Shown here one piece after another: positions 1 to 64,000 of a stretch of 64,000 bases of DNA. The position numbers and the translations under genes are program-made. The notes beneath the pieces were generated by a model. The model saw nothing but the letters and a program-made list of their open reading frames with translations, did not search any database and had not been told where the DNA came from. Source of the stretch: Clostridiales bacterium (lineage in GTDB: Bacteria > Bacillota > Desulfotomaculia > Desulfotomaculales > VENG01). Position 1 is the first letter of the stretch. Each line of letters starts with the position of its first letter. The DNA lies in contig JAIPEW010000010.1 in the NCBI GenBank assembly GCA_021736985.1, positions 1 through 64,000 on the forward strand. Reading direction: 5' to 3'.

Positions 1-29
1 TTTAAATAGAAAACTTCCTGAAAACTATG

Positions 30-252
30 GCCAGGGCCGGTGGATTTCCGGAAGGTAGCGGAGTCTGGGTGCGCTGCATAGCCCGTCAAATCCCGAACCC
101 CCGGCTGCTAAGGGCGTGAAAAACTTGATATGCACTATCATTAAGCGGGTTTCTAAAACATACTTTATGCTCCCGGTAAAAATACGGAGTCTCCTGGAGG
201 AAACCACCGGCCCTCCACCCAACTGTCAGAAGAGTTTTCATACTCTGTTGTG
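30..252 (+). repeat. Dispersed repeat, copy A
   Basis: GC-richer than its surroundings. The block at about 46-93 (GGAAGGTAGCGGAGTCTGGG followed by GCATAGCCCGTCA) recurs at about 341-384 and, inverted, at about 21096-21145. Its distal part at 226-252 (TGTCAGAAGAGTTTTCATAC) recurs inverted near 20950 and, diverged, at 18597-18622. Open frames inside it are low-complexity shadows. I infer a non-autonomous dispersed element or a mosaic of element fragments. No terminal inverted repeats or target duplications were identified. Confidence 0.7.
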
Positions 253-317
253 AGCTTCAAGCTCGTGGGCGTTTAATAAGAAAACTCCCGCTATGATTCT
301 GAACGAGGATAACAATC

Positions 318-492
318 TGCAAATTAAAGGGACGGTGAATTTCCGGAAGGTAGCGGAGTCTGGGTGTGCTGCATAGCCCGTCATTTGCGAAGTGTGATAT
401 GGGAGGTGGGAAGTGTGACAATTTGAGGAAGTCTGTGCGTAGACTTTTTCTTTTTCCCACCCACCCGTTGTCAGCAAAAAGCTCGCGGGCAT
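318..492 (+). repeat. Dispersed repeat, copy B
   Basis: Second copy of the dispersed element. It shares the GGAAGGTAGCGGAGTCTGGG core with copy A. It shares a further stretch of about 90 bp (GTCATTTGCGAAGTGTGATA onward, then GAAGTCTG and GTAGACTTTTTCTTTTTC) with the inverted copy near 21000-21110. No gene is supported here. Confidence 0.7.
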
Positions 493-564
493 TTTATTGA
501 AAAAACCTGTTCAAAAAAGTGTATGAATCTTTTTACTGAAAGGTATAATTTCTTTTGCCAAACA

Positions 565-603
565 CAATAAAATACTACTACATTACATAGTAGTATTTTA
601 TTG
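565..603 (-). terminator. Hairpin terminator downstream of lgt
   Basis: Perfect 16-bp inverted repeat (565-580 with 588-603) around a 7-nt loop, AT-rich with a T-rich 3' side in both directions. It lies just past the lgt stop codon, so it most likely ends the leftward lgt transcript. Confidence 0.7.
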
Positions 604-641
604 TAGGGCAGTCAAGAAAGTTTAAAGAATTTAAAATTATA

Positions 642-1406
642 CTATTTTAGCTGGCAGCGGTGGCCATAGATAAGCCCTGCAGTACTGCCGATAACCAGTA
701 TTGCGCTTACTAACTGTGCTACCATAAGCGGACCTATCATGAGGCTGTCTGTTCGCATTGCTTCAATAAAAAAACGGCCCAGCGAATATAGTGCGAGGTA
801 TAGCAGCATTATTTCACCCTGAAACTTTTTACCTGGCCAGCGCAATATTAATATAATAAATACCAGCAGGTCCCAGAAAGATTCATAAAGGAAAGTAGGA
901 TGATAATACTGGCCGTTTATATACATTTGTTTTTCAATAAATTCGGGAAACCGGTTGATAAATGTGTGAGATACCGGGCCCCCATGAGCTTCTTGATTAA
1001 TAAAATTTCCCCAGCGCCCGATTGCCTGTCCTAAAATAAGGCTAGGAGATAATATGTCGGCAATTTTTAAGGGCGGCAGTTGTTTAATCCTGGTATAAAT
1101 TAGCCCGGCAGCAATACCTCCTATAATTCCCCCGTGAATAGCCAGTCCCCCGTGCCAAATAGCTATAATTTCATAAAAATTACCGGCATAATTTTCCCAT
1201 TCAAAAATTACGTAATATATTCTTGCCCCAATAATAGAAAAAGGAATTATTAGAGTTATCAGGTTTAATATGTGATCTGGGTCAATTTTATTAGAAGCAG
1301 CTCGATAATAAGCTAGAATTGTGCCCATTATGAACGCCGAGGCCATGGTTATGCCGTACCAGCGTACAGTAATAGAACCTATTTCCAGTGCTACAGGATC
1401 AATCAA
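642..1406 (-). CDS. lgt: Prolipoprotein diacylglyceryl transferase
   Basis: Lgt moves a diacylglyceryl group from phosphatidylglycerol to the lipobox cysteine of prelipoproteins in the cytoplasmic membrane. The 254-residue product has the family's multi-spanning profile, the HGG...HGG segment (about residues 85-93) and the Lgt signature GRWGNFINQEAHG (130-142). The start is TTG at 1406, 8 nt after an AGGGGG ribosome binding site. Several lipoproteins in this window (15358, 16315, 18654, 31000, 43732) would be its substrates. It is probably monocistronic and ends at the hairpin at 565-603. Confidence 0.95.
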   Translation of the reverse strand: MIDPVALEIGSITVRWYGITMASAFIMGTILAYYRAASNKIDPDHILNLITLIIPFSIIGARIYYVIFEWENYAGNFYEIIAIWHGGLAIHGGIIGGIAAGLIYTRIKQLPPLKIADILSPSLILGQAIGRWGNFINQEAHGGPVSHTFINRFPEFIEKQMYINGQYYHPTFLYESFWDLLVFIILILRWPGKKFQGEIMLLYLALYSLGRFFIEAMRTDSLMIGPLMVAQLVSAILVIGSTAGLIYGHRCQLK

Positions 1407-1603
1407 TCAAAATTCCCCCTGGTTAGATATTTACTAGCACTTAATTCACAACACAGTATAAAAAGTAAGTGCTTTCTACCTTTATTTTACTTTTGGTAAA
1501 TTAGGTGCTGCTAACAGAAACTGCTCATTGCGGGGTAAATAAATTATTATAGGAAGTTTTCGATTAATGAATATATAAAAAACTGCCATTAATACAGGTT
1601 CTA

Positions 1604-2404
1604 TTATATTGTTACGTGATTAACCTGCAAATTATCAAGTTCTAACAAGCTTTTCACAACTTTTTCTACTTTTTCTGGTTTGCCGGTGGTATAAATTTTT
1701 ATATTGCCAGGTGCTTTTTTTTCAGGTGCGTTTAAAGAGTTTTCATTTAGAATTTGACTTACTCTTTTTGCTACCGGTTCCCCGGTATCGATGATTTTAA
1801 TGCCAGGATCAAGTATTGACTGAATTAAAGAACGCAAAAAGGGATAATGTGTACAGCCCAGTACTAAAGTATCTACTTCTTCTTTAATTAAAGGTTGTAA
1901 ATAAGTTTCAAGCATACTGCGAACTTTAGTGCTGTTTGTTTCACCATTCTCAATTAATTCTACTAGTCCCGGGCACGGCTGGGTTACTACGTTTATATCT
2001 TTTCCAAATCGTTGAACAAGGGAATTGAACCTTTCTCCGTTAATGGTTAACCCGGTAGCTAAAATACCTATTTTCCCATTACAAGTTATAGCTGCAGCTG
2101 GTTTTAATGCCGGTTCCATTCCTATTATAGGAATCTTATATATTTCTCTCAATTCATTTAATACTGCGCTGGATGCTGTATTACAAGCTACTACAACTAT
2201 TTTAGCCCCTTGTTTGATTAAAAAATTGCACAAATGAATTGCTCTTTGCCGAACTTTTTCAGGGGGGCGTTCTCCGTAAGGGCAGTAAGCTGAATCTGCG
2301 AAGTATATTATGTTTTCCGGCGAAAGCTTACAGCGTATAATTTGCATTACTGACAAGCCCCCGACTCCGGAATCAAATATTCCTATAGGATTGGGGTCAG
2401 GCAT
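1604..2404 (-). CDS. murI: Glutamate racemase
   Basis: MurI interconverts L- and D-glutamate in the cytoplasm for peptidoglycan. The 266-residue length is normal. The N-terminal GIFDSGVGGLSV motif contains the conserved Asp (D11). The two catalytic cysteines sit in VVACNTASS (C74) and VLGCTHYPF (C184). The start ATG follows a GAGGTG site. It lies on the same strand just downstream of glpX with a 38-bp gap, so the two may be co-transcribed. Confidence 0.96.
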   Translation of the reverse strand: MPDPNPIGIFDSGVGGLSVMQIIRCKLSPENIIYFADSAYCPYGERPPEKVRQRAIHLCNFLIKQGAKIVVVACNTASSAVLNELREIYKIPIIGMEPALKPAAAITCNGKIGILATGLTINGERFNSLVQRFGKDINVVTQPCPGLVELIENGETNSTKVRSMLETYLQPLIKEEVDTLVLGCTHYPFLRSLIQSILDPGIKIIDTGEPVAKRVSQILNENSLNAPEKKAPGNIKIYTTGKPEKVEKVVKSLLELDNLQVNHVTI

Positions 2405-2442
2405 TGTTTACACCTCGTTTATAGTTGTATAAATAAGTTATA

Positions 2443-3420
2443 TTATTTCCCGCTTGAAAATACAGGGGTGTTCTTGCGGTTAAGCATGTGTGTTGTTTTT
2501 ATATATCGAATAGTCCCTGTTTTTGCCCTGATGACCATAGAATAAGTTTCTGCCATATTTCCACTGAGCATACGTACGCCTTTTAATAATTCACCGTCCG
2601 TAACACCTGAGGCAGCAACAATAGCATCATCGCCGCTTACCATGTCTTCTGTGCTTAGTATGGTGTTTATGTCAGTGATTCCCATGTCTTTGCAGCGCTT
2701 TTTTTCCTCTTCGTCTTCAGGGTAGAGTCTTGCCTGCATTTCACCGCCTGTACACTTTAAAGCTGCAGCGGCAATCACCCCCTCGGGGGCACCTCCTATA
2801 CCTGCACATATATCAATACCTGTTTCTTCAAAAGCAGTTGCAATGATTCCTGCTACATCACCGTCTCCGATTAAACGTACTCTTGCACCTGTGTGCCGAA
2901 TGTTTCTTATTAAATTTTCGTGCCGGGGCCGGTCGAGTACAATTACTGTACAGTCTTGCACTCTTTTGTTATTGGCTTTTGCAGTAATTTCCAGTGTTTT
3001 TTCAATAGGGTCATTTAGACTGATTTTTCCTGCTGCATGCGGGCCTACAGCTAATTTTTCCATATACATGTCAGGGGCGTGCAGTAATTTTCCGCGATCT
3101 CCTACTGCTAGTACAGATATGGCTCCTGGAAGACCTTTGGCCAATATATTAGTACCTTCAAGGGGGTCAACTGCTACATCTACTTCGGGTGATTGGGCAC
3201 AGCCCAGTTTTTCACCTATGTACAGCATGGGTGCTTCATCCATCTCGCCTTCCCCTATTACAACTGTACCGTTTATTGCTACGGTGTCAAACATGCTGCG
3301 CATACCATTAGTAGCTGCTTCGTCGGCCCTGTTCTTGTCTCCCCGGCCCATCCAACGGGCACTTGCTATTGCGGCTGTTTCAGTTACACGTGCAAATTCT
3401 AATGCAAGTTCTCTGTCCAC
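2443..3420 (-). CDS. glpX: Fructose-1,6-bisphosphatase, class II
   Basis: Hydrolyses fructose-1,6-bisphosphate in gluconeogenesis. The protein has the GlpX metal-binding signatures [15 protein letters not shown] and VDPLEGTN and the GGAPEGV segment, at the normal length of about 325 residues. The frame opens at 3441, but I prefer GTG at 3420. It lies about 10 nt after AAAGGA and gives an N-terminus starting DRELALEF, which matches the family. Transcribed leftward, ahead of murI. Confidence 0.94.
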
Positions 3421-3647
3421 TATGTGCACTTCCTTTAACAATATATTTGTGTATTTAATTTATTAACAAAGACATTATACCAAATTTTATAGAAAGCAGC
3501 AGTATTGTTTACTTATAGATTATTATAATCATTATTATTTTTACATAAACTGGTTTGCTGGAATGTTTTTTATTATGCTAAAATTTTATTAATAGTGTCA
3601 GTATAAATTTGTAAAGTTAAAATTAACTCAAAATAAAGGAGGTTATG

Positions 3648-4976
3648 ATGGAAGACAATGTAAACAAGATCTGGAAGCACCGGTATAAAGTTGGTGGAAC
3701 AATCGCAGTTTTTATTGTAGCGCTCTTTTTTTTCTTTGGCTTACATACTAATGAGGTGTACGCTGTTAGTTTTAATGATGAAGCAATAGCTTTTGTGACT
3801 CAAAAAGAGGCAATAGAAGATGCATTGCAAACTTTGAAAGAAAAAAAATCCACCAAGTTGGGACAAGCAGTTGAAATCAAAAAAAATTATGAAATACAGA
3901 AACAAAAGAGTTCATCTCCTGTAACGAGTAAAGAGGATTTACTGAAAATTCTAGATGAAGAAGTTAATTTTATCACCAGGGGTGCTGCTGTTAAAATAGA
4001 CGGTGAAGAAAAATTTTATTTTAAGAATGACGAGTTAGCTGATAGCTTTATTAATAAATTAAAAGATAAATACTCTATTAATTCCAATGGTGAAGTTAAT
4101 ATTATACAGGATGTAAAAATTATAAATGAAGAAGTCAAGGTAAAAAGCATTAATAGTGTAAAAGAAGCATTACAGTTAGTCGTAAAAGGTGAGGCAAAGC
4201 AGAAAATACATGTTGTTGAAAAGAACGATACATTGTGGGGTATAGCCAGGAATCATAATACAACAGTAGAAAAGATAAAGGAATTAAACCCGGAACTGTC
4301 TGATATTTTACAACTAGGAGCAAAAGTTGTTATATCCAGCACAGAACCTTTATTAAATGTGCAATGTACTTATGAGATTAATAACGAAGAGACGATACCG
4401 TTTAAAACAAAATATAAAATGGATTCTAACTTAGCGGTAGGTAAGAGGCAAGTTATACAGCAGGGTAAACAAGGAAAGAAAAAAGTTACTTACCAGGTAA
4501 TGGCTGAAAACGGGGATGTAGTAGGTAAAGAAAGCATAAATGAAGTTGTTTTACAGCCAGCTAAGCCCAGGATTATCAATAAAGGCACAAAACTAATGTT
4601 TTCTTCTAGGAGCGGAGGGTTGATCTGGCCTGTAACTGGACCAATAAGCTCGGGATTTGGAATGCGCTGGGGAAAAATGCACTCAGGTATTGATATTGCT
4701 GCTCAATATGGTAAAAGTGTTTGTGCTACTGCCCCGGGAGAAGTCACTCGCGTAGAGTGGTTAAGTGGATACGGAAGACTTATAGAGGTTAATCACGGTA
4801 ACGGTATACGTACTCGATATGCACATCTTTCTGCTTTCGGGGTAAACATAGGACAAAAGATAAGCCAGGGACAATTCTTAGGCAAAGTAGGTGAAACCGG
4901 GCATGCAACGGGCCCGCACCTGCACTTTGAAATAAGAATTAACGGAGTTGCTAAAAATCCTTTAAATTATTTATAA
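3648..4976 (+). CDS. Membrane-anchored LysM-G5-M23 metallopeptidase
   Basis: Cell-wall endopeptidase of the M23 (lysostaphin/DipM-like) type. Order seen: one N-terminal membrane segment (about 17-35); a lysine-rich helical region; a LysM peptidoglycan-binding module beginning IHVVEKNDTLWGIARNHN; a G5-like module; and a C-terminal M23 domain with the zinc ligands in HSGIDIA and GPHLHFEIR. It is probably displayed outside the membrane and acts in wall remodelling or sporulation. The second of two adjacent ATGs (3648) has the better spacing to AAAGGAGG. The gene ends at a convergent hairpin shared with the next gene. Confidence 0.93.
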   Translation: MEDNVNKIWKHRYKVGGTIAVFIVALFFFFGLHTNEVYAVSFNDEAIAFVTQKEAIEDALQTLKEKKSTKLGQAVEIKKNYEIQKQKSSSPVTSKEDLLKILDEEVNFITRGAAVKIDGEEKFYFKNDELADSFINKLKDKYSINSNGEVNIIQDVKIINEEVKVKSINSVKEALQLVVKGEAKQKIHVVEKNDTLWGIARNHNTTVEKIKELNPELSDILQLGAKVVISSTEPLLNVQCTYEINNEETIPFKTKYKMDSNLAVGKRQVIQQGKQGKKKVTYQVMAENGDVVGKESINEVVLQPAKPRIINKGTKLMFSSRSGGLIWPVTGPISSGFGMRWGKMHSGIDIAAQYGKSVCATAPGEVTRVEWLSGYGRLIEVNHGNGIRTRYAHLSAFGVNIGQKISQGQFLGKVGETGHATGPHLHFEIRINGVAKNPLNYL

Positions 4977-5012
4977 AGACTTAACCGGAATCTCCGGTTA
5001 AGTCTTTCTTTT
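4976..5012. terminator. Bidirectional terminator
   Basis: Perfect 14-bp stem (4976-4989 with 4993-5006), loop of 3 nt, followed by TCTTTT on the plus strand. It overlaps the stop codon of the leftward gene at 4998 and separates two convergent genes. Confidence 0.85.
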
Positions 5013-5573
5013 ACGAATAATATACAGGAAGTAAATTATTAAGCTTATAATACCTATTACCAGTGTAAAAAAAGAAAAAGTTGAACCAAGCAAGAAATCT
5101 TTTACAGCGCGTCCATAAACCATAATTAATACCGCTTCCAAGAAGAAGCGAGCGCCTCTGCCTATTGTAGACCAAAAAATGAGTTTTTTCAGAGACAAGC
5201 CGAGAACGCCTGAAGATACAGTAATAAGTTTATAAGGGATAGGAGTGAAAGAAGTAATTAATACTGCCATTATTCCATGCGTTTGTATTAAGTTTTCGCC
5301 CTTTTGAATCTTATCCTGAGAAAAAAACTTGAAAAGCAAGGGTCTGCCGCCTTTTAATCCTAGCCAATAACCTAATGTTGCACCAATGACTGAAACTGCA
5401 ATGGTAATAATTGCAAACAAGGGGGCCTTGCCGGGTGTAACTATGCATATGGGTATAAATAATACCTCGGGAGGAATAGGACTAATAAACGAGTCTAAAA
5501 AAGTGATCAACATTAAGCCCCATATGCCGTATTCTTTTAAAATAAGTAATATTGATTCTAACAAGTTTATCAT
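4998..5573 (-). CDS. DedA/YqaA-type membrane protein (VTT domain)
   Basis: A 191-residue integral membrane protein of the DedA/SNARE-associated (VTT) superfamily. It has the conserved segment around FLDSFISPIPPEVLFIPI near residue 26-43 and a Gly-rich, basic middle segment, with about four hydrophobic stretches. Family members are linked to lipid scrambling and membrane homeostasis, but the substrate here is unknown. The ATG at 5573 sits very close to GAGGTA; TTG at 5564 has better spacing and could be the true start. Confidence 0.8.
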   Translation of the reverse strand: MINLLESILLILKEYGIWGLMLITFLDSFISPIPPEVLFIPICIVTPGKAPLFAIITIAVSVIGATLGYWLGLKGGRPLLFKFFSQDKIQKGENLIQTHGIMAVLITSFTPIPYKLITVSSGVLGLSLKKLIFWSTIGRGARFFLEAVLIMVYGRAVKDFLLGSTFSFFTLVIGIISLIIYFLYIIRKRKT

Positions 5574-5683
5574 TACCTCATTAATTATTTATAATAAACA
5601 AAATACAATAAAGATATTATAATATATTAATTACAACAAAGAAAGATGACTTAAATATATTATGAATGAAAGGAACGGATACA

Positions 5684-6388
5684 ATGTGGAATACTGTAAA
5701 CTGGGACCATTGGAGGATAGTTTTAAAACTTGATCCGGATAAAGACCTTTCTCGTAAGGCGCTCGATATTATTGTGAAAAATAGGCCAGATGCTGTAATT
5801 GTCGGAGGTACTCAAAGAATTGATTTTAAAAATACAAAGAAATTAGTAGAAAGTATTCGTATGGCCGGTTATAATGGCAGCATTGTTCAGGAAATATCAA
5901 CCCCGGCAGCAATAGTAGATAATGTAGATGCTCACTTTATCCCAGTAGTTTTAAATGCCGGGCACTACTGTTGGATAACTGGAATGCACCAGGCTGCTAT
6001 CAAAAAATATCAAAGCTATATAAATTGGAATAATATTGTAACTGAGGGGTACTTAATTTGCAATGTTGAATCTGCCGCCGGCAGATTAACAGAAGCTCTG
6101 CCTGTTGATATTGAAGATGCAGCAGCTTATGTTTTACTTGCTGAACAATTACTGGGTCTTTCCATGTTTTATATAGAATATAGCGGCAGCATTGGAGATG
6201 AAAATTTAATAAATAAAATTAAAAAAGAAACTAAAAAAATTCATCTAGTATATGGAGGGGGAATTAAAAGTTCCCGTCAAGCTGGTAAATTTTTAAAAAT
6301 GGTTGATACTATAGTGGTTGGAAATGTTATATATGAAAATCCGGATGTTTTACCGGATATTTTAAGCCGTAGATATTACAATAATTGA
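5684..6388 (+). CDS. pcrB: Heptaprenylglyceryl phosphate synthase (PcrB family)
   Basis: A TIM-barrel prenyltransferase that joins a polyprenyl diphosphate to sn-glycerol-1-phosphate. The N-terminal W..WRIVLKLDPDK, the VGGTQRI segment, the YIEYSG motif and the phosphate-binding YGGGIKSSRQA near the C-terminus all fit the family, and the length (234) is normal. The start ATG 5684 lies 9 nt after AAAGGA; the upstream ATG at 5666 has no such site. It stands alone and ends at a very strong hairpin. Confidence 0.92.
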   Translation: MWNTVNWDHWRIVLKLDPDKDLSRKALDIIVKNRPDAVIVGGTQRIDFKNTKKLVESIRMAGYNGSIVQEISTPAAIVDNVDAHFIPVVLNAGHYCWITGMHQAAIKKYQSYINWNNIVTEGYLICNVESAAGRLTEALPVDIEDAAAYVLLAEQLLGLSMFYIEYSGSIGDENLINKIKKETKKIHLVYGGGIKSSRQAGKFLKMVDTIVVGNVIYENPDVLPDILSRRYYNN

Positions 6389-6420
6389 AAACCCAGGAAT
6401 AACCTGGGTTTTCAATTATT
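6380..6420. terminator. Bidirectional terminator
   Basis: Perfect 18-bp stem (6380-6397 with 6403-6420) with a 5-nt loop and a TTTTCAATT tail. It lies between pcrB and the convergent small membrane gene. Confidence 0.85.
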
Positions 6421-6426
6421 GTAATT

Positions 6427-6609
6427 TTATTTTGCTCGTTCTTCGTTAATTTGAGCAGAGGGCCTCAACATGTCAAGTACTCCAAGAAGTATCCATGCCA
6501 GTCCAAAACCTAAAATACCTGCACCCGTTAATCCAGTCATATAATAACCCACCAGTGATACTACTACACCTATAGCTACAGTCACCAAACTGGTTGTATT
6601 TGTGTTCAT
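6427..6609 (-). CDS. Small membrane protein, unknown function
   Basis: A 60-residue protein with two hydrophobic segments separated by a Gly-rich turn and a charged C-terminus (NEERAK). I do not recognise the family. The frame opens at 6633, but a GGAGGTGG site lies directly before the internal ATG at 6609, which must be the real start. Convergent with pcrB and sharing its terminator hairpin. Confidence 0.65.
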   Translation of the reverse strand: MNTNTTSLVTVAIGVVVSLVGYYMTGLTGAGILGFGLAWILLGVLDMLRPSAQINEERAK

Positions 6610-6751
6610 AATCCACCTCCAGAACTTATCCATATGATTATTAATTTCTTTTATTATATTGCCCAGAAAGAAAATAATTAAGCAAAGTAAATAATCTCTA
6701 TAATCCCTTTATCTTTTTTAAATGGTTTTTAATGTTAATAAAATAAAAGTG

Positions 6752-7288
6752 TTACCATAATTTTAATTTCCACCATGGTTGTTTCGTATTCTGATTTTCC
6801 ATCCATTGACTGCGTCGTTCTTTCATTCTTTTTGCTACAATAGAAAATCTTTCTTCTATTGTATTATTCCTTTCTTCCAGAGTTCGGGGAAATACATAAT
6901 TATTCACTGGGTGATAAACGGCAAGCCGTTTTCTGTCTTTATTGTCAATTGGTACAGGTAAACTATTTTCTTCTGGATTTTCTTTACCCGCGGCTATCTC
7001 TTTTTTGGTGTTTAAATATTCGCTTATGTCTAAATCGGGAGGAATGACTTCAGGCGTGTTGTTTTTATTTAAATTTTTCTTATGCTTTGTATGATAATTT
7101 TTTTTATGCGAGTTTTTTTGAACACGCCTTCCAGGATTATTTAATCTTGCTATTGCATATTGAAGCTTTTTTATATCTACTCTCAGCCGTTGACACTCTT
7201 CTACTGTTTTATGGCTGGAGGATTTAAGTTTCATACGCAGGGAATGTAATTCTGAATCAACAGGTAATGTGTATTTGTTTTTATTCAT
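6752..7288 (-). CDS. Basic hypothetical protein
   Basis: A 178-residue, strongly basic, soluble protein with no recognised domain. Its N-terminal third looks helical (coiled-coil-like, LHSLRMKLKSS...ECQRLRVDIKKL). The middle is Lys/Asn-rich and probably disordered, and the C-terminus holds a charged helix ending in WWKLKLW. The start at 7288 is chosen because AGGGGGA precedes it. The longer frame to 7360 adds only Lys-rich residues without a ribosome binding site. Function unknown. Confidence 0.6.
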   Translation of the reverse strand: MNKNKYTLPVDSELHSLRMKLKSSSHKTVEECQRLRVDIKKLQYAIARLNNPGRRVQKNSHKKNYHTKHKKNLNKNNTPEVIPPDLDISEYLNTKKEIAAGKENPEENSLPVPIDNKDRKRLAVYHPVNNYVFPRTLEERNNTIEERFSIVAKRMKERRSQWMENQNTKQPWWKLKLW

Positions 7289-7621
7289 AGAAATCCCCCT
7301 TTTTTTATTATAATTAATTTTCTTTTTTTTTAACTTTATTTCCTTTGGGAAAATGGTCAAAAAAAGAAAAATTTACCATTACACTGGAAGCAAATTTATT
7401 TATTAATTGACATTCTTTATAGTTTTAATCTTGTAGTTTTTTACTGTAAAATATTTCACAATTGTTCACTCTGTTTTTATGAAGGATTTATAGTGATTTT
7501 ACTGTGCTATTTGTTTTCGTTTTAAAAATTTTTATTTATTAGTACAAAACTTTATAAATTTATGATAAATTTAATTCAGTACGTAGTTGCCCGGGAAGAG
7601 CTTAGATTGGGGGGATTCCCG

Positions 7622-8527
7622 GTGATACTGGTAACTGGCGGTACAGGGTTTATAGGGCGCCACCTGGTATGGGAATTAATCAGACAAGGTTACCAGGTAA
7701 GGGTTCTTGTGCGTGACCTGTTAAAAGGAAAATACGGTTTTCCAGATGAAGTGGAACCGGTAAAAGGTGATATTACAGATCGCTCTTCTATTGCAAAAGC
7801 TTGTGAGGGAGTTGATACCGTAATACACCTGGTTGCTGTGATTCGTGAGACAGAGAATATAACATTTGAAAAATTGAACGTGGAAGGTACTTTAAACCTG
7901 GTTATTGCTGCTGAGGAAACAGGGGTTAAAAGGTTTATCCACCTCAGTGTCTTGGGTGCAAATGATAAGCCTGCTTATAGATATATTTATTCTAAATGGT
8001 TGGGTGAAAAATCTGTATGTGAGAGTAACCTGGATTGGACAGTGCTGCGTCCGTCTATTGTTTATGGAGAAGGTTTTTGTTTTTTTGACCGTATGCTTCA
8101 GGCTTTAAAACTTTTTCCTCCACCTTTTTTCCCGATACCCGGAAATGGAAAAAGTTTATTTCAGCCTGTAGCAGTGGAAGATGTTGTTAGCTGTATTTTA
8201 ATAGCTGTTAAATCGCCGGAAATGTACGGGAAAGTTTACGAAGTAGGAGGACCGGAACACTTAAACTATATACAGATGGTAAATGAATTGTTTAATGTAT
8301 TAAATGTAAAAAGGTTGAAGATTAGAATTCCTATATCATTGATGAATACTGCTGTTCCGTTTTTAAATAAAATATTTAAAGATCCACCGGTTACGCCGGT
8401 GGAATTAAAGCAGTTAGAGGTTGACAATATAACTGAAAAAGATGCTGTCCAGCAGTATTTTGGATTTGAACCTAGACCCTTGAACCGGGGGTTACAATAC
8501 CTGTTACCTCGCGGCAAGAAAAAATAA
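7622..8527 (+). CDS. NAD(P)-dependent epimerase / NmrA-like protein
   Basis: Short-chain dehydrogenase-type Rossmann protein of the atypical (complex I NDUFA9-like) group. The N-terminus has VTGGTGFIGRHL, followed by a Val-Arg dinucleotide pocket (VRVLVRD) and an altered active site (YIYSKWLGE retains Y..K). The start is GTG 7622 after TTGGGGGGA, which puts the glycine motif at the very N-terminus as usual. The substrate is unknown; relatives act on NAD(P) or quinone-linked substrates. The DUF523 gene follows after 17 bp, so the two probably form an operon. Confidence 0.8.
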   Translation: MILVTGGTGFIGRHLVWELIRQGYQVRVLVRDLLKGKYGFPDEVEPVKGDITDRSSIAKACEGVDTVIHLVAVIRETENITFEKLNVEGTLNLVIAAEETGVKRFIHLSVLGANDKPAYRYIYSKWLGEKSVCESNLDWTVLRPSIVYGEGFCFFDRMLQALKLFPPPFFPIPGNGKSLFQPVAVEDVVSCILIAVKSPEMYGKVYEVGGPEHLNYIQMVNELFNVLNVKRLKIRIPISLMNTAVPFLNKIFKDPPVTPVELKQLEVDNITEKDAVQQYFGFEPRPLNRGLQYLLPRGKKK

Positions 8528-8544
8528 AGAAAGGGCGTCTGGAT

Positions 8545-8997
8545 GTGATTTTGGTAAGCGCGTGCCTTTTAGGCTATAACTGTAAATATTCGGGCAGCAA
8601 CAACCTGAGAAACGAATTAGTTGAGATGCAGGACAATCACATATTAATTCCGGTTTGCCCCGAGGTGATGGGGGGACTACCTACACCTAGACCTCCTGCA
8701 CAGTTTGACCGGGCAGATGGCAGTAGTGTATTAAAGGGAAAAGCTAAAATCATAAATTGTTATGGTAGAGACGTTACGGGATATTTTATACGCGGGGCCG
8801 ACATTGCTTTAAGGATAGCCATTGATTACAATATAAAAACAGCAATACTAAAAGAGCGCAGCCCTTCCTGCGGTTCTTCTTTTGTTTATATTACAGAAAA
8901 AGGCGAAAAGCCGGTGGAAGGTAAAGGAGTTGCTGCTGCTCTTTTAGAGAAAAATGGACTACATATATATTCTGATCAGAAATTTTTTAAAAGTTAA
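8545..8997 (+). CDS. DUF523 family protein
   Basis: A 150-residue DUF523 protein: N-terminal VSACLLGYNCKYSG and C-terminal ERSPSCGS carry the conserved cysteines typical of the family. The biochemical function is unassigned; the cysteine pattern suggests metal or thiol chemistry. Start is GTG 8545. Downstream partner of the epimerase gene. Its 3' end overlaps the convergent hydrolase gene by 11 bp. Confidence 0.85.
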   Translation: MILVSACLLGYNCKYSGSNNLRNELVEMQDNHILIPVCPEVMGGLPTPRPPAQFDRADGSSVLKGKAKIINCYGRDVTGYFIRGADIALRIAIDYNIKTAILKERSPSCGSSFVYITEKGEKPVEGKGVAAALLEKNGLHIYSDQKFFKS

Positions 8998-9748
8998 AGT
9001 CTTTTAACCAGCTGGAACAATATTCCCAGGCTTTTCGGTAGTAATTGGAAAATTGGTGATCGTCCTCTTCTATGTATATAATCCTTTTAGGTTGGTTGGA
9101 ATTTTCGTATATCAGCCCGGTATTTTCCGGTGGTACCACATTGTCAGCCGTACCTTGAAGTAATAATAACGGGCGGGGAGATATAGCTGCAGTTGCTCCT
9201 GGGATATCATACTTTTTAAGGTCTTCGAAAAAAGTTTTTTTCATTTGAACTGTTCCGCTGCTGCCGGCTAGAGTTACCTTATCTGAAACATCCTGATCCT
9301 CGACCTTGAAGTTACTGAATAGCTCTACCAGATGTGCCGGAGCAGCCCATGTACATACTCCGGATACTCTTGTATCTTTTGCTGCGTGGCAAATAACAGT
9401 AGATCCGCCGAAACTCCTGCCAAATGTTATGATGGTGCTGGTGCCCTGCTGCTTGCACCAATTTACTGCGCTGGTAAGGTCATCTATTTGTCCGGACAGG
9501 GTTATGTCCTCAAAATTTCCTTCACTTTCACCGTTTCCAGCAAAATCAAATAAAAGAATATCAAAGCCTGTCTTAGCAAGATATTCAGACATGTTGACTG
9601 CTGTTCCGTGACCTTCTTTACTGCCCGTAAAGCCATGGCAAACAATAATAAGCGGTATGCCTGGTTTATCTGCAGTATAGAACAAGCCGGCTATTTTTTG
9701 TTGATAAGAGTTGTAAAAGTATACTTTTTCCCATTTGCGGTTAGCCAT
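8987..9748 (-). CDS. Alpha/beta hydrolase
   Basis: Serine hydrolase of the alpha/beta fold (dienelactone hydrolase/esterase-like). Visible are the oxyanion segment CHGFTGSKEGHG, the nucleophile elbow GRSFGGS, the acid residue in GTADNVVP and the catalytic His in EEDDHQFS. At 253 residues, with no signal peptide, it is cytoplasmic. Substrate unknown. The start ATG follows GAGAGGTG with good spacing. Confidence 0.85.
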   Translation of the reverse strand: MANRKWEKVYFYNSYQQKIAGLFYTADKPGIPLIIVCHGFTGSKEGHGTAVNMSEYLAKTGFDILLFDFAGNGESEGNFEDITLSGQIDDLTSAVNWCKQQGTSTIITFGRSFGGSTVICHAAKDTRVSGVCTWAAPAHLVELFSNFKVEDQDVSDKVTLAGSSGTVQMKKTFFEDLKKYDIPGATAAISPRPLLLLQGTADNVVPPENTGLIYENSNQPKRIIYIEEDDHQFSNYYRKAWEYCSSWLKDFNF

Positions 9749-9873
9749 ATATATACACCTCTCTACTGCATTTATCTAGTATAAATTATAAAATTAAGTT
9801 GGTTTAAATAAAAGGTTATAAAAACAAAAATATAAGTAAATAAAAATAAATTCGTCTAAATATGGAGGATTTT

Positions 9874-10323
9874 GTGCTTAGTATAGGAACTCTTAAAAGA
9901 GGTTTAAATAAGGGCTTAACAACATTTCGAGAATTGCTGTAGATAGTAATTTCCGTGTATATTAACTTGGAAACTGGCTTGCTCCTGCGTTAAAAATATT
10001 TAACATGAGTAAAGAGTGTGCCTCAGCTTTAATGGTAGGACTCGGGTTTGGTATTACATATGGTGCTGGTATTATTATTGAAAAAGGACGAAGTGGTAGA
10101 CTTTCCATGCGCGAGGTATTCTTTATCTATATGTCATGCGGTAATAGAAGATACTGCCATTTTTATGGCGGTAGGGGCAAACGGTTTTATTATTTTGATA
10201 GGACGTTTTATAATGGCGGTAATAATAACTTTTCTGGTTTCTCAATTTTGCTTGTTTGAACGGCAGGCAATTTTGCATGAAGCAGGTAAAAAAGAAGAAA
10301 GTAAAAATACAAACGCTCTTTAA
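9874..10323 (+). pseudogene. Decayed nucleoside-recognition (Gate-domain) membrane protein
   Basis: Pieces of one protein lie in successive frames. GTG 9874 after GGAGG opens with IGTLKRGLNKGLTTFRELL and then hits TAG at 9940. Residual sequence reads on to about 9995 (IVISVYI, then WLAPALKIFN in another frame). From 10005 comes a frame with GLGFGITYGAGIIIEKG, then a frameshift near 10130 to CHAVIEDTAIFMAVGANGFI and a charged tail ending at 10323. This order matches nucleoside-recognition membrane proteins, with an internal deletion and at least two frameshifts. Family assignment is from motif memory. Confidence 0.7.
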
Positions 10324-10450
10324 TGAGCGTTTGTACGGAAGGGGATATAAAATGCAAGTAGGGGTATTGTTATCTTACAATTAAGGATTACATGTGTTCA
10401 GTCGCATGTCAGACAATTACGACAAAACTTTTTTAAGGTGCTGTTTCTTT

Positions 10451-11623
10451 ATGGAAAAAAATAAAACTAATAAAAAAGTGTTAAGTTTGCTGGGGACCGG
10501 GCATGCTGTGACAGATATTAATCAGGGTGTACTGCCTATGATGCTTGCTTTTTTACAGCCCGTGTTTGCATTAACTCAGTTACAGGTTGGATTGGTTACT
10601 TTTGTTTTTAACTTGAGTTCCTCTGTTATACAGCCTGTTTTTGGAGGATTGGGCGATCGTTTTCGCACAGCCTGGCAGGTTCCGCTAGGGTGTTTAGTAG
10701 CCGGGTTAGGTATGGCTTTAACTGGTTTTAGTTCTAGTTATCCTGTTTTGCTTTTTTTTGTATTAATTAGCGGCCTGGGTGTAGCTGCCTATCATCCGGA
10801 GGCTACCAAGTTTGCACGCTTTGCCAGTGGAAAACGCAAGGCTTCGGGAATGTCTATTTTTTCTATTGGAGGTAATATTGGATTTGCAGTTGGTCCCGTA
10901 CTGGCAAGCTTTTTTTTCGGATTAGCTGGAATGGGAGGTTCAATAAGCCTTTTATTACTAAACGGGACTATGGCATTTTTTTTGTGGTTTTATTTATCAA
11001 GTATTATAAATACTAAACCAGCAGCAGCTGCATCTAATATAATGCAGGAAACAAAAGATGCTGGCCAGTGTTCCCGGGTGTTAATTACTCCTCCTGTAAT
11101 ACTCTTAGTATTAATAGTTATTATTAGGTCATGTATCCATTTTGGGATGGTTACTTATCTTCCGCAGTATTATGTTAATTATTTGCACCATAGTGAAGCC
11201 TATGCTGCTACGCTTACCTCAATATTTCTTTTTGCTGGGGCTGCGGGTACGCTGGTAGGCGGGCCCGCAGCAGACCGGTTGGGATTAAAAAATGTGATGA
11301 TAGGCTCTATGGTTTTATTGATTCCCTTGTTGTATCTTTTTACAATAACTAGCGGTTTCTGGATTACTATACTGGTAGCTTTAATTGGTTTTGCTGTGAT
11401 TTCAACACTGGCTGTAACGCTGGTATTCGGGCATGAATTGATGCCCGAAAATATAGGATTTATATCAGGATTGATGATGGGTTTTGGAGTTGGCATGGGA
11501 GGAGTAGGTACTGCTATTTTAGGTTGGGTTGCAGATACCTGGGGACTTCCCATGGTCTTTTATGCAATGACAATACTCCCGGTTATTGCATTAATATTAA
11601 CTATTTTTTTACCGAAGAAATAA
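10451..11623 (+). CDS. MFS exporter, fosmidomycin-resistance (Fsr) type
   Basis: A 12-segment major facilitator protein of about 390 residues. The N-terminal sequence (GHAVTDINQGVLPMML, then QPVFGGLGDRF) is typical of Fsr-like transporters, a proton-driven efflux group. The long frame opens at 10394, but ATG 10451 with AAGGTG upstream gives the normal N-terminus. It stands alone. The physiological substrate is not predictable from the sequence. Confidence 0.85.
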   Translation: MEKNKTNKKVLSLLGTGHAVTDINQGVLPMMLAFLQPVFALTQLQVGLVTFVFNLSSSVIQPVFGGLGDRFRTAWQVPLGCLVAGLGMALTGFSSSYPVLLFFVLISGLGVAAYHPEATKFARFASGKRKASGMSIFSIGGNIGFAVGPVLASFFFGLAGMGGSISLLLLNGTMAFFLWFYLSSIINTKPAAAASNIMQETKDAGQCSRVLITPPVILLVLIVIIRSCIHFGMVTYLPQYYVNYLHHSEAYAATLTSIFLFAGAAGTLVGGPAADRLGLKNVMIGSMVLLIPLLYLFTITSGFWITILVALIGFAVISTLAVTLVFGHELMPENIGFISGLMMGFGVGMGGVGTAILGWVADTWGLPMVFYAMTILPVIALILTIFLPKK

Positions 11624-11679
11624 ATAATAACTTAATATTAAATTAAAAATTTCTTTAATAACATCATGTATTTAAGTTG

Positions 11680-11708
11680 TTGACTTAACATATCGTGAGG
11701 TATAGAAT
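11680..11708 (+). promoter_or_regulatory. Sigma-A-type promoter
   Basis: TTGACT (11680-11685), 17-nt spacer, TAGAAT (11703-11708). It sits about 42 bp before the 31-codon ORF at 11750, which has its own terminator. Confidence 0.65.
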
Positions 11709-11749
11709 ATTAATTGAGAATAGTTATCAAAATTGAAAGGGGTTAAACT

Positions 11750-11845
11750 ATGTCTAAAAATATTAAACAATTAATAGATCGTAAAAAGAAAAACATAACT
11801 TGGATCTATGACAACATTCTTCATACCAGAATTAAAACTAAGTAA
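11750..11845 (+). CDS. 31-residue basic mini-protein
   Basis: ATG preceded by GAAAGGGGTT at good spacing. It encodes 31 residues, Lys-rich, with an amphipathic middle (ITWIYDNILHTRIK). It is flanked by its own consensus promoter at 11680 and an intrinsic terminator starting at its stop codon, so it looks like a complete small gene rather than chance. I do not recognise it. It could be a regulatory peptide or a dual-function small RNA. Confidence 0.6.
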   Translation: MSKNIKQLIDRKKKNITWIYDNILHTRIKTK

Positions 11846-11873
11846 ACTCTGCTTTTTAGCAGAGTTTTTTTTT
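11844..11873 (+). terminator. Intrinsic terminator
   Basis: AACTCTGC, 6-nt loop, GCAGAGTT followed by a run of Ts. It overlaps the stop codon of the 31-codon ORF. Confidence 0.9.
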
Positions 11874-12149
11874 GCTCTTATAAGCTATCATTAAAGATGG
11901 TAGCTTATGCATTAGACAAATATTGTGTTTTTTTGATAAATTTAAAATATTATAATATTTCGCTGTGCTACTAATATGTAACAAAATAAGAATAAGTGTA
12001 AATGTTGTATAAGCATAAATAATGAGTTGTTTGTTTTAGTGATTAAGTCTGATTCAATAAAAGTTCTAAATATTTTAAATATTATGCTATAATATTTTGT
12101 TGTTACTTATATTGTATTTAAGTAAAATGGTACAAAGGAGTTTAAAAAA

Positions 12150-13178
12150 TTGTACAGGACTATTTTTGAAAATACGGGTACTGCTATGATGATCGGGGAA
12201 AAAGATACAACCATATCTCTAGTTAATGCTGAGTTTGAACAGCTTTCAGGTTATTCAAAAAAAGAGATAGAAAAAAAGAAAAGCTGGAAAGAATTTATTT
12301 ATAAAAAAGAAGATCTAGAGATGATGAAAGATTTTCATATTTTGAGAAAAATTGATAGTGAGAAAACTCCAAGAAAATACGGATTTAAATTTATAGACAG
12401 GTTTAATAATATCAAAGATATTATGATGACTATTGATATAATACCGTCAACTAAAAAACATGTTGGTTCTCTATTGGATATTACTGAACAGGTCAAATTA
12501 AATAAAGAGCTTAATCGGTTGGAAAGGTTAAACATGATCGGGCAAATGGCTGCAGGACTTGCACATGAGATAAGAAATCCGATGAGTGTAGTCCGGGGGT
12601 TATCCCAGATTCTCATGGAAAAAGAAGATTGCGCGCTTTACAAAGACAAGTTTGACCTCATCATAAATGAAATAGATAATGCTGACTACATAATTAAACA
12701 ATTTTTATCCCTGGCAAAAGATAAGCCGGTAAATAAGAAAATGCAGAATTTGAATATTATTATTAAATATTTATATCCTTTGATGAACTCTATTGCAATG
12801 GAAATGGAAAAATGCATATATCTGCAACTGAAAACACTTCCTGACTTGCTGCTTGACGAAAATGAAATACAACAGCTTATATTAAATCTAGTACGTAATG
12901 GCCTGGAAGCTATGGAATCAGGAGAATTTATAAATATAAGTACTTTTATGCATGGTAATAAGATTATTTTACAGGTAGAAGATCAAGGTGAAGGATTTCA
13001 TGATGGAGTAATTGAAAAAATAGGTACTCCATTTTTTACTACCAAGGATAACGGTACTGGCCTAGGTTTGGCTATTTGTTATAGTATTGCACAAAGGCAT
13101 AAAGCCGATATAAAAGTAGAAACCGGTTATTCCGGGACCAAGTTTTTGGTGCGTTTTAACAGGATTCCTGCTACATAA
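12150..13178 (+). CDS. Cytoplasmic PAS-domain sensor histidine kinase
   Basis: A 342-residue soluble kinase. It has an N-terminal PAS domain (about 1-110), a dimerisation/phosphoacceptor helix with LAHEIRNP (His139), then an ATPase domain with N box NLVRNGLEAM, VEDQGEGF and GTGLGLAIC. No membrane segment or response regulator lies next to it, so it resembles orphan sporulation-type kinases that feed Spo0F/Spo0A. That role is inference. Start is TTG 12150 after AAAGGAG. Ends at the strong hairpin 13215-13250. Confidence 0.9.
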   Translation: MYRTIFENTGTAMMIGEKDTTISLVNAEFEQLSGYSKKEIEKKKSWKEFIYKKEDLEMMKDFHILRKIDSEKTPRKYGFKFIDRFNNIKDIMMTIDIIPSTKKHVGSLLDITEQVKLNKELNRLERLNMIGQMAAGLAHEIRNPMSVVRGLSQILMEKEDCALYKDKFDLIINEIDNADYIIKQFLSLAKDKPVNKKMQNLNIIIKYLYPLMNSIAMEMEKCIYLQLKTLPDLLLDENEIQQLILNLVRNGLEAMESGEFINISTFMHGNKIILQVEDQGEGFHDGVIEKIGTPFFTTKDNGTGLGLAICYSIAQRHKADIKVETGYSGTKFLVRFNRIPAT

Positions 13179-13214
13179 AAAGTTATTAAAATTTTAAAAG
13201 GTAAGCTGTTGTGT

Positions 13215-13255
13215 AGAAAACCTGTTAAGATAATACTTAACAGGTTTTCTAATTC
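13215..13255 (+). terminator. Intrinsic terminator
   Basis: Perfect 15-bp stem (13215-13229 with 13236-13250), 6-nt loop ATAATA, 3' side ending TTTTCT. Ends the histidine kinase transcript. Confidence 0.85.
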
Positions 13256-13354
13256 TAATAAAGTAGTTTTGTAGAGTGTAGTATACATTTTGCGAAATGT
13301 TAAATGTAATTATTAATATATGTTTTTAGGTAAGTAACCAGGAGGTTGTAAAAT

Positions 13355-13753
13355 TTGAATAAGCTTTTAGTATCCCTGGAAGAAATATGTTGCCAGAATC
13401 TATTAAATAATAAGATACTTATTACTCCAGCTATGGTGCGGGGAGTGAATTGCGCGAAATACTGGTCCGGAAGAGCGGGGGATGAGTGAACTTATATTCT
13501 GAAACTTCTGGTGGATTGGCTCATGAAGTTGCCGGGGAGTATATGTTTATAAATAACATTTCTCTGCTATCAGCAATTATAGTTTTGTTCTTGTTGAAAA
13601 GCTTTATCATAAACTAAAAGAACAAAGGACTTGTATTATTTTGTACGGGAAGGAAATTCTCCTGGAATTATGAGATCTGCTGTTTCCAGGGCAATAGATA
13701 TGGTTTTTCTGGGGGAAGACGGTTTAAATAAAATAGATCATACTTTAGCATAA
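13355..13753 (+). pseudogene. Decayed N-terminal fragment of a PD-(D/E)XK/AddB-like nuclease
   Basis: TTG 13355 follows GGAGG with ideal spacing. The frame reads LLVSLEEICCQNLLNNKILI and stops at 13487. Reading continues in another frame as SELREILVRKSGG, in-frame TGA, VNLYSETSGGLAHEVAGEYM. Two further frame changes give LVEKLYHKLKEQ and then PGIMRSAVSRAIDMVFLGED up to 13753. The chain resembles the N-terminus of large AddB/PD-(D/E)XK helicase-nucleases, so this is a multiply frameshifted 5' remnant. Family identity is moderately secure; the pseudogene status is clear. Confidence 0.6.
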
Positions 13754-13773
13754 TATGCTTTAAGCAATGATGA

Positions 13774-14421
13774 TTATTTTATCAATAGTAGCTTGAAAAA
13801 TATTGGGCGCTGTTTGAGGTGAAATGTTCCCAGCTGGTAAGATGTAAAATTAGTACTCTGTACTGCATTTATGACCTGGTCGCGAGGGACATACTTGTCC
13901 CAATATTCCTGTGCCCACTTTTTGGTTACCCACGGACTGAAAATGCTGATTGAATTGGCTGACCATTCTTTCATTGTCTGGTATATTTCTTTATAAGGAG
14001 CCTCTTTTCTAAAATCATAAATTAGAGCCTGCCCTCCAGGCTTGAGAACCCTGTATATTTCTGCAAAACTCCCGGCAGTATCTGGAAAATGGTGTACAGC
14101 ACAGGTAGAAATAACCCTGTCAAACACATTATCTTGAATGGGTAGATCAAGTATATCTCCCTGCATAAATTTTATTTTATCCTTAACTTTTTCTAATTCT
14201 TTATTGTGAAGAAATTTATTAGCTTGCTTTATGCACTTTGCAGAAAAGTCTATGCCGGTAAAAAAGGCTTCCGGGGCTAATTGCTGAATATAAAACAGTA
14301 GGTTTCCATTTCCACACCCAACATCTAACAACGATCCAGATTTAAAATCCTGGCATATATCTTCTGACAGCGTTTTGTAAAGCAGTTTTTCTAAAGCAGT
14401 AGTTTTCCTGGATATAAACAT
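13774..14421 (-). CDS. Class I SAM-dependent methyltransferase
   Basis: A 215-residue Rossmann-type methyltransferase (Methyltransf_11/25-like). SAM-binding motif I is LLDVGCGNGNLLFYIQ (about residues 31-46), acidic motif II is FTGIDFSAKC, and the post-motif includes VISTCAVHHFPD. The C-terminal part resembles the UbiE/small-molecule methyltransferase group. Substrate unknown. The start ATG has GGAGGGTAA upstream. Monocistronic. Confidence 0.82.
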   Translation of the reverse strand: MFISRKTTALEKLLYKTLSEDICQDFKSGSLLDVGCGNGNLLFYIQQLAPEAFFTGIDFSAKCIKQANKFLHNKELEKVKDKIKFMQGDILDLPIQDNVFDRVISTCAVHHFPDTAGSFAEIYRVLKPGGQALIYDFRKEAPYKEIYQTMKEWSANSISIFSPWVTKKWAQEYWDKYVPRDQVINAVQSTNFTSYQLGTFHLKQRPIFFKLLLIK

Positions 14422-14691
14422 ACGTTACCCTCCAGTTATCTTTAAGCTGTTATCCTGCAGCAGCTCTTAAAATTATTACTGAATGTAGTGATAAAATTTT
14501 TATTATTTTATCATGAAGTTTGTGATTAAGCCAATTAAATAGTAAGGTAGGGTAAGGAATATAGCAGTAAATAAGTTAAAATTTAATAAAAAAAATATAA
14601 TTTTAATACAAATTTTGTTGACTATTAAAATAATTTAAGGATAATATTAAGCGAAAAGTGATGTTATTCTTATTAAGAGGGAGGTTTTTTT

Positions 14692-15276
14692 ATGTTGGTA
14701 GGTAAACAAGCCCCTGATTTTACCAGTAATGCCTTTTATAATGGCGAGATTAAGAGTATTAATCTCGGCGATTATAAAGGCAGTTGGGTAGTTTTATGTT
14801 TTTATCCCGGTGACTTTACTTTTGTTTGACCGACTGAGATATCACATATAGCCGTGAGCTATAATACACTTAAGGAGCTAAATGTCGAGGTTCTTTCTGT
14901 TAGTGTTGACAGTGTTTTTGTTCACAAGATCTGGAATGAAACTGAACTTTCCAAAATGGTTAGCGGTGGTATTTCTTTTCCCATGGTTTCTGACCAGGGC
15001 GGAAAAATTGGAACGCTGTATGATGTTTACGATGAAGATGCAGGAGTTGATATAAGAGGCAGGTTTATAATAGATCCGGACGGGAAGGTGCAGGCAGCAG
15101 AAGTGCTTACACCTCCAGTAGGGAGAAACCCGCAGGAATTAATACGGCAAATTAAGGCTTACCAATACCATCTAAAGACTGGTGAAGTAATGCCTTCCGG
15201 TTGGACAGAAGGAGGTACAACACTCAAGCCTTCGCCTGAATTGGCCGGAAAAGTATGGGAAGTTTGGAAGCCATAA
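14692..15276 (+). CDS. AhpC-type peroxiredoxin with in-frame TGA at the active site (probable selenoprotein)
   Basis: ATG 14692 follows GGGAGG. The frame reads an AhpC/Prx1-like thioredoxin fold up to FYPGDFTFV, then TGA (14827-14829, codon 46), then PTEI and on without interruption to 15276. The TGA replaces the peroxidatic cysteine of the family's FVCPTE motif. A 6-bp hairpin (14847-14852 with 14858-14863, loop CGTGA) starts 17 nt after it, a plausible bacterial SECIS. The usual C-terminal resolving cysteine (VCPA.W) is replaced by Met (EVMPSGW), so it would be a one-selenocysteine enzyme. With readthrough it is 194 residues; a caller that treats TGA as stop would begin at GTG 14854 and miss the active site. 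An intact terminator follows. Confidence 0.85.
14827..14863 (+). promoter_or_regulatory. UGA selenocysteine codon and candidate SECIS hairpin
   Basis: TGA at 14827-14829, then a stem TATAGC/GCTATA with the five-base loop CGTGA, apex about 25 nt after the TGA. The distance and small G-containing loop are in the range of bacterial SECIS elements. The structure was judged by eye, not folded. Confidence 0.55.
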
Positions 15277-15287
15277 ATTAATATTTT

Positions 15288-15325
15288 AAAGACCTTCGTC
15301 AAGTTCACGGCGAAGGTCTTTTTAT
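15288..15325 (+). terminator. Intrinsic terminator of the peroxiredoxin gene
   Basis: AAAGACCTTCG and CGAAGGTCTTT form an 11-bp stem followed by Ts. Confidence 0.9.
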
Positions 15326-15357
15326 TCTACAGCTTCTATTATAGTTTTTGTGTTTAG

Positions 15358-16170
15358 CTAATCTTTTTTCTTTATAGAAAGCAGTTTGGCATAATTATAA
15401 GATTCTGTACCTGGCCTGTAGTCAATGGTGAAATTATTTATTATTATTACAGCTTTACCCCTGCTTCCCATTGGGCCCAGCTTTTTTTTAGCTTCATTAT
15501 GATTGGTAAATAGAAACCAATTTTTACGGTTGTCAATATTGAGCTCGGGCAGTTTTTCAGCACTGTCTTTGTCTAATTCAAATGCGACCTGGTCTTCAAG
15601 CAAAGCGTTATCGTCGTAGTGTATGTAAGTACCGCTTACCGGTAGTTTTCCGCTGAATATTACTCTGGCCTGGTATTTTTCGCTCCACTCAATTTTTTTT
15701 GTTGATACGCTGTTGATCTTAAGTCCCATTATATTATCCCCGGTTTGTGTTTTGTGGGCATTAAAACGATTATATTTAGAAGGAATTTGGGCTTCAGATA
15801 GGGGAGTTATATTCGTGATTACCCATTGGTCGTTAGCGTTTTTTATGCACTTAAATGCTATTCTGGACCCTGGTTTGATTTTTGCAAAGTTGTTTTCATT
15901 AAAATTTATTTTAACTGGTTCCGAGAGTTTAAAAGTACGGGGCCCGTTATTATCCAGAAAGGTTATATTTTGGGCTATGTCAACTTCTACTGAGCTGCTG
16001 TCAATTTGTCCATTATATATTCCTATGCCCGGTTTAGAATTATTTTTATCTTTTTTCGATAAATTGTTTCCGGTATCTTTTTCAGCAGAAAAACAGCCGG
16101 ATAAAAGTATACTTGTTGACATGGCTAATATTATAATAAGTACAGTGCTTTTTCTTAAAATAAGTGACAT
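15358..16170 (-). CDS. Lipoprotein, unknown function
   Basis: About 270 residues, with a signal peptide ending in the lipobox LLSGC (Cys about residue 25) and then a Lys/Asp/Asn-rich linker. The soluble part looks beta-rich and contains no motif I recognise. It is anchored outside the membrane. The frame opens at 16236, but AAAGGGGAAA before the ATG at 16170 gives a proper signal peptide. Divergent from a second lipoprotein gene at 16336. Confidence 0.75.
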   Translation of the reverse strand: MSLILRKSTVLIIILAMSTSILLSGCFSAEKDTGNNLSKKDKNNSKPGIGIYNGQIDSSSVEVDIAQNITFLDNNGPRTFKLSEPVKINFNENNFAKIKPGSRIAFKCIKNANDQWVITNITPLSEAQIPSKYNRFNAHKTQTGDNIMGLKINSVSTKKIEWSEKYQARVIFSGKLPVSGTYIHYDDNALLEDQVAFELDKDSAEKLPELNIDNRKNWFLFTNHNEAKKKLGPMGSRGKAVIIINNFTIDYRPGTESYNYAKLLSIKKKD

Positions 16171-16335
16171 ATTTTCTATTTCCCCTTTATTATTAAAGAC
16201 GAAACTCTTGTTTGTTTTGTTCCCCTGTAAAGTCATACATAAGCATTTTATAGTGAGGACTTAATAATTCAAAGAAGGAGATTAAAAAAATGCTTAGAAT
16301 TTCTTAGCAGTGTTTTGAAAGGAGGACAAGAAAAG

Positions 16336-16725
16336 AAATTGGTGAATAAAAAACTAATTACAGCATTTATATGTGCCTTTATTTTTGTGATTATGCTTGG
16401 TGGTTGTAAGACAAAAACTGGCTGGGTAGGGACTAATATTCCTGGTCATATTAAAGCCAGTTTCCACTCCTTTACAGGCATTGAAAAGGGTACGCTGAAT
16501 GCTCAAAAAGGTGATTCATTTTTGTTTGAGTATAGTTCCCAGGTTGAATCCGGTGACCTGGTAATGAAAATATTATCTACAGATAATAAGATAATACATG
16601 AATTTAAGCCGGATAAAGAAGGTTCATATAAATTTACTTTTGCTGAAACTGGAAAATATAAAGTAATTATCAAGGGGGATAGCGCAAAAGGCAGCTTTAA
16701 TATATCCTGGGATAAATTAAATTAG
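16336..16725 (+). CDS. Small lipoprotein, unknown function
   Basis: About 130 residues: a signal peptide with lipobox IMLGGC, followed by a compact beta-rich domain. It has alternating hydrophobic strands (LVMKILSTDNKII..FKPDKEGSYKFTFAETGKYKVII), like emp24/GOLD-type or pre-peptidase beta sandwiches. An AAAGGAGG site lies at 16318-16325. The start could be TTG 16336, the adjacent GTG, or TTG 16315 in the same frame; the spacing does not decide firmly. Function unknown. Confidence 0.7.
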   Translation, partial: KLVNKKLITAFICAFIFVIMLGGCKTKTGWVGTNIPGHIKASFHSFTGIEKGTLNAQKGDSFLFEYSSQVESGDLVMKILSTDNKIIHEFKPDKEGSYKFTFAETGKYKVIIKGDSAKGSFNISWDKLN

Positions 16726-16812
16726 TCATAATGCTTTTAGCATGTAATATTGTAAAAGATGAGTTGATTGGTCTTAAATGAAAAAATAAATAAAATGTGA
16801 AAGGATGTAATA

Positions 16813-17178
16813 ATGAGCTCTACTGTTTCTATAACAAAAGTCTTTACTTTTAACAGTGCACATTCTTTACCTGGTCATCCAGGTAATTGTAAGAATATAC
16901 ATGGGCACACTTATCACCTGGAAGTAACCATAAGGGGCCCGGTAAACCCGGATACCGGGATGGTTATGGACTTTTACGACTTGAAAAACCTTGTTAAGGA
17001 AAATATTATAAGAAAGTTAGACCACTGTTATTTAAATGATATTTTGCCCTGTGTTCCTACTGTTGAAAATATTGCAGTATGGGTTAGCCGGGCCCTGCAG
17101 GATAAACTGCCCCTTTATAAAGTGAAGCTGTGGGAAACGCCTTCCAGTTGTGTGGAGGTATATGCTGGAGATGTCTAA
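16813..17178 (+). CDS. queD: 6-carboxy-5,6,7,8-tetrahydropterin synthase
   Basis: QueD converts dihydroneopterin triphosphate to 6-carboxytetrahydropterin in the 7-deazaguanine (queuosine) pathway. The 121-residue protein has the zinc-binding histidines (FNSAHSLPGH, NIHGHTYHLEV), the C-terminal LDHCYLND segment and W.TP...CVEV. The ATG follows GAAAGGATG. It overlaps the next gene (queE), as expected for a two-gene operon. Confidence 0.93.
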   Translation: MSSTVSITKVFTFNSAHSLPGHPGNCKNIHGHTYHLEVTIRGPVNPDTGMVMDFYDLKNLVKENIIRKLDHCYLNDILPCVPTVENIAVWVSRALQDKLPLYKVKLWETPSSCVEVYAGDV

Positions 17179-17830
17179 ACTTCCGGTTTACGAGATATTT
17201 GGTCCTACTATACAGGGAGAAGGCTTGTACTGCGGGTACCGCACTGTTTTTCTCAGGCTAGCAGGATGTGATTATAAGTGCTCGTGGTGTGATACTAAGC
17301 ATGCAAGACGTATAAGTGATGCCCGGGAGATCTTATCAGAAGAAGAAATAATTGAACGATTAAACTCCAGGGCTGAACAAATTACCAGGAGAATAACCAT
17401 TACGGGTGGTAACCCCTGCATTCATGAACTGGAAAGACTTGTAGAGCTGCTTCACCAGCAAAACTACAAAATACATATAGAAACACAGGGGTCAATAATA
17501 CCGCCGTGGCTTTATAAAGTTGATCATGTGTGTATATCGCCCAAGCCCCCCAGCTCCGGCAACATAACTGAGATATTATCATTTGCTGATTTTATGCTGA
17601 GCGAAATATCAAAGGAGCTCAAGGTAGTAGTTAAAACAGGTGAAGATTACACCTATGCCAGGCAGGTACACAGTGAATATAAAAGTTGCCCGCTTATATT
17701 GCAGGCCTGTACGGATAATGACCCTGTACTGGTTTTAAAATGGCTTATAGAAAAAGCTTCTGCCGATCCTTGCCTGGGCGACAATATTAAGATACTGCCT
17801 CAACTGCACGCACTGATTGGCATAGATTAA
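17171..17830 (+). CDS. queE: 7-carboxy-7-deazaguanine synthase (radical SAM)
   Basis: QueE turns 6-carboxytetrahydropterin into 7-carboxy-7-deazaguanine with a [4Fe-4S] cluster and SAM. The N-terminus has EIFGPTIQGEG and the radical SAM triad in CDYKCSWCDTKHA (CxxxCxxC). ITITGGNPC is the glycine motif. ATGs at 17150, 17162 and 17171 are in frame; 17171 has the best spacing to GGAGGT. It overlaps queD by a few bases. Confidence 0.92.
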   Translation: MSKLPVYEIFGPTIQGEGLYCGYRTVFLRLAGCDYKCSWCDTKHARRISDAREILSEEEIIERLNSRAEQITRRITITGGNPCIHELERLVELLHQQNYKIHIETQGSIIPPWLYKVDHVCISPKPPSSGNITEILSFADFMLSEISKELKVVVKTGEDYTYARQVHSEYKSCPLILQACTDNDPVLVLKWLIEKASADPCLGDNIKILPQLHALIGID

Positions 17831-17839
17831 AAATTAATA

Positions 17840-18529
17840 TTATTCGTTTTCATATTCTATAGGATCTCTGACTCCGGCTTCACTGAATCCTTTAAGTCTG
17901 AGCTGGCAGGAATCGCATTTGCCGCAGGCTTTTTCCCGTCCCTGGTAGCAGCTGGTAGTAAGGTGCAGGGGGGCATTATTTTCTATACCCAGCTTGACGA
18001 TTTCTGCTTTAGTCAGGTTTAATAATGGCGTTTTTATGGTAATGTGCAATCCCCGGTCGGATGCTGCAGTCCCGTATTTAATAACTTCTTGGAAAGCATC
18101 TATAAAGCTAGGGCGGCAGTCAGGATATCCTGAATAGTCCAATGCGTTAACCCCTATGTATATACTTTCTGCTTTTATTGCTTCTGCGTACCCGGTTGCC
18201 ATGGATAAAAAGACAGCGTTTCTAAATGGAACGTAGGTTACAGGAATATCCTTATCCAATTCCCCTGGATTTCTACTGGTTGGAACATTAATACTTTCCG
18301 CAGTAAGGGCGCTGCTGCCGATGTCCTTAAAAAAGTCAGTATTAACAACAAGGTGATTCTGGCTGCATCCATAAGAACCGGCTACTTTTTTTGACTGTTC
18401 TACTTCTTTGCTGTGGCGCTGGCCGTAAGCAAAAGTCAGCGGAAATATTTCATAACCCTCTTTTTTTGCTTCTGATATGCATACTGTACTGTCTAACCCG
18501 CCGGATAAAATTACAACTGCTCTTTTCAT
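17840..18529 (-). CDS. queC: 7-cyano-7-deazaguanine synthase
   Basis: QueC converts 7-carboxy-7-deazaguanine to preQ0 using ATP and ammonia. The PP-loop pyrophosphatase motif VILSGGLDSTVC is at the N-terminus, and four zinc-binding cysteines close the protein (CYQGREKACGKCDSCQLR). Length 229 is normal. The start ATG follows GAAAGGAG. It runs convergent to queDE with only 9 bp between stops, rather than in the same operon. Confidence 0.95.
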   Translation of the reverse strand: MKRAVVILSGGLDSTVCISEAKKEGYEIFPLTFAYGQRHSKEVEQSKKVAGSYGCSQNHLVVNTDFFKDIGSSALTAESINVPTSRNPGELDKDIPVTYVPFRNAVFLSMATGYAEAIKAESIYIGVNALDYSGYPDCRPSFIDAFQEVIKYGTAASDRGLHITIKTPLLNLTKAEIVKLGIENNAPLHLTTSCYQGREKACGKCDSCQLRLKGFSEAGVRDPIEYENE

Positions 18530-18584
18530 ACTTTTCTCCTTTCTTTATTATGATACATAATTCTCTCTTAGAGGATGCTGCGGC

Positions 18585-18632
18585 CTTTACCCAGCTATCA
18601 GAAGAGTTTTCAACTTTATTGTGAGTAATTTA
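18585..18632 (-). repeat. Dispersed repeat fragment, copy D
   Basis: Short fragment carrying the TATCAGAAGAGTTTTCAA...TTGTGAG segment shared with copy A (226-252) and copy C (20938-20960). It lies between queC and the flavoenzyme gene. Confidence 0.5.
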
Positions 18633-18653
18633 AGTTAAGAATCGTCCCCGGGC

Positions 18654-20336
18654 TTATTTATCAAGCCGTGCATTTATTTTCTTAAGATTTTGCTGCACAA
18701 TTTTAATTTGTTTATCTTTAAATTTACATGGTAGAACCTGTTGATTTACAGAAACTGCAGCTGCTGCCCCGGCTGCATCTCCTAGTACGGACAAATTGGG
18801 GAGAACCCTTACCTGGGACCAGGCCATTGAAGATGCCCCTGCAGCGTATCCTGGTAGAAGCAGGTTTTTTGCATCTGGAGAAATAAGCATCTCGTAAGGG
18901 AGGTAAACCGGGTTTGCGGGCTGTCCGTTTTTGGCCCAGTCCGGCCTGGCATATTTTGTAACAGGCCATTTAAAGCTGCCGGTAACAAGCATGTCTTTAA
19001 AACAGTATGCATTTATATCCATAAAGTAATGGGCAAGGCCTATGCGGTGCTGGTAATTGTTTGTATCTGCCCCGTTTTCGGGCCCGGTTCCGGCTTGCTG
19101 GCAGGCAGAGGGCTGTAGTGCAAAACTGGTTTTTTCTGGTCCGCTGCCGGTATTGTATGGTTTTCTTATAGAATGTATAGTTTCACGGGTATATAAAATA
19201 TCTCCCACTACAGGCTTGCCATTTTCTTCCCGTACCAGTTCTGCATTGTGGAAACCATATTTTTTACCTGTTTTTTTATCTTGAACGGTAAATTGCCTGA
19301 ATGCTTTGATAAATTCTGGCCGGTTAATAAATTTTTGTGCATCTTGCAGTGCTTGATCTATGGTAATACTGCCGGGCAGCATGTTGCGGGGGTAGTTCTC
19401 TGTACCCCGGTCCATATTCCGGGCCCGGCCGTCCACGTTAAATACTAGCAGGGCATTTACCCACCATTCATTGTTGTAGGCGCCGTCCTGGGCAGCGTTA
19501 ACAGGTTTTAAGACAAATCCCCGGGGCCCGAATTTACGGTTAAAATTTTTAACCTGCTGGTTAGTATGAAATACATGCTTTCCCCCGGCCAGTCCCCAGC
19601 TGTCAGTGTGGTCTTGAACAAACTGCCATCCGGAAATAATAGATTGCTCGGAAGGAGTCTGAACACTCTGCACCTTAAACATTAAAGTTGCTGCTTGTTG
19701 GCGTGCTATTGGTTTATACTGTTCATCCCTTGGTAAGAATTCATCCGGCCAATCCTGCCGTCCTATGCTTGAAGGAATACCTGCTAAACGGGCTAACCTG
19801 CCGCCTTCTGAAGCGTCTACGTATACCCGGGCAGATATATCTTCGGGCTTACCGCTCCATGCCAGTGAATTATCTGCTTTTCTTTTTACGGGCTGCATAG
19901 TAAGATTAAATATTTCCTGGTTTTTGCAGTTTACATTAAGTATATCTTTACCAAACGTCACAGATATATTGGGATGGGACTTTATTTCGTTTTCAAGTAT
20001 ACTGGACATCTTTTGAGTGCTGTAAAAACGCCCGGCTTCTATATACCAGCGGTAAAGAGATCCCTTGGTAACAAAATTATCTTGCCAGAAACGCAGATCC
20101 ATAAAATTTTGCCCACCTACTGTACCAATTCCTCCAAGTTTATTTTCAGGGTAAGGAACTACTAACTTTATTTGCAACTCAGGTGCTGTATCGGCTGCTG
20201 TGGCAGCAGCGGCACAAGCAGCGAAACCACCGCCGTAAATTAAAATGTCAGTATCAGGTTCAATAGCCCGGCATGAAGTAGTTATAAAGCTGATTATCAA
20301 AAGTGTTATAAAAATTATAAAGGTGTTTAAACGCAA
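18654..20336 (-). CDS. Exported FAD-dependent oxidoreductase (lipoprotein)
   Basis: A 560-residue flavoprotein of the FAD_oxidored (PF12831-like) family. It has a signal peptide with lipobox FITTSC, then the Rossmann FAD motif DILIYGGGFAACAAA, and a second FAD-contact segment ARVYVDASEGGRLARLAG around residue 170. The C-terminal part LPNLSVLGDAAGAAAAVS completes the FAD site. An extracytoplasmic lipid-anchored member of this family is unusual but seen in Gram-positives. Substrate unknown. Start is TTG 20336 after AGAGGT. Confidence 0.82.
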   Translation of the reverse strand: MRLNTFIIFITLLIISFITTSCRAIEPDTDILIYGGGFAACAAAATAADTAPELQIKLVVPYPENKLGGIGTVGGQNFMDLRFWQDNFVTKGSLYRWYIEAGRFYSTQKMSSILENEIKSHPNISVTFGKDILNVNCKNQEIFNLTMQPVKRKADNSLAWSGKPEDISARVYVDASEGGRLARLAGIPSSIGRQDWPDEFLPRDEQYKPIARQQAATLMFKVQSVQTPSEQSIISGWQFVQDHTDSWGLAGGKHVFHTNQQVKNFNRKFGPRGFVLKPVNAAQDGAYNNEWWVNALLVFNVDGRARNMDRGTENYPRNMLPGSITIDQALQDAQKFINRPEFIKAFRQFTVQDKKTGKKYGFHNAELVREENGKPVVGDILYTRETIHSIRKPYNTGSGPEKTSFALQPSACQQAGTGPENGADTNNYQHRIGLAHYFMDINAYCFKDMLVTGSFKWPVTKYARPDWAKNGQPANPVYLPYEMLISPDAKNLLLPGYAAGASSMAWSQVRVLPNLSVLGDAAGAAAAVSVNQQVLPCKFKDKQIKIVQQNLKKINARLDK

Positions 20337-20417
20337 AACTTATACCTCTTTCAAAGAATCTTTATAAATGTTTGTGAAATCATTAATTACAATAATTAAC
20401 CGGGCTGGCCCCGGTTT

Positions 20418-20828
20418 TTATTTCTTATTATCTAATTTTCTTGATTCAAATATTCGGACAATCACGTAGGCAACTAAAGCGAATACAAAAAAGACCAGCA
20501 GCATCCAGGCTATTCCGCTCAGTGTACCGATTATTGTCCTGTAAATTTCAAGAGCCCAGCGGTCGGCATTTAGCATAATAATTTCTCTACTCTTTTCAGG
20601 TATATTGTTTTGAGGAGTAATGTATTTTTCCAGCTGCCAGATTTCTACTCCTCTTGAAATACCCACGACGTAAATGGCGAATTGCAAGTATCTTAACCAT
20701 GCATAACTAATATCCTCGGGAATAAGCCGTTTTAATATGCGTTCCAGCGGCGTACGAAAAATCCTGACAGTTATAAAAGAAACTAAAAATGCAATTAAAA
20801 ATGTAATAGCTAGTAAAGTAATTACCAT
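20418..20828 (-). CDS. Membrane protein, unknown function
   Basis: A 136-residue protein with an N-terminal membrane segment (1-25), a central amphipathic region with another hydrophobic stretch (about 48-60) and a C-terminal membrane segment (about 105-128) before a basic tail (FESRKLDNKK). It resembles small mechanosensitive-channel-like or TM-helix proteins, but I see no firm family match. ATG at 20828 follows AGAGGGA. Confidence 0.65.
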   Translation of the reverse strand: MVITLLAITFLIAFLVSFITVRIFRTPLERILKRLIPEDISYAWLRYLQFAIYVVGISRGVEIWQLEKYITPQNNIPEKSREIIMLNADRWALEIYRTIIGTLSGIAWMLLVFFVFALVAYVIVRIFESRKLDNKK

Positions 20829-20924
20829 CCGTATCCCTCTTTTAGAAATTATTTATTAATTTATTAGACGAAACTGCGTTATATTTTGTTGCAATTTTCT
20901 TTTAAAGTTTTATTAAACGTGCCA

Positions 20925-21170
20925 CGAGCTTCTTGTTTACAACGGAGTATGAAAACTCTTCTGACAGCCAGGTGGAGGGCCGGGGCAAAGAGCAGAGGTG
21001 AGAAGTGGGAAATTAGAGTTGAGAAAAAGAAAAAGTCTACGCAGCAGACTTCCTTAAATTGTCACACTTCCACCTCCCATATCACACTTCGCAAATGACG
21101 GGCTATGCAGTGTACCCGTCCGCTACCTTCCGTAAATCCACTGGCCCTTTGAGTTTGCAGGTTATAACTA
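20925..21170 (-). repeat. Dispersed repeat, copy C (inverted)
   Basis: Longest copy. In reverse complement it reads GGAAGGTAGCGGA...GCATAGCCCGTCATTTGCGAAGTGTGATATG and the AGACTTTTTCTTTTTC stretch (as copy B). It then has GGCCCTCCACC and TGTCAGAAGAGTTTTCATAC (as copy A). It therefore joins parts that are separate in A and B. It fills most of the 450-bp gap 20829-21279, in which no gene is supported. Confidence 0.75.
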
Positions 21171-21279
21171 CAGTTTAAACCAGAGTTTTCTTATTAAAGC
21201 TAATTTACATTATAGCAAATTGTCCAATATATTTTAATATAATTTTTACCTGAAAATACTATTTGTTTTTTTTATAAAA

Positions 21280-21864
21280 TTAAGCGGTAATACTGATTTT
21301 ATTTTTTTGCATTATTTTTTTTAACTTAAAAAACTCTTTAATAAAAGATGTTTTTATATCACTGGAAACGCGTTCAGATATTGTTATTTTGTCTGTTGAT
21401 GAATATGGTAGATTCCAGTTATTAAACGGCATAAGGGTTTCAGCTTCTGTGGTAAGTAATGTCAAGTCTATTTCTTTCATTTTATGTATTTCAATTTCAT
21501 CCGGTTCTTTTATAGAAAATGCTTTCCAGATTACCTTTTGAACCCTGTTTTCAATCTCCTCAAAATTATTTAAGAAAGGTTTTATAGGACTGGTAACATC
21601 TGAAACATAAGCTTCTGAGGCATCGTGTAAGAGCATTAATAATGCCAGTCTTATACCTGATCTTTGTTTCTGTGCAAGTTCGCTGCATAATAGAGAATGC
21701 TGCCCCACACTGTAAAAAAACCGGCACTGGCCGTTATAGCGGCAAAGCATTGACAGGGCATGTGCTATATCTTCTACAACAACATCTTCAGATCGGGGAG
21801 CTAGCGGCCAGAACCTCCGCCCAGTAAATGTTTCAATCCACACGTTATTATAAATATCTTGCAT
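21280..21864 (-). CDS. HD-domain phosphohydrolase (phage/YfbR-like)
   Basis: About 194 residues of the HD superfamily. H (YSVGQHSLLCS), HD (LMLLHDASEAYVSD) and D (EIDLTLLTTEAE) fit a nucleotidase-like HD site. Similar proteins occur in bacteria and phages. The first ATG with a ribosome site (TAGGTG) is 21864. Substrate unknown, possibly deoxynucleotides. Confidence 0.8.
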   Translation of the reverse strand: MQDIYNNVWIETFTGRRFWPLAPRSEDVVVEDIAHALSMLCRYNGQCRFFYSVGQHSLLCSELAQKQRSGIRLALLMLLHDASEAYVSDVTSPIKPFLNNFEEIENRVQKVIWKAFSIKEPDEIEIHKMKEIDLTLLTTEAETLMPFNNWNLPYSSTDKITISERVSSDIKTSFIKEFFKLKKIMQKNKISITA

Positions 21865-22043
21865 AAAAAAGTTCACCTACTTTTTAAAATAGTTAATCAT
21901 CCATTATAAATTAATTTTATATATTTAGGTGGACAGGAGATTGTCTATGTATTAAATTTTTTTATTTTTGTTTGTAAAATACTTTTGCTGACAAAGAATT
22001 GTCTGTATTGCCTGTTAAACTTGAAACATAGAGGTGATTTGCT

Positions 22044-22244
22044 TTGGATAAAGAAGAAATAATTGATTATCTTGAAAAAATTATATACCGTATAAAAAGT
22101 TACCCGGGTAAACAATTAAGTTTTGAATTGTTGTTTGAAGTGTTAGATTGTTTATCGAATCTTATAGCATTGTGTCAAAAGGAATTATTAATAATGTCAA
22201 AGCAGTTTAAAAACATTGATATTTTAAAATTTCTAAAAAGCTAA
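22044..22244 (+). CDS. Small hypothetical protein
   Basis: 66 residues, predicted helical (EEIIDYLEKIIYRIKSYPGKQ, then FELLFEVLDCLSNLIALCQKELL). TTG start after GAGGTGA. No family recognised; a Spo0E-like SQELD motif was looked for and is absent. It lies 88 bp upstream of the WYL regulator on the same strand and may be co-transcribed with it. Confidence 0.55.
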   Translation: MDKEEIIDYLEKIIYRIKSYPGKQLSFELLFEVLDCLSNLIALCQKELLIMSKQFKNIDILKFLKS

Positions 22245-22332
22245 TTGCAAGTATAGTACAGGTAAATACTTGGAGGTAATGAGTATTCCTTCGGAGAAAT
22301 ACAAACATAGATTATTATTCCGGAGGTTATTC

Positions 22333-23349
22333 ATGGTTAGCTGTTCTAAGAAAGACTCCAGCCGGGGGCTGCGGCTTAATATGATAATTGATTTTATTAA
22401 TACAAAAACCCCCCGTGGTGGGGTAACTATAAAAGAGCTGGTCGACAAGTTCGAGGTTACTGAAAGACAAGTTCGCAGAGATCTGGATGCAATACAAAAC
22501 GATATGAGAAAGCCGTTAAGAAAAAAAGAAAAAGATACATACGGGTATAAAAATACTATGTACTATTTTGAGATTGGTTTTTTGCCTAGCTTGAGCCCGG
22601 AAAAAGCTACGGCTATTTTCATGAGTATGCTCCAGCAGCGGGGTTCTGCACTGGGTGGTTATTTAAATGATCTTAAAAATGCACTAGTTTCTACATTGTT
22701 TAGTTATCGCTATAACCCGGAGGAAATTGCAGTTGAAAAGATTCAAAAACGTATCCATATAGTGGAAGAATCCCTGACCGAACCTGAACGGGTAGGGAAA
22801 TTATTCACCAAGCTGGTGAATGCCCTTAAAGACTGCTGCCGTGTAAAGATAAAGTATTATGCGGCTTACAGCGGGCAGGTAAGTGAAAGAGTTGTAGAAC
22901 CTTATGGACTGATCTGCAAGCGCCAGAACTGGTACTTAGTTGGTTATTGTTTAAAGCGCCAGGATACACGTGTGTTTAGAGTTGACCAGCTGGAGAATGT
23001 AATTTCTTATACAGGTGAAACATTTAATTACCCGGAAGATTTTAGCCTGCAGAATTATATGGCTCACAGCTGGGGAGTTATCAATGATGGAGAAACATGT
23101 AAAGTTAAGCTTAAGTTTAGTTCCCATGTAGCGTTTAGAATAAAGAAAATTATTTATCATCCTTCACAGGTAATAGAGGAAGAGCTTGACGACAGGTCGA
23201 TTATTGTTTCTTTCAATGTCTGTGGTATTGATGAAATGAAAACCTGGATAGTTCAATGGGGAGACGCTGTAGAAGTACTGGACCCGGGCTGGTTAAGAGA
23301 AGATATGTGCAAATGGGCAGAACAAGTGTTAAATACATATCGCACTTAA
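22333..23349 (+). CDS. WYL-domain transcriptional regulator
   Basis: Helix-turn-helix (DeoR-like) N-terminus (TIKELVDKFEVTERQVRRDL, about 30-50) followed by a WYL ligand-sensing domain. RVKIKYYAAYSGQVSERVVEPYGLICKRQNWYLVGYC and the C-terminal WCX segment are visible. About 338 residues. Start at ATG 22333, because CGGAGG lies 6 nt before it; the frame is open back to 22270. WYL proteins sense nucleotide or nucleic-acid signals. The target genes are not evident. Confidence 0.87.
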   Translation: MVSCSKKDSSRGLRLNMIIDFINTKTPRGGVTIKELVDKFEVTERQVRRDLDAIQNDMRKPLRKKEKDTYGYKNTMYYFEIGFLPSLSPEKATAIFMSMLQQRGSALGGYLNDLKNALVSTLFSYRYNPEEIAVEKIQKRIHIVEESLTEPERVGKLFTKLVNALKDCCRVKIKYYAAYSGQVSERVVEPYGLICKRQNWYLVGYCLKRQDTRVFRVDQLENVISYTGETFNYPEDFSLQNYMAHSWGVINDGETCKVKLKFSSHVAFRIKKIIYHPSQVIEEELDDRSIIVSFNVCGIDEMKTWIVQWGDAVEVLDPGWLREDMCKWAEQVLNTYRT

Positions 23350-23352
23350 ATT

Positions 23353-23398
23353 AAAAAAGCACTGCAAAGGGATATATCCTGATGCGGTGCTTTTTTTA
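23353..23398 (+). terminator. Intrinsic terminator
   Basis: AAAAAAGCACTGCA pairs with TGCGGTGCTTTTTT (one G-T wobble), 16-nt loop. Ends the WYL regulator transcript. Confidence 0.8.
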
Positions 23399-23420
23399 TT
23401 TCTTAACTACCATGTATAAC

Positions 23421-23582
23421 CTATTTATCTGTTTCATTTTCAGCCATTTTTCTTTGATATGCTTTCCAGCCGGGACACCATTTTGTATGCCACTGCCATA
23501 GCTTACCGATTAATGAGCCGGGCTTTTTTTCAGCAAGATTGCGCAGTTTGCAGTTTGAACAATTTGATTTTTGAGGAGCCAT
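23421..23582 (-). CDS. Small cysteine-containing protein
   Basis: 53 residues starting MAPQKSNCSNCKLRNL, with a CxxC pair and a further Cys in KWCPGW. ATG 23582 follows AGGAGGG; the upstream frame to 23624 lacks such a site. The Cys pair and a Trp-rich segment suggest a metal-binding small protein, but no family is recognised. Confidence 0.6.
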   Translation of the reverse strand: MAPQKSNCSNCKLRNLAEKKPGSLIGKLWQWHTKWCPGWKAYQRKMAENETDK

Positions 23583-23743
23583 ATTTTTCCCTCCTGAGTA
23601 ATTATACTCCTCTTTTTCTATCATATTTTAAAAAAACCTGCTGTAGACAAAGTGTAAATTATATGCTTTTTATTAGTTTTATGGTATATTTTAATTAAAT
23701 AACATGGTAAAATAATGAATTTAATTTGTAAAAGAGTGTTTAA

Positions 23744-24703
23744 ATGAGTAATTTTAAACTGGAAATACTGGGAACTGAATCCCTGGGAGTTAGAGGATTA
23801 AGCTGTATTGTTGATGCAGGTAATAGAAAAATTATCATTGATCCGGGCATAGCCCTGGGCTATAAGCGTTATGGTCTGCTTCCTCATCCTGTACAAGTTG
23901 GTGTTGGTGAAGTTATTAGAGGAAAAATAATTGCTGGATTAAAAGATGCAACTGATATTGTTTTCAGTCATTATCACGGGGATCACATTCCTTTTGTTGA
24001 AGCAAATCCATACCAGTTAAGCACTAGCGCTGTTAATTTTTCATTAGCTGATAAATCTGTTTGGGCAAAAAACTCATTAAATGAGTCAATCAATATGGAA
24101 AAAAGAACCAGGGGTTTGGCCCTGGCACTTAATATAAGTTTAAATAATTCTGAAGGAAAAAAAGATGGAATTCTGGAATTCTCAAAAGCTGTACCACATG
24201 ATACAGAGAATTCCTCGCTCGGAAAAGTTATGATGACAGTTATATCAAGCGATCATGAAAAATTTGTACATGCTTCTGATATACAATTTTTTAACGAAGA
24301 AACTGTTGATAAAATAATTGCTTATGATCCAACGCTAGTCCTTGCAAGCGGTCCTTCTTTATATCTTGGATGTGCTAGCAAGAAAAGAATAGAAGATGCC
24401 AGGAATAACGCATTAAAATTAGCACGCAGTGTTAATTGCCTGGTAATCGACCATCATCTTTTACGTGATTTCAACGGCTTAAAGTGGCTCAAAGAGCTTT
24501 CCAAACAAACAAATAATAATGTAATATGTGCAGCGGAATATATGAATCGCCCGCCGCTGCTTCTTGAAGCTATGCGTAAAAAACTTTATAAAGATATTCC
24601 TGTGCCCTCAAACTGGCATAAAAAATATGGTAATGGCCAGGAGAGTACCGGTAAATATATTAATAAAGCAAAAAAGATGAGTAAATTAAAATATATTATC
24701 TAA
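23744..24703 (+). CDS. Metallo-beta-lactamase-fold hydrolase, UPF0282-like
   Basis: A 319-residue MBL-fold protein with metal ligands in FSHYHGDHIPF, a late His pair in VIDHHLLRDFNG, and the N-terminal LEILGTESLGVRGLSCIVD that resembles the UPF0282 family, best known from archaea. Function unassigned; relatives are predicted hydrolases or nucleases. The 3' end overlaps the convergent DUF5131 gene by 4 bp. Confidence 0.78.
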   Translation: MSNFKLEILGTESLGVRGLSCIVDAGNRKIIIDPGIALGYKRYGLLPHPVQVGVGEVIRGKIIAGLKDATDIVFSHYHGDHIPFVEANPYQLSTSAVNFSLADKSVWAKNSLNESINMEKRTRGLALALNISLNNSEGKKDGILEFSKAVPHDTENSSLGKVMMTVISSDHEKFVHASDIQFFNEETVDKIIAYDPTLVLASGPSLYLGCASKKRIEDARNNALKLARSVNCLVIDHHLLRDFNGLKWLKELSKQTNNNVICAAEYMNRPPLLLEAMRKKLYKDIPVPSNWHKKYGNGQESTGKYINKAKKMSKLKYII

Positions 24704-25419
24704 ATTGATTGCTTTTTAGGAAATTCATCCCATGTACGACCGTATAGTAATCTTCCGTTTTTCTTTTTGTTTGTTCCTCCCCAGTGCTTGAAAAAGAAAG
24801 GTATATTTTTTTTGCTGCATTGATTTAAAATATTTATCACCCAGGAAGCGTGCATTGGTCTTGCTTTGGGTCCAGTTTCACCTCCTGCAATAACCCAGTC
24901 AATATCTTGAAGCGGAAGGCCAGGCAGGTTTTCAATTAGAGGCTCAGCTGATATGAACTTAACTTTTGCGCCTGTTTTTTTTAGGTCATGTATACGATTG
25001 ATGACATCTTGATTTTCAACAGTAACTCCTATCCAAATATTGTCAGGCCAGGGTAATTCGGCAGCTAATTCAGCTAAACGGTTGCTCCGCTTGGTAAGTA
25101 CTTGAAAGATGTGGTGGTTTGCTTCGGTCATAGTATTAAAGATTTCGAAAATAAATTTATCAGGAATCTCCTCATGAAAAAGGTCACTCATCGAATTAAC
25201 AAAAATAGTACGACTTTTTTTCCATCGTAAGGGCAGGTCAACTAAATCAGGGTGAATGGTCACTCTAAACCCGTTTTTATACCGTGGATTACCCATTGCC
25301 TTTAGCCTTTTTGCCAGGCGTTCAGCATAGCAGTTTCTGCATCCTTCACTCACTTTGGAACATCCAGTCACCGGGTTCCAGGTTGATTCTGTCCATTGAA
25401 TTTTTGTAGTTATTGCCAT
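24700..25419 (-). CDS. DUF5131 (phage Gp37/Gp68) family protein
   Basis: A 239-residue protein with N-terminal IQWTESTWNPVTGCSKVSEG followed by CRNCYAERLAKR, a cysteine cluster (CxxxxxxCxxC) that looks radical-SAM-like. Later come FVNSMSDLFHEEIP, HIFQVLTKRS, WIGVTVEN and the Gly-rich VIAGGETGPKARPM. This matches the DUF5131/Gp37-Gp68 family found in phages and bacteria, whose reaction I cannot state. ATG follows AAAGGATG. Confidence 0.85.
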   Translation of the reverse strand: MAITTKIQWTESTWNPVTGCSKVSEGCRNCYAERLAKRLKAMGNPRYKNGFRVTIHPDLVDLPLRWKKSRTIFVNSMSDLFHEEIPDKFIFEIFNTMTEANHHIFQVLTKRSNRLAELAAELPWPDNIWIGVTVENQDVINRIHDLKKTGAKVKFISAEPLIENLPGLPLQDIDWVIAGGETGPKARPMHASWVINILNQCSKKNIPFFFKHWGGTNKKKNGRLLYGRTWDEFPKKQSI

Positions 25420-25607
25420 ATGGCGTTCATCCTTTCAATATATGCTGAGCAATAATTCTTGTAACGTGATATCTTATATATGCTGTCATCCAGGAAATAA
25501 AATGCCGGGCAATGGTCATATTTTATTAGGAGTAATGAAGGAATTTGTAGAAATATCTTGAAATAAAGATTATTAAACCAAATTTTGCATCACGGAGGTA
25601 GCATAAA

Positions 25608-26060
25608 TTGACATATATTCTGGTTTTTTTTGCCCAGGGCATTACTGAAGCTTTAGGTTTAGTTGCATTATGCTTTGCAATAGCAAGGGTTCCTTTTTCC
25701 TGGAAAAAAATATTTTTATTCAGTATTCTATTAACTATAATTTCTTATACCATGCAAGCACTTTCATTTTCTTTTGGATTGCATACTGTTGTTATTTTGC
25801 TTATTACTATTTTTTATTTATCTTCCAGAGGAAATATAAAAATTATAAAAAGTTTCTGGGTAACTTTAATGAGCTTCTTTGCTCTTGCAATCCTGGAATT
25901 AATTGCAAATGCTGTTTACTTTAAAATTATAGGACTTAATGCAGTTGAAGTTACTTCGAATAATATATACTGGCCAATATTAGGTATCCCCCAGGCAATA
26001 ATTATATTTATGATAGCGCTAGTTGCCAGGCACTTTTTTAAGCCTGAACAGGAGATCTAA
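25608..26060 (+). CDS. Membrane protein of an Agr-like locus (AgrC sensor-domain-like, no kinase)
   Basis: 150 residues, nearly all in five or six hydrophobic segments, ending in a short charged tail (KPEQEI). TTG start after GGAGG. It lies 3 bp upstream of the agrB homologue. Its size and helix pattern resemble the membrane input domain of AgrC-type kinases, but no kinase domain follows. I infer a peptide receptor half or accessory protein; family identity is uncertain. Confidence 0.6.
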   Translation: MTYILVFFAQGITEALGLVALCFAIARVPFSWKKIFLFSILLTIISYTMQALSFSFGLHTVVILLITIFYLSSRGNIKIIKSFWVTLMSFFALAILELIANAVYFKIIGLNAVEVTSNNIYWPILGIPQAIIIFMIALVARHFFKPEQEI

Positions 26061-26063
26061 TAA

Positions 26064-26696
26064 ATGAGTTACCTTGGTTACAGTATTAAATTTGCTCGTT
26101 TTTTAGTTAGTAAAACCGGGCAGTCCCAGGAAAAAGAAGAAATATTGGCATATGCTGTTGAGGTCCTAACCTTGAACCTTCTAAATATTTTATGTACTGT
26201 TTTTCTAGGTTTTTTACTCGGGGTTTTGCAAAATACACTAATATGTTTTTTTACTGCTTCAATCCTCAGGTTATTTGCAGGGGGAGCACATAGTAATTCT
26301 CCCTGGCGCTGTACAGCAATTACAGCTCTTATATTTCCATTAATGGGGATAACGGGTGCTAAGTTAGCCTTATTAGAAAACTTTAGTGTATATATCTTAT
26401 TAATATTATCAGCATTGATAAGTGCATTAACATTGTACAGGCTTGCCCCGGTAGATTCACCATCTGCACCTGTTATTTCAACTACCAGGAGAAAAAGGCT
26501 AAAAACACTATCTTTAACTGCACTGGCAATTCTAATTTGCTTATTATTAATAATTGTTCAATATACACCTGCTTTTGGCCAATATATTGCCTGTTTCAGC
26601 CTGGCATTATTGTGGAATGCATTTATATTAACATCTTTTGGTCATTTACTCTTTAGGATAATTGACCAAATTTTTAATAAGAAAAGGGGGAATTAG
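26064..26696 (+). CDS. agrB: AgrB-type peptide-processing membrane endopeptidase
   Basis: A 210-residue membrane cysteine protease. RLFAGGAHSNSPWRC contains His76 and Cys83, aligning with the catalytic His77/Cys84 of staphylococcal AgrB, and about six hydrophobic segments surround it. AgrB cuts AgrD and forms the thiolactone ring. ATG follows CAGGAGA. It sits between the kinase-less membrane protein and agrD in one operon. Confidence 0.9.
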   Translation: MSYLGYSIKFARFLVSKTGQSQEKEEILAYAVEVLTLNLLNILCTVFLGFLLGVLQNTLICFFTASILRLFAGGAHSNSPWRCTAITALIFPLMGITGAKLALLENFSVYILLILSALISALTLYRLAPVDSPSAPVISTTRRKRLKTLSLTALAILICLLLIIVQYTPAFGQYIACFSLALLWNAFILTSFGHLLFRIIDQIFNKKRGN

Positions 26697-26697
26697 A

Positions 26698-26832
26698 ATG
26701 ATGAAAAGATTAACTTGCTGGTTGCTAAGCTCTGGCGTAGCAGCATTAGTATTCCTGGCAAACGTTACTTCAGCATCTGCGTGTGTGTTTGGCCATTACC
26801 AGCCAGAAGTACCTAAATCATTACAAAAATAA
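26698..26832 (+). CDS. agrD: AgrD-like cyclic lactone autoinducer precursor
   Basis: 44 residues: an amphipathic/hydrophobic leader ending TSASA, then CVFGHYQPEVPKSLQK. The Cys followed by ..QPEVPK.L tail aligns with staphylococcal AgrD, so the ring would run from Cys29 over about five residues. ATG 26698 follows AAAGGGGG and begins directly after the agrB stop. The mature peptide is inferred, not shown. Confidence 0.9.
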   Translation: MMKRLTCWLLSSGVAALVFLANVTSASACVFGHYQPEVPKSLQK

Positions 26833-26878
26833 TGAAAGAGGTGTTTATCACCTCTTTCATTAATTATGAGGTGAAAAA

Positions 26879-28531
26879 TTGATTCCTGAAGAACATAATC
26901 GTTTAGAATATTTACATAATTATATAATTACAACACATATCCTGTGTATTTTCTTCCTGGTAGGTACTATTGTAATAAAAATTAACCTATCACCTTTAAA
27001 AGCACATGTATTTATAGTATATTTTTTAATATTGTCAGTTTTTTTTCTTGTTGAATCAATAATACTGCACTATTTCAAAAACAATATTAATAAAAATATA
27101 TTTATTGAAATAATATATATATCATTCCCTCTGGTTGTTGCACTGGTTGTTTTATTTTCAAGCAGGCAGTATTTTTTAGACATAAAATACATATTGTTAG
27201 CTCCTACCTTGATTGCAGGATCAATAAAAGGTAAAAAAGCAGGTTTTTTATTTGCTTTTATAAGCACGGGTATAATAATAATCTCACATTTTTTTCAAAA
27301 AGATTATTTTCAATTTGCAAGTATCATAGAGTCAAATTTTATTCTTATATGTATTATGTTTTTAGTGGGCTGGTTTAGCGGGGCTGTGTATGATATAGAA
27401 CTGGATTATCGCAAACACTTGTTCAGTATTGCCAATACTGATTATCTAACAGGCCTTTATAATCACCGCTACCTACAGGAAGGACTGGGTTATTATTTTA
27501 ATAACGAAAAGTATGTGCCCCTTTCGTTAATAATAATAGATATAGATAATTTTAAAGATTATAATGATATTTACGGCCATCTAAAGGGAGATGACCTGAT
27601 TAATAGTATAAGCCAGGTAATAAAAGAAAATACTCCCGGGACAAGTTTTTCTGCCAGGTACGGAGGAGACGAGTTTGCAATAGTACTCCCGGAGTTTGAT
27701 TCATCTGAAGCTGATAAAATTGCAGAAAACATTCGTAAAAAGATTGAGGGTTATGGTTTTAATACTAATGAATACAAGCATATTAAAAAAATAACTGTTT
27801 CCTGCGGAATAGCATCGAGGCATTACCGGGCTAATACCAGTCAAGAAGTTATTAAAAATGCGGACCAGGCACTTTATAAAGCAAAATCTTTAAATAAAAA
27901 CAGGGTAGAATTATATTCTTCAATTTTTGATGACCTGCTTAAAACTGTAGAAGAGGAAGAAGTAAATTTAATTTATTCATTTCATACGCTGCTTAGAGTT
28001 ATTAATGCTAAAGATAAGTATACATATGGTCATTCAGAGAGAGTTATGGAATACAGTTTTAAAATAGGTATTAAATCAGGTTTAGATAAAGAGGACCTAA
28101 CTTTATTGAGGTATGCTGCTTTTTTGCATGATATAGGAAAAATAGAAATAGATCGCAACTTATTAAATAAACCTACAAATCTAAACGACCAGGAATTTAA
28201 AATATTTAAAAACCACTGCCGCTGGGGGTATGATATTTTAAAAGCAGTACCTCATTTGAACAGAGCAGCTGAAATTATTCTTTATCATCATGAAAACTAT
28301 AATGGATCAGGATATCTTGCTGGGTTGCGCGGGGAAGAAATCCCCTTATTATCCAGGATAATTAGAATAGCTGACAGTTATGATGCCATGACTTCAAGCC
28401 GTCCTTACCGGAATGCAATACCAGAGCAAAAAGCACTAGATGAAATTAAAAGAGGTTCTGGAACTATGTACGATCCTGATTTAGTTAAGCTTTTTGTTGA
28501 GCAAATAAGTGATAAAGAAATCGATAAGTAA
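26879..28531 (+). CDS. Membrane GGDEF and HD-GYP cyclic-di-GMP protein
   Basis: 550 residues. Residues 1-180 hold about six membrane segments. A GGDEF domain follows (RYGGDEF, about 262-266, an intact diguanylate cyclase motif), then an HD-GYP phosphodiesterase domain (LHDIGK with His417/Asp418, HHENYNGSGY). It may both make and break c-di-GMP. TTG start after GAGGTG, 46 bp downstream of agrD, so it is probably in the same operon and could be the output of the peptide signal. That link is inference. Confidence 0.9.
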   Translation: MIPEEHNRLEYLHNYIITTHILCIFFLVGTIVIKINLSPLKAHVFIVYFLILSVFFLVESIILHYFKNNINKNIFIEIIYISFPLVVALVVLFSSRQYFLDIKYILLAPTLIAGSIKGKKAGFLFAFISTGIIIISHFFQKDYFQFASIIESNFILICIMFLVGWFSGAVYDIELDYRKHLFSIANTDYLTGLYNHRYLQEGLGYYFNNEKYVPLSLIIIDIDNFKDYNDIYGHLKGDDLINSISQVIKENTPGTSFSARYGGDEFAIVLPEFDSSEADKIAENIRKKIEGYGFNTNEYKHIKKITVSCGIASRHYRANTSQEVIKNADQALYKAKSLNKNRVELYSSIFDDLLKTVEEEEVNLIYSFHTLLRVINAKDKYTYGHSERVMEYSFKIGIKSGLDKEDLTLLRYAAFLHDIGKIEIDRNLLNKPTNLNDQEFKIFKNHCRWGYDILKAVPHLNRAAEIILYHHENYNGSGYLAGLRGEEIPLLSRIIRIADSYDAMTSSRPYRNAIPEQKALDEIKRGSGTMYDPDLVKLFVEQISDKEIDK

Positions 28532-28610
28532 CATGTTCTGTATAAAAATTTGAGCTAATATCTGTATTTTAACAATTATATTAATGATTTGTATAATAAC
28601 TTATAGAAGG

Positions 28611-28650
28611 GCCCGCGGAAATTACTATTGCCGCGGGCTTAATAATTTAA
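28611..28650 (+). terminator. Terminator-like hairpin
   Basis: GCCCGCGG/CCGCGGGC 8-bp stem with a 12-nt loop and a T/A-rich tail, downstream of the GGDEF/HD-GYP gene. Confidence 0.7.
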
Positions 28651-28713
28651 TCTAATATTAATAATTTAACTTCAAACGCAAATAGCTTATAATAATATAA
28701 AAGGTGTATATTT

Positions 28714-28745
28714 GACTAATTTTCTATAAATTTAGAAAATTAGTC
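28714..28745. repeat. Perfect 13-bp inverted repeat
   Basis: GACTAATTTTCTA and its exact complement around a 6-nt AT spacer, in the 336-bp gap before the PocR remnant. It could be an operator or the scar of an element; no T tract follows. Nothing else is seen in this gap apart from the terminator at 28611. Confidence 0.6.
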
Positions 28746-28867
28746 AGTTGTAAGTAATGATTTATAGAATAAAGAAAATTAATATTATCAAGATGTTTTT
28801 CATGATTATAAAAAAGAAAAAAAGTACTCATGTGGTTCAGTAATAAAATCGAATGGGAGTGTATTGA

Positions 28868-29266
28868 TTGCAGGATTTGCTGCTCCTAGATTCAGCGGAA
28901 AAAGAACTATTATTAAAAATTTTAGAAACTTACAATTCTTCAACAGATTTAACAGCATTTATTGTAGATCCGAACGGTGATCCTATTATTATGAACAAAA
29001 ATCCATTGGAGTCGTGCCGTTTTTGTAAAGTTATACGGGAAAATCCCCAGGCGCGCAAAAGGTGTAGTGAAGCATATGCTCGTGCAGGAAAATTGGCTGC
29101 AACGATGGGAGAACCATATATATTTCGTTGTCCAGCGGGTTTAGTTGAATGGGCTACCCCTATACTTTATAAGGGGCAGCACCTGGGTACAATTATTTGT
29201 GGACAAATCTTAATGTGGGAACCAGAAGATTTCTTCTGGATAGAATTATCCATTATGAATAAGTAA
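28868..29266 (+). pseudogene. Truncated PocR-type sensory domain protein
   Basis: 132 residues of a PocR ligand-binding domain. CRFCKVIRENPQARKRCSEAYARAG, then IFRCPAGLVEWATPI and GTIICGQILMWEPEDFF are the usual Cys-rich core. The normal helical C-terminus and any output domain (AraC, kinase) are missing, and the next frame is the middle of an unrelated enzyme. I read it as the surviving 5' part of a one-carbon/corrinoid regulator. Confidence 0.7.
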
Positions 29267-29287
29267 TAAATAACTGCTGCTCATAGT

Positions 29288-29930
29288 GTGCTGCAAAAAG
29301 CACCACAAATGTTAAGAAAAGCTGATTTTAATGTTACTGTTACATTAAATAAAAATACCATTATGGACATTGAGGAAGGTAATACTAAAGACAAATTATA
29401 TGGAATTTCTTTTGATATAGGAACTACGACTTTAGTTGGTACTCTCGTAGATTTAAATAGTGGTGAAGTTAAAGCAGTAAGCTCAACAGGTAATCCACAG
29501 AGAAGTTATGGTGCTGATGTGATATCAAGAATTACTCACTGTTCAAAAGAGAATGGTATAAAAGAGCTAAAAAATAAAGTAATATCCGGTATGAATGAAA
29601 TAATCAGATCATTAACATTTAAAGAAAATATAGATAAAAATAATGTATACCATGTTACTGCAGTTGGGAATACAACTATGCAGCATCTATTTTTAGGAGT
29701 AGATCCCACGTATTTAGCGCTTGTACCATATGTACCTGTGTTTCAGGATGAACGATATTGAACGTATAAAATTGATAGGAAATGCTGCTGGAGAAGGTTC
29801 TCAAATGACTCTTGTTTCAGATGAAGAAAAACAAAGAGCACAGGAAATATCTAAAAAAGTAAAATATGTAGAATTATCAACACATAAAGGTTTTAAAGAA
29901 GAGTTTATGAAGGCTATGGCATTTTCTTAA
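29288..29930 (+). pseudogene. Broken RamA/ASKHA-type corrinoid-activating protein
   Basis: 29288-29761 encodes the first part of an ASKHA ATPase domain (YGISFDIGTTTLVGTLVDL, ..YGADVISRI.., AVGNTTMQHL). It stops just after PVFQDERY. A second frame from 29751 gives only the C-terminal end (IERIKLIGNAAGEGSQM, then AQEISKKVKYVELSTH..F.EEFM.AM). The N-terminal [2Fe-2S] domain and several hundred central residues of the usual 600-residue protein are missing. Intact relatives use ATP to reduce corrinoid methyltransferase cofactors. Confidence 0.8.
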
Positions 29931-29986
29931 AAGTTAAATAATATAATTAGCGAATTTAATATATCATTACTTTTAGGAGTTATCCT

Positions 29987-30679
29987 ATGGGACTTTTAAC
30001 TGATTTCAATATTGATATAAAAAAAGAAGAATTGATTTTGATGCTGGGAGGGAATCTAGATAATTCTAAAAAGGCACTTAAAATAATCGAGGACAAATGG
30101 GAACTAATTACGACTGCTAAAAAGCTGATAAATCCCATGGTGCTTTATGATTTGTACGAAATAAAAAGAATTGACGGCAGCAAGGTTTATATTGAAGATG
30201 AACAGTTGGAAAGTAAAATCCTTTCCTCTTTTATTCAAGGTGCTGATTATGCTGCAATTAGTTTTCTTACCCTGGGCCCGGAATTAGAAAATCAAACAGA
30301 TGTATATATGAAAGAAGGTAAATATATTGATGCCTATATGCTTGACGGTATTGGCACTGTTTGTTTACAAAAAATTGGTAACCAGGCTTACGATACTATA
30401 GTAAATCAAGCAAGTTTAATGGGCTTAAAGTGCAGCTCACCAATAAGTCCAGGACAGGCAGGCTGGAATGTTGATGAACAGCGCAAAATATTTAACATAC
30501 TAACCCCTGAAAAACTAAGTATTACTCTAACAGCAAGTAATCTTTTAATGCCTAAAAAATCAGTTTCTTTTGTTTTAGGTACCGGGAAAAATTTATCCTC
30601 AACAAAAAAAGCCTGCGATTTTTGCCCCTTTAACCAGACATGTCCGGGCAAAAAAGTAAGAGATTACCAGGGGAGATAA
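29987..30679 (+). CDS. MetH activation-domain-like protein (corrinoid-linked)
   Basis: 230 residues resembling the vitamin B12-dependent methionine synthase activation domain as a stand-alone protein, often found with corrinoid methyltransferases. LDGIGTVCLQKIGNQAYD and SPGQAGWNVDEQRKIFNIL are typical. The C-terminal CDFCPFNQTCPGKK adds a Cys cluster. ATG follows AGGAGT. The frame is intact, but its neighbours are decayed, so the pathway it served is probably lost or elsewhere. Confidence 0.75.
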   Translation: MGLLTDFNIDIKKEELILMLGGNLDNSKKALKIIEDKWELITTAKKLINPMVLYDLYEIKRIDGSKVYIEDEQLESKILSSFIQGADYAAISFLTLGPELENQTDVYMKEGKYIDAYMLDGIGTVCLQKIGNQAYDTIVNQASLMGLKCSSPISPGQAGWNVDEQRKIFNILTPEKLSITLTASNLLMPKKSVSFVLGTGKNLSSTKKACDFCPFNQTCPGKKVRDYQGR

Positions 30680-30769
30680 AAAACAACCCAGTATTTAAGA
30701 TAAGATAGAAGCTAAATTTACCAGTAAAATATTAGTTAATAAAATCAGTAGTAGAAAGTGACTTTGCAG

Positions 30770-30798
30770 TTGACAGGGTGTAAATAAAATTGTAATAT
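30770..30798 (+). promoter_or_regulatory. Sigma-A-type promoter of the ABC importer operon
   Basis: TTGACA (30770-30775), 17-nt spacer, TAATAT (30793-30798). Near-consensus. A terminator-like hairpin (30904-30929) lies between it and the first gene. Confidence 0.7.
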
Positions 30799-30903
30799 TA
30801 ATGTAGGTTTTAGAGATTAGTTAAGAAGTTAGAGAATGATAGACTAGTTAAGAAGAGAATAGCTGAGATGAGAAGAGCTGAGATGAATCGGGATCTTGCA
30901 ATC

Positions 30904-30940
30904 AACCGGTGCTCATTTGAGTACCGGTTTTATTATTTTC
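30904..30940 (+). terminator. Leader terminator / possible attenuator
   Basis: 11-bp stem (one G-T) with ATTT loop, 30904-30914 with 30919-30929, then TTATTATTTT. It lies about 100 nt after the promoter at 30770 and 60 bp before the ABC operon. It may regulate readthrough or may simply end upstream transcription. No T-box motif (TGGTACCGCG) was found in the leader. Confidence 0.6.
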
Positions 30941-30999
30941 TCCTGGTTTTAGGAGGAACAATTAAAGAATGGCTAAATTAAAGAGGAGGTACAGTTGAG

Positions 31000-31998
31000 A
31001 TGAGAAGAGTTTTTTTAATAGTTGTAATAATGGTGGTATTGGCGTTTGTTGCTGGAGGATGCGGGCCCGGTGAAGAACAGAAAAACACTGGTGACGATGT
31101 TTTGAAAATTGGCGTTGCCCAGTTTATGTCTCATCCCGCCCTGGAGCTTGATCAGCAGGGATTTTTAGATCAGATTAAAGAAGAAGGATTTATTGACGGC
31201 GAAAACGTAGAGATTGATATTCAAAATGCCCAGGGGGATCCAAACCTTGCCAAGACTATTGCAGATAAATTTGTTGCAGATAAAAAGGATGTTATTCTGT
31301 CAATAACAACACCGGTTTCACAGGCAGCGGTGCAGGCTGCTAAAGGAACGGGCATTCCGGTGGTATTCATAGCTGTTTCCGATGCAGTGGGTGCAGGTCT
31401 TATTCAAGAAACTGACCAGCCTACTGGCACAAATGTAACCGGGGTTTACAGTGCTGACCCGATTAAACAGCAGATGGACTTAATAGAAGAAATGGTGCCG
31501 GGTATGAACCGGCTGGGTTTAATTTATAACGCTGGAGAAGATAATTCGGTGAGCAACAAGAACCGGATAAAGAAATATGTGTCTGGTAAAGACTGGAATG
31601 TTGTAGAGGCCTCGGTAAACAGCACCAATGATGTGCAGCTTGCTGCACGGTCCCTGGTAGGAAAAGTAGACGCAGTCTTCGTTCCCCAGGATAATACTGT
31701 TATATCTGCCCTTGAAGCTTTGCTCAAGGTAATGGAAGATAATGATATTCCTCTTTTTACCGGTGATACCGAATCAGTTAAGAGGGGTGCAATAGCCACT
31801 ATAGGTAATGATGAATATGACTGCGGCAGGCAGGGTGCTGAAATGGTAGCCAGGATATTAAACGGTGAAAAAGCCGGCGATGTAGTGCCGGAAAAGATTC
31901 GCAAGCGTAATACCGTGGTGAATAAAAAAGCAGCTGCTAAAGTCGGCCTTGAAATTCTTCAGCCGGTATTAGACCAGGCAGATGAAGTGCTGGAGTAA
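31000..31998 (+). CDS. ABC importer substrate-binding lipoprotein (PF04392/TrpX-like)
   Basis: 332 residues; signal peptide with lipobox VAGGC (Cys21). The mature part is a two-lobed binding protein of the ABC_sub_bind family (LKIGVAQFMSHPALELDQQG, ..TVINKNPN-type linkers and GRQGAEMVARIL). Members such as TrpX/TyrX bind aromatic amino acids, but the ligand here is not deducible. ATG follows AGAGGAGGT. First gene of a three-gene importer operon. Confidence 0.88.
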   Translation: MRRVFLIVVIMVVLAFVAGGCGPGEEQKNTGDDVLKIGVAQFMSHPALELDQQGFLDQIKEEGFIDGENVEIDIQNAQGDPNLAKTIADKFVADKKDVILSITTPVSQAAVQAAKGTGIPVVFIAVSDAVGAGLIQETDQPTGTNVTGVYSADPIKQQMDLIEEMVPGMNRLGLIYNAGEDNSVSNKNRIKKYVSGKDWNVVEASVNSTNDVQLAARSLVGKVDAVFVPQDNTVISALEALLKVMEDNDIPLFTGDTESVKRGAIATIGNDEYDCGRQGAEMVARILNGEKAGDVVPEKIRKRNTVVNKKAAAKVGLEILQPVLDQADEVLE

Positions 31999-32055
31999 AT
32001 TAAATTAAAATAAATGACTAAAAGATACTATGTACCTCGAAAGAAGTGAATTACC

Positions 32056-33027
32056 TTGGAAAGCGTAATTATCAGCGGTTTACAGCAGGGTTTAATATAC
32101 GGTTTTATGGCGTTGGGAGTCCTTTTAACTTTCGAGCTGCTGGGGTTTCCTGATCTCAGTGTAGAAGGAACGTTTCCCCTGGGGGCAGCAGTGACTGCAC
32201 GTGCAGTAGTTGAAGGTGTAGACCCGGTGCTGGCAGTTTTAATGGGTGCCGCGGCAGGCGGCATTGCCGGTGCTGCCACTGGTATTATGCATACCAGGCT
32301 AAATATTAATAACATACTGGCCGGTATTCTTACTGCTACTGCTATTTACACGGTTATGCTGCGTACCATGGGCCGTCCCAATACTCCTCTTCTGGCTTAT
32401 GATAATGTCTTTGGACAGGTGCTGGGATGGTTTGGCCTGGTTGAGAGCCACTTGAATACAATACTTTTTCTAACTATAATTGTTGTGATTGCCAGGTTAT
32501 TAATGGGATGGTTCTTATCTACTGATTTGGGCCTGGCAGTCCGGGCTACAGGCAGTAATGAGCGCATGATCAGGGCACTGGGAGTAAGTACTGATACCAT
32601 GAAACTGCTGGCTCTAGTAATATCCAATTTCCTGGTTGGACTGTCCGGGGCCCTGGCCTGCCAGGCGCAGGGGTTTGCCGATGTGGGCATGGGGATAGGA
32701 GTTCTTGTGGCTGCTATTGCTTCTGTTATAATCGGGGAAACTCTTTTTGGTAAAGGCAGGTTAAATACTGTATTAACAGGCGTAATTCTTGGTTCTATTG
32801 TTTACCGGGCGGTTCTGGCTGTGGCAATGCAAGTAGGCCTGCCGGCAGAAGATTTCAAGATGATTACTGCAGTGCTGGTACTTCTGGCATTAACATTGCC
32901 CAACATGAAGTTTCTGGGGCGGGCACGTAGTAAGATATCAGGCATGGTAAAGGGAATAAAGAGAAGTAGAACTAAATCCGGTTATAGTGCCGAAAGTATC
33001 GCCGGGCAGTCAAGAGGTGACAGATAA
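32056..33027 (+). CDS. ABC importer permease (BPD_transp_2 type)
   Basis: A 323-residue membrane permease of the branched-chain amino acid/TrpY type with about eight to nine membrane segments and the cytoplasmic coupling region LRATGSNERMIRALGVS (here LAVRATGSNERMIRALGVS). It has a TTG start. It overlaps the ATPase gene by one base. Works with the binding protein at 31000 and ATPase at 33027. Confidence 0.88.
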   Translation: MESVIISGLQQGLIYGFMALGVLLTFELLGFPDLSVEGTFPLGAAVTARAVVEGVDPVLAVLMGAAAGGIAGAATGIMHTRLNINNILAGILTATAIYTVMLRTMGRPNTPLLAYDNVFGQVLGWFGLVESHLNTILFLTIIVVIARLLMGWFLSTDLGLAVRATGSNERMIRALGVSTDTMKLLALVISNFLVGLSGALACQAQGFADVGMGIGVLVAAIASVIIGETLFGKGRLNTVLTGVILGSIVYRAVLAVAMQVGLPAEDFKMITAVLVLLALTLPNMKFLGRARSKISGMVKGIKRSRTKSGYSAESIAGQSRGDR

Positions 33028-33821
33028 TGATTGAGCTGGATGGTGTCACAAAATATTTCTTTCCCGGGACTGTCAATGAAGTTAAAGCCCTGGATAACAT
33101 TAACTTTAAGGCCCAGGACGGAGATTTTATTACCATTATTGGCAGCAATGGTGCAGGTAAATCTACCTTTTTAAAAGCTATTAGCGGGGTAATTAGCGTG
33201 GATTCAGGCAGCATAAAGTTGGAAGGTCTGGACATGACCGGGTTTCCTGAGCATAAGAGGGCGCAGCAAATTGGCCGGATAGACCAGGACCCCATGGCTA
33301 GTACGGCAGGGGAAATGACTATTAAGGAAAACCTGGCCATGGCTTATATGCGCGGAAAGAAAAGAAGGCTTTCCCACGCCGTTAATAAGAAAAGGACAGA
33401 AAATTTTGCCGAAGTTCTTAAAGACCTCGGGTTAGGCCTGGAAAGCCGCCTGGAAGTACCGGTAGAAACCTTATCCGGGGGACAGCGGCAGGCAATGGCC
33501 CTGCTGATGGCAACTATTGCCCGTCCCAAGCTTTTGCTTTTGGATGAGCATACTGCTGCTCTTGACCCTAAAGCTGCACGCCTGGTAATGAAAATAACCC
33601 GCCGTCTCGTGGAGTCTCACGGGTTAACTACGCTGATGATTACACATAACATGGAGCAGGCATTAAAATACGGTAATCGATTAATTATGATGCACAGGGG
33701 TAAAATCATACTGGATATAGGTGCGGAGGAAAAGAAAGATCTGACCGTATCTGATTTAATAGATAAGTTTACAGCTACCAGCGGTTCGGCATTTGACGAT
33801 GATAGGGTATTGCTGGCGTAA
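33027..33821 (+). CDS. ABC importer ATPase
   Basis: A 264-residue ATP-binding subunit. Walker A is GSNGAGKST (about 37-45), the signature is LSGGQRQAMALLM, Walker B is LLLLDEHTAAL and the H-loop is MITHNMEQ. Last gene of the importer operon; terminator at 33826. Confidence 0.93.
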   Translation: MIELDGVTKYFFPGTVNEVKALDNINFKAQDGDFITIIGSNGAGKSTFLKAISGVISVDSGSIKLEGLDMTGFPEHKRAQQIGRIDQDPMASTAGEMTIKENLAMAYMRGKKRRLSHAVNKKRTENFAEVLKDLGLGLESRLEVPVETLSGGQRQAMALLMATIARPKLLLLDEHTAALDPKAARLVMKITRRLVESHGLTTLMITHNMEQALKYGNRLIMMHRGKIILDIGAEEKKDLTVSDLIDKFTATSGSAFDDDRVLLA

Positions 33822-33825
33822 TAAT

Positions 33826-33862
33826 AAAAGGCGGTTTCTTTGTAGAGAAACTGCCTTTTTAG
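33826..33862 (+). terminator. Intrinsic terminator of the ABC importer operon
   Basis: AAAAGGCGGTTTCT pairs with AGAAACTGCCTTTT (one G-T wobble); T-rich 3' side. Confidence 0.88.
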
Positions 33863-33865
33863 CGT

Positions 33866-34021
33866 TTAAATATCTTTTTCATTAATCTTTTTTAAAAATG
33901 AATTAGTTTCTTTTAACTGGTTGGATATTTGATGTATTTTAAAAGCAATGAATATTAGTGCAGCAGGTACAACTAGAGACATTAGAAAACTGATCCCTCC
34001 AAAAATTAGCATACCGTCCAT
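33866..34021 (-). CDS. 51-residue membrane protein
   Basis: ATG 34021 follows AGGAGG. The protein has one membrane helix (MLIFGGISFLMSLVVPAALIF) and a charged helical tail ending NEKDI. It lies just 19 bp after the next gene upstream (34041-34238) and has the same layout: a membrane helix followed by a short coiled-coil-like tail. The two look like a co-expressed pair. Function unknown. Confidence 0.6.
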   Translation of the reverse strand: MDGMLIFGGISFLMSLVVPAALIFIAFKIHQISNQLKETNSFLKKINEKDI

Positions 34022-34040
34022 TTAAAAACAACCTCCTGAT

Positions 34041-34238
34041 TTAATGATTATTTTTGTTTAATTCTTCTTCAAGTTTTTCAATTCTTTGTTTAAGTTTATT
34101 TAATGTAATTATTACATATATTATGACTCCAATCGTAGTTATAAAAACCAGTGGGATAGTAAGTAATATTATTAAATTTATTATTTGAACGATAAAAGTA
34201 GCATTTATTCCTATGAGATGTGATAATTCACCAAGCAC
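34041..34238 (-). CDS. 65-residue membrane protein with coiled-coil tail
   Basis: GTG start after AAGGAG. Two hydrophobic stretches (about 10-45) are followed by a heptad-like charged helix (LNKLKQRIEKLEEELNK). It is driven by the near-consensus promoter at 34338-34366. Small paired proteins of this layout often sit in regulatory operons, but no family is recognised. Confidence 0.65.
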   Translation of the reverse strand: MLGELSHLIGINATFIVQIINLIILLTIPLVFITTIGVIIYVIITLNKLKQRIEKLEEELNKNNH

Positions 34239-34296
34239 TATAATTACTCCTTCCTTATTTGATTTTTGAAAAGGCCGGAGATAGGAACTCCCTGCT

Positions 34297-34366
34297 TGTA
34301 GGTCGAAATATACATAGATCCTACATAGATAGCCTATACTATATTTAGTAAACGATGCAGTGTCAA
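34297..34366 (-). promoter_or_regulatory. Promoter with operator-like repeats
   Basis: On the minus strand TTGACA (34366-34361), 17-nt spacer, TATAGT (34343-34338). Just downstream, overlapping the likely start site, are two direct repeats ATCTATGTA (34330-34322 and 34319-34311, 11-bp period). An inverted pair TGTAGG/CCTACA also lies there (34297-34302, 34320-34325). The arrangement suggests a repressor-controlled promoter for the two small membrane genes. Confidence 0.6.
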
Positions 34367-34487
34367 GTGTAATTGAACTTTCTTTCTGATTTCATTTTTA
34401 ATGGTAGAAGAACATTATTTTTAAAAATAAATTTACAAAAAAATAGTAAATAAAGATTTGAAAAAAGGAGAGTCGGAAAAGATTCAT

Positions 34488-35231
34488 ATGAAAGATAACC
34501 TTGTTAAATTTCTTGGCTGCGGTGATGCTTTTGGCAGTGGTGGAAGAATGCAAACATGTATATTTTTAAATCTGTCAGATTTAAAAATATTGTTGGATTG
34601 CGGGGCGACTTCACTTGTTGCTATGCGCAAATTTGATATAAACCCCAATGATATAAATACAATCTTCATATCGCACCTGCACGGGGACCATTTTGGGGGA
34701 CTGCCTTTTTTTATTCTTGACGCGCAGTTAGCGAGTTTTCGTGATACCCCGCTAACCATTGCCGGTCCTAAAGGAACGCAACAAAGATTAAATGAGGCTA
34801 TGGAAGTATTGTTTCCAGGTTCTTCACAGAAGCAAAAAAATTATTCTCTTGATGTGATTGAAATTGAACCGGGCTCTTTTTCAGTATTAAACGGAATTAA
34901 TACCAGTGCTTACCAGGTTACGCATTCGAGCGGGGCCCCATCTCTAGCGTACAAATTAGAATACCAGGGAAAAGTCATAGCCTACACCGGGGATACCGAA
35001 TGGAATGACAATATTATTACTGCAGCAGACGGAACAGATTTACTAATTACAGAAACTTTTTCATATGATAAAGAAATAAAAAATCACCTGAACTACAAGA
35101 CTTTAATGAAATATAAAGATAAGTTAAAAACAAAGAGAATAATTATGACTCATATGTCAGACGACATGCTTAAAATGCTGGAAAATGTTGAATGCGATTA
35201 TGCGGAAGACGGTAAAGAATTTTTTATATAA
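34488..35231 (+). CDS. MBL-fold hydrolase (RNase Z-like)
   Basis: A 247-residue metallo-beta-lactamase-fold protein. It shows N-terminal FLGCGDAFGSGGRMQTC, the metal motif FISHLHGDHFGGLPF, a second His in AYQVTHSSGAPSLAY, Asp in YTGDTEWND and a last His in IIMTHMSDDM. This is the order of ribonuclease Z/AHL-lactonase-like enzymes. The exosite arm of true tRNase Z is not evident. The start ATG 34488 is chosen over TTG 34458 because it begins at the fold. Confidence 0.83.
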   Translation: MKDNLVKFLGCGDAFGSGGRMQTCIFLNLSDLKILLDCGATSLVAMRKFDINPNDINTIFISHLHGDHFGGLPFFILDAQLASFRDTPLTIAGPKGTQQRLNEAMEVLFPGSSQKQKNYSLDVIEIEPGSFSVLNGINTSAYQVTHSSGAPSLAYKLEYQGKVIAYTGDTEWNDNIITAADGTDLLITETFSYDKEIKNHLNYKTLMKYKDKLKTKRIIMTHMSDDMLKMLENVECDYAEDGKEFFI

Positions 35232-35378
35232 AACCGGGGCAATACTCGGATTTCACTCATTAAATCGTTTTTTTGTCTACAGAGTTTAAAAAAAGCCTAC
35301 ACAGGGTAATCCTGTGTAGACCAAGCATTGAATTTATAAATTATAAGTAATCATAAATATGAATGATATATAAAATAG

Positions 35379-35711
35379 TTAATGAGTATAATCAATTATT
35401 TTAACCTTATCACCGAGTTTCTTTTCTATAGCTTCTTTAATCTGGTTTGCAAACGGGCAAGGAAAACCAATGGGATTGCCTCTTGTAATGCAGGATGCAA
35501 TCACTATGGTATCTGCGCCTCTTTTTACCATTTCTTCAGCCCTGGTTACAGCCTTTTTACCAGGACAGCCACCACAAGTAACCAAACCTATAATTTCGAT
35601 ATCTTCTTTGATACCTTCAAAAGCACATTTTTTTTCTCTAATTATTTTAAAATCCATAGTTCCCGGGCACATATCTTCTGTTTGCCTGCATCTAATTAAT
35701 CCAATTCTCAA
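35379..35711 (-). CDS. CGGC-domain protein
   Basis: 110 residues beginning RIGLIRCRQTEDMCPGT with the central GLVTCGGCPGKKAV and a late CITRGN..GFPCPF. This is the cysteine-rich CGGC domain (PF08821), presumed to bind metal. TTG start after AAGGGG. Monocistronic. Function unassigned. Confidence 0.85.
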   Translation of the reverse strand: MRIGLIRCRQTEDMCPGTMDFKIIREKKCAFEGIKEDIEIIGLVTCGGCPGKKAVTRAEEMVKRGADTIVIASCITRGNPIGFPCPFANQIKEAIEKKLGDKVKIIDYTH

Positions 35712-35840
35712 AAAAACAACCCCTTTTTAAAACATTTCAGGTTATAACTTCAATACATTGGAATTTTTTCCTTCCCAATAAGTTGGTGTCACCAACTTAT
35801 GATAAAAATGTAATTAGATTTTTATGAAAGGATGGTAGTA

Positions 35841-37013
35841 ATGCTGATATTAGATAAGCCATATGTTTCAAAGTTTCTAGAAGATACAATTTTAGAATTA
35901 GACTTACCTGTTTTGAAGAATAAAGCTGTAAAAGAATTTCACATAAGTAATAATATTAATTTTTTAGAAAGTGAGGAGTTTATTGATAAAATCAAAAGAA
36001 AACAACAACCATTGATTTATAGCAATTCGGAAAATCCAATTAACTGGATAACAAACAACCTATCATTTATGGGTATAACTGAAAAAATTAATATTTTTAA
36101 GGATAAGGTTAAATTTCGCAGGTTATTACAGAATATGTATCCTAATTTTTATTATAAAGAAGTCAATTTAGATGATTTAGAAAAAATAGATATAAATGAA
36201 ATAAAAATGCCTTTTATTATTAAGCCAACAATAGGTTTTTTTAGTATGGGGGTTCATAAGGTTAGCAGCCTTTCAGAATGGAAGGATGTGATAAATGAAA
36301 TAAAAAAAGAAATGAATAATATCACAGATAATTATCCTATGGAAGTTATAAATATAAATAATTTTATTATAGAAGAAAATGTAGAAGGTAAAGAATATGC
36401 TGTTGACGTTTATTTTGATAACAAAAACAATCCAGTAATCTTAAATATTTTAGAACATATTTTTTCTTCAGAAAAAGATGTAAGTGATCGAGTCTATATA
36501 ACTTCTAAAAAAATAATAAAAGAATATTACAATCTTTTTTATAATTTCTTATTAAAAATGGGTGAATTAATCAATTTGGAAAGATTTCCAATGCATGTTG
36601 AGTTTAGGGTTGATAAGGATGGAAACATAATCCCAATAGAAATAAATCCAATGAGGTTTGCGGGTTGGTGTGCAACTGATATAGCTTATTATGCCTATGG
36701 GATAAATGTATATGAATATTTTTTTCAGCAGAGAAAACCTGATTGGGAAAAAATTCTTAAAAATAAAAAAGAAAAGATTTATAGTATTGTTGTAGCAGAT
36801 TTACCTAAAGATATTGATTTCGATAATATTGAAGAAGTTGATTACGATAAATTTATATCATATTTTGAAAATCCCCTGGAAGTGAGAAAAATAGATTATA
36901 TGAAGTATGGTGTTTTTGCTTTTTTGTTTGCTGAAACTAGTTATGGAAATTGGGAAGAAATAGAAGGAATATTAAAATCAGACTTAAAAGAATATTTGAA
37001 GATTAAAAATTGA
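35841..37013 (+). CDS. Orphan ATP-grasp enzyme
   Basis: About 390 residues. ATP-grasp features seen: FIIKPTIGFFSMGVHKV (nucleotide-binding lysine and Gly loop), IEENVEGKEYAVDVYF, and the metal-binding VEFRVDKDGNIIPIEINPMRFAG. Such ligases join a carboxylate to an amine or thiol via an acyl phosphate (peptide or amino-acid ligases, BL00235/CarB-like). The gene is AT-rich relative to its neighbours and stands alone, suggesting acquisition. ATG 35841 preferred (AAAGG upstream). Substrate unknown. Confidence 0.75.
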   Translation: MLILDKPYVSKFLEDTILELDLPVLKNKAVKEFHISNNINFLESEEFIDKIKRKQQPLIYSNSENPINWITNNLSFMGITEKINIFKDKVKFRRLLQNMYPNFYYKEVNLDDLEKIDINEIKMPFIIKPTIGFFSMGVHKVSSLSEWKDVINEIKKEMNNITDNYPMEVININNFIIEENVEGKEYAVDVYFDNKNNPVILNILEHIFSSEKDVSDRVYITSKKIIKEYYNLFYNFLLKMGELINLERFPMHVEFRVDKDGNIIPIEINPMRFAGWCATDIAYYAYGINVYEYFFQQRKPDWEKILKNKKEKIYSIVVADLPKDIDFDNIEEVDYDKFISYFENPLEVRKIDYMKYGVFAFLFAETSYGNWEEIEGILKSDLKEYLKIKN

Positions 37014-37014
37014 G

Positions 37015-37042
37015 AAAAAAACCTTCACTTTTTAGTGAAGGT
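37015..37042 (-). terminator. Terminator of the nitronate monooxygenase-like gene
   Basis: ACCTTCACT/AGTGAAGGT, 4-nt loop (37021-37042), followed on the minus strand by a run of Ts (37020-37015). Also lies just after the ATP-grasp stop. Confidence 0.8.
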
Positions 37043-37052
37043 AAGTATGGTT

Positions 37053-37997
37053 TCAATTCTCTTTAGCTTCTCGTATTAACCTGTTAAAAATCTCTTGTAC
37101 AGGTAAAATATCTTTTATTTTATGTACATTTTTTCCGGCAAAAACAATTCCTTCATTAACGTTTCCGATACAAGAATTATCAAGTGCTTTCATTATACAA
37201 TACTGCTTAGAACATTTTTTTAAGCAGTTGTCGCAGTTTTCTGGAGTAATTTTTTCTCCCTGTATAATTTTAGATGCAAATGGATTGTGTAGTGCTCTGC
37301 CCGGTAAGCCTACGGGACTTGGTATGATAACTACATCTTCTGGTTTTGCCTTCAAATACATTTGTTTGAAGGAATCTGAGACATCACATTCTTTGCTTAA
37401 AACAAAGCGTGTTGCCATCTGTACACCATCAGCCCCTAATTGCAGCATTTTTGCTATACCTTTGCCGTCAATAATTCCTCCTGCAGCAATTAAGGGTATA
37501 TTTATTGCTTTTCGTATGGAGGGGAGGATTTCTGTTAGGGGTTTGTCAGTGCCCAGATGTCCTCCTGCTTCAACTCCTTCTACTACTACAGCAGAAGCGC
37601 CTAACTTTTCAGCTAGTACAGCTAATTTAGTTGATGAGACAATTGATACTACTGGAACTCCGGATTCTTTACTCCAGTGAAATATGTCTCTGGAAAAACC
37701 GGCACCTGTAAATATTACGTCGATTTTTTCCTCAATTGCTGTATAAACCATTTTAGGGAAATTTTTGATGGCAAACATTATATTTACGCCTAGAGGCCCG
37801 GAAGTTAACCTTCGGGTTTTGCGAATTTCTTCACGCAGTTCTTCTTCTGACATACCCGTTGCACCTAATACGCCGATACCTCCAGCATTAGCTACTGCAG
37901 AAGCAAGTGGCGCTGTAGAAACGCGTAATGCCATGCCTCCTTGAACAATTGGAAATTTGGGTAGTATATTTCCTATTTGAAGTTGAGGTAGTTTCAA
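37053..37997 (-). CDS. Nitronate monooxygenase / FabK-like FMN enzyme
   Basis: About 314 residues of the NMO/FabK TIM-barrel flavoprotein family. It shows IVQGGMALRVS at the N-terminus, GPLGVNIMF, SAVVVEGVEAGGHLG and LIAAGGIIDGKGIAKMLQLG followed by DGVQMATRFV. A C-terminal Cys cluster (CDNCLKKCSKQYC) is common to clostridial members. It may oxidise nitronates or act as an enoyl reductase; no fatty-acid genes adjoin. TTG 37997 lies 7 nt after AGGAGG; GTG 38000 is an alternative. Confidence 0.85.
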   Translation of the reverse strand: MKLPQLQIGNILPKFPIVQGGMALRVSTAPLASAVANAGGIGVLGATGMSEEELREEIRKTRRLTSGPLGVNIMFAIKNFPKMVYTAIEEKIDVIFTGAGFSRDIFHWSKESGVPVVSIVSSTKLAVLAEKLGASAVVVEGVEAGGHLGTDKPLTEILPSIRKAINIPLIAAGGIIDGKGIAKMLQLGADGVQMATRFVLSKECDVSDSFKQMYLKAKPEDVVIIPSPVGLPGRALHNPFASKIIQGEKITPENCDNCLKKCSKQYCIMKALDNSCIGNVNEGIVFAGKNVHKIKDILPVQEIFNRLIREAKEN

Positions 37998-38300
37998 CAC
38001 TTTCCCTCCTGTAAATATTTGTCTTATTTATTGTTTTATTTTTTTTATTATATCATTGATTTGTAATATATAGAGAGAGATTATACAAATTTAATAGTTA
38101 TTCTTGGTATTTAAACATGTTTTTGCTTAATAAATCTATATTTGTGTAGATATAGTAAAATTTATTCTCTACCGTATATTAGTTGTATTGAAAAATCAAT
38201 ACTTTTTTATTAAAATTTATGATTTGAAAAACTGCTGGAAACTAAAAAAACAAAAATTGTCTAATATTTTTTAATAATATCCTTTAGATAGTATATTGTT

Positions 38301-38328
38301 TTGGAAAACTCTGCTAAAATAGTATAAT
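38301..38328 (+). promoter_or_regulatory. Candidate promoter
   Basis: TTGGAA (38301-38306), 16-nt spacer, TATAAT (38323-38328), 41 bp before the 53-codon ORF. The rest of the 369-bp gap 38001-38369 is AT-rich with nothing else evident. Confidence 0.45.
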
Positions 38329-38369
38329 GGAATTTTTATCTTTCTTGAATTTAAAAAAAGGCGCTAAAC

Positions 38370-38531
38370 ATGTCTAAAATTGCAAATATAATTCTAAATG
38401 ATGATTATCCCTTAACGATAGTCCTGAACAAGAATTACAAGATAATTTATGATATGAAATCCAGATTTGAAGCACTGAGATTGTCCAGATTTGCTGATAT
38501 TAATAAATTTATCAAAACAGTTGTGCTTTAG
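38370..38531 (+). CDS. Small DUF2442-like protein, possibly truncated
   Basis: ATG after AAAGG, 53 residues. The order LNDDYPLTIVLNKNYKIIYDM...ADINKFIKTVVL resembles the first two thirds of DUF2442 domains, which normally continue with a strand containing W.NG.D. It stops early, so it may be a truncated toxin-antitoxin-linked remnant. It lies 33 bp before the LuxR-type regulator and could be co-transcribed with it. Confidence 0.5.
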   Translation: MSKIANIILNDDYPLTIVLNKNYKIIYDMKSRFEALRLSRFADINKFIKTVVL

Positions 38532-38564
38532 ACTACCATTGAAAAGAATGGAGTAATGATCTGA

Positions 38565-41213
38565 ATGGATACCAAAGTATTATCGTTAACGAATAAAAGT
38601 ACCTTGGAATTTGCGCTATTAAAGACCAAACTCAATATACCTCATACTCGCCTGTCAGTTGTATCTCGGCCGCGTTTATTAAAGGAACTTGACGAAGGTT
38701 TTAGTAAAAAGTTAACTGTAATTGCTGCTCCGGCAGGTTATGGTAAAAGCACTCTGGCGGGAGAATGGGCTAACAAAGGAGGGGGGCCTGTATCTTGGGT
38801 TTCATTAGATTCAGGTGATAATGATCCCTACCGGTTTTGGAGTTATATAACTGCTTCTTTAGAGCAAGTTAGTCCGGATATGTTAAGTCGGGTTAAGAGT
38901 ACTTTGCATTTAATTAATCAAGCACCTGAAGCGCTAATTACTATTTTGGTTAATGATTTATGTAATGTTTCGCAAGATTTTTGCCTGGTACTAGATAATT
39001 ACCATTCTATCATTAATGATTTTATTCATAACAGCCTTTATTTTTTGATAAAATACATGCCTTCCAGTATGCATATTCTAATTATTGGTCGCACAAAGCC
39101 CCCTTTTTCCCTGTCCAGGTTTTTGATTAACCAGGATTTAAAAATATTAAGTTTCAAAGAATTAAAATTTAACACAGATGAAATATCTAAATTTTTTAAA
39201 CAAAAAGATGTTCACCTGAGTGTAGAAGACATAAATAAATTTGCGGTTAGTACCGAAGGCTGGCCGGCCGGCATGCAGTTAGCCGCTTATTCTTTACATA
39301 ATAACCAGAATAAACCTGGTAATATGGTTAATTTAAACGGGAATGATTACCATATTTCTTCTTATTTTGCCGAAGAGGCACTCAATATTTGGCCCGAAGA
39401 TATAAAGACATTTTTGCTGCAAACATCAGTGTTAGAACAACTAACATGGAAATTGTGTAATGCAGTAACCGGGAGAACTGACAGTCAGGATGTACTGCAG
39501 AAACTGGCAGAAAATAGCAGTTTCTTAATAGCATTAGATTATGAAGAAAAGTGGTTTCGTTATCACCATCTTTTCCTGGCTTTCTTGCGCGCTCGTTTAT
39601 CGGCAGAAAAAAAATATAATATAGCAATATTACACAGGTTAGCCGGGGAGTGGTACGAGAATAACGGGTGTATACCGCAAGCAATAGATCATTTTTTTAA
39701 AAGTAACGATTATATTAGATGTTCATACTTGATTAAGAATTACTGGCTGCAGTTTCTAAAGGTAAGAGGTATGAAAACATTGTTAGAGCTGTTTGAAGCT
39801 CTGCCGGCAACTATTATTGAGAAAAATGTGGAATTTATTGTACTCCATGCCTGGACATGGGTTTTATCCGATGATCAGCCTTTTTTATATAGAATGAATA
39901 TGGCCAATAAGAGACTGGATAAAGCCGAGGAACTGTGCAGAGAAGAGAGTAAAAATAATTTGCCGGAAACAGAACGCTGCAGGTTATTGGGTGAGATTGC
40001 CCTGGCTCGTGCTAAAACCAGTTCACCTAATATACGCGAAATGGCAGCTTATATAAGAGAGGCCTACCATAATCTTCCCGGGGGAAGTGCTTTAGTAAGG
40101 CCTGAAATACAAATAAACCTGGGGCTGCCCATGCTGTTGAGGACCAGGTATTTACAGCAAAACGCCGCTGAATTGCAGCAGGCTGTATCTTGTGTGCGGG
40201 ATATGCAGTTGATGTTGGATAAAATAGCCGGAGGCAGCCTAGTGGGATGGAGTTCCGGAGTTTATGGAGAGTTAGCCTATGAATTTAATCACCTGGAAGA
40301 AGCAACTCGTTTACTGCTGAGAAGCATAAGAGAAGCAGAAAGAGCAGGAGAGATTGGTATTGTAATTCCAGGGTTACTTAACCTGGCCCGAATCAAGCGT
40401 GCCCGGGGTATGGTGCAAGAAGCTTTTGAATTAACTGCGGCAGCAGAAAAACAGGCAAGAGAAAATAAACTTCTATTCTGGCTGCCTGTCATAGACTCTT
40501 TAAGAGCAAGGATTTGTATGGAAACGGGGTATAAAGAATATATATACCAGTGGAAGAAAACATATCACTTTGATATTTACGATAATCTCAGCGAAAATAT
40601 AGAATTTCAACTAATTACGCTGGCCCGGGTTCTTATTTTTGAAGGAAATTTAGACAGGGCGCTGTTCTTGCTGGAACGTCTTTTGGATTTTGCAGAAGAT
40701 GAAAAACGTATGCTAAGTAAGATAGAAATATTAAATTTACAGGCGATTGTTTACCATGAGAAGGGGAAAATTGAAAAAGCCGTGAAGGTTTTAAAACGTT
40801 CACTGGCAATAGGAGAAAAGGACGGCTGTATGCGCAGTTTTATTGATGAAGGAAGGGCGATGGCCGACTTGTTTGATAGTTATGCTGTGCAGCAGGATAA
40901 AACAAATCAAAGCAGTGAGGATAGAGACTCTTTCCCTTACGTGAGAGATCTGATTAATCTTACCAGGGATTTTGTTTCTACTATAAATCTTGTTTCCGGG
41001 GAAAAAGATTCTCAGACAACGGAAATGTTAACTGAAAGGGAAATTGAAGTGCTGCAGCTGTTAGCTGAAGGCTTAAACAACAGAGAAGTTGCTCAGAGGT
41101 TAATTTTATCGCAAAACACGGTTAAGAGCCATATCGCTAATATATACAGTAAACTGATGGTGAATAATCGCGCCCAGGCCATACAAAAAGGACGAGAAAT
41201 GGGTATTATTTAA
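38565..41213 (+). CDS. MalT-like LuxR-family transcriptional activator
   Basis: 882 residues. The N-terminal STAND-type ATPase has Walker A AAPAGYGKSTLAGEWA (about 50-65), CLVLDNYH as Walker B and a winged-helix linker. A long TPR-like helical array (about 400-790) follows, then a C-terminal LuxR helix-turn-helix (LTEREIEVLQLLAEGLNNRE, then NTVKSHIANIYSKL). MalT-type proteins are activated by ATP and an inducer. A terminator separates it from the sensor-transporter gene, so it is likely the locus activator made from its own transcript. That role is inferred from position. Confidence 0.88.
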   Translation: MDTKVLSLTNKSTLEFALLKTKLNIPHTRLSVVSRPRLLKELDEGFSKKLTVIAAPAGYGKSTLAGEWANKGGGPVSWVSLDSGDNDPYRFWSYITASLEQVSPDMLSRVKSTLHLINQAPEALITILVNDLCNVSQDFCLVLDNYHSIINDFIHNSLYFLIKYMPSSMHILIIGRTKPPFSLSRFLINQDLKILSFKELKFNTDEISKFFKQKDVHLSVEDINKFAVSTEGWPAGMQLAAYSLHNNQNKPGNMVNLNGNDYHISSYFAEEALNIWPEDIKTFLLQTSVLEQLTWKLCNAVTGRTDSQDVLQKLAENSSFLIALDYEEKWFRYHHLFLAFLRARLSAEKKYNIAILHRLAGEWYENNGCIPQAIDHFFKSNDYIRCSYLIKNYWLQFLKVRGMKTLLELFEALPATIIEKNVEFIVLHAWTWVLSDDQPFLYRMNMANKRLDKAEELCREESKNNLPETERCRLLGEIALARAKTSSPNIREMAAYIREAYHNLPGGSALVRPEIQINLGLPMLLRTRYLQQNAAELQQAVSCVRDMQLMLDKIAGGSLVGWSSGVYGELAYEFNHLEEATRLLLRSIREAERAGEIGIVIPGLLNLARIKRARGMVQEAFELTAAAEKQARENKLLFWLPVIDSLRARICMETGYKEYIYQWKKTYHFDIYDNLSENIEFQLITLARVLIFEGNLDRALFLLERLLDFAEDEKRMLSKIEILNLQAIVYHEKGKIEKAVKVLKRSLAIGEKDGCMRSFIDEGRAMADLFDSYAVQQDKTNQSSEDRDSFPYVRDLINLTRDFVSTINLVSGEKDSQTTEMLTEREIEVLQLLAEGLNNREVAQRLILSQNTVKSHIANIYSKLMVNNRAQAIQKGREMGII

Positions 41214-41233
41214 GTTATTTTTCCGGCTGTAGA

Positions 41234-41265
41234 AACAGTGCGCTAACTGCGTACTGTTTTTTTTT
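41234..41265 (+). terminator. Intrinsic terminator
   Basis: AACAGTGCGC pairs with GCGTACTGTT (one G-T), 5-nt loop, followed by seven more Ts. Ends the MalT-like regulator transcript. Confidence 0.88.
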
Positions 41266-41396
41266 GCACTTTAGAGTGAATTTAGTACTTTTTTTAGTAC
41301 TTTCGGGTGATAACATCATTTTTTTAATAAGCTAAAATAATAATTGAGTAAATAGGTATTAAAACGACAGATGAAATGAATTAGGGGAATGATGTA

Positions 41397-43709
41397 ATGC
41401 ACAAAGAAAAGGCAAGCAGCAAAATATTATTGCTGGCAGTGCTCCTGCTGGTAGTGATTATGGCTTTTACCGGTATCTTAAATTACATGACATTTGCAGA
41501 TAGTTATAATAAATCTCTTGTAAATACTTATTCGGTGGCGGGCAATGAACTGGTCAGAAAAATCGAATATGCTCTCAAATATGGAAAGTCCATTGATAAT
41601 TTTTACGGTATGAGTGATACCTTGAACGAGTTAAAGGTAATTGTTGATGAGGTTGAGCAGGTAAATATAATATCTCCTGACGGTAAAGTTTTATATGACT
41701 TAGACGGTTTTGCAGCAAATAAATATGTGCCTGAAAAATTAATAAAAACAGCAGTTTTTGAACAGGGAACTATAAGTGATAATTGCAGTTACCAGTCCCA
41801 TGCAGGAAAGCATCATATATTTTTAAAAATTTCTAAACGTGATTCCGGTCATGCGGCAGCCCTGGAAATGGTCTTTCCCGGGGATGTTTTTATGAATCTT
41901 AATAATAATTATACAAAACAATTAGCCGCATATGCTGCAGGGCTTGTGTTATTAGCCCTGGTTTTATTATACATAATTTTATTCAGGACCGAACTTTTAA
42001 CCGGGGATAACAGGGTTAACAGGAAAAGGATTTTAATCACTCTTGTTGCGGTTTTAGGTTCGGTTCAGCTGTTATATTGCGGTATTAACTATTATCTATT
42101 GAAAGGTGTCTACGGGGACCTAGCCCTGCAAAGCAAAAGCTTTATAGAGAATACGGTAGCCCAAAATATAGAGGGTGTTTACCAGAAGGGTATCAGCCTG
42201 GAAGATGTGAACGGCGTAAAAGAATACCTGGGAAAAATCGAGGCCGGGCTGCCGATGGTGAAAAAGGTAAGTGTTACAGAACCTGGATCAGTTGAAGGTA
42301 GTGCTGCCAATTCTATTGGTTCCCGGGGAGGCACTTCAGTCAATGCCAGAATTTCGGCAGTTTATATCGACCGGTTGATGTTTAGAATTTTATTGGACAT
42401 GCTGACTGTCTGGGTCATTTCTTTCTTTTTCATGATTGAGCTTACCCTGCTGGGGGTTATTATATTAAGCCGGCAAAGGGCCCGGCAAGATCAGCATTAT
42501 GCCGCCAGGGAAATTTATCATGCTCCAGGGTTAATCCGGGGATTAACATTTATTGTTAACATCTGTGTTTTTTTATCCATAACATTTGTCCCCATTGTTA
42601 TGCAGAATTTATACCAGCCTATCCCGGGATTGCCACGGGATGTGGTACTGGGGTTGCCTATTTCCGCTGAAATGCTGGGTGGAATTATGGCTATTGTACT
42701 GGCCGGGGGATTAATAGATAAAAAAGGCTGGCGAACCATTTTTTATACCGGGGCCCTGTTGTTGATGGCGGGAAATTTATTTTCCGGAACAGCTTCTAAC
42801 GCCGCTCTCTTTATATTTTCCCGGGCCACAGCGGGACTGGGAATTGGATTTATATTAATGACTTTACGCAGTTTGGCGGTTTCTTTGCCCGAAAAAAATA
42901 TTGCTATTGCAGAATTTTCGGCAGGTTCCATAGCCGGGTTGAATTGCGGGGCGGTTATCGGAGGGATGCTGGCCGACAGAATAGGTTATCATGCAGTTTT
43001 TTATTTATCTGCTGTCATGGTTACTTTTGTTTTTGTTTATGTTTACAAGTTAATGGCAGGTTTGGCTATTGAGCACAGGGCAACCAGCGAAATACCGGCG
43101 TGGAATAAGCTTGCCAATTTTATATCCGATAAGAATGCACTTGTATTTTTATTATTAATATTTATTCCCTTTTTTGTAGCCGGGGCATTTATGGATTATT
43201 ACTTTCCTTTATTTGCTAAAACAAACAGCCTGACCCAGAGTGATATAAGCCGGGCTTTTTTGTTGAATGGTTTGTGTGTAATTTATCTCGGCCCTGTTTT
43301 GACCAGGTATGCGACCCGTTACCTGGGAGATAAAAAGGGCATGGTAATTTCTTTATTTATAGTTGTTTGTGCACTGGCTGCTTTTACTCTTTGGGGTACT
43401 ATTCCAGCGGCTTTTGTTACTCTCATTTTACTTGGGATTGCCGAGGGTTTTGGAGTGGCTGCACTGACAAGTTATTTTTTAAATTTAGGATCTGTACGGG
43501 ATCTGGAAATTAACAAAGCTATTGCTTATTTCAGCGTGATGGTCAATGCCAGCAGGATGGCCGGGCCCATTATCTTCGGTGTTGCTCTATCTCTTGGGAT
43601 ACGACTGGGGATGGGGTTAATAACCGGGGGGCTGTTAGCCTTGCTGATAGCATTTATATTTATTTCCAGGTTTAAACCGGGGTTAGAAGACGGGCATAAA
43701 AACTATTAG
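41397..43709 (+). CDS. MFS transporter fused to an extracytoplasmic sensor module
   Basis: 770 residues. Residues 1-365 have a signal-anchor helix, an extracytoplasmic domain with a PAS/CACHE-like strand (VEQVNIISPDGKVLYDLDG), membrane helices (about 180-200 and 215-235), a second extracytoplasmic segment (about 238-325) and another helix. Residues about 380-765 form a 12-helix major facilitator domain (GGLIDKKGWRTIFYTGALLL, RATAGLGIGFILMTLR). A sensor fused to a carrier is unusual. First gene after the terminator and probably the start of the long operon. Substrate unknown. Confidence 0.8.
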   Translation: MHKEKASSKILLLAVLLLVVIMAFTGILNYMTFADSYNKSLVNTYSVAGNELVRKIEYALKYGKSIDNFYGMSDTLNELKVIVDEVEQVNIISPDGKVLYDLDGFAANKYVPEKLIKTAVFEQGTISDNCSYQSHAGKHHIFLKISKRDSGHAAALEMVFPGDVFMNLNNNYTKQLAAYAAGLVLLALVLLYIILFRTELLTGDNRVNRKRILITLVAVLGSVQLLYCGINYYLLKGVYGDLALQSKSFIENTVAQNIEGVYQKGISLEDVNGVKEYLGKIEAGLPMVKKVSVTEPGSVEGSAANSIGSRGGTSVNARISAVYIDRLMFRILLDMLTVWVISFFFMIELTLLGVIILSRQRARQDQHYAAREIYHAPGLIRGLTFIVNICVFLSITFVPIVMQNLYQPIPGLPRDVVLGLPISAEMLGGIMAIVLAGGLIDKKGWRTIFYTGALLLMAGNLFSGTASNAALFIFSRATAGLGIGFILMTLRSLAVSLPEKNIAIAEFSAGSIAGLNCGAVIGGMLADRIGYHAVFYLSAVMVTFVFVYVYKLMAGLAIEHRATSEIPAWNKLANFISDKNALVFLLLIFIPFFVAGAFMDYYFPLFAKTNSLTQSDISRAFLLNGLCVIYLGPVLTRYATRYLGDKKGMVISLFIVVCALAAFTLWGTIPAAFVTLILLGIAEGFGVAALTSYFLNLGSVRDLEINKAIAYFSVMVNASRMAGPIIFGVALSLGIRLGMGLITGGLLALLIAFIFISRFKPGLEDGHKNY

Positions 43710-43731
43710 AAGGGGAAATGAGGTTATTGGT

Positions 43732-44880
43732 ATGATTAAGATCTCAAGAATCATTTTTATATTTATACTGCCGTTATTTTTGCTAACTGGATGTTTTGGT
43801 AATGATCTGGGTAAACAAAGGGAAATGCAGGCAGGGAAAGGGGACAGTATCATTATCGGGGTTCCTGTTCCCTATGATTTTGCAAAGGATAATACCGACT
43901 TTTTAAATGGATTAAAGTTAGCCCTTGAAGACATCAATTCCCACGGAGGCGTAAACGGCAAGAAAATTAAGCTGGAAATCGCTGACGACAGGGGAGTTTT
44001 TAAAGATGCAGTAGATACAGCCCAGGATTTTTCCGAGAATACCCGCATGACGGCAGTAATCGGGCACTGGTTTTCGGATATCTGTATTCCGGTAGCTTCC
44101 ATATATGAAGAAGCAGGCATGCCAGTAATAGTTCCCACCGTATCTAACCCTGAATTAATGGAAAAAGATTATCATTACATATTTCAAAATTTACCCAGTG
44201 ACAAAAAAGTGGCTGAACAGATGTGCTTATACGCGAAAAAACAGGAATATAACAACATGGTTATTTATTACGAAGACAGCTTGTACGGCCGAAATCTAGC
44301 AAAAGCTTTTGAGGAAGAAGCCCAAAACAGCGGTATAGAAATCATCGATAGAAGATCAGGTATGGTAAGTAAAAATGGTTTTAAAAGAGCCTATTATAAA
44401 TGGAATGCCTTAAATTTTGACGCTGTCTTTCTGGCCCTGAATATGCCTGAAGGAGCTCAGTTTATAAAACAATTCAGAAAACTTGATCCCGGTACGCCCA
44501 TTTTGTCCGGTGACGGCCTGGATGTAAGCAACTTAATAAAAGTCCTGGGAGAAGATGCAGAAAATCTTGTAATTTCGACTATATATAATCCCTGCGGCGG
44601 GGAATCGAAGTTGAAGGAATTTAAAAAACATTACAGGCAGAAATATAAAGAAGAACCAGATGTATGGGCAATCCAGGGTTATGATTCTCTACAGCTAATT
44701 GCCAGGGCAATTAAAAAAACGGGCAGTTGTTCACCGGTAGAGTTGACTGCTTATCTGCGGAATACGAAAGCAATGAAGCTGGTTTCAGGAAATGTCACTT
44801 TTAACGATGACGGAGAAATCCAGGGAAGAAAAATATATAAGAAAAAAGTGGTAAATAGGGAGTTTGAATATATAGATTGA
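43732..44880 (+). CDS. Orphan periplasmic-binding lipoprotein (Leu/Ile/Val-binding type)
   Basis: 382 residues, lipobox LLTGC (Cys21). The mature part is a type I two-lobed binding protein (IIIGVPVPYDFAKDNTDFLN, GLKLALEDINSHGGVNGKKI, VIGHWFSDICIPVASIYEEA), like branched-chain amino acid receptors. No permease or ATPase for import adjoins, so it may be a signal receptor working with the sensor-transporter or carry an extracellular ligand. It lies 22 bp after the transporter gene. Confidence 0.83.
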   Translation: MIKISRIIFIFILPLFLLTGCFGNDLGKQREMQAGKGDSIIIGVPVPYDFAKDNTDFLNGLKLALEDINSHGGVNGKKIKLEIADDRGVFKDAVDTAQDFSENTRMTAVIGHWFSDICIPVASIYEEAGMPVIVPTVSNPELMEKDYHYIFQNLPSDKKVAEQMCLYAKKQEYNNMVIYYEDSLYGRNLAKAFEEEAQNSGIEIIDRRSGMVSKNGFKRAYYKWNALNFDAVFLALNMPEGAQFIKQFRKLDPGTPILSGDGLDVSNLIKVLGEDAENLVISTIYNPCGGESKLKEFKKHYRQKYKEEPDVWAIQGYDSLQLIARAIKKTGSCSPVELTAYLRNTKAMKLVSGNVTFNDDGEIQGRKIYKKKVVNREFEYID

Positions 44881-44905
44881 TGATATCGCGGGGGAGGTTA
44901 TGACA

Positions 44906-46315
44906 ATGTCTGACAACGGAGTTTTCCGAAAAGTATCCCTGGATAGATTGTCTTCACCGGAAGAATTGGACCAGCGATTAACGGTGACATCACCGGTAGG
45001 CTGGCTCGCCTGTACAGCTGTTGCAATGTTGATTCTGGGAGGTCTTATCTGGGGGATTTTCGGGAAAATACCTGACAAAGCCGTGGGCCAGGGAATTATT
45101 ATTTCCAGCGGGGGTATTGCCAACGTTATCCATCATGCTAGCGGCCAGGTCACTGATGTAAGTGCTCAGGAGGGTGATTACGTAGAAAAGGGTGACGTAA
45201 TCGCCAGGGTGAAGCAAACCGGACTTATCGAAGATATAAACAGACTTAAAGAGGATCGGGAAGTGATAAGAAACCTTAACCCGGATGACCCCCGAATAGA
45301 CAGCGAGATGCTCAATTTCAAGGTGTACGGAGAAATAATAAATATTGCTCAGAGCATTAAGCAGGCCCGGAACAACCTGGAGGTAACTAAAGCAAGTTTA
45401 AGTACTGCTAAAAAGGAAAGGGAAATAAAGCTTGAGCAGGCTAACTGGGAAGTGCAGCAGGCCAGGCTTGAACTTGAGGAAGACCGGGAAGATTACGAGT
45501 CATATAAATATTTATTTGATAAAGGTGCCGTATCAGAACGGGACTTTAAAGAAGCAGAGCGCAGTTATATTTCGAGTAAGGAATACCTGCAAATCAAACA
45601 AGAGAACTTGCAGAACCTGCAATCAGAAGCCAATACATTTTCCCATGCACAGGTTCTTAAAGCAGAGAAAAACCTGCAAATTTTAAAACAGCAGTTTAAA
45701 GATACACTTCTATTAAAAGAAAGGGAACTCCAAAAACTTATTGCTAGAAACCAGGAACAGTTATTTAATAACAGTGAAATTGCAGCCAGTTTTTCCGGCC
45801 GCGTCCTGGAACTGCAGGTTAATAAGGGAGATATGGTTAGAGCCGGCAGCAGTGTTTGCAGTATTGCCAGAGAGGAAAAAGAAGCTAAATCGTTGGAAGC
45901 AGTTCTATACGTACCGTTGGAAAAAGGGAAAAAAATATTACCCGGGACGGAGGTAAATATTTCTCCTACTACTGTTAAAAAAGAAGAAGATGGTTTCATG
46001 CGGGGAAATGTGAAATCAGTTTCCAAATATCCAGCCAGCGCCCGGGGGATGATGCTCACTCTGGGTAACCAGGAACTGGTGAAGCGATTGTCAGGCAAAG
46101 GTGCGCCCATTGAAGTAAAGGTGGAATTAATCAGGGATAACAGTACGGTTAGCAAGTATAAGTGGTCTACCCCCGACGGGCCCGATATGGTAATCGACAG
46201 CGGCACGTTATGTTTAGGAGAAGTTAAAGTAAGACAGCAAAGGCCAATCAGCATGGTTATCCCGTATATAAAGAAAGTTCTGCCTATCTACTTTAGCGCT
46301 CCAGTATTGAGGTGA
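44906..46315 (+). CDS. NHLM-type export adaptor (HlyD family)
   Basis: About 469 residues. One N-terminal membrane helix (about 31-53) is followed by a lipoyl-like half motif (GIANVIHHASGQVTDVSAQEGDYVEKGDVIARV). A long coiled coil (about 105-280) precedes the second half motif and a beta domain. It matches the HlyD-like secretion protein of NHLM peptide-export systems. Start ATG 44906 has better spacing to GGGGGAGG than 44900. Overlaps the next gene at 46312-46315. Confidence 0.88.
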   Translation: MSDNGVFRKVSLDRLSSPEELDQRLTVTSPVGWLACTAVAMLILGGLIWGIFGKIPDKAVGQGIIISSGGIANVIHHASGQVTDVSAQEGDYVEKGDVIARVKQTGLIEDINRLKEDREVIRNLNPDDPRIDSEMLNFKVYGEIINIAQSIKQARNNLEVTKASLSTAKKEREIKLEQANWEVQQARLELEEDREDYESYKYLFDKGAVSERDFKEAERSYISSKEYLQIKQENLQNLQSEANTFSHAQVLKAEKNLQILKQQFKDTLLLKERELQKLIARNQEQLFNNSEIAASFSGRVLELQVNKGDMVRAGSSVCSIAREEKEAKSLEAVLYVPLEKGKKILPGTEVNISPTTVKKEEDGFMRGNVKSVSKYPASARGMMLTLGNQELVKRLSGKGAPIEVKVELIRDNSTVSKYKWSTPDGPDMVIDSGTLCLGEVKVRQQRPISMVIPYIKKVLPIYFSAPVLR

Positions 46316-46320
46316 TTATT

Positions 46321-48483
46321 TTGGCAACAAAGGGTGAGCGAAAAAAAACACCGTCCATATTGCAAATGGAAGCAGTGGAATGTGGTGCTGCTTCCCTGGC
46401 AATGATTTTGGCTTATTATAAAAAATTTGTGTCCCTTGAAGAATTGAGGTTTGACTGCGGAGTTACCAGGGACGGCGTAAAAGCCAGTAATATTCTTAAA
46501 GCAGCCCGCAGGCATGGTTTTAAGGCTAAAGGTTTTCGAATGGAACCGGATGGCCTGAGGGACATGCCCATGCCTTCCATTGTGCACTGGAATTTTAACC
46601 ATTTTGTTGTGCTGGAGGGATTTAAAGACGGTAAAGTTTTTATTAATGACCCTGCCAGCGGGCCCAAGGTGATTTCCGAAGAGGAGTTTGACCTTTCCTT
46701 TACCGGTGTGATTTTAACCTTTGAGCCCGGCCCAGAGTTTCAACCCAGCGGTCAAAAAAGTGATTTTATTGTCTCTTTGAAAAACTGGGTGAAGGGTTCA
46801 AAAACAGCCCTGGTTTACTTAGTCATCGTGGGGTTATTAATGGTTATACCGGGGTTAATTATTCCGGCTTTTTCTAAGATATTTATAGATAGTATTTTAC
46901 TGGCCGGGAAAAATGACTGGCTCAAACCTTTACTGTGGGCCATGGGGATAGTCGTTGTCTTGCAGGCTGCTCTTACCTGGCTGCAGCAGCATTATCTGCT
47001 GAGGATGGAAACAAAAATTGCCCTTTCTAATGCAGGGAAATTTTTCTGGCATATCTTCAGGCTGCCGGTCCTTTTTTTCCAACAGCGTTCTGCCGGTGAT
47101 ATATCCAACAGGATGCAAAGTAATGACCAGGTGGCTGCCTTTCTGTCCCGGGAGCTTGCTGAAACAGCAATTGGTCTTTTGACTTTAGTCTTTTATTTCT
47201 TCGTCATGCTTCAGTACAACGTCTACCTGGCCCTTATCACCCTGTTGATCGGCGGGGTCAACGCTGTGTACCTGGTTTATTCGTCCAACAAGATCGAAAC
47301 CATGAATAAAAAACTGCTGCAGGATAAGGGGAAAACGAGGGGTTTTTCCATTTCGGGTTTATACATTATTGAAACTTTAAAGGCAACGGGTTCTGAATCC
47401 GACTTTTTTGCCAGGTGGTCGGGTTATCACGCAAAAGAAATAAATGCTCAGCAAAAACTGGGCACAACGACTCAAACGCTTTTTCACCTGCCTAATTTTT
47501 TGTCGGATTTTGGCAATGTGATTATCTTGTTTGTAGGTGGACTTTTTATTATCAACGGCCATTTGACTATAGGTTCTTTAATCGCCTTTCAGGCACTGCT
47601 GAAAAGTTTTATGGAACCGGTTAACAAATTGACCCAGATGGGATTGAAAATAAAGCAGGTCCAGGGAGATATCAATCGACTGGAGGATGTTTTCAAGTAC
47701 AAAATTGACGATAACATCAGCCGGGAAGTCTCTTTTGATAACGAGGAATATAATTATAAAAAACTGGAAGGGTATATACAAATAAAGGATTTGACTTTTG
47801 GTTATAATCCCTGGGATCCGTCTCTAATAGATAATTTTAACCTGGATGTGAAACCAGGTTCCAGGGTGGCGCTGGTGGGCGGTTCTGGCAGTGGGAAAAG
47901 TACTGTGGCCAGGCTGGTTACCGGCATTTACGGGCCCTGGTCGGGAGAAATACTATTTGACGGGGTAAACAAAGATGAACTTCCCCGGAATGTGATCATT
48001 AATTCAATGTCCGTAGTGGATCAGGACATTAATATGTTTGACGGTACCATAAGGGAAAACCTTACCATGTGGGATGATACCATACCTGAATTCAATATTA
48101 TACGTGCAGCCAAAGATGCCTGCATCCACGACGATATTGCCGTGCGGGATAAGGGTTATGACCACAGGGTAAGCGAAGGGGGAACAAACTTTAGCGGTGG
48201 TCAGAGACAAAGATTTGAAATAGCCAGGGCTTTAACCGGCGCCCCCTCGATATTAATCCTGGATGAAGCAACCAGCGCCCTGGATGTGCAAACGGAAAAA
48301 AAGGTTGATGAAAACATTCGCCGCCGCGGGTGTACCTGTATTATAGTTGCTCACCGCTTGAGTACAATCCGGGACTGCGATGAAATAATCGTCATGGACA
48401 AGGGTAAAATTGTCCAGCGTGGTACGCACGAGGAATTAAAAAATAGCGGCGGGATGTACGCCGAATTGATTGGTGCCAGTTAA
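46321..48483 (+). CDS. NHLM-type peptidase-containing ABC exporter (C39)
   Basis: 720 residues. The N-terminal C39 peptidase has Cys21 in MEAVECGAASLAMIL and the His/Asp pair in NHFVVLEGF...INDPA. A six-helix membrane domain (about 160-440) is followed by the ATPase: GGSGSGKST, FSGGQRQRFEIARAL, ILILDEATSALD. C39 domains cut leaders after Gly-Gly, and both candidate precursors downstream end their leaders in VAGG. Start is TTG 46321 with GAGGTGA 6 nt upstream. Confidence 0.93.
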   Translation: MATKGERKKTPSILQMEAVECGAASLAMILAYYKKFVSLEELRFDCGVTRDGVKASNILKAARRHGFKAKGFRMEPDGLRDMPMPSIVHWNFNHFVVLEGFKDGKVFINDPASGPKVISEEEFDLSFTGVILTFEPGPEFQPSGQKSDFIVSLKNWVKGSKTALVYLVIVGLLMVIPGLIIPAFSKIFIDSILLAGKNDWLKPLLWAMGIVVVLQAALTWLQQHYLLRMETKIALSNAGKFFWHIFRLPVLFFQQRSAGDISNRMQSNDQVAAFLSRELAETAIGLLTLVFYFFVMLQYNVYLALITLLIGGVNAVYLVYSSNKIETMNKKLLQDKGKTRGFSISGLYIIETLKATGSESDFFARWSGYHAKEINAQQKLGTTTQTLFHLPNFLSDFGNVIILFVGGLFIINGHLTIGSLIAFQALLKSFMEPVNKLTQMGLKIKQVQGDINRLEDVFKYKIDDNISREVSFDNEEYNYKKLEGYIQIKDLTFGYNPWDPSLIDNFNLDVKPGSRVALVGGSGSGKSTVARLVTGIYGPWSGEILFDGVNKDELPRNVIINSMSVVDQDINMFDGTIRENLTMWDDTIPEFNIIRAAKDACIHDDIAVRDKGYDHRVSEGGTNFSGGQRQRFEIARALTGAPSILILDEATSALDVQTEKKVDENIRRRGCTCIIVAHRLSTIRDCDEIIVMDKGKIVQRGTHEELKNSGGMYAELIGAS

Positions 48484-48502
48484 AGTGAAAGGGGGTTGAG
48501 CC

Positions 48503-51187
48503 GTGGACTTTTTATTGAACCTGGAATATAACGAGATAAAAGCTGAAGGGAACAACCCTTTACTTCTTGGTACCGGTAAAATATGGCTGGTTAAAGAAGG
48601 ACAGGTGGACATATTTGCTGCCCGGATTGCAAACGCTGAACCGGCCGGGCGCAGAAAGTACTTATTTTCCGTGCAAGCAGGGGACTTGCTTTCAGGAACT
48701 GAACCTGCTGTCCGGGATGAAAAAGAGTACGGGCTGCTGGCCGTAGGATTTACGGGTACTCGTGTACTGGAAATTGATTTGCAGTCTCTCAATGCTATTA
48801 CAGATGAAAGCCAAAAGAAACTAACGGGTTTACTAAATAGATGGATGAAGAATTGGACCGGTGCGGGTATAACCGAAATTCCGCAAGTTGATTGGGATAC
48901 CGGTTTGAGGCAGCAGCTTGAATCCACTGCATCTTTTAATGAAGCATCTTTTGAACATGTATTGGAAGCATTTATTTCTGAACAACATGAGGAAATATTA
49001 AGAAATAAAATAAAATCAAAAAAAGACCAATCTTTTATGAGAAATGGTCTTAACAGGCTTGTAAGTTCCATGAACCCTAAACAGAAGCTTGATATGGATA
49101 CCGAAGAAGCAGACGATGATGATCTGCTTTATAAAGCCTGTGCGGCCGTGGGGCGGTCTAAAGAAATAAAAATAGTTCCTTCTAAGGGACTAAAAAAATC
49201 AGAATCAAAGGATCCCCTGGGCGACATAGCCAGGGCATCCCAGATTAGGACAAGGCAGGTTATTTTAAAGGATAAATGGTGGAAAGAAGATAACGGGGCT
49301 TTTCTTGCTTACAAAGAAAAAGAAGATGGGGAATACCCGGTAGCCTTGCTGCCCGTTTCACCAAAAAAATATCACTTGTATGACCCTGCTGATGAAAGTA
49401 TGGCAGTTGTAGATGAGAGTGAAGCAAGTACTGTCAAGCCCCATGCCTATACTTTTTACCGGCCTCTTCCTGTAAAAACAATTAGCTATAATGAGCTGCT
49501 CAAATTTTTAGCCAGAGGGATATGGAAAAGGGACATTGCTGCCATTTTGATCATGGGTATTTTGGGTGGATTACTGGGAATGCTGACTCCCGTGGTGACG
49601 GGAAAAATCTTTGATAGTGTTATTCCCGACGGAGAAAAGGTGCTTTTAACCCAGATCGGTTTTTTGCTCATGGCCATTGCAGCAACCACCTTTGCTTTTA
49701 ACCTTACCCGGGCTTTTGCCATGCACCGGATAGAAGGGCGAACAGAGTCCGACCTGCAAGCGGCTGTCTGGGATAGGCTGTTGAGCCTACCCGTACCCTT
49801 TTTTAAGAATTACACTGCCGGTGAACTGGCAGAACGGGGTATGGGTATAAGCAAAATAAGAAGTATCCTGTCTGGAGCGGTTATTAATACGGTCATTTCA
49901 TTTATTTTTTCTATATTTTATTTCTTGCTCTTGTTTTATTACAGCTGGAGATTGGCCCTAATTTGTATGGTTATCGTCATATTTGTTATGGGTATCTCTC
50001 TTTTGTTCGGCTTTTTACAAATCCGCTATGAGCATCAATTAATAGATGTGAAGAACAAGCTGGCAGGAAAGGTTTTTAACTTGCTCAGCGGAGTGAGCAA
50101 AATAAAAACATCGGGGGCAGAAAAGCGAGCTTTTTATAACTGGGCAGAGCAGTTTAGTGAAGTAAGAGATGTCACTTTTAAGAAAGAGAACCTGGGTAAT
50201 AAATTGGAGGTTTTTAATTCAACCGTCAATGTCATAGCAACGGGAATTATTTTTTACAGCGTAATAAAAGTGAAAAAAATAGACCTGGCTCCCGGTGCTT
50301 TTATCGCCTTTAGTACGGCATTTTCAAAATTTTTAAGCTCAATGCTGGAAGTATCTAATGTTGTTTTACAGCTCAACATTATTAAGCCCATATATGAAAG
50401 AATCAGGCCTATACTGGAAACTCCTCCGGAGTTTGACCAGGAAAAGGCAGACCCTGGAGAGCTTGAGGGGAATATAGAGGTAAGTCATGTGAATTTCCGT
50501 TATGAAAAAGATGGCCCACTTATTTTAAATGACGTTACTTTGGAGATCAAGCAGGGGGATTACGTGGGGATTGTAGGGACTTCGGGCAGCGGCAAATCCA
50601 CTCTGTTTAGGATACTACTGGGTTTTGAAAAGCCGGAATCCGGACAGGTCTATTACGACCAGCAAGACTTAGAAAATGTGGATATTCGCGCTGTTCGCCG
50701 GCAGCTGGGTGTAGTACTCCAGGGCGGGCAGCTCATGTCCGGGAGTATTTTTGATAACATCGTCAGTGCTAATCCAGGTTTAACCATTAACCATGCCTGG
50801 GAAGCTGCACGCATGGCGGGTATGGAAGAAGATATCAAAAGCATGCCCATGGGAATGCACACTGTTGTCAGTGAGGACGGCGGCACTCTATCCGGAGGTC
50901 AAAAACAGCGGCTTTTAATTGCCCGGGCCGTTATAACCAGGCCCAAGATTGTATATTTCGATGAAGCTACCAGTGCCCTGGATAATAAAACCCAGAAAAT
51001 TGTAAGTGAAAGCCTGGCCAGTCTAAATGCAACCCGGGTACTCATAGCTCACAGGTTAAGTACAATTGCCGATTGCAGCAAGATAATAGTTTTAGACAGG
51101 GGCCGGGTTGTCGAAAGCGGCACCTATGATGAACTCTTTAAACAAAACGGTTTGTTTACCCAGTTAGTTAAAAGACAGCTTGCTTAA
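48503..51187 (+). CDS. NHLM-type ABC exporter, second ATPase/membrane protein
   Basis: 894 residues. A large N-terminal soluble region (about 1-330) lacks a peptidase. A membrane domain follows (about 345-620), then an ATPase with GTSGSGKST, LSGGQKQRLLIARAV and IVYFDEATSALD. NHLM systems pair such a protein with the C39 exporter, probably as a heterodimer. GTG start after AGGGGG; 19 bp after the C39 gene. Confidence 0.92.
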   Translation: MDFLLNLEYNEIKAEGNNPLLLGTGKIWLVKEGQVDIFAARIANAEPAGRRKYLFSVQAGDLLSGTEPAVRDEKEYGLLAVGFTGTRVLEIDLQSLNAITDESQKKLTGLLNRWMKNWTGAGITEIPQVDWDTGLRQQLESTASFNEASFEHVLEAFISEQHEEILRNKIKSKKDQSFMRNGLNRLVSSMNPKQKLDMDTEEADDDDLLYKACAAVGRSKEIKIVPSKGLKKSESKDPLGDIARASQIRTRQVILKDKWWKEDNGAFLAYKEKEDGEYPVALLPVSPKKYHLYDPADESMAVVDESEASTVKPHAYTFYRPLPVKTISYNELLKFLARGIWKRDIAAILIMGILGGLLGMLTPVVTGKIFDSVIPDGEKVLLTQIGFLLMAIAATTFAFNLTRAFAMHRIEGRTESDLQAAVWDRLLSLPVPFFKNYTAGELAERGMGISKIRSILSGAVINTVISFIFSIFYFLLLFYYSWRLALICMVIVIFVMGISLLFGFLQIRYEHQLIDVKNKLAGKVFNLLSGVSKIKTSGAEKRAFYNWAEQFSEVRDVTFKKENLGNKLEVFNSTVNVIATGIIFYSVIKVKKIDLAPGAFIAFSTAFSKFLSSMLEVSNVVLQLNIIKPIYERIRPILETPPEFDQEKADPGELEGNIEVSHVNFRYEKDGPLILNDVTLEIKQGDYVGIVGTSGSGKSTLFRILLGFEKPESGQVYYDQQDLENVDIRAVRRQLGVVLQGGQLMSGSIFDNIVSANPGLTINHAWEAARMAGMEEDIKSMPMGMHTVVSEDGGTLSGGQKQRLLIARAVITRPKIVYFDEATSALDNKTQKIVSESLASLNATRVLIAHRLSTIADCSKIIVLDRGRVVESGTYDELFKQNGLFTQLVKRQLA

Positions 51188-51208
51188 TAAATATTGAGGT
51201 GTGGTTTA

Positions 51209-52330
51209 TTGGAAGAACAGCTATCGTTTCTACTTGAGAATTATTTTAAGCATACCTGTGTTAATTCATGGCAGGAAATTCCTCTTCCGGATGAACTCTT
51301 TGTGGGAGATTGGGAGGATTATATAGATGAAGTTCACCGGGAAGGGGCCCTGGCTGCACTGCAAAAAAGATTGGTGCAGTTAAAGTTCCCAGTTAAAGAA
51401 GGAATGAGTGAAAACTCTAATTACCAGCTGGCTGCCAGGAAAGGAGCAGATACACTCTTTATGCCGGAAGCAGCCGGGGTTGAGCTGGAAGAGCCTGATA
51501 AGCTTGAAGTATATCTTTACCAAACATTTGCCGGTAAATTACCTGTAATCCAGGTAGGGAACAGGAATGATTTTGAAACCCTGGTTCGCGTGTTTTCCTA
51601 CCGGAATGAACCGGTAAAAGTATCCCCTTCCATGGGTGCTTGTATGATAAAGGGTTACAGCAATTGGGACAGGGTTAAAAAGTATAAAGAAAAATGGTAC
51701 AGGGATAACGGTAATATAGAAAACCTGGATGTCTTATGGAAATTTGAGTTTAAGAAGATGAAATCCCAAACAGAGTTATATCAAGATAAATTTTTAATTA
51801 TCAGCGATAAGGAATACAGCAATATCCCGGCCGGGATGCTGGGTATTTCCGGGGAAGAGTGGCGGCAGTTATCCCTGGTTATTCGCCGGGAACATGAAGC
51901 TGCACATTACTGCACGCTGAGATTATTTGGCTCAGCACGCAATCATTTACTGGATGAGCTGATTGCTGACTTCATGGGTATAATTGCTGCTGCAGGCAGG
52001 TACAGGGCACACTGGTTTCTCTGTTTTATGGGCCTGGAAGATTACCCTGTTTTTCGCCCGGGGGGAAGGTTGGTTAACTACATAAAAAACAAGGAATTAT
52101 CGGCTGAGGCTTTTGAAGAATTAAAGCTTTATGTTAAAAATGCGGCCCACAATATGGAGTCTTTCAGTGAGAAGTATGCCCCTGTTTTTTATAAGGGTGA
52201 GGGAAAATACAAGATGCTGTTGGCCATGTCAAAAACGAATTTAATTGATATAGCATCCGAATATATGGAGGAAAAATTCCTGGAGAATGGATTAAAAGCC
52301 TTCTTGAGAGAAGAGGTGCGAAGATGGTAA
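51209..52330 (+). CDS. HExxH-containing protein of the peptide locus
   Basis: 373 residues, no signal peptide or membrane helix. Around residue 229 it has REHEAAHYCTLRLFGSARNH followed by LLDELIADFMG. An HExxH (His229-Glu230-x-x-His233) with acidic residues about 16-20 residues later looks like a zinc metalloprotease centre. The rest is not recognised. TTG 51209 lies 9 nt after GAGGTG. It sits between the exporter and the sigma factor, overlapping the latter by 7 bp. It could be a dedicated peptidase or modification enzyme. Confidence 0.65.
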   Translation: MEEQLSFLLENYFKHTCVNSWQEIPLPDELFVGDWEDYIDEVHREGALAALQKRLVQLKFPVKEGMSENSNYQLAARKGADTLFMPEAAGVELEEPDKLEVYLYQTFAGKLPVIQVGNRNDFETLVRVFSYRNEPVKVSPSMGACMIKGYSNWDRVKKYKEKWYRDNGNIENLDVLWKFEFKKMKSQTELYQDKFLIISDKEYSNIPAGMLGISGEEWRQLSLVIRREHEAAHYCTLRLFGSARNHLLDELIADFMGIIAAAGRYRAHWFLCFMGLEDYPVFRPGGRLVNYIKNKELSAEAFEELKLYVKNAAHNMESFSEKYAPVFYKGEGKYKMLLAMSKTNLIDIASEYMEEKFLENGLKAFLREEVRRW

Positions 52331-52857
52331 TCGTCAATGTTCCTGCAAAAAAATTAAAATCTGAGATATTATCGGAAATATATAATAAATACTTTCCCAT
52401 GCTTTATAAATACACGCTTTATAAAGTTGGTGCCCCTGAAGTAGCAGAAGATCTAGTCAGCGAAGTTTTTGAAAAAGTGCTGGCCAATTATTATACATAT
52501 AACCCGGATAAGGGCAAATTTAGCACGTGGTTGTTTACTATAGCTAATAATACAATACTTAATTACCATAAAAAAAATGACCGCGATAAGCAGCTCATTG
52601 ATATTGAAAAAATGCAATCAAAGTACCGGCTGGAGGATTTAATAATTGACCGGGAATTGAAGCAATTTCTCTTAACGGCAATCATGTACCTGGATGAGCG
52701 GCAGAGAAATATAATTGCCCTTAAATTCGGTGCCTGCCTGGCAAACCGTGAAATTGCCCGGGTAATGGATTTGACGGAAAGTAACGTAGGAACGATTTTA
52801 TACCGGTCCTTAAAAAAATTAAAGGAGATTTTAAAGGAACAAGGGGTTATTTATTAA
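52324..52857 (+). CDS. Sigma-70-family (ECF-like) RNA polymerase sigma factor
   Basis: 177 residues with sigma region 2 (YFPMLYKYTLYKVGAPEVAED..SEVFEKVLANY...FSTWLFTIANNTILNYHKK) and region 4 (LDERQRNIIALKFGACLANRE, RVMDLTESNVGTILYRSLKKL). It lacks regions 1 and 3, as ECF-type factors do. ATG after GAGGTG. It is co-transcribed with export genes upstream and the small GG-motif proteins downstream, and so probably drives the locus. Its promoter motif was not identified. Confidence 0.9.
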   Translation: MVIVNVPAKKLKSEILSEIYNKYFPMLYKYTLYKVGAPEVAEDLVSEVFEKVLANYYTYNPDKGKFSTWLFTIANNTILNYHKKNDRDKQLIDIEKMQSKYRLEDLIIDRELKQFLLTAIMYLDERQRNIIALKFGACLANREIARVMDLTESNVGTILYRSLKKLKEILKEQGVIY

Positions 52858-52874
52858 GATTTGAGGTGCAGCAA

Positions 52875-53153
52875 ATGAGTGAAAAACATTCCTTGGAAAC
52901 ATTTATTTCATATATAGATAAAGTTGTATCCGGGGAGTCAATTAGTCCTTCCGAGTGCGAGGATTATAATGAAGAAAACAAAGAATTATTATTCCTTGCC
53001 CAACTGTTGGCAAAAGCGGATTATACCCCGGAAAGTAAGGGGGGGCCAGAAAAGATGGAAGGTGAGATGGAAGATGATGAATTGGATATGGTTGCCGGTG
53101 GGATTAAATTAGACGATATATTCGATGAAAAAGGAAAAAAGAATGGTACATAG
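52875..53153 (+). CDS. GG-motif small protein: candidate peptide precursor or cleavable sigma regulator
   Basis: 92 residues from ATG 52875 (AGGTG upstream); a GTG at 52866 is in frame. The N-terminal part (LETFISYIDKVVSGESISP...KELLFLAQLLAKADYTPES) resembles small anti-sigma-like proteins found after sigma genes. The C-terminus has the acidic stretch and double-glycine site DDELDMVAGG (Gly-Gly at 75-76), which would release IKLDDIFDEKGKKNGT (16 residues, no Cys). It directly follows the sigma gene by 17 bp. Precursor, regulator, or both is undecided. Confidence 0.7.
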   Translation: MSEKHSLETFISYIDKVVSGESISPSECEDYNEENKELLFLAQLLAKADYTPESKGGPEKMEGEMEDDELDMVAGGIKLDDIFDEKGKKNGT

Positions 53154-53324
53154 TTGATTAACTAATATTTTAAGAGAAAAGAGTGTGATACTTTTTCATT
53201 TTGATTGTATAAAAGGGTAGTAGATTAATTGTTTAAATTCTTGTATGGAGTAAGCTGGAGGTGAACATACTCGAGTTTAAATGTTAATTTAAAAAAATAT
53301 TACTAAGAAAGGAGCAAAAGTGTA

Positions 53325-53585
53325 ATGGAAAAAAAAGTTGAACAATTGTTAGAGAAGTTGAAGGCAGATGGAGAACTGGCGAAAAAGTTATTCAGCCAGG
53401 ACACTGCTGAAGGTGCGCAGGCAGTATTAAAGGAAAAGGGATTTGATCTTAGTGTGGATGAAATCACAAAGTTAAAAGACACTATCACTAAAGAACTGGA
53501 AAAAGGTGCAGAAGGCGAGCTTTCTGATGATGCCCTGGAAAACGTTGCTGGCGGACATTCAGTCAATATAGATATTAACTGGTAA
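53325..53585 (+). CDS. Nif11-type leader peptide, RiPP precursor
   Basis: 86 residues. The helical leader (MEKKVEQLLEKLKADGELAK..LF...EGAQAVLKEKGFDLS.DEI) matches Nif11-type precursors and ends GELSDDALENVAGG (Gly-Gly at 76-77). The remaining core is HSVNIDINW, nine residues with no Cys, so lanthionine or sactionine rings are excluded. ATG follows GAAAGGAG. A 171-bp gap separates it from the previous small gene, and a strong hairpin follows. Confidence 0.9.
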   Translation: MEKKVEQLLEKLKADGELAKKLFSQDTAEGAQAVLKEKGFDLSVDEITKLKDTITKELEKGAEGELSDDALENVAGGHSVNIDINW

Positions 53586-53610
53586 GATATGAAATAAAAG
53601 TATTATGTCG

Positions 53611-53652
53611 CTCGGGCCCGCCGTATTCTTTGTAAAATACGGCGGGCCCGAG
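53611..53652 (+). ncRNA. Strong intercistronic hairpin after the precursor gene
   Basis: Perfect 17-bp GC-rich stem (53611-53627 with 53636-53652) and 8-nt loop, without a T tract after it. It sits between the precursor and the modification genes. It probably blocks 3' decay or partly terminates, giving more precursor than enzyme message. That effect is inferred. Confidence 0.7.
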
Positions 53653-53704
53653 ACTTATAAAAAAAATAATGAAACTTGGACATGAGATATGGAGGTGATG
53701 CTGC

Positions 53705-54763
53705 TTGGAAGGTAATATGATGAGTTTTTTAGATAAATTTTCTCCCGGCATCCCACCGGAAATACTTGATAATCAATCATACCTTGAGTTAAATAAAATG
53801 GTGTCTTTGTTCAAAGATTTTGTATCGAGACATTATATTTTAGAGACATATCTTGACAGAGATGAGCAGCAGGCAGACTTTTCTTTCTGCATCCGGGCGT
53901 TAGAAAGAGATTTCCTGGTTCGTGCATTTAAAGACCTCCGATTTCAATATCTGGCCGGGGATGAAGTATGGGGGCGGGTTATTAATTTTGTCAATTGCTG
54001 GTCAGCAAAAAATACTCTTGAACATAAACATGTTAATAATATCTGGTTTGAGATGGATTTCGCAGAATATGAAAAAGATATTCCCCAACCGTGTTTATTT
54101 TTTGATGCCTCCCAGGTAAAAAACAGCAGAGTAAGCAATGAGTGGTTATTTGAAACGCTGAAAAAACTGCTTGACAGCAACCTGGTGGATTCGCTGCGGG
54201 ATGAAATAAAAAATGTTATCAGAAATTTGCCGCCCGGGACAGGATTATTTCAAGTGGGAACAATGCTGGCCAGGACTGAAGACAGGGTGAGGATTTTTAC
54301 CCATCAATTAACCAGGGAACAAATAACCGGGTATCTAAAAAATATTGGCTGGCCAGGGGATTCAAGGAAAATAAATAATGTTTTTAATTTTATAGATAAT
54401 TACAGCGACGGTAATTATATTGTCGATTTTGATGTAACCCGGGAAGGCATATCCGAAAAAAGCGGCATTAATTTTGGGTTAAAAAATAATAAAAACCTGT
54501 CCTTTTTCCTGGAAGAGCTGGCTAAACATAATCTGTGCAATGACTTAAAAAAAAGAGGTGTACTTTCATGGAAAGGCAGCAGCTGCCGGTTTTTAGGGCA
54601 AGATTACGGACAAACGGCTCTTTTGAAAAATATCTCGCATTTCAAAGTTGCTTACTTGCCAGGTGAAGGGATTAGAATAAAGGCCTATCTCAAGGTAAAA
54701 GGAGTATATTTAAAAGAATTATTTAAAAATATCGCCGGCAAAGAAACAGCTTTAAACTTTTGA
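53705..54763 (+). CDS. Unrecognised 352-residue protein of the peptide locus
   Basis: Soluble, no membrane segment or signal peptide. Notable stretches are NTLEHKHVNNIWFEMDFAEY, LPPGTGLFQVGTMLARTEDR, IGWPGDSRKINNVFNFIDNY and a C-terminal ISHFKVAYLPGEGIRIKAYL. I do not recognise the family. TTG start 9 nt after GGAGGTGA. Its place between the precursor and the GNAT/radical SAM genes suggests a modification enzyme. There is no Rossmann, YcaO, LanM or prenyltransferase motif I can see. Confidence 0.8.
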   Translation: MEGNMMSFLDKFSPGIPPEILDNQSYLELNKMVSLFKDFVSRHYILETYLDRDEQQADFSFCIRALERDFLVRAFKDLRFQYLAGDEVWGRVINFVNCWSAKNTLEHKHVNNIWFEMDFAEYEKDIPQPCLFFDASQVKNSRVSNEWLFETLKKLLDSNLVDSLRDEIKNVIRNLPPGTGLFQVGTMLARTEDRVRIFTHQLTREQITGYLKNIGWPGDSRKINNVFNFIDNYSDGNYIVDFDVTREGISEKSGINFGLKNNKNLSFFLEELAKHNLCNDLKKRGVLSWKGSSCRFLGQDYGQTALLKNISHFKVAYLPGEGIRIKAYLKVKGVYLKELFKNIAGKETALNF

Positions 54764-54778
54764 GGTGATTATAAAAGA

Positions 54779-55522
54779 ATGATAGAGAAGGGAAAAATAA
54801 TAAATCAACAGGATTTAAAAATTTATTCCTATATAATCAGAGTTCTTGATGTTAATGATATACCTGGAGTTATTGATTTACAGGATTATATAATGAGTTT
54901 AATGAAAAATAAAAGTTTTTGCGTGATCTTATCTTCGGAGGAGCACTACGAAATAATGAGCGTTAGCGGGGAGACTATAGGGCTGTTTATCGGAGACAAG
55001 TTGTATGCGGTATGTTCAATTTTGTTTCCCGGGTACCGTGAGGATAATATGGCCCGGAAACTTAACTTTAGCAGTGAAGAATTGCTGCAAGTGGCGCAGC
55101 TGGAATTATCCATGGTTCATCCCAATTTTCGGGGAAACGATTTGCAAAGAAGAATGGCGGATATGCTGGCCCGGCAGGTGAAAAAGAAAAAGAATTACAG
55201 GTACTTGTTTACAACAGTATCACCATACAACTATCCCAGTATTAAAACGGTTACTTCCATGGGGCTGAACATTACTAAATTATGCAAGATGTATTATCAA
55301 TGGGATAGATATGTTGTGTATAAAGATATTGTTAACCCTTTGAGTTTAGATAAAAATAGTACAATTAATGTATCCAGCACTTTTTTCGAAAAGCAGCAGG
55401 AGTTATTAAACAAAGAATACTTTGGATTTTCACAGTTTAAAGATAAAGATGGCATAAAAATAATGTATGCCCCCAAAATGAGCAGCTGCCAGATTATATA
55501 TAACGAAGGAGAAATGGAATGA
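54779..55522 (+). CDS. GNAT-family N-acyltransferase
   Basis: 247 residues with the GNAT core at about 110-190: QLELSMVHPNFRGNDLQRRM gives the acyl-CoA-binding FRGNDLQ loop (usual RxxGxG/A, here G-N-D), preceded by the beta strand and followed by YLFTTVSPYNYPSIKTVTSMG. It could acylate a Lys or an N-terminal amine of the peptide, as GNAT maturases do in other RiPPs. ATG after GAGGTGAT; its stop overlaps the radical SAM start. Confidence 0.82.
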   Translation: MIEKGKIINQQDLKIYSYIIRVLDVNDIPGVIDLQDYIMSLMKNKSFCVILSSEEHYEIMSVSGETIGLFIGDKLYAVCSILFPGYREDNMARKLNFSSEELLQVAQLELSMVHPNFRGNDLQRRMADMLARQVKKKKNYRYLFTTVSPYNYPSIKTVTSMGLNITKLCKMYYQWDRYVVYKDIVNPLSLDKNSTINVSSTFFEKQQELLNKEYFGFSQFKDKDGIKIMYAPKMSSCQIIYNEGEME

Positions 55523-56751
55523 GAAGAATAATCAGGGCTGAACCGGGATACTTAGCCTGTTATTACCTGGATAAAAGAAAAAAAAGTACTATTGCCGGTA
55601 AGAATCTGGAATTGTTGGAACAATGGTTAACAACAGGAGAAGAAAATGATGCAATCGTTCAACTAAAGAACAAGGGTGTTGTAAATACCGGGCATTTCAA
55701 AGATGAGAAAGAAAATCTAATGGAATTAATAACCCGGTGCAGGCAAGTTGAGGCGCCTTTGCGTTCACTCAAAGTTCCAGAGTCGATGAACATAGAATTA
55801 ACAGACCGCTGCCCGTTAAGATGCCCGCAGTGTTATTGCCATCTAAATGAAGGCAAAGACATAAAAAAGGAAACAGCATTAAAATATATAGAAGAAGCGG
55901 CCCGCTTGCAAATTCCTTATATTAATATGTGCGGGGGGGAAACCATGGTTTACCCCTATCTTACAGATTTAATAGAATTTATAAGCAGTAAAGGGCTACA
56001 TTCAGCCATAGCCATTAGCGGCTGGGGATTTAACCAGGATAAGCTGAAAGAATTAAAAAGAGCTGGAATTGACGAGATTTTTGTTTCTTTAAACGGTTCC
56101 ACGGAAGAAGTTAATTCTCTATCACGGGACGGCTATCATAAGGCGATTAATACTTTACAAGTATTACAAGCTGATCAGGAAGTTAATTATTATATCAACT
56201 GGGTGGCCAGAAATGATAATGTCGCTGATTTCCCCCGGCTTGTAAACCTGGCCCAAAATTACGGGGTAAAGCGCGTATATATACTGACTTGCAAGCCTGA
56301 TGCATCTAATGTAATCCAGGAATCATTAAGTAAAGATAATTTCCTTTTTCTTGCTGATTTTATAAAAAATTTTGATAGCCAGGAAATAAGTCTCATGGTG
56401 GAATCATGCTATTCTCCTCTTCGTGCTTATATTTATAACTATTACTTCTTCAATCGCAATACCGGTGAAAATATGGGGTGCGGTGCCGGGCGTAAAGGAA
56501 TAACGGTGGATTTGGATGGTAACTTTATACCTTGCAATCACCTGGTGCACCCTGAAAAGTTTGACAGTATTGATGAATACTGGTGGAATTCAAAGATCCT
56601 GGATAATCTCCGTAGATATGAGGAACATAAGGAGGAACCGTGCCGCAGCTGCCATTTGACTAATAATTGCCGGTCATGTCGAGCCGTGGGAGAAAAGGTT
56701 TATCACAACCTTTACAGCGGCCATAAACATTGTCACGTTCCATATTTGTAA
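55519..56751 (+). CDS. Radical SAM/SPASM peptide maturase
   Basis: 410 residues. N-terminal 80 residues resemble a PqqD-like leader-binding module (RRE). The radical SAM motif is CPLRCPQC (Cys98, 102, 105) and MCGGETMVYP the glycine motif. A C-terminal SPASM-type Cys set follows (MGCGAGRKGI, FIPCNHLV, CRSCHLTNNCRSCRA, CHVPYL). SPASM enzymes usually modify ribosomal peptides. The four-base overlap with the GNAT gene shows tight coupling. Confidence 0.93.
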   Translation: MRRIIRAEPGYLACYYLDKRKKSTIAGKNLELLEQWLTTGEENDAIVQLKNKGVVNTGHFKDEKENLMELITRCRQVEAPLRSLKVPESMNIELTDRCPLRCPQCYCHLNEGKDIKKETALKYIEEAARLQIPYINMCGGETMVYPYLTDLIEFISSKGLHSAIAISGWGFNQDKLKELKRAGIDEIFVSLNGSTEEVNSLSRDGYHKAINTLQVLQADQEVNYYINWVARNDNVADFPRLVNLAQNYGVKRVYILTCKPDASNVIQESLSKDNFLFLADFIKNFDSQEISLMVESCYSPLRAYIYNYYFFNRNTGENMGCGAGRKGITVDLDGNFIPCNHLVHPEKFDSIDEYWWNSKILDNLRRYEEHKEEPCRSCHLTNNCRSCRAVGEKVYHNLYSGHKHCHVPYL

Positions 56752-56785
56752 AATTTAATTTTTGCCGTAAAGAAGGGGTGACCCT

Positions 56786-57952
56786 GTGCTGAGAAAAATA
56801 ATAATAATCTCTTGTATTGTAATTGGGTTGTTAGCTATAAATTTGAGCGGGTTAATTGCCCTTAGTCCTTCTTCTGCTTCAGGCAGCAGCGATAATCTTA
56901 CCCCTGTTACCAGGTCAGACGGCACCAGGTGGCAAATAGGTTATTGTGAAAGCGAAAATTTTATTACTTATACTAAAACACTGGTGGGAATTGTCAATGC
57001 CTTAAGAGAAAGGGGTTGGATTACTGACCTGGATGGATTCGACAGTGTAAGTGAAAGCAGCGACAGCAGGGAAATCTGGCGATGGCTGGCAAACCGCAAT
57101 GTAAGTCCTTATATTGAATTTGTTGATGAAGCCTTTTACAACTTAAAAAATGCCGGTAGCAGTGAAGATGTTGTTAATCGCTTTAATGCACAGAATGATC
57201 TGGATATTATGATGGTAATGGGAACGCAGGCGGGCGTAGTGTTAGGCAGTAATGATAATGATACTGATATCTTTGTTTTTGCTGCTTCCAATGCGGTGCG
57301 TTCAGGGATCATTGATTCTGTGGAAGATTCAGGACGGGAGCACGTATGGGCCCATATGGACCCTACCCGCTTTGAGCGGCAGTTAAACGTGTTTTACGAT
57401 ATAATAAATTTTAAAAAACTGGGAATGGTTTACGAGGATTCCGATATAGCAAGGGTTTACTCGGCAGTAAGTGAAGTTGAAAAACTTGCCGGGGAAAAAG
57501 GGTTTGAAATTGTTCGCTATTATGTAGATGAACCGCGAAGCCCGGAGGATTACCCGCGATATTACCGGGAAGTTCAGGAAGCATACGATAAGCTGGCAAC
57601 TTGCGTTGATGCCATGTTCGTTACCATTGCTTCGCTGGAAAGTAAAAAGCTGCCGCAGTTATTTACACCTTTTTATGAAAAAAATGTACCTGTATTTTCT
57701 CAACTGGGGAATGTAGAAGTTCAACACGGGGCATTGATGACGGTATCTGTAATGGATGAATTAAACATAGGGCGTTTCGGAGCTGATAAAATAATTAAAT
57801 CTCTTAAGGGGGCTAACCCCTGGGAATTAACACAAAAATTTCAATGTGCGCCGAGAATCGTATTTAATTCAAAAGTTGCTCAAAGGATAGATTTTAAAAT
57901 TCCTTTTAAATTAATTATTGTGACTGATGAGGTTTATGGTACAATTCCCTAA
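56786..57952 (+). CDS. Second orphan ABC-type binding protein
   Basis: 388 residues: signal peptide/anchor helix (about 5-27, no lipobox Cys), then a binding-protein fold of the ABC_sub_bind type (WQIGYCESENFITYTKTLVG, VMGTQAGVVLG, KKLGMVYEDSDIARVYS). Like the protein at 43732 it has no importer partners. GTG start after AAGGGGTGA, 34 bp after the radical SAM gene, so it is the likely last gene of the operon. Receptor or carrier role is inferred. Confidence 0.8.
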   Translation: MLRKIIIISCIVIGLLAINLSGLIALSPSSASGSSDNLTPVTRSDGTRWQIGYCESENFITYTKTLVGIVNALRERGWITDLDGFDSVSESSDSREIWRWLANRNVSPYIEFVDEAFYNLKNAGSSEDVVNRFNAQNDLDIMMVMGTQAGVVLGSNDNDTDIFVFAASNAVRSGIIDSVEDSGREHVWAHMDPTRFERQLNVFYDIINFKKLGMVYEDSDIARVYSAVSEVEKLAGEKGFEIVRYYVDEPRSPEDYPRYYREVQEAYDKLATCVDAMFVTIASLESKKLPQLFTPFYEKNVPVFSQLGNVEVQHGALMTVSVMDELNIGRFGADKIIKSLKGANPWELTQKFQCAPRIVFNSKVAQRIDFKIPFKLIIVTDEVYGTIP

Positions 57953-57953
57953 G

Positions 57954-57983
57954 TAATCTAATCTAATCTAATCTAATTTAATC
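57954..57983 (+). repeat. 5-bp tandem repeat (TAATC)
   Basis: Six units of TAATC, one with a T variant, starting two bases after the stop codon of the binding-protein gene. Confidence 0.75.
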
Positions 57984-58010
57984 CGTGATGAATTTGTTAA
58001 GTGGCTTTTT

Positions 58011-58262
58011 CCAGTGATAGCATTAACCCTCGTTAAGTACCTTCAAACTAACATGCCTGGCAAGATTTTTTTAATAAGATATTTAACCACTTTTCCGCTG
58101 TTTTACCTGGCCTAACGTCCGAGGTAATCAGAATTTCAACCAGCATCTATATATGTGCCTTTTTCTACTAATTTTTAAAAAGATACATATAAGCATGTTA
58201 TGCCTATATTTACGGTATCATTATAAAAAGCTAATGCATTTTTTTTATACGGTGTGAATATG
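58011..58262 (-). pseudogene. Decayed, internally deleted duplicate of the methyltransferase gene
   Basis: 58011-58138 closely matches 59741-59868, the 3' end and flank of the methyltransferase gene, including AGTGATAGCATTAACC and TGTTTTACCTGGCCT. 58206-58252 matches its 5' end near 60312-60359 (AAAAAGC.AATGCATTTTTTT). About 450 bp of the middle are missing. It lies in the 470-bp gap 57953-58420, which otherwise shows nothing. Confidence 0.75.
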
Positions 58263-58420
58263 AGACTATAAAAAAACCTTCGTAGTTATTTGTGAAGGCT
58301 TATAACTAACTATAATAATCAGAGTGGGAAGACGTAAGATGATTTTTTTATTGAACATAAGGTAATACTATGTTAAACAAAGACTATAATATATTTTTAA
58401 TTATTATTTAGGAATATCAT

Positions 58421-59317
58421 CTATAATTTAGGAAATGAAATTCCGCCAAATGCCTGGTGTGTTAAACCAATAATAACAAAAGCATCTTGATCAATTTGTC
58501 CAATGATATTCTTAAGCTCATTAATCTGAGAACGATGAATAACGCAATAAAGCATAGTACATTGCTTTTTCGTGTATCCTCCGGTTACTTCCCATTCAGT
58601 TACTCCTTTTTCAAGTTCCTCCATAAAAGCACTTTTGAGAGTACCTGGATTTTCAGTGATCACCATAGCTGAGCGAACCTGGCTAGATCCTTCCAGTACA
58701 AAATCAGCAGCAACCCCGCTGAAGAATAAACTGATAAATGCTAGTAAAGACATTTCCCAACCAAAAATAATTCCTGCTGATAATATTATTAATGAATCGG
58801 TGTATAAAAATGTCTGGCTTAAAGGAAGTCCAGTCTTGTTTTGTATAATTCTACCAATAATTGTGGTGCCGGGGAAACAACCACCTCCCTTAAAAATCAG
58901 GCCATTTCCGAGTCCAAAGACAATCCCGGCATAGAAAGCACTGAGAAGAATATTGTCAGTAATAGGGTAATTAGACATCAGTTTTGGCATCAGGTAAATA
59001 AAAATATCTGTAGCAAATGAAAATACTAAAAGCGACAATATTACAGAAAATATAAATTTCCAGCGGTCCAGGTTATAAAAACCTAAAATAACCAGGGGTA
59101 TATTCATGATTAGAAAAAGTATACCTTCAGACCAACCTGTAAAATGATTTACTATAATAGCAAGACCACTTAATCCTCCTGCTGTAATATTAAACGGTAC
59201 TTGAAACAATGTATAACCTAGCGCTGTCACTAAAGCCCCAAAGGCAATTAAACCCTGCTGTCTAAAAAAATACAATATTTTATTGTTTATTTTAAAATTT
59301 AGTTTTTTTGGTTCCAT
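58421..59317 (-). CDS. YitT-family membrane protein
   Basis: About 298 residues with six membrane segments (FGALVTALGYTLFQVPFNIT, GGLSGLAIIVNHFTGW and others). A C-terminal soluble DUF2179 domain follows (VTGGYTKKQCTMLYCVIHRS, IDQDAFVIIGLTHQAFGGISF). Function in Bacillus relatives is unclear. ATG 59317 preferred because AAGAAGGA lies 7 nt upstream; the frame opens at 59341. Confidence 0.88.
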   Translation of the reverse strand: MEPKKLNFKINNKILYFFRQQGLIAFGALVTALGYTLFQVPFNITAGGLSGLAIIVNHFTGWSEGILFLIMNIPLVILGFYNLDRWKFIFSVILSLLVFSFATDIFIYLMPKLMSNYPITDNILLSAFYAGIVFGLGNGLIFKGGGCFPGTTIIGRIIQNKTGLPLSQTFLYTDSLIILSAGIIFGWEMSLLAFISLFFSGVAADFVLEGSSQVRSAMVITENPGTLKSAFMEELEKGVTEWEVTGGYTKKQCTMLYCVIHRSQINELKNIIGQIDQDAFVIIGLTHQAFGGISFPKL

Positions 59318-59341
59318 ACTATTCCTTCTTTTCACAAGCAT

Positions 59342-59773
59342 AAACTGTTTAAACTATATGTCTTATCACAAATATAAAATAAAGCTTTTCTTAGCCCCAT
59401 TACATCATTGTTTTAAAAGCCAGAATTATAATGTACATGTTTGGATAATACTTTTGCAAAACCTTGTTCTTTAATGGTATCTTCTCATATCCATTATCCA
59501 AATATCAGCTTCTATCTGCATATACAATGATAAAAAATAAAAATGACCAAATAAATGGCCACAGATTAATATTTCTTCACCGTAAGAGATTGTACTAGTC
59601 TAGGATGAATAATGTCAACACTTGTTTCACTTAAATATTACAACAGTATATTATTTTTTTTGATTTTCACACCCCGGGCAGCTAGTATCTTGAAGATGCG
59701 GTGGTATTAATTTTATACTCTTTAAGATGACCACTTTTTTCAGTGATAGCATTAACCATTGACTACCTTTAAA
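59342..59773. other. Intergenic gap, no feature supported
   Basis: 432 bp of AT-rich sequence between two leftward genes. No coding frame, hairpin or promoter could be supported, except that its last 30 bp belong to the stretch duplicated at 58011-58138. Confidence 0.6.
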
Positions 59774-60373
59774 TTAATATGTTTCCGTAGCTTTTTTTAA
59801 CAAGATATTTAACCATTTTTCCTCTGTTTTACCTGGCCTGACGTCCGAAGTTGTCCACCTCTCAATTAATTGCAATGCCGGGTGCCTTTCTAACAGTTCT
59901 CCCGAAGATTTCTCATCGTAACAATTAAAAAAACGATTGTCTTTAACTGTTTCTTCTTTGTCCCCGTATTTAAAAGAAGCATACAATATACCATTATTGT
60001 TTAATGCTTTTATTAAACGTTTTAAAACATCATCCATTTCTTTCCTGCTCACATGTAATAAAGAAGCGCATGCCCAAATGCCGTCAAATTTTTGTTCAAA
60101 GTCAATATCTTGAAGCCGCATATGTAAAACTTTTCTATTTATTAGTCCGGAAGCTAATTCAGCAAGCGCTTTACTGGAATCCAAAGCTGTAATTTCATAT
60201 CCATGATTTAAAAAATATAGACTATCTCTTCCAGAACCGCAGCCAGCATCTAGTATATGACCACCTTTTTTTATTAATCTAAGAAAAGGGATGTATAATT
60301 CTGTCATATCAACATTTACAGTATTATTGTAAAAAGCAAATGCATTTTTTTCATAATGTGCTTCTGTTGTCAT
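59774..60373 (-). CDS. Class I SAM-dependent methyltransferase
   Basis: 199 residues: HILDAGCGSGRDSLYFL (SAM motif I), ALDSSKALAELA (acidic motif II), FDGIWACASLLHVSRKEM (motif III/IV). It resembles TehB/Methyltransf_25 enzymes. ATG 60373 follows AAAGGTTG; the frame opens at 60382. A decayed duplicate of this gene lies at 58011-58262. Substrate unknown. Confidence 0.83.
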   Translation of the reverse strand: MTTEAHYEKNAFAFYNNTVNVDMTELYIPFLRLIKKGGHILDAGCGSGRDSLYFLNHGYEITALDSSKALAELASGLINRKVLHMRLQDIDFEQKFDGIWACASLLHVSRKEMDDVLKRLIKALNNNGILYASFKYGDKEETVKDNRFFNCYDEKSSGELLERHPALQLIERWTTSDVRPGKTEEKWLNILLKKATETY

Positions 60374-60716
60374 TAAATTCAACCTTTCGTATGGTTCAGT
60401 TTGTATAAGTAAAATTTCTAAAGTAATTCTAATTTCTGTATTTAATTTCCTTCCAGAGTGCCCGTCATTTTTTCGTACAGGCAGGGCTGAAGTTGACGTT
60501 ACTTTGTATAAATTATGCTATGCTTTCGGTAAAATGCTTATATATAGTGGGGGACTGGAATTAGGGTTTAGAGGAAATATGACCAAATTTTTTAACTAGG
60601 CAGAAGATTAAACTTTTTTATCAATAATCACCTAAATCACTTATAATTGTCGAATTCAAATTAAGCAAATTGCATTTTAATGTCGCATTTTGTATGCAGT
60701 ACGCCTCCACACGGAT

Positions 60717-61340
60717 TGATTCAAAAAAGCTTATTTGCCAAATATTAGAGGACCTGTCTGGGAAGGTAAGCTTCAGCAACTTGTCCATAATGAGAAGTTA
60801 AGCCATTATGCCGCTGCCAAGAAATTAAACGTTGATATCGCTACAGTAAAAAAATATGCGAAAAAAGCGGCGAACCCGGTCTCTCCTGTAACAATTGATA
60901 ACTCTGAGCTGTTATCAGAAAAACAGCTCCAGTGGTTGCAATTACAAGCCAAATACCCCGGTTTATGTAAGACGCAGTTGCGAAAGGCTGAGCCTGCCTT
61001 ATATGCGTGGTTATATCGACATGCTCGAAAATGGCTGCATGAAAATTCTCCCCTGAAGTAGGTTCCCTCTCCGGTTAATAAACGGGTGAACTGGGACCAG
61101 AGGGACAAGAAGTTATTAGTAGAAGTTCGAAAAGCCGTTAAAATGTTATATCATCTTGAAAAACCCGTACAAATTAATATCAGCAGGGTAGGCAGGGAAA
61201 TCGGCAAACAGGCTCTTTTTGAACGACACCTCGACAAACTACCCCTAACGAGCGAGTATCTGAATCAAGTTATTGAAACGAGAGAACAGTTCCAAATCCG
61301 CTGGACTATTACCAATCCTAAAGATTGGTCAATATTATAA
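60717..61340 (+). pseudogene. C-terminal remnant of a Tn7-type TnsD/TniQ targeting protein
   Basis: The frame reads GPVWEGKLQQLVHNEKLSHY, continues through a helix-turn-helix-like VDIATVKKYAKKA, is cut by an in-frame TAG at 61059, and goes on in the same frame as VNWDQRDKKLLVEVRKAV, then ISRVGREIGKQAL, HLDKLPLT and ETREQFQIRW. These segments match the C-terminal half of TnsD. The N-terminal zinc-finger half and other tns genes are absent, so it is a dead fragment. The gap 60383-60716 shows nothing else. Confidence 0.75.
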
Positions 61341-61740
61341 AAACGGACAAGTCCTAGTAACTCAAAAAACAGGAACCATAGATACTACTCGTGTGAAAGA
61401 TCTGAGTAAAGGGTATACAGAAAACTCTCTGGATGTATGCCGCCGGTTCGGTTTGTGGTACAGTTAATGCTTTGCCTTGCTGAGTAAATAACTTTTTTAT
61501 TATTAAATCAATGGTTTTTATTCGGGATAAGGAATAATAGTAAACAATTATTTTTTGGAATGGCCGCATTTTCGTAACGGGGAAATGCGGCCTTCATGAT
61601 TTTGAAAGTAAACAACTTTTTTATAACATAACAACAGAGATTACTAACAATATATCTCAATCCATCCATCCGATAATATTGATAGTGTTAACGTTGAGGA
61701 AGGAAACAGTAAAGCCGTAAATAGATTGACGGATGATTAA
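61341..61740. other. Intergenic, no gene supported
   Basis: About 400 bp after the TnsD remnant. A short frame here (GYTENSLDVCRRFGLWYS) has no start or known motif. A 61558-61591 stretch (ATGGCCGCATTTTCGT..GGGGAAATGCGGCC) forms a hairpin GGCCGCATTT/AAATGCGGCC without a T tract. No other feature is seen. Confidence 0.5.
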
Positions 61741-61751
61741 CAAACATAAAT

Positions 61752-62018
61752 AATATAAACAAAGAAAATCAGGAACCAGAAGATCTAGAACTAATTAAAA
61801 GGATTTGTACAAATACCGGTGCAAATGCGGAACAGGTAAAAAAAGCAATAAAAAGGGCAAACCAGATGGATAGAGAAGGTAAGGTAAAAAGCAATTATTT
61901 AAAACTCGTTGAGTCTATTGCCTCGACGATAGTTAAAGAAGACCTTATTAAGAACAGCGCTGAAAATGAAAGAGACCAAAAACGTAAGGAATTTATACAA
62001 AGCTTATATATGACCTGA
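61752..62018 (+). pseudogene. Start-less coding remnant before topB
   Basis: An open frame of about 88 residues (EDLELIKRICTNTGANAEQV, KKAIKRANQMDREGKVKSNY, LKLVESIASTIVKEDLI, then a basic C-terminus) without an ATG, GTG or TTG near its beginning; the first ATG is at 61867. It looks like the C-terminal part of a plasmid or phage replication-type protein, but this is weak. It could be a short gene from 61867. Confidence 0.4.
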
Positions 62019-62044
62019 CAAATTGCAGAAAGGTAGTGTTTTAG

Positions 62045-64000
62045 TTGAAAAGCCTGGTTTTAGCTGAAAAACCATCGGTAGCACGTGATCTGGCCGGTGT
62101 GCTGGGTAAGTTTCAGAATAAAGACGGCTATTTGGAAAATAGCGAATATATTGTTACCTGGGCTATTGGACACCTTGTAGAACTGGCCGGGCCCGAGGAT
62201 TATGATAAAACTCTTAAAAGCTGGAGATTGGATACTCTGCCTGTATTACCGGATAAATTTCGCTTGAAGCCTAACCCCAATACAATTAAACAATTTAAGA
62301 TAGTTAAAGAGCTGGTTAACCGTTCGGATATAGACCAGTTAATCTGTGCTACAGATGCAGGTCGTGAAGGTGAACTTATTTTCCGCTATATTTACCACCT
62401 TTCAGGAAGTCAAAAGCCTTTTAAAAGGCTTTGGTTGTCAGAAACGACACCGGAAGCTGTTAAAAAAGGTTTTGAAAACCTCTATCCTGGGAGCAAATTC
62501 GACCGGCTTGCAGATGCAGCAAAGGTACGCAGCCAGGCTGACTGGCTGGTAGGAATAAATGCTACACGGGCATTTACCGTAAAACATAATGCACTGCTAT
62601 CTATCGGCAGAGTGCAGACTCCTACACTGGGGTTGATTGTAAACAGGGAACGGGAAATAAGAAACTTTATTCCTTCACCTTACTGGGAACTAATCGCTAA
62701 TTTTGATAAAGGGGACGGCCAGTTTTATTTAGGGAAATGGTTTCATGGTGACCAGAGCCGGTTTACTGAACTGGAAAAGGCAGAGCAGGTAAAACAAAAA
62801 GTGACCGGCCAGGCTGCAGCTGTTGCCGAAGTAAAAGAAAAAGAAGTTAAAGAGCAGCCTCCACTATTATTTAATTTAAATGACCTGCAGAAAGAGGCCA
62901 ATAAGAAATACGGGTTATCTGCAGATAAAACACTGAAGATAGCGCAGGACCTTTACGAAACTAAAAAGCTCATAACTTACCCGAGGACAGACAGCCGCCA
63001 TATTACTCAAGCCCTGGCAGGGACACTTAAAAAACGCCTGGATGCCCTGTCGGCAGTAGATAAATATATACCGTACATTGAAAAAGCCTCGTCAGCTGCT
63101 GTCCCGGGTAAGAGATATGTTAACGACGCAAAAGTATCAGACCATACAGCGCTTTTGCCGACGGAAACTAAACCGAATATAAATAACCTGGCGGATAACG
63201 AGAAAAAAGTTTATGACCTGGTTGCACGGCGTTTTATGGCTATATTTTTTCCTGCAGCACGTTATAAGCAGACCAGAGTAATTACAGAGGCATCCGGTGA
63301 GACGTTTATTACTACCGGGCGGGTTGAACTGGCCCGGGGTTGGAAGTCAGTATATGAACAGCTGTCGGATAAAAAAGACAGCGCAGATGAAGAAGAAACT
63401 GCAAGTTTACCACCACTGGAACAGGATGAAAAAGTTGATTGTAATGAGACAGAGGTTAAAGAAAAACAAACTCAAGCTCCAAAGAGATATACCGAAGCAG
63501 GCCTGCTGGCAGTTATGGAAGGGGCAGGTAAGCTTCTCGATAACGAAGAGCTAAAAGATGCTATGAAAGGCAGCGGGATGGGAACCCCGGCTACAAGGGC
63601 AGCTATAATTGAGCGGCTTATTAAAGTGGGGTATATAGAGCGAAAGAAAAAATCTCTGGTACCGACTGAAAAAGGGGAAGCCTTAATAGACCTGGTACCG
63701 GAGTTTATAAAAAGTCCTGAAATAACCGGCAAGTGGGAAAAATTTTTAGCAGATATAGAAGAAGGTAATGCAAAACCCGGTGAATTCATGAACGGCATTA
63801 TTATTTTAACCAGGGACATTGTGAACCGGGTAAGCATGCAGGAGGTAAGTAACGTGGCACAGCAGCAAAAAGAAATACTGGGTAAATGCCCGCTCTGTGG
63901 GTGTGATGTGATAGAAAATAAAAAAGGCTACGGCTGCAGCGGGTATAAAAACGGTTGCAAGTTTATAATCTGGAAGGAAATTGCCGGTAAAAAAATTACC
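62045..64000 (+). CDS. topB: DNA topoisomerase III (partial, runs off the window)
   Basis: TTG 62045 opens a frame to the window end (652 codons). Type IA features: N-terminal Toprim LVLAEKPSVARDLAGVLG and ATDAGREGELIFRYIY. Then LSIGRVQTPTLGLI, the catalytic Tyr in LITYPRTDSRHIT, GMGTPATRAAIIERL, and a C-terminal zinc-ribbon (CPLCGCDV...CSGYKNGCKF). Only a short C-terminal piece is missing. TopB homologues occur on chromosomes and on mobile elements. Confidence 0.93.
   Translation, partial: MKSLVLAEKPSVARDLAGVLGKFQNKDGYLENSEYIVTWAIGHLVELAGPEDYDKTLKSWRLDTLPVLPDKFRLKPNPNTIKQFKIVKELVNRSDIDQLICATDAGREGELIFRYIYHLSGSQKPFKRLWLSETTPEAVKKGFENLYPGSKFDRLADAAKVRSQADWLVGINATRAFTVKHNALLSIGRVQTPTLGLIVNREREIRNFIPSPYWELIANFDKGDGQFYLGKWFHGDQSRFTELEKAEQVKQKVTGQAAAVAEVKEKEVKEQPPLLFNLNDLQKEANKKYGLSADKTLKIAQDLYETKKLITYPRTDSRHITQALAGTLKKRLDALSAVDKYIPYIEKASSAAVPGKRYVNDAKVSDHTALLPTETKPNINNLADNEKKVYDLVARRFMAIFFPAARYKQTRVITEASGETFITTGRVELARGWKSVYEQLSDKKDSADEEETASLPPLEQDEKVDCNETEVKEKQTQAPKRYTEAGLLAVMEGAGKLLDNEELKDAMKGSGMGTPATRAAIIERLIKVGYIERKKKSLVPTEKGEALIDLVPEFIKSPEITGKWEKFLADIEEGNAKPGEFMNGIIILTRDIVNRVSMQEVSNVAQQQKEILGKCPLCGCDVIENKKGYGCSGYKNGCKFIIWKEIAGKKIT

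Follow-up and report, generated by a model that had tools for sequence, protein, structure and literature searches.

The window analysed here, the whole stretch of 64,000 nucleotides, carries a run of 14 reading frames from position 38,565 to position 57,952. All 14 frames listed in the initial annotation were confirmed on the + strand at the coordinates given there, and the gaps of 171 and 119 bp that it reported around the Nif11 gene are exact. Its family calls were recovered, with three amendments: the HExxH protein belongs to a named, uncharacterized Pfam family, DUF7005; the 95-residue double-glycine protein is probably better read as an anti-sigma factor; and the 352-residue protein has a recognizable predicted fold. 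The features, with scores in bits, are as follows.

38565..41213, + strand: MalT-like LuxR regulator of 882 residues (TPR_MalT 139.9 bits, GerE 66.5 bits)
41397..43709, + strand: sensor-fused MFS transporter (sMFS) of 770 residues, with MFS_1 on residues 385-694 and a 385-residue N-terminal extension
43732..44880, + strand: binding lipoprotein-like protein (Peripla_BP_6, 157.4 bits)
44900..46315, + strand: NHLM HlyD adaptor (TIGR03794, 354.3 bits, cut-off 156.2)
46312..48483, + strand: NHLM C39 peptidase/ABC exporter, ABC1 (TIGR03796, 1090.2 bits, cut-off 853.3)
48503..51187, + strand: second NHLM ABC protein, ABC2 (TIGR03797, 947.6 bits, cut-off 709.4)
51194..52330, + strand: DUF7005 protein with HExxH and DExxxD motifs (PF22541, 432 bits)
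52324..52857, + strand: ECF sigma factor (TIGR02937, 94.7 bits, cut-off 42.9)
52866..53153, + strand: p95, 95 residues, with a double-glycine leader motif (DELDMVAGG), a 16-residue tail and an N-terminal domain common to TM-type proteins behind ECF sigma genes
53187..53212, + strand: probable sigma-specific promoter, GATAC-N13-TTGTATAA, a single exact match in the genome
53325..53585, + strand: Nif11 precursor with the core HSVNIDINW after VAGG (TIGR03798, 39.6 bits, cut-off 32.3; PF07862, 28.6 bits, cut-off 23.8)
53611..53652, + strand: 17-bp hairpin between precursor and p352 (energy z of -7.07 for the 119-nt gap)
53705..54763, + strand: p352, 352 residues, predicted ABBA-type prenyltransferase (model pLDDT 82.9, pTM 0.85; fold matches)
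54779..55522, + strand: GNAT-like protein, conserved in the chassis (weak Acetyltransf matches, below every cut-off)
55519..56751, + strand: radical SAM/SPASM enzyme, PqqE/MftC-like (Radical_SAM 62.8 bits, SPASM 25.5 bits)
56786..57952, + strand: TrpX-like (ABC_sub_bind) binding protein (PF04392, 51.5 bits)

Rfam and tRNA scans of the window gave no informative match. All three export proteins score above curated cut-offs and belong to the NHLM export system. Judged from sequence, the locus is an NHLM-exporter/Nif11 RiPP cluster in which a conserved chassis (sensor-MFS, binding protein, HlyD, two ABC proteins, DUF7005, ECF sigma, p95, GNAT and TrpX-like protein) surrounds interchangeable modification genes. 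The same gene order was seen again in several genera and families in the locus comparison, a recurrence that by its extent places the arrangement beyond chance. NHLM-exported Nif11/NHLP clusters likewise combine the exporter trio and a Nif11 leader above curated cut-offs (TIGR03794, TIGR03796, TIGR03797, TIGR03798), whereas the window adds a dedicated sigma/p95 pair and a promoter-like site for it, along with DUF7005, the sensor-MFS and the binding proteins. The DUF7005 protein is a probable metalloprotease, given that H234, E235, H238, D254, E255 and D259 are invariant in 15 sequences; PDB sequence searches with it returned chance-level rows only, PHROGs gave no match and a literature search yielded no informative paper.

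The suggestion made at the outset, that these genes form one regulated system whose product is also sensed, held in its first half, with the gene order conserved and a cluster-specific promoter-like site before the Nif11 unit. Sensing did not fare as well, because the sMFS, TrpX-like and GNAT genes also occur together in fetched stretches without NHLM or Nif11 genes. An sMFS gene and a TrpX-like gene, with or without the GNAT gene, are found with no NHLM gene in stretches of G405, G201, G411, G256, G406 and G446, three of which include an alanine racemase, as might be expected if the three genes were a separate small-molecule (amino-acid related) module that travels with the cluster and plays no part in peptide sensing. 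We take this to be a real possibility, if somewhat short of an even one, since against it the three genes keep the same positions in the RiPP chassis from family to family. Relatives of sMFS were present in 15 of 398 phylum genomes at 1e-30 (its own included); its N-terminal half has no Pfam match, and its one PHROGs match is to a family of unknown function. The TrpX-like protein is assigned at the level of the ABC_sub_bind superfamily only, as it scores 54.4 bits against the TrpX equivalog cut-off of 390.

The sigma factor, the candidate anti-sigma factor and the promoter-like site all lie inside about 900 bases. The sigma factor falls below the equivalog cut-off for the BldN family (129.7 against 206.45 bits). 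GATAC-N13-TTGTATAA stands ahead of the Nif11 gene in the window, and behind p95 or before precursors in related clusters. In ten genomes with a close sigma/p95 pair, 13 of 13 sites were inside the cluster; the motif shuffles preserved base composition alone. At all seven other sites that were followed (G021, G023, G026, G030 and three of G112), the distance from the site to the start of a downstream Nif11 gene is 55-306 nt, and in L138, L151 and L153 the site is absent even at one mismatch. L145, from Desulforamulus aeronauticus DSM 10349, combines the site with exporter genes, sigma and p95, but p352 is missing there and the DUF7005 frame is broken. We consider it the probable promoter read by the cluster's sigma factor. 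A further element, AGTACTTTNGGGTGATA, might be a regulator site; among 23 loci scanned it matched exactly in the window and L017 only, and for this reason we give it no weight.

We propose that p95 is probably the partner anti-sigma factor of this sigma factor, on the strength of its position and its N-terminal domain. In the window it starts 8 bp behind the sigma gene, and a p95-like frame lies directly behind sigma in all 16 DUF7005 loci that have such a frame, as does a p95-domain gene in 15 of 16 loci of a further set. Eight DUF7005 loci have a sigma homologue and no detected p95 domain. In the gene-order search, no sigma homologue was detected within the ~3-kb locus at 6 of the 22 places where the p95 domain was credible; at two more, a small gene separates sigma from the p95 domain. 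Eight TM-type proteins encoded behind ECF sigma homologues also have the domain, and DUF4367 is present in all four of those scanned; in p95, the membrane or sensor part of these related anti-sigma-like proteins is replaced by the double-glycine motif and a short tail. An anti-sigma role is itself a prediction for the TM-type relatives, and a literature search for DUF4367 with anti-sigma gave no informative paper. For p95 there is no family and no Pfam or PDB sequence match that marks an anti-sigma factor; a PDB search with its N-terminus reached chance level only, PHROGs gave no match, the full profile matched a Nif11 protein weakly (E 0.0053) and the structure model is poor (pLDDT 70.9, pTM 0.46).

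Sigma/anti-sigma pairs occur in lantibiotic clusters. Known anti-sigma factors, as far as the available text describes them (PMC7406223), resemble p95 in that the gene lies directly behind sigma and an N-terminal sigma-binding domain is followed by a sensing part, which in p95 would be a RiPP double-glycine motif with a short tail. For Tt-TolB, a characterized anti-sigma factor of a Firmicute, the available text assigns sigma binding to residues 1-39 (PMC3397946).

An NHLM exporter is near six of nine leader-tailed p95 forms and none of eight TM-type forms. Substrates of C39 peptidases carry, by consensus, hydrophobic residues at -12, -7 and -4 of the double-glycine motif, and the p95 motif in the window, EMEDDELDMVAGG, has this pattern. 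C39 cleavage leaves the N-terminal part of a substrate in the cell. A cut in p95 would thus leave the anti-sigma domain inside, which, with the absence of an NHLM exporter within 10 kb at three of the nine leader-tailed loci, fits a plain anti-sigma factor whose GG motif is an exporter dock or a relic and in whose control cleavage plays no role. We judge this rather unlikely, because all 17 aligned p95 sequences retain the motif: 15 have VAGG or AAGG, and L155 and L160 an alanine form.

It had been claimed at first that the locus encodes two predicted cores, p95 supplying the second. We did not find support for this in the case of p95: its N-terminal domain also occurs in TM-type anti-sigma-like proteins, its gene comes immediately after sigma, and its tail is similar in close relatives whatever the modification enzymes; the second-core reading was lowered because the tail stays constant beside enzymes as different as the radical SAM enzyme with p352, a YcaO pair with a LanM-like protein, and other radical SAM sets. 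A related proposal makes p95 a true second precursor, or a pheromone precursor, with its anti-sigma likeness mere ancestry and its exported tail, IKLDDIFDEKGKKNGT, a signal that the binding proteins or the sensor-MFS might detect. The canonical motif, the NHLM exporter adjoining most leader-tailed forms and the likeness of tails among close relatives (N-L-N/D, D-E-K) speak for it, but the 16 of 16 positions directly behind sigma, the domain held in common with TM-type proteins behind sigma and the unrelated, in some cases Cys-rich, tails of other leader-tailed forms make it improbable.

The Nif11 precursor is the single Nif11 match in its own genome. At least one Nif11 precursor ends in Trp in nine of nine examined clusters in which this radical SAM enzyme is present and a precursor could be detected. 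Where p352 occurs without the radical SAM enzyme, seven loci lack a precursor ending in W. In the tally of precursor ends one locus stood for each genome group, and the regular expression used also admits chance frames, such as those in L197 and L205. For the G112 group the locus was L136, whose three precursors do not end in W; in L017, two precursors beside p352 do, and the tally was kept unchanged. L184 has a 41% radical SAM homologue and no p352 match, yet 5 of 5 Nif11 precursors there end in W; this locus, together with L143 and L145, weakened the idea that p352 is the sole cause of the C-terminal Trp. The radical SAM enzyme has PqqE (6c8v) as its best PDB match, and the PQQ and mycofactocin maturases PqqE and MftC are its closest models, although it scores far under their equivalog cut-offs (98.9 against 381.35 bits for PqqE, 83.6 against 265 for MftC) and differs in leader and C-terminal residue.

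No credible Pfam or NCBIfam match was found for p352, PHROGs gave none and a PDB sequence search returned chance-level rows only. Its model has the PT-barrel fold, aligning to CymD with a VIA Z of 17.9 (294 residues, rmsd 3.8) and to IptA with a Foldseek E of 6.3e-7, and prenyltransferases of Trp or indole make up most of its best fold matches; E47, R190 and R196 are invariant. On this model p352 is predicted to be an ABBA-type prenyltransferase. Matches are few in the wider phylum (4 of 398 genomes at 1e-6, its own included). Its fusion to a radical SAM enzyme in L132, and another fusion in L012, had suggested a domain for leader recognition only, a view that the fold search reduced to the status of a rival, in which p352 may no longer prenylate and instead guide the substrate to other enzymes (radical SAM, 2OG oxygenase), as a common fold alone proves no function. 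We find this quite unlikely, given that the core ends in Trp, that the top folds act mostly on Trp or indole, and that the accessible text describes the ABBA enzyme MppC as active on a Nif11 precursor (PMC12715784).

Published in 2025, MppC is described there as an ABBA prenyltransferase that depends on the leader and modifies a Trp of a Nif11 precursor. The window can be likened to the MppC/MppE prenylated lanthipeptide pathway by description, not by sequence, in that an ABBA-type enzyme is expected on Trp of a Nif11 precursor; as far as that account goes, the window differs in having a radical SAM enzyme in place of LanM and Trp as the last residue (PMC12715784). The PalQ/PalX system of C-terminal Trp prenylation also has, in the part of the paper available, a leader-type precursor with a C-terminal Trp and a regulatory gene in the cluster, but PalQ has the isoprene-synthase fold, which p352 does not (PMC10853753). 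The initial annotation knew of no described pathway with this gene set, and we found none in the open-access papers searched; most of the parts are nonetheless of known kinds.

The product is probably a small peptide with a C-terminal tryptophan, modified at or near that residue, probably prenylated, and exported by the NHLM system. While the precursor still carries its leader, the radical SAM enzyme and p352 would modify and prenylate its Trp, after which the C39 exporter would cut behind VAGG and export the product. If p95 sequesters sigma up to the point at which its leader-like motif is engaged or cut by the exporter, precursor and enzymes would be made only when a working exporter is present. 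FlgM ties sigma-28 to flagellar export and leaves the cell whole. We model the control by p95 on this checkpoint by analogy, the shared idea being the coupling of an anti-sigma factor with export, but the anti-sigma domain of p95 would stay inside after C39 cleavage, and sigma would therefore be released only if the fragment lost its affinity or were degraded, a step in which DUF7005 is a candidate helper. To the whole scheme, a Trp-modified peptide, NHLM export and sigma/p95 control that possibly senses the exporter, we give about an even chance.

More tentatively, and as less likely than not, we suggest that p95 represents a new class of export-coupled anti-sigma factors, in which a RiPP double-glycine motif and short tail are attached to a cytosolic ECF anti-sigma domain, and the C39 peptidase of the exporter itself sets the time at which the private sigma is released and the precursor made. 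How RiPP synthesis is kept in step with export capacity is little understood. If this suggestion is right, it would be a new mode of sigma control and a tight switch on peptide production, and it would warn against taking small GG proteins behind sigma genes for precursors. The cluster is also a source of a predicted family of prenyltransferases that would act beside radical SAM enzymes on Trp-ending peptides. Finally, a 62% identical copy of the MalT-like regulator adjoins the G112 cluster.

Family scans bore out the gene set that the initial annotation had claimed for the window, namely an NHLM exporter trio, a Nif11 precursor, an ECF sigma factor, a radical SAM/SPASM enzyme and a MalT-like regulator. 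The two binding proteins that it had called orphans are so, as neither has permease genes adjoining. The same scans gave the sensor-fused MFS transporter (sMFS) an N-terminal extension of 385 residues and placed the HExxH protein in the DUF7005 family. From the residues kept in an alignment of 15 DUF7005 sequences (H234, E235, H238, D254, E255 and D259), this protein looks like a zinc metalloprotease; sequence search found no solved structure related to it. A genome-wide search found no second Nif11 match in the window's genome. The features considered here are as follows.

38565-57952, + strand: cluster of 14 genes, all on this strand
52866-53153, + strand: p95, 95-residue protein starting 8 bp downstream of the sigma gene
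53187-53212: promoter-like site, the sole match in its genome, lying 112 nt ahead of the Nif11 start
53325-53585, + strand: Nif11 precursor, with the core HSVNIDINW after VAGG
53611-53652: 17-bp hairpin (z -7.07) that follows the Nif11 gene
53705-54763, + strand: p352, 352-residue protein

A genome-neighbourhood search with p352, DUF7005 and sMFS was combined with gene maps and found a recurring order: sMFS, Peripla_BP_6, HlyD, ABC1 (the C39 peptidase/ABC exporter), ABC2 (the second NHLM ABC protein), DUF7005, sigma, p95, modification genes, GNAT and TrpX-like. In some maps DUF7005 is positioned after p95 instead of before sigma. Within this conserved chassis the modification genes are exchangeable: a radical SAM enzyme, accompanied or not by p352 and a UPF0489 protein, in the window, G037/L139, G139/L151, L140, L142, L143 and G051/L145; two YcaO proteins, a B12-type radical SAM enzyme and a LanM-like protein in G021 and G023; and other radical SAM enzymes, a p352-like protein, B12-type enzymes and a sulfotransferase-like protein in G112. 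The map of G367 holds exporter, Nif11, p352 and radical SAM genes, and sigma, p95 and DUF7005 are absent from it. The UPF0489 protein is found among the modification genes of L014, L139, L140, L142, L143, L145 and L151, but the window lacks it. DUF7005 is linked to NHLM exporters, with an ABC1 or ABC2 match in 49 of the 72 named DUF7005 loci, many of whose stretches end at contig ends.

Among these 72 loci a sigma homologue is present in 24 and a p95-like domain in 16, and in all 16 the p95-like frame lies directly behind sigma; in eight loci with sigma the p95 domain was undetected. A profile of the p95 N-terminus (E 0.05) matched 24 places in 21 of 113 genomes of the order, of which L125 and L128, long unrelated frames, were set aside. 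At 16 of the 22 places counted a sigma homologue, one of them a fragment (L122), lies within the ~3-kb locus; it was undetected there at six (L109, L116-L118, L121 and L124). Sigma and p95-like genes are separated by ~480 bp in L119 and L126, and a small leader-type gene lies inside this gap in L230, the wider stretch of L119. A wider profile matched 18 places in 16 of 398 genomes of the phylum, and 15 of the 16 loci inspected (L207-L222) immediately follow an ECF sigma homologue, the exception being L220, a weak match in a long frame. The structural model of p95 was of poor quality; a full-length p95 profile matched a Nif11 protein weakly (E 0.0053).

Forms of the p95-like domain at the phylum loci
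TM-type (L212, L213, L214, L216-L219, L221; n = 8): ~290-366 aa, shared domain followed by a single strong hydrophobic segment
Leader-tailed (L207, L209, L210, L211, L215, L222; n = 6): short, leader-type motif and tail
L208: 207 aa, with neither hydrophobic segment nor leader-type motif and tail

All four TM-type proteins scanned (L212, L214, L219 and L120, which coincides with L213) end in DUF4367. The exporter neighbourhood was checked in 18 wider stretches (L223-L240). NHLM exporter genes are present in six of the nine leader-tailed stretches (L225-L227, L229-L231), with a Nif11-like leader frame near the other three (L223, L224, L228), and were found in none of the eight TM-type stretches (L232-L239) nor in L240. 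Our reading is of one putative sigma-partner domain, whose sensing half would take one of two forms: a membrane domain, or a leader-like cleavage motif where RiPP genes lie alongside. Judged from place and architecture, p95 is quite probably an anti-sigma factor that would inhibit its neighbour; the places at which no sigma gene was detected slightly lower our confidence both in this identity and in exporter coupling. Each part of the system belongs to a known kind, and no leader-tailed anti-sigma factor was found in the portions of the open-access literature searched. The tails of the leader-tailed anti-sigma-like proteins in L225, L226, L229, L230, L155, L158 and L160 carry two Cys pairs of zinc-ribbon-like spacing after the GG/AA motif.

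Motif discovery in 16 stretches, taken from behind p95 or from in front of chassis and precursor genes, found a dyad common to five; 30 shuffles gave at most three. The pattern G[AC]TAC-N13-TTGTATAA has 27 sites in 23 of the 113 order genomes (15 for the reversed pattern). The ten genomes with a close sigma/p95 pair (G000, G112, G021, G023, G026, G030, G037, G051, G059 and G099) hold 13 sites, all 13 in the cluster; the remaining 14 are spread over 13 other genomes, and G036, with p95 and no close sigma, has none. Downstream context was followed for the window's site and for seven more (G021, one of G023, G026, G030 and three of G112), behind which Nif11 starts after 55-306 nt. Among stretches outside the discovery set, the site lies just behind p95 in L140, L142, L143, L144 and L227, and is absent from L138, L151 and L153 even allowing one mismatch. 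A match in the window taken by itself is not significant (23 of 100 shuffles yielded one when a mismatch was allowed); the weight rests on the comparison, from which the pattern is predicted to be a private promoter. The hairpin may allow the precursor and the enzymes to be produced at different levels.

What the analysis shows is the genes, their conserved order, the motif, the predicted fold and the tails; sigma-p95 binding, cleavage and release, like prenylation, export and sensing, are inferred. The MalT-type regulator would probably drive chassis expression; with a working exporter, the C39 domain of this transporter could engage or cut p95, which would free sigma to transcribe the precursor unit. 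Unlike FlgM, the anti-sigma domain would remain in the cell after a C39 cut, so that a further step would be needed, and this is the weakest link of the model. We regard coupling of p95 and sigma to the exporter as somewhat less likely than not, and the boldest reading of the cluster, an anti-sigma factor coupled to export, as possible but rather doubtful.

The sequence libraries searched held no name for p352. Its model, from ten sequences (its own and those of related loci), is good (pLDDT 82.9, pTM 0.85), and the best Foldseek matches are aromatic prenyltransferases (IptA, E 6.3e-7), with 34 matches at 0.001 or better. Re-examination of Foldseek's own matches by VIA-align gave largely tryptophan or indole prenyltransferases: CymD (Z 17.9, 294 residues, rmsd 3.8), MpnD (17.2), IptA (16.3), PriB (16.2) and DMATS1 (16.1). 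One relative of p352 is fused to a radical SAM enzyme in L132; another, in L012, is joined to a 2OG-Fe(II) oxygenase and has LanM and Nif11 genes nearby. p352 is probably a PRENYLTRANSFERASE, and we somewhat favour peptide prenylation as its activity. Such chemistry is already known: MppC, a published ABBA enzyme, prenylates Trp82 of a Nif11 precursor in a leader-dependent manner (PMC12715784), and PalQ, whose fold is different, prenylates an NHLP precursor at its C-terminal Trp (PMC10853753).

The window's Nif11 core ends in Trp. So do 24 of 47 leader-type frames in loci with p352 (10 of the 18 groups having such frames), as against 6 of 64 in loci without it (5 of 37 groups, four of those five being chassis relatives). 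In a tally by eye, the radical SAM homologue (at least 40% identical) is accompanied by a detectable Nif11 precursor in nine loci, and all nine have at least one Trp-ending precursor (the window, L139, L140, L142, L143, L145, L074, L132 and L184); L151 and L166, also with the homologue, yielded no precursor. Where p352 is present and the homologue was not found, such precursors occur in five loci (L012, L017, L195, L205 and L146, the last at a contig end) and not in seven (L013, L019, L020, L021, L159, L164 and L168); L015 and L018 yielded no precursor. The radical SAM homologue is the better correlate of terminal Trp than p352. In L140, L142, L143 and L145 the NHLP-type precursors lack a terminal Trp. 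The C-terminal Trp is thus likely acted on by the radical SAM enzyme, by p352, or by the two in succession. L184 (Oscillospiraceae MAG) encodes five consecutive Nif11 precursors with terminal Trp (11636-13600), and holds DUF7005, radical SAM, TrpX-like and sMFS genes. L205 (Azospirillum sp. B510 plasmid pAB510a, an unannotated record) has a p352-like gene and several Trp-ending leader-type precursors.

The sMFS and TrpX-like genes are tied more loosely to NHLM than is DUF7005. In the stretches examined they occur without NHLM genes, with GNAT in G405, G201 and G411 and without it in G256, G406 and G446, and their RiPP-sensing role therefore stays putative; this set may form an independent module for transport or sensing, related to amino acids. 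An alanine racemase adjoins them in G411, G201 and G406. By locus, sMFS is paired with a TrpX-like binding protein, away from any NHLM genes, in L089, L090, L091, L092, L069 and L093, some of which have GNAT as well, and the racemase is seen in L090, L091 and L092. Upstream of the window's cluster lies an ATP-grasp_4 protein (35832-37013, 211.6 bits). An exact copy of AGTACTTTNGGGTGATA, a possible regulator site, lies behind the MalT-like gene in the window (41213-41396) and in L017 near 12670.

Follow-up and report, generated by a model that had tools for sequence, protein, structure and literature searches.

A sigma-linked small protein with an exporter-docking end as a candidate anti-sigma factor for RiPP precursor expression

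A small gene next to an ECF sigma factor gene encodes a 92-residue protein whose C-terminus carries the recognition code of the peptide exporter encoded upstream. We conceived that the protein could be a soluble anti-sigma factor whose cargo-mimicking end makes precursor transcription depend on the exporter's state, and we regard the odds of this as even. The more specific idea of a new anti-sigma class that senses a peptide exporter, in which the C39 domain binds the leader-like C-terminus, a vacant exporter releases sigma and precursors compete, seems to us slightly less probable than that. Here ‘the window’ refers to the whole stretch of DNA that was analysed, 64,000 nucleotides long. In it, the exporter, sigma and small genes form one apparent transcription unit, followed by a predicted sigma promoter and then a precursor gene (Table 1), a gene order that suggests export-coupled logic.

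The proposed course has four steps. First, the N-terminal helical domain of the small protein would keep sigma inactive, and its flexible C-terminus, which imitates the end of an NHLP/Nif11 leader, would dock on the C39 peptidase domain of the same-operon exporter. Second, an assembled, unoccupied exporter would capture the anti-sigma protein, and GG forms would probably be cut. Third, this capture would free sigma, allowing Nif11/NHLP precursor genes to be transcribed from the promoter at 53184-53212. Fourth, with more and more precursor competing for the docking groove, the system would turn off again. We infer the inhibition of sigma, the docking in the cell, its role as the release signal and the direction of the effect; together they suggest that the peptide genes are on only when the exporter is ready. 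If the proposal is true, a built-in checkpoint would match RiPP precursor synthesis to export capacity. The conserved sigma/anti-sigma-like pair carries the exporter's own recognition code, which, together with the defined sigma promoter, makes export-coupled transcription directly testable.

The sequence-only reading of this DNA had described a sigma gene followed by a 92-residue protein with a GG motif and a 16-residue tail, and both genes were found where it had placed them. The sigma ORF contains Sigma70_r2 (E=5e-17) and r4_2 (E=2.5e-9) Pfam domains, its top NCBIfam match is the BldN family (TIGR02952, E=9.6e-38, 129.7 bits, under the 206-bit cut-off), and its closest solved structure is sigma-BldN (6dxo_A, E=6.5e-16). 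The small gene adjoins its 3′ end and starts with the ATG at 52875, six bases past GAGGTG. A longer GTG start at 52866 was rejected, as it falls within this ribosome site. The protein, ending in ...MEDDELDMVAGG and the tail, matches no Pfam family and no NCBIfam family above cut-off, and no hydrophobic segment or membrane anchor was found in its 92 residues. An AF2 monomer model has helices at 3-19 and 33-47 followed by a flexible segment, a layout compatible with the anti-sigma and docking mechanism, weakly so as the model itself is weak (pLDDT 63.5).

Table 1 Features of the exporter, sigma and precursor locus in the window
Feature	Position	Strand	Basis
Substrate-binding-protein-like gene (Peripla_BP_6)	43732..44880	+	Pfam PF13458 E=9.8e-46; conserved beside HlyD gene in related loci
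HlyD-type subunit of NHLM exporter	44900..46315	+	TIGR03794, 354 bits, cut-off 156
NHLM ABC1 exporter with C39 peptidase domain	46312..48483	+	TIGR03796, 1090 bits, cut-off 853
NHLM ABC2 exporter subunit	48503..51187	+	TIGR03797, 948 bits, cut-off 709
DUF7005 protein, HExxH signature	51194..52330	+	PF22541 E=1.7e-129; end overlaps sigma gene start
BldN-type ECF sigma factor, 177 aa	52324..52857	+	NCBIfam, Pfam, solved relative sigma-BldN
Ribosome-binding site GAGGTG of small gene	52863..52868	+	Read directly
Small protein, 92 aa, proposed soluble anti-sigma factor	52875..53153	+	29 soluble homologues; N-domain common to TM/DUF4367 proteins
Exporter-docking motif EGEMEDDELDMVAGG, residues 62-76 (M-12, L-7, V-4, GG)	53058..53102	+	Conservation, matrix score
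16-residue tail IKLDDIFDEKGKKNGT after GG	53103..53150	+	Moderately conserved in clade A; differs in other clades
Predicted ECF-sigma promoter, -35 TGTGAT, 16-bp spacer, -10 TGTATAA	53184..53212	+	Conserved after small gene
Nif11-type RiPP precursor, leader end EGELSDDALENVAGG; predicted target of the sigma factor	53325..53585	+	TIGR03798 E=4.7e-10, 39.6 bits, cut-off 32.3

Searches of relatives, the class and the phylum, together with reading of loci, yielded 29 soluble and 2 membrane-anchored homologues in related Firmicutes; genes of the same sigma family and of an NHLM (C39) exporter lie next to most of the soluble ones. Six types were distinguished. Clade A, the window type (n=13), has GG and in most members a tail starting [VIL][NK]L[ND]; type B (n=4; G068, G074, G096, G099) has GG and a short charged tail; type C (n=5; G008, G075 twice, G057, G059) has GG and, where complete, a Cys-rich tail. 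In type D (n=5; G022, G039, G063, G097 and the second copy of G036) VAAG or VAAA replaces VAGG, and type E (n=2; G196 and the second copy of G047) has VSAA or VVAA followed by a zinc-ribbon-like tail. In type F (G034, G296) the N-domain is the same and leads into one TM segment and DUF4367; these proteins are encoded directly 3′ of the same sigma family. G034 carries a second sigma/TM-DUF4367-like pair.

Sigma adjoins the small gene in most loci. The two are apart in G068, G096, G099 and G059, where a close sigma is encoded elsewhere in the genome; three of these four have it on the contig of the small gene. The genome of one homologue (G038) has neither the cognate sigma nor the exporter, and in G025 sigma and its promoters are present and the small gene was not found. 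Among 161 pattern matches in IMG/VR there was no relative, and plasmids gave no match; a scan of GTDB contigs gave one relative.

The VAGG signal had been noted as the same in the small protein and the Nif11 precursor. For scoring the motif, 34 GG-type sequences from related loci were compiled into a 15-position matrix; one of these sequences (L054) is itself a small-protein homologue. The small-protein motif scored 36.7 bits, far beyond chance: among 194 window ORFs, only the Nif11 precursor scored higher (45.2), and the next scored 3.9. Recognition by C39 has been measured to depend on V-4, L-7 and L-12, a charged substitution abolishing cleavage at -4 and strongly reducing it at -7 (PMC6363468). 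The small protein has V-4, L-7 and M-12; V-4 and L-7 recur in its relatives, where -12 is L, M, I or F. By its sequence, the C-terminus is thus a true C39-type docking motif.

The motif is also the part under the strongest constraint. Whether the tail or the N-terminal part is conserved had been raised beforehand as the point to settle by alignment; the motif exceeds both, as mean pairwise identity in clade A is 0.73 in the motif, 0.63 in residues 31-50, 0.50 in residues 1-20, 0.34 in the tail and 0.21 in the linker. The clade-A pN/pS values, rough because synonymous sites are near saturation, are 0.24 (motif), 0.40 (N-part), 0.49 (tail) and 0.72 (linker). In the GG-less type D, too, the motif has the lowest value (0.17), and in type C it about equals the N-part (0.28 and 0.26), making it lowest in two of the three judgeable comparisons, the lone type-B pair being too close to judge.

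GG is kept in 22 of the 29 soluble homologues, and in the other seven it is AG or AA with the docking residues retained, suggesting that binding rather than cleavage is the conserved property. By the usual GG/GA/GS rule, Ala at -2 is expected to impair cleavage. These numbers bear on how sigma would be released. The sequence-only reading had proposed that cleavage and export of the tail could control sigma, and in a FlgM-like course the exporter would cut after GG and export the tail or the whole protein, the lost anti-sigma activity freeing sigma. The majority with GG, the intact catalytic Cys of C39 and the conserved start of the clade-A tail agree with such processing. However, with only the tail cut off, the N-domain would stay in the cytosol, the tails are wholly different between clades (short and charged, or Cys-rich), and the GG-less members otherwise keep the docking motif. 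Because of these members, and because the tail is less constrained than the motif, tail cleavage and export is unlikely as a conserved mechanism, and we consider the FlgM-like course improbable. That reading had named homologues without GG and a hypervariable tail as signs against itself; the former exist, whereas the clade-A tail is not hypervariable. A link between secretion and transcription, which it had also proposed, is kept in the docking reading; it is the tail-export route that fits poorly, and docking on the exporter, rather than tail export, is probably the conserved function. The earlier idea is supported in part, and what it had noticed is real and conserved.

The pair is tied to the C39 exporter as had been suspected. 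Of the 29 soluble cases, all but the second G036 copy were read in their surroundings, and 21 have an NHLM ABC1 exporter gene within the same ~20-kb stretch; three further cases are at contig ends (G020, G057, G097), and the small gene is without an adjacent NHLM ABC1 in G030, G059 and the second copy of G047. Among 113 genomes of the class, counted at the profile-A1 threshold, the exporter is present in 18 of the 20 with a non-TM member vs 11 of the 93 others (Fisher p=1.5e-11, uncorrected for kinship; one of the 18 exporters is two contig fragments and 2 of the 11 are partial genes). A later search and further loci added G059, G063 and G074, all with the exporter. The Peptidase_C39 domain of the window exporter (E=2.8e-39) has its catalytic Cys intact in QMEAVECG, and this Cys is intact in all 19 exporters aligned. 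Some NHLM operons lack the sigma/small-protein pair, so the pair would be an accessory control.

The exporter is not the only possible reader of such an end. Leader-binding enzymes also read the same leader part as the docking motif, and the leader-like end of a sigma partner could thus serve a maturation enzyme or the protein DUF7005, whose gene adjoins the sigma and small genes in many loci and whose HExxH motif is peptidase-like. However, NHLM operons that lack the pair (L073, L074) also encode DUF7005, several loci that have the pair (L053, L054, L055) yielded no DUF7005, and it is precisely the positions of C39 recognition that are conserved (PMC6363468). We judge this course clearly less probable than the FlgM-like one. 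Every intact DUF7005 copy keeps an HExxH...DELIAD-like signature, which makes the protein a possible zinc metallopeptidase of NHLM clusters.

The small protein might also be just a second, divergent RiPP precursor, the alternative that the sequence-only reading had offered. It does share the leader end of NHLP/Nif11 precursors (TIGR03793, TIGR03798), the docking-helix residues and VAGG, and its gene is beside the exporter and the Nif11 precursor. A long leader would then resemble an anti-sigma domain by chance, and the tail would be the product. Yet neither the Nif11 nor the NHLP leader model matched it at E<=0.1, and the N-domain recurs in the TM/DUF4367 proteins whose genes follow the same sigma family. 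The small protein occurs once per sigma and beside it, whereas true precursors vary in number and core. Unlike a typical, hypervariable core peptide, the tail has a start conserved in most of clade A with the pN/pS given above; it is charged and partly conserved there and zinc-ribbon-like in others. We therefore disfavour the second-precursor alternative, rating it marginally below the DUF7005 one. An anti-sigma factor fused to the leftover of a precursor gene, with a functionless motif, would be plausible as a gene fusion beside precursor genes, but is very improbable as the motif is the most conserved segment in 29 members of several clades.

The N-terminus had been likened to small proteins encoded after sigma genes, and it is indeed the N-domain of a family encoded after BldN-type ECF sigma factors. 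This domain matches the TM+DUF4367 proteins of G034 and G296 with profile E=1.8e-5 and 4.0e-4. Their TM-anchored topology is classical for ECF anti-sigma factors. Soluble anti-sigma factors are reported to arise by loss of the membrane part (PMC8103513), and these two points together are the main reason that we call the N-domain anti-sigma. The TM+DUF4367 proteins themselves would be anti-sigma factors judging from topology and position, and the small protein is likely one for the adjacent BldN-type sigma, as far as sequence comparison can tell.

Known pairs offer partial parallels. The MibX/MibW-type lantibiotic clusters of actinobacteria are RiPP clusters controlled by an ECF sigma/anti-sigma pair, as proposed for the window pair; unlike the small protein, MibX/MibW-type anti-sigma factors are membrane proteins and are not known to carry a leader-like end. 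The RsbN/sigma-BldN pair of Streptomyces, of the ASDIII anti-sigma class, resembles the window pair in combining a BldN-type sigma with an adjacent small helical putative partner, and we know of no exporter-docking motif there. RsbN is membrane-anchored (PMC8103513), whereas the small protein has no anchor and no detectable sequence similarity to it. In PDB profile searches with the small-protein family, no solved anti-sigma domain and no RsbN sequence match were found (best weak E=0.15); the weak matches include Nif11 and NHLP leader peptides, aligned at the GG end.

The promoter connects sigma to the precursors. TGTGAT-N16-TGTATAA occurs 3′ of the small gene in 12 of 13 clade-A loci, whichever gene comes next, the copies of G070 and G139 having three mismatches in fixed positions. 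Where the Nif11 gene is displaced (G036, G070), a second promoter copy lies 80-90 bp upstream of it. Genome-wide with at most one mismatch, all of the clade-A matches listed are within this locus. The element is absent from a sigma-70 scan list, as expected because it is of ECF type. A search upstream of the exporter genes gave no clade-A promoter, and these genes are therefore probably controlled separately.

In the other sigma clade the form is TGTAAT-N16-CGTATTA with an identical spacer, located upstream of sigma in G022, G063, G097, the second copy of G036, G296 and, exactly, one of the two G034 pairs, and also in front of many Nif11/NHLP genes. The count was limited to perfect sites, because single-mismatch sites are about as many as in the reversed-pattern control. 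There are 57 perfect sites in 16 genomes vs ~3 expected (control counts divided by 40); 47 of the 57 share a contig with a gene for sigma, the small protein or NHLM, no link is evident for three, and G008 has 12 within ~106 kb of its small gene. When 60 distinct TGTAAT-N16-CGTATTA/G sites were read by an automatic rule, 26 were directly 5′ of sigma, GG-precursor or small-protein genes; the remaining 34 include several precursors missed by the rule, exporter or maturation genes, and some unexplained sites. In G036 and G047, which have both sigma clades, both promoter forms occur, each at its own locus; the form thus follows the sigma clade, tying promoter to sigma by sequence. The distribution strongly argues that sigma drives the Nif11/NHLP precursor genes, and we regard the sigma and promoter parts of the reading as strong. 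The promoter, being writable and searchable, is also a pointer to RiPP genes across these bacteria.

In the flagellar FlgM/sigma-28 checkpoint, late cargo is made only once export is ready. If the docking reading is right, an anti-sigma factor would likewise be read by an export machine, and the predicted promoter sites upstream of Nif11/NHLP precursor genes parallel a FlgM-type regulon of late export cargo. No homology is claimed, as FlgM uses the flagellar type III system and the window system a C39-ABC exporter, and for the small protein docking rather than export is the reading that we favour. The FlgM-type checkpoint idea would, if this is true, extend to ABC exporters. Searches of open-access papers turned up neither an anti-sigma factor described as having a double-glycine motif nor a published precedent for one with an exporter-cargo mimic; the word sigma is absent from the founding NHLP paper.

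Several further observations were made in related loci. G036 has two sigma/small-protein pairs (L177, L042), each with its own promoter form beside its own precursor gene. In G008 (L146-L150, about 2.378-2.470 Mb), twelve perfect sites in ~92 kb, several preceding NHLP precursors and some other genes, mark a predicted large RiPP regulon island. In G074 (L070 5493-5879), repeats (ELDDDELDDGELDDDELDDGELDDGELDRVAGG) enlarge the small protein's docking region. In G068 (L053 10009-10174), the promoter is followed by an apparent short sigma-gene remnant and then the small gene, the full sigma gene being ~12 kb away on the same contig. Cys-rich or zinc-ribbon-like tails follow the motif in types C, D and E (L055-L057, L060, L061, L051, L064), suggesting a metal or redox input.

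In the window, an Rfam scan of 41000-58500 gave nothing. A large MalT/LuxR-type regulator gene upstream of the cluster (38565-41213) may control the exporter genes, which have no sigma-type promoter. Also conserved around the exporter (41397-44880 and 56786-57952) are an MFS protein that has an additional N-terminal region and two proteins resembling substrate-binding proteins (PF13458, PF04392), all of them unusual partners for a RiPP export operon.
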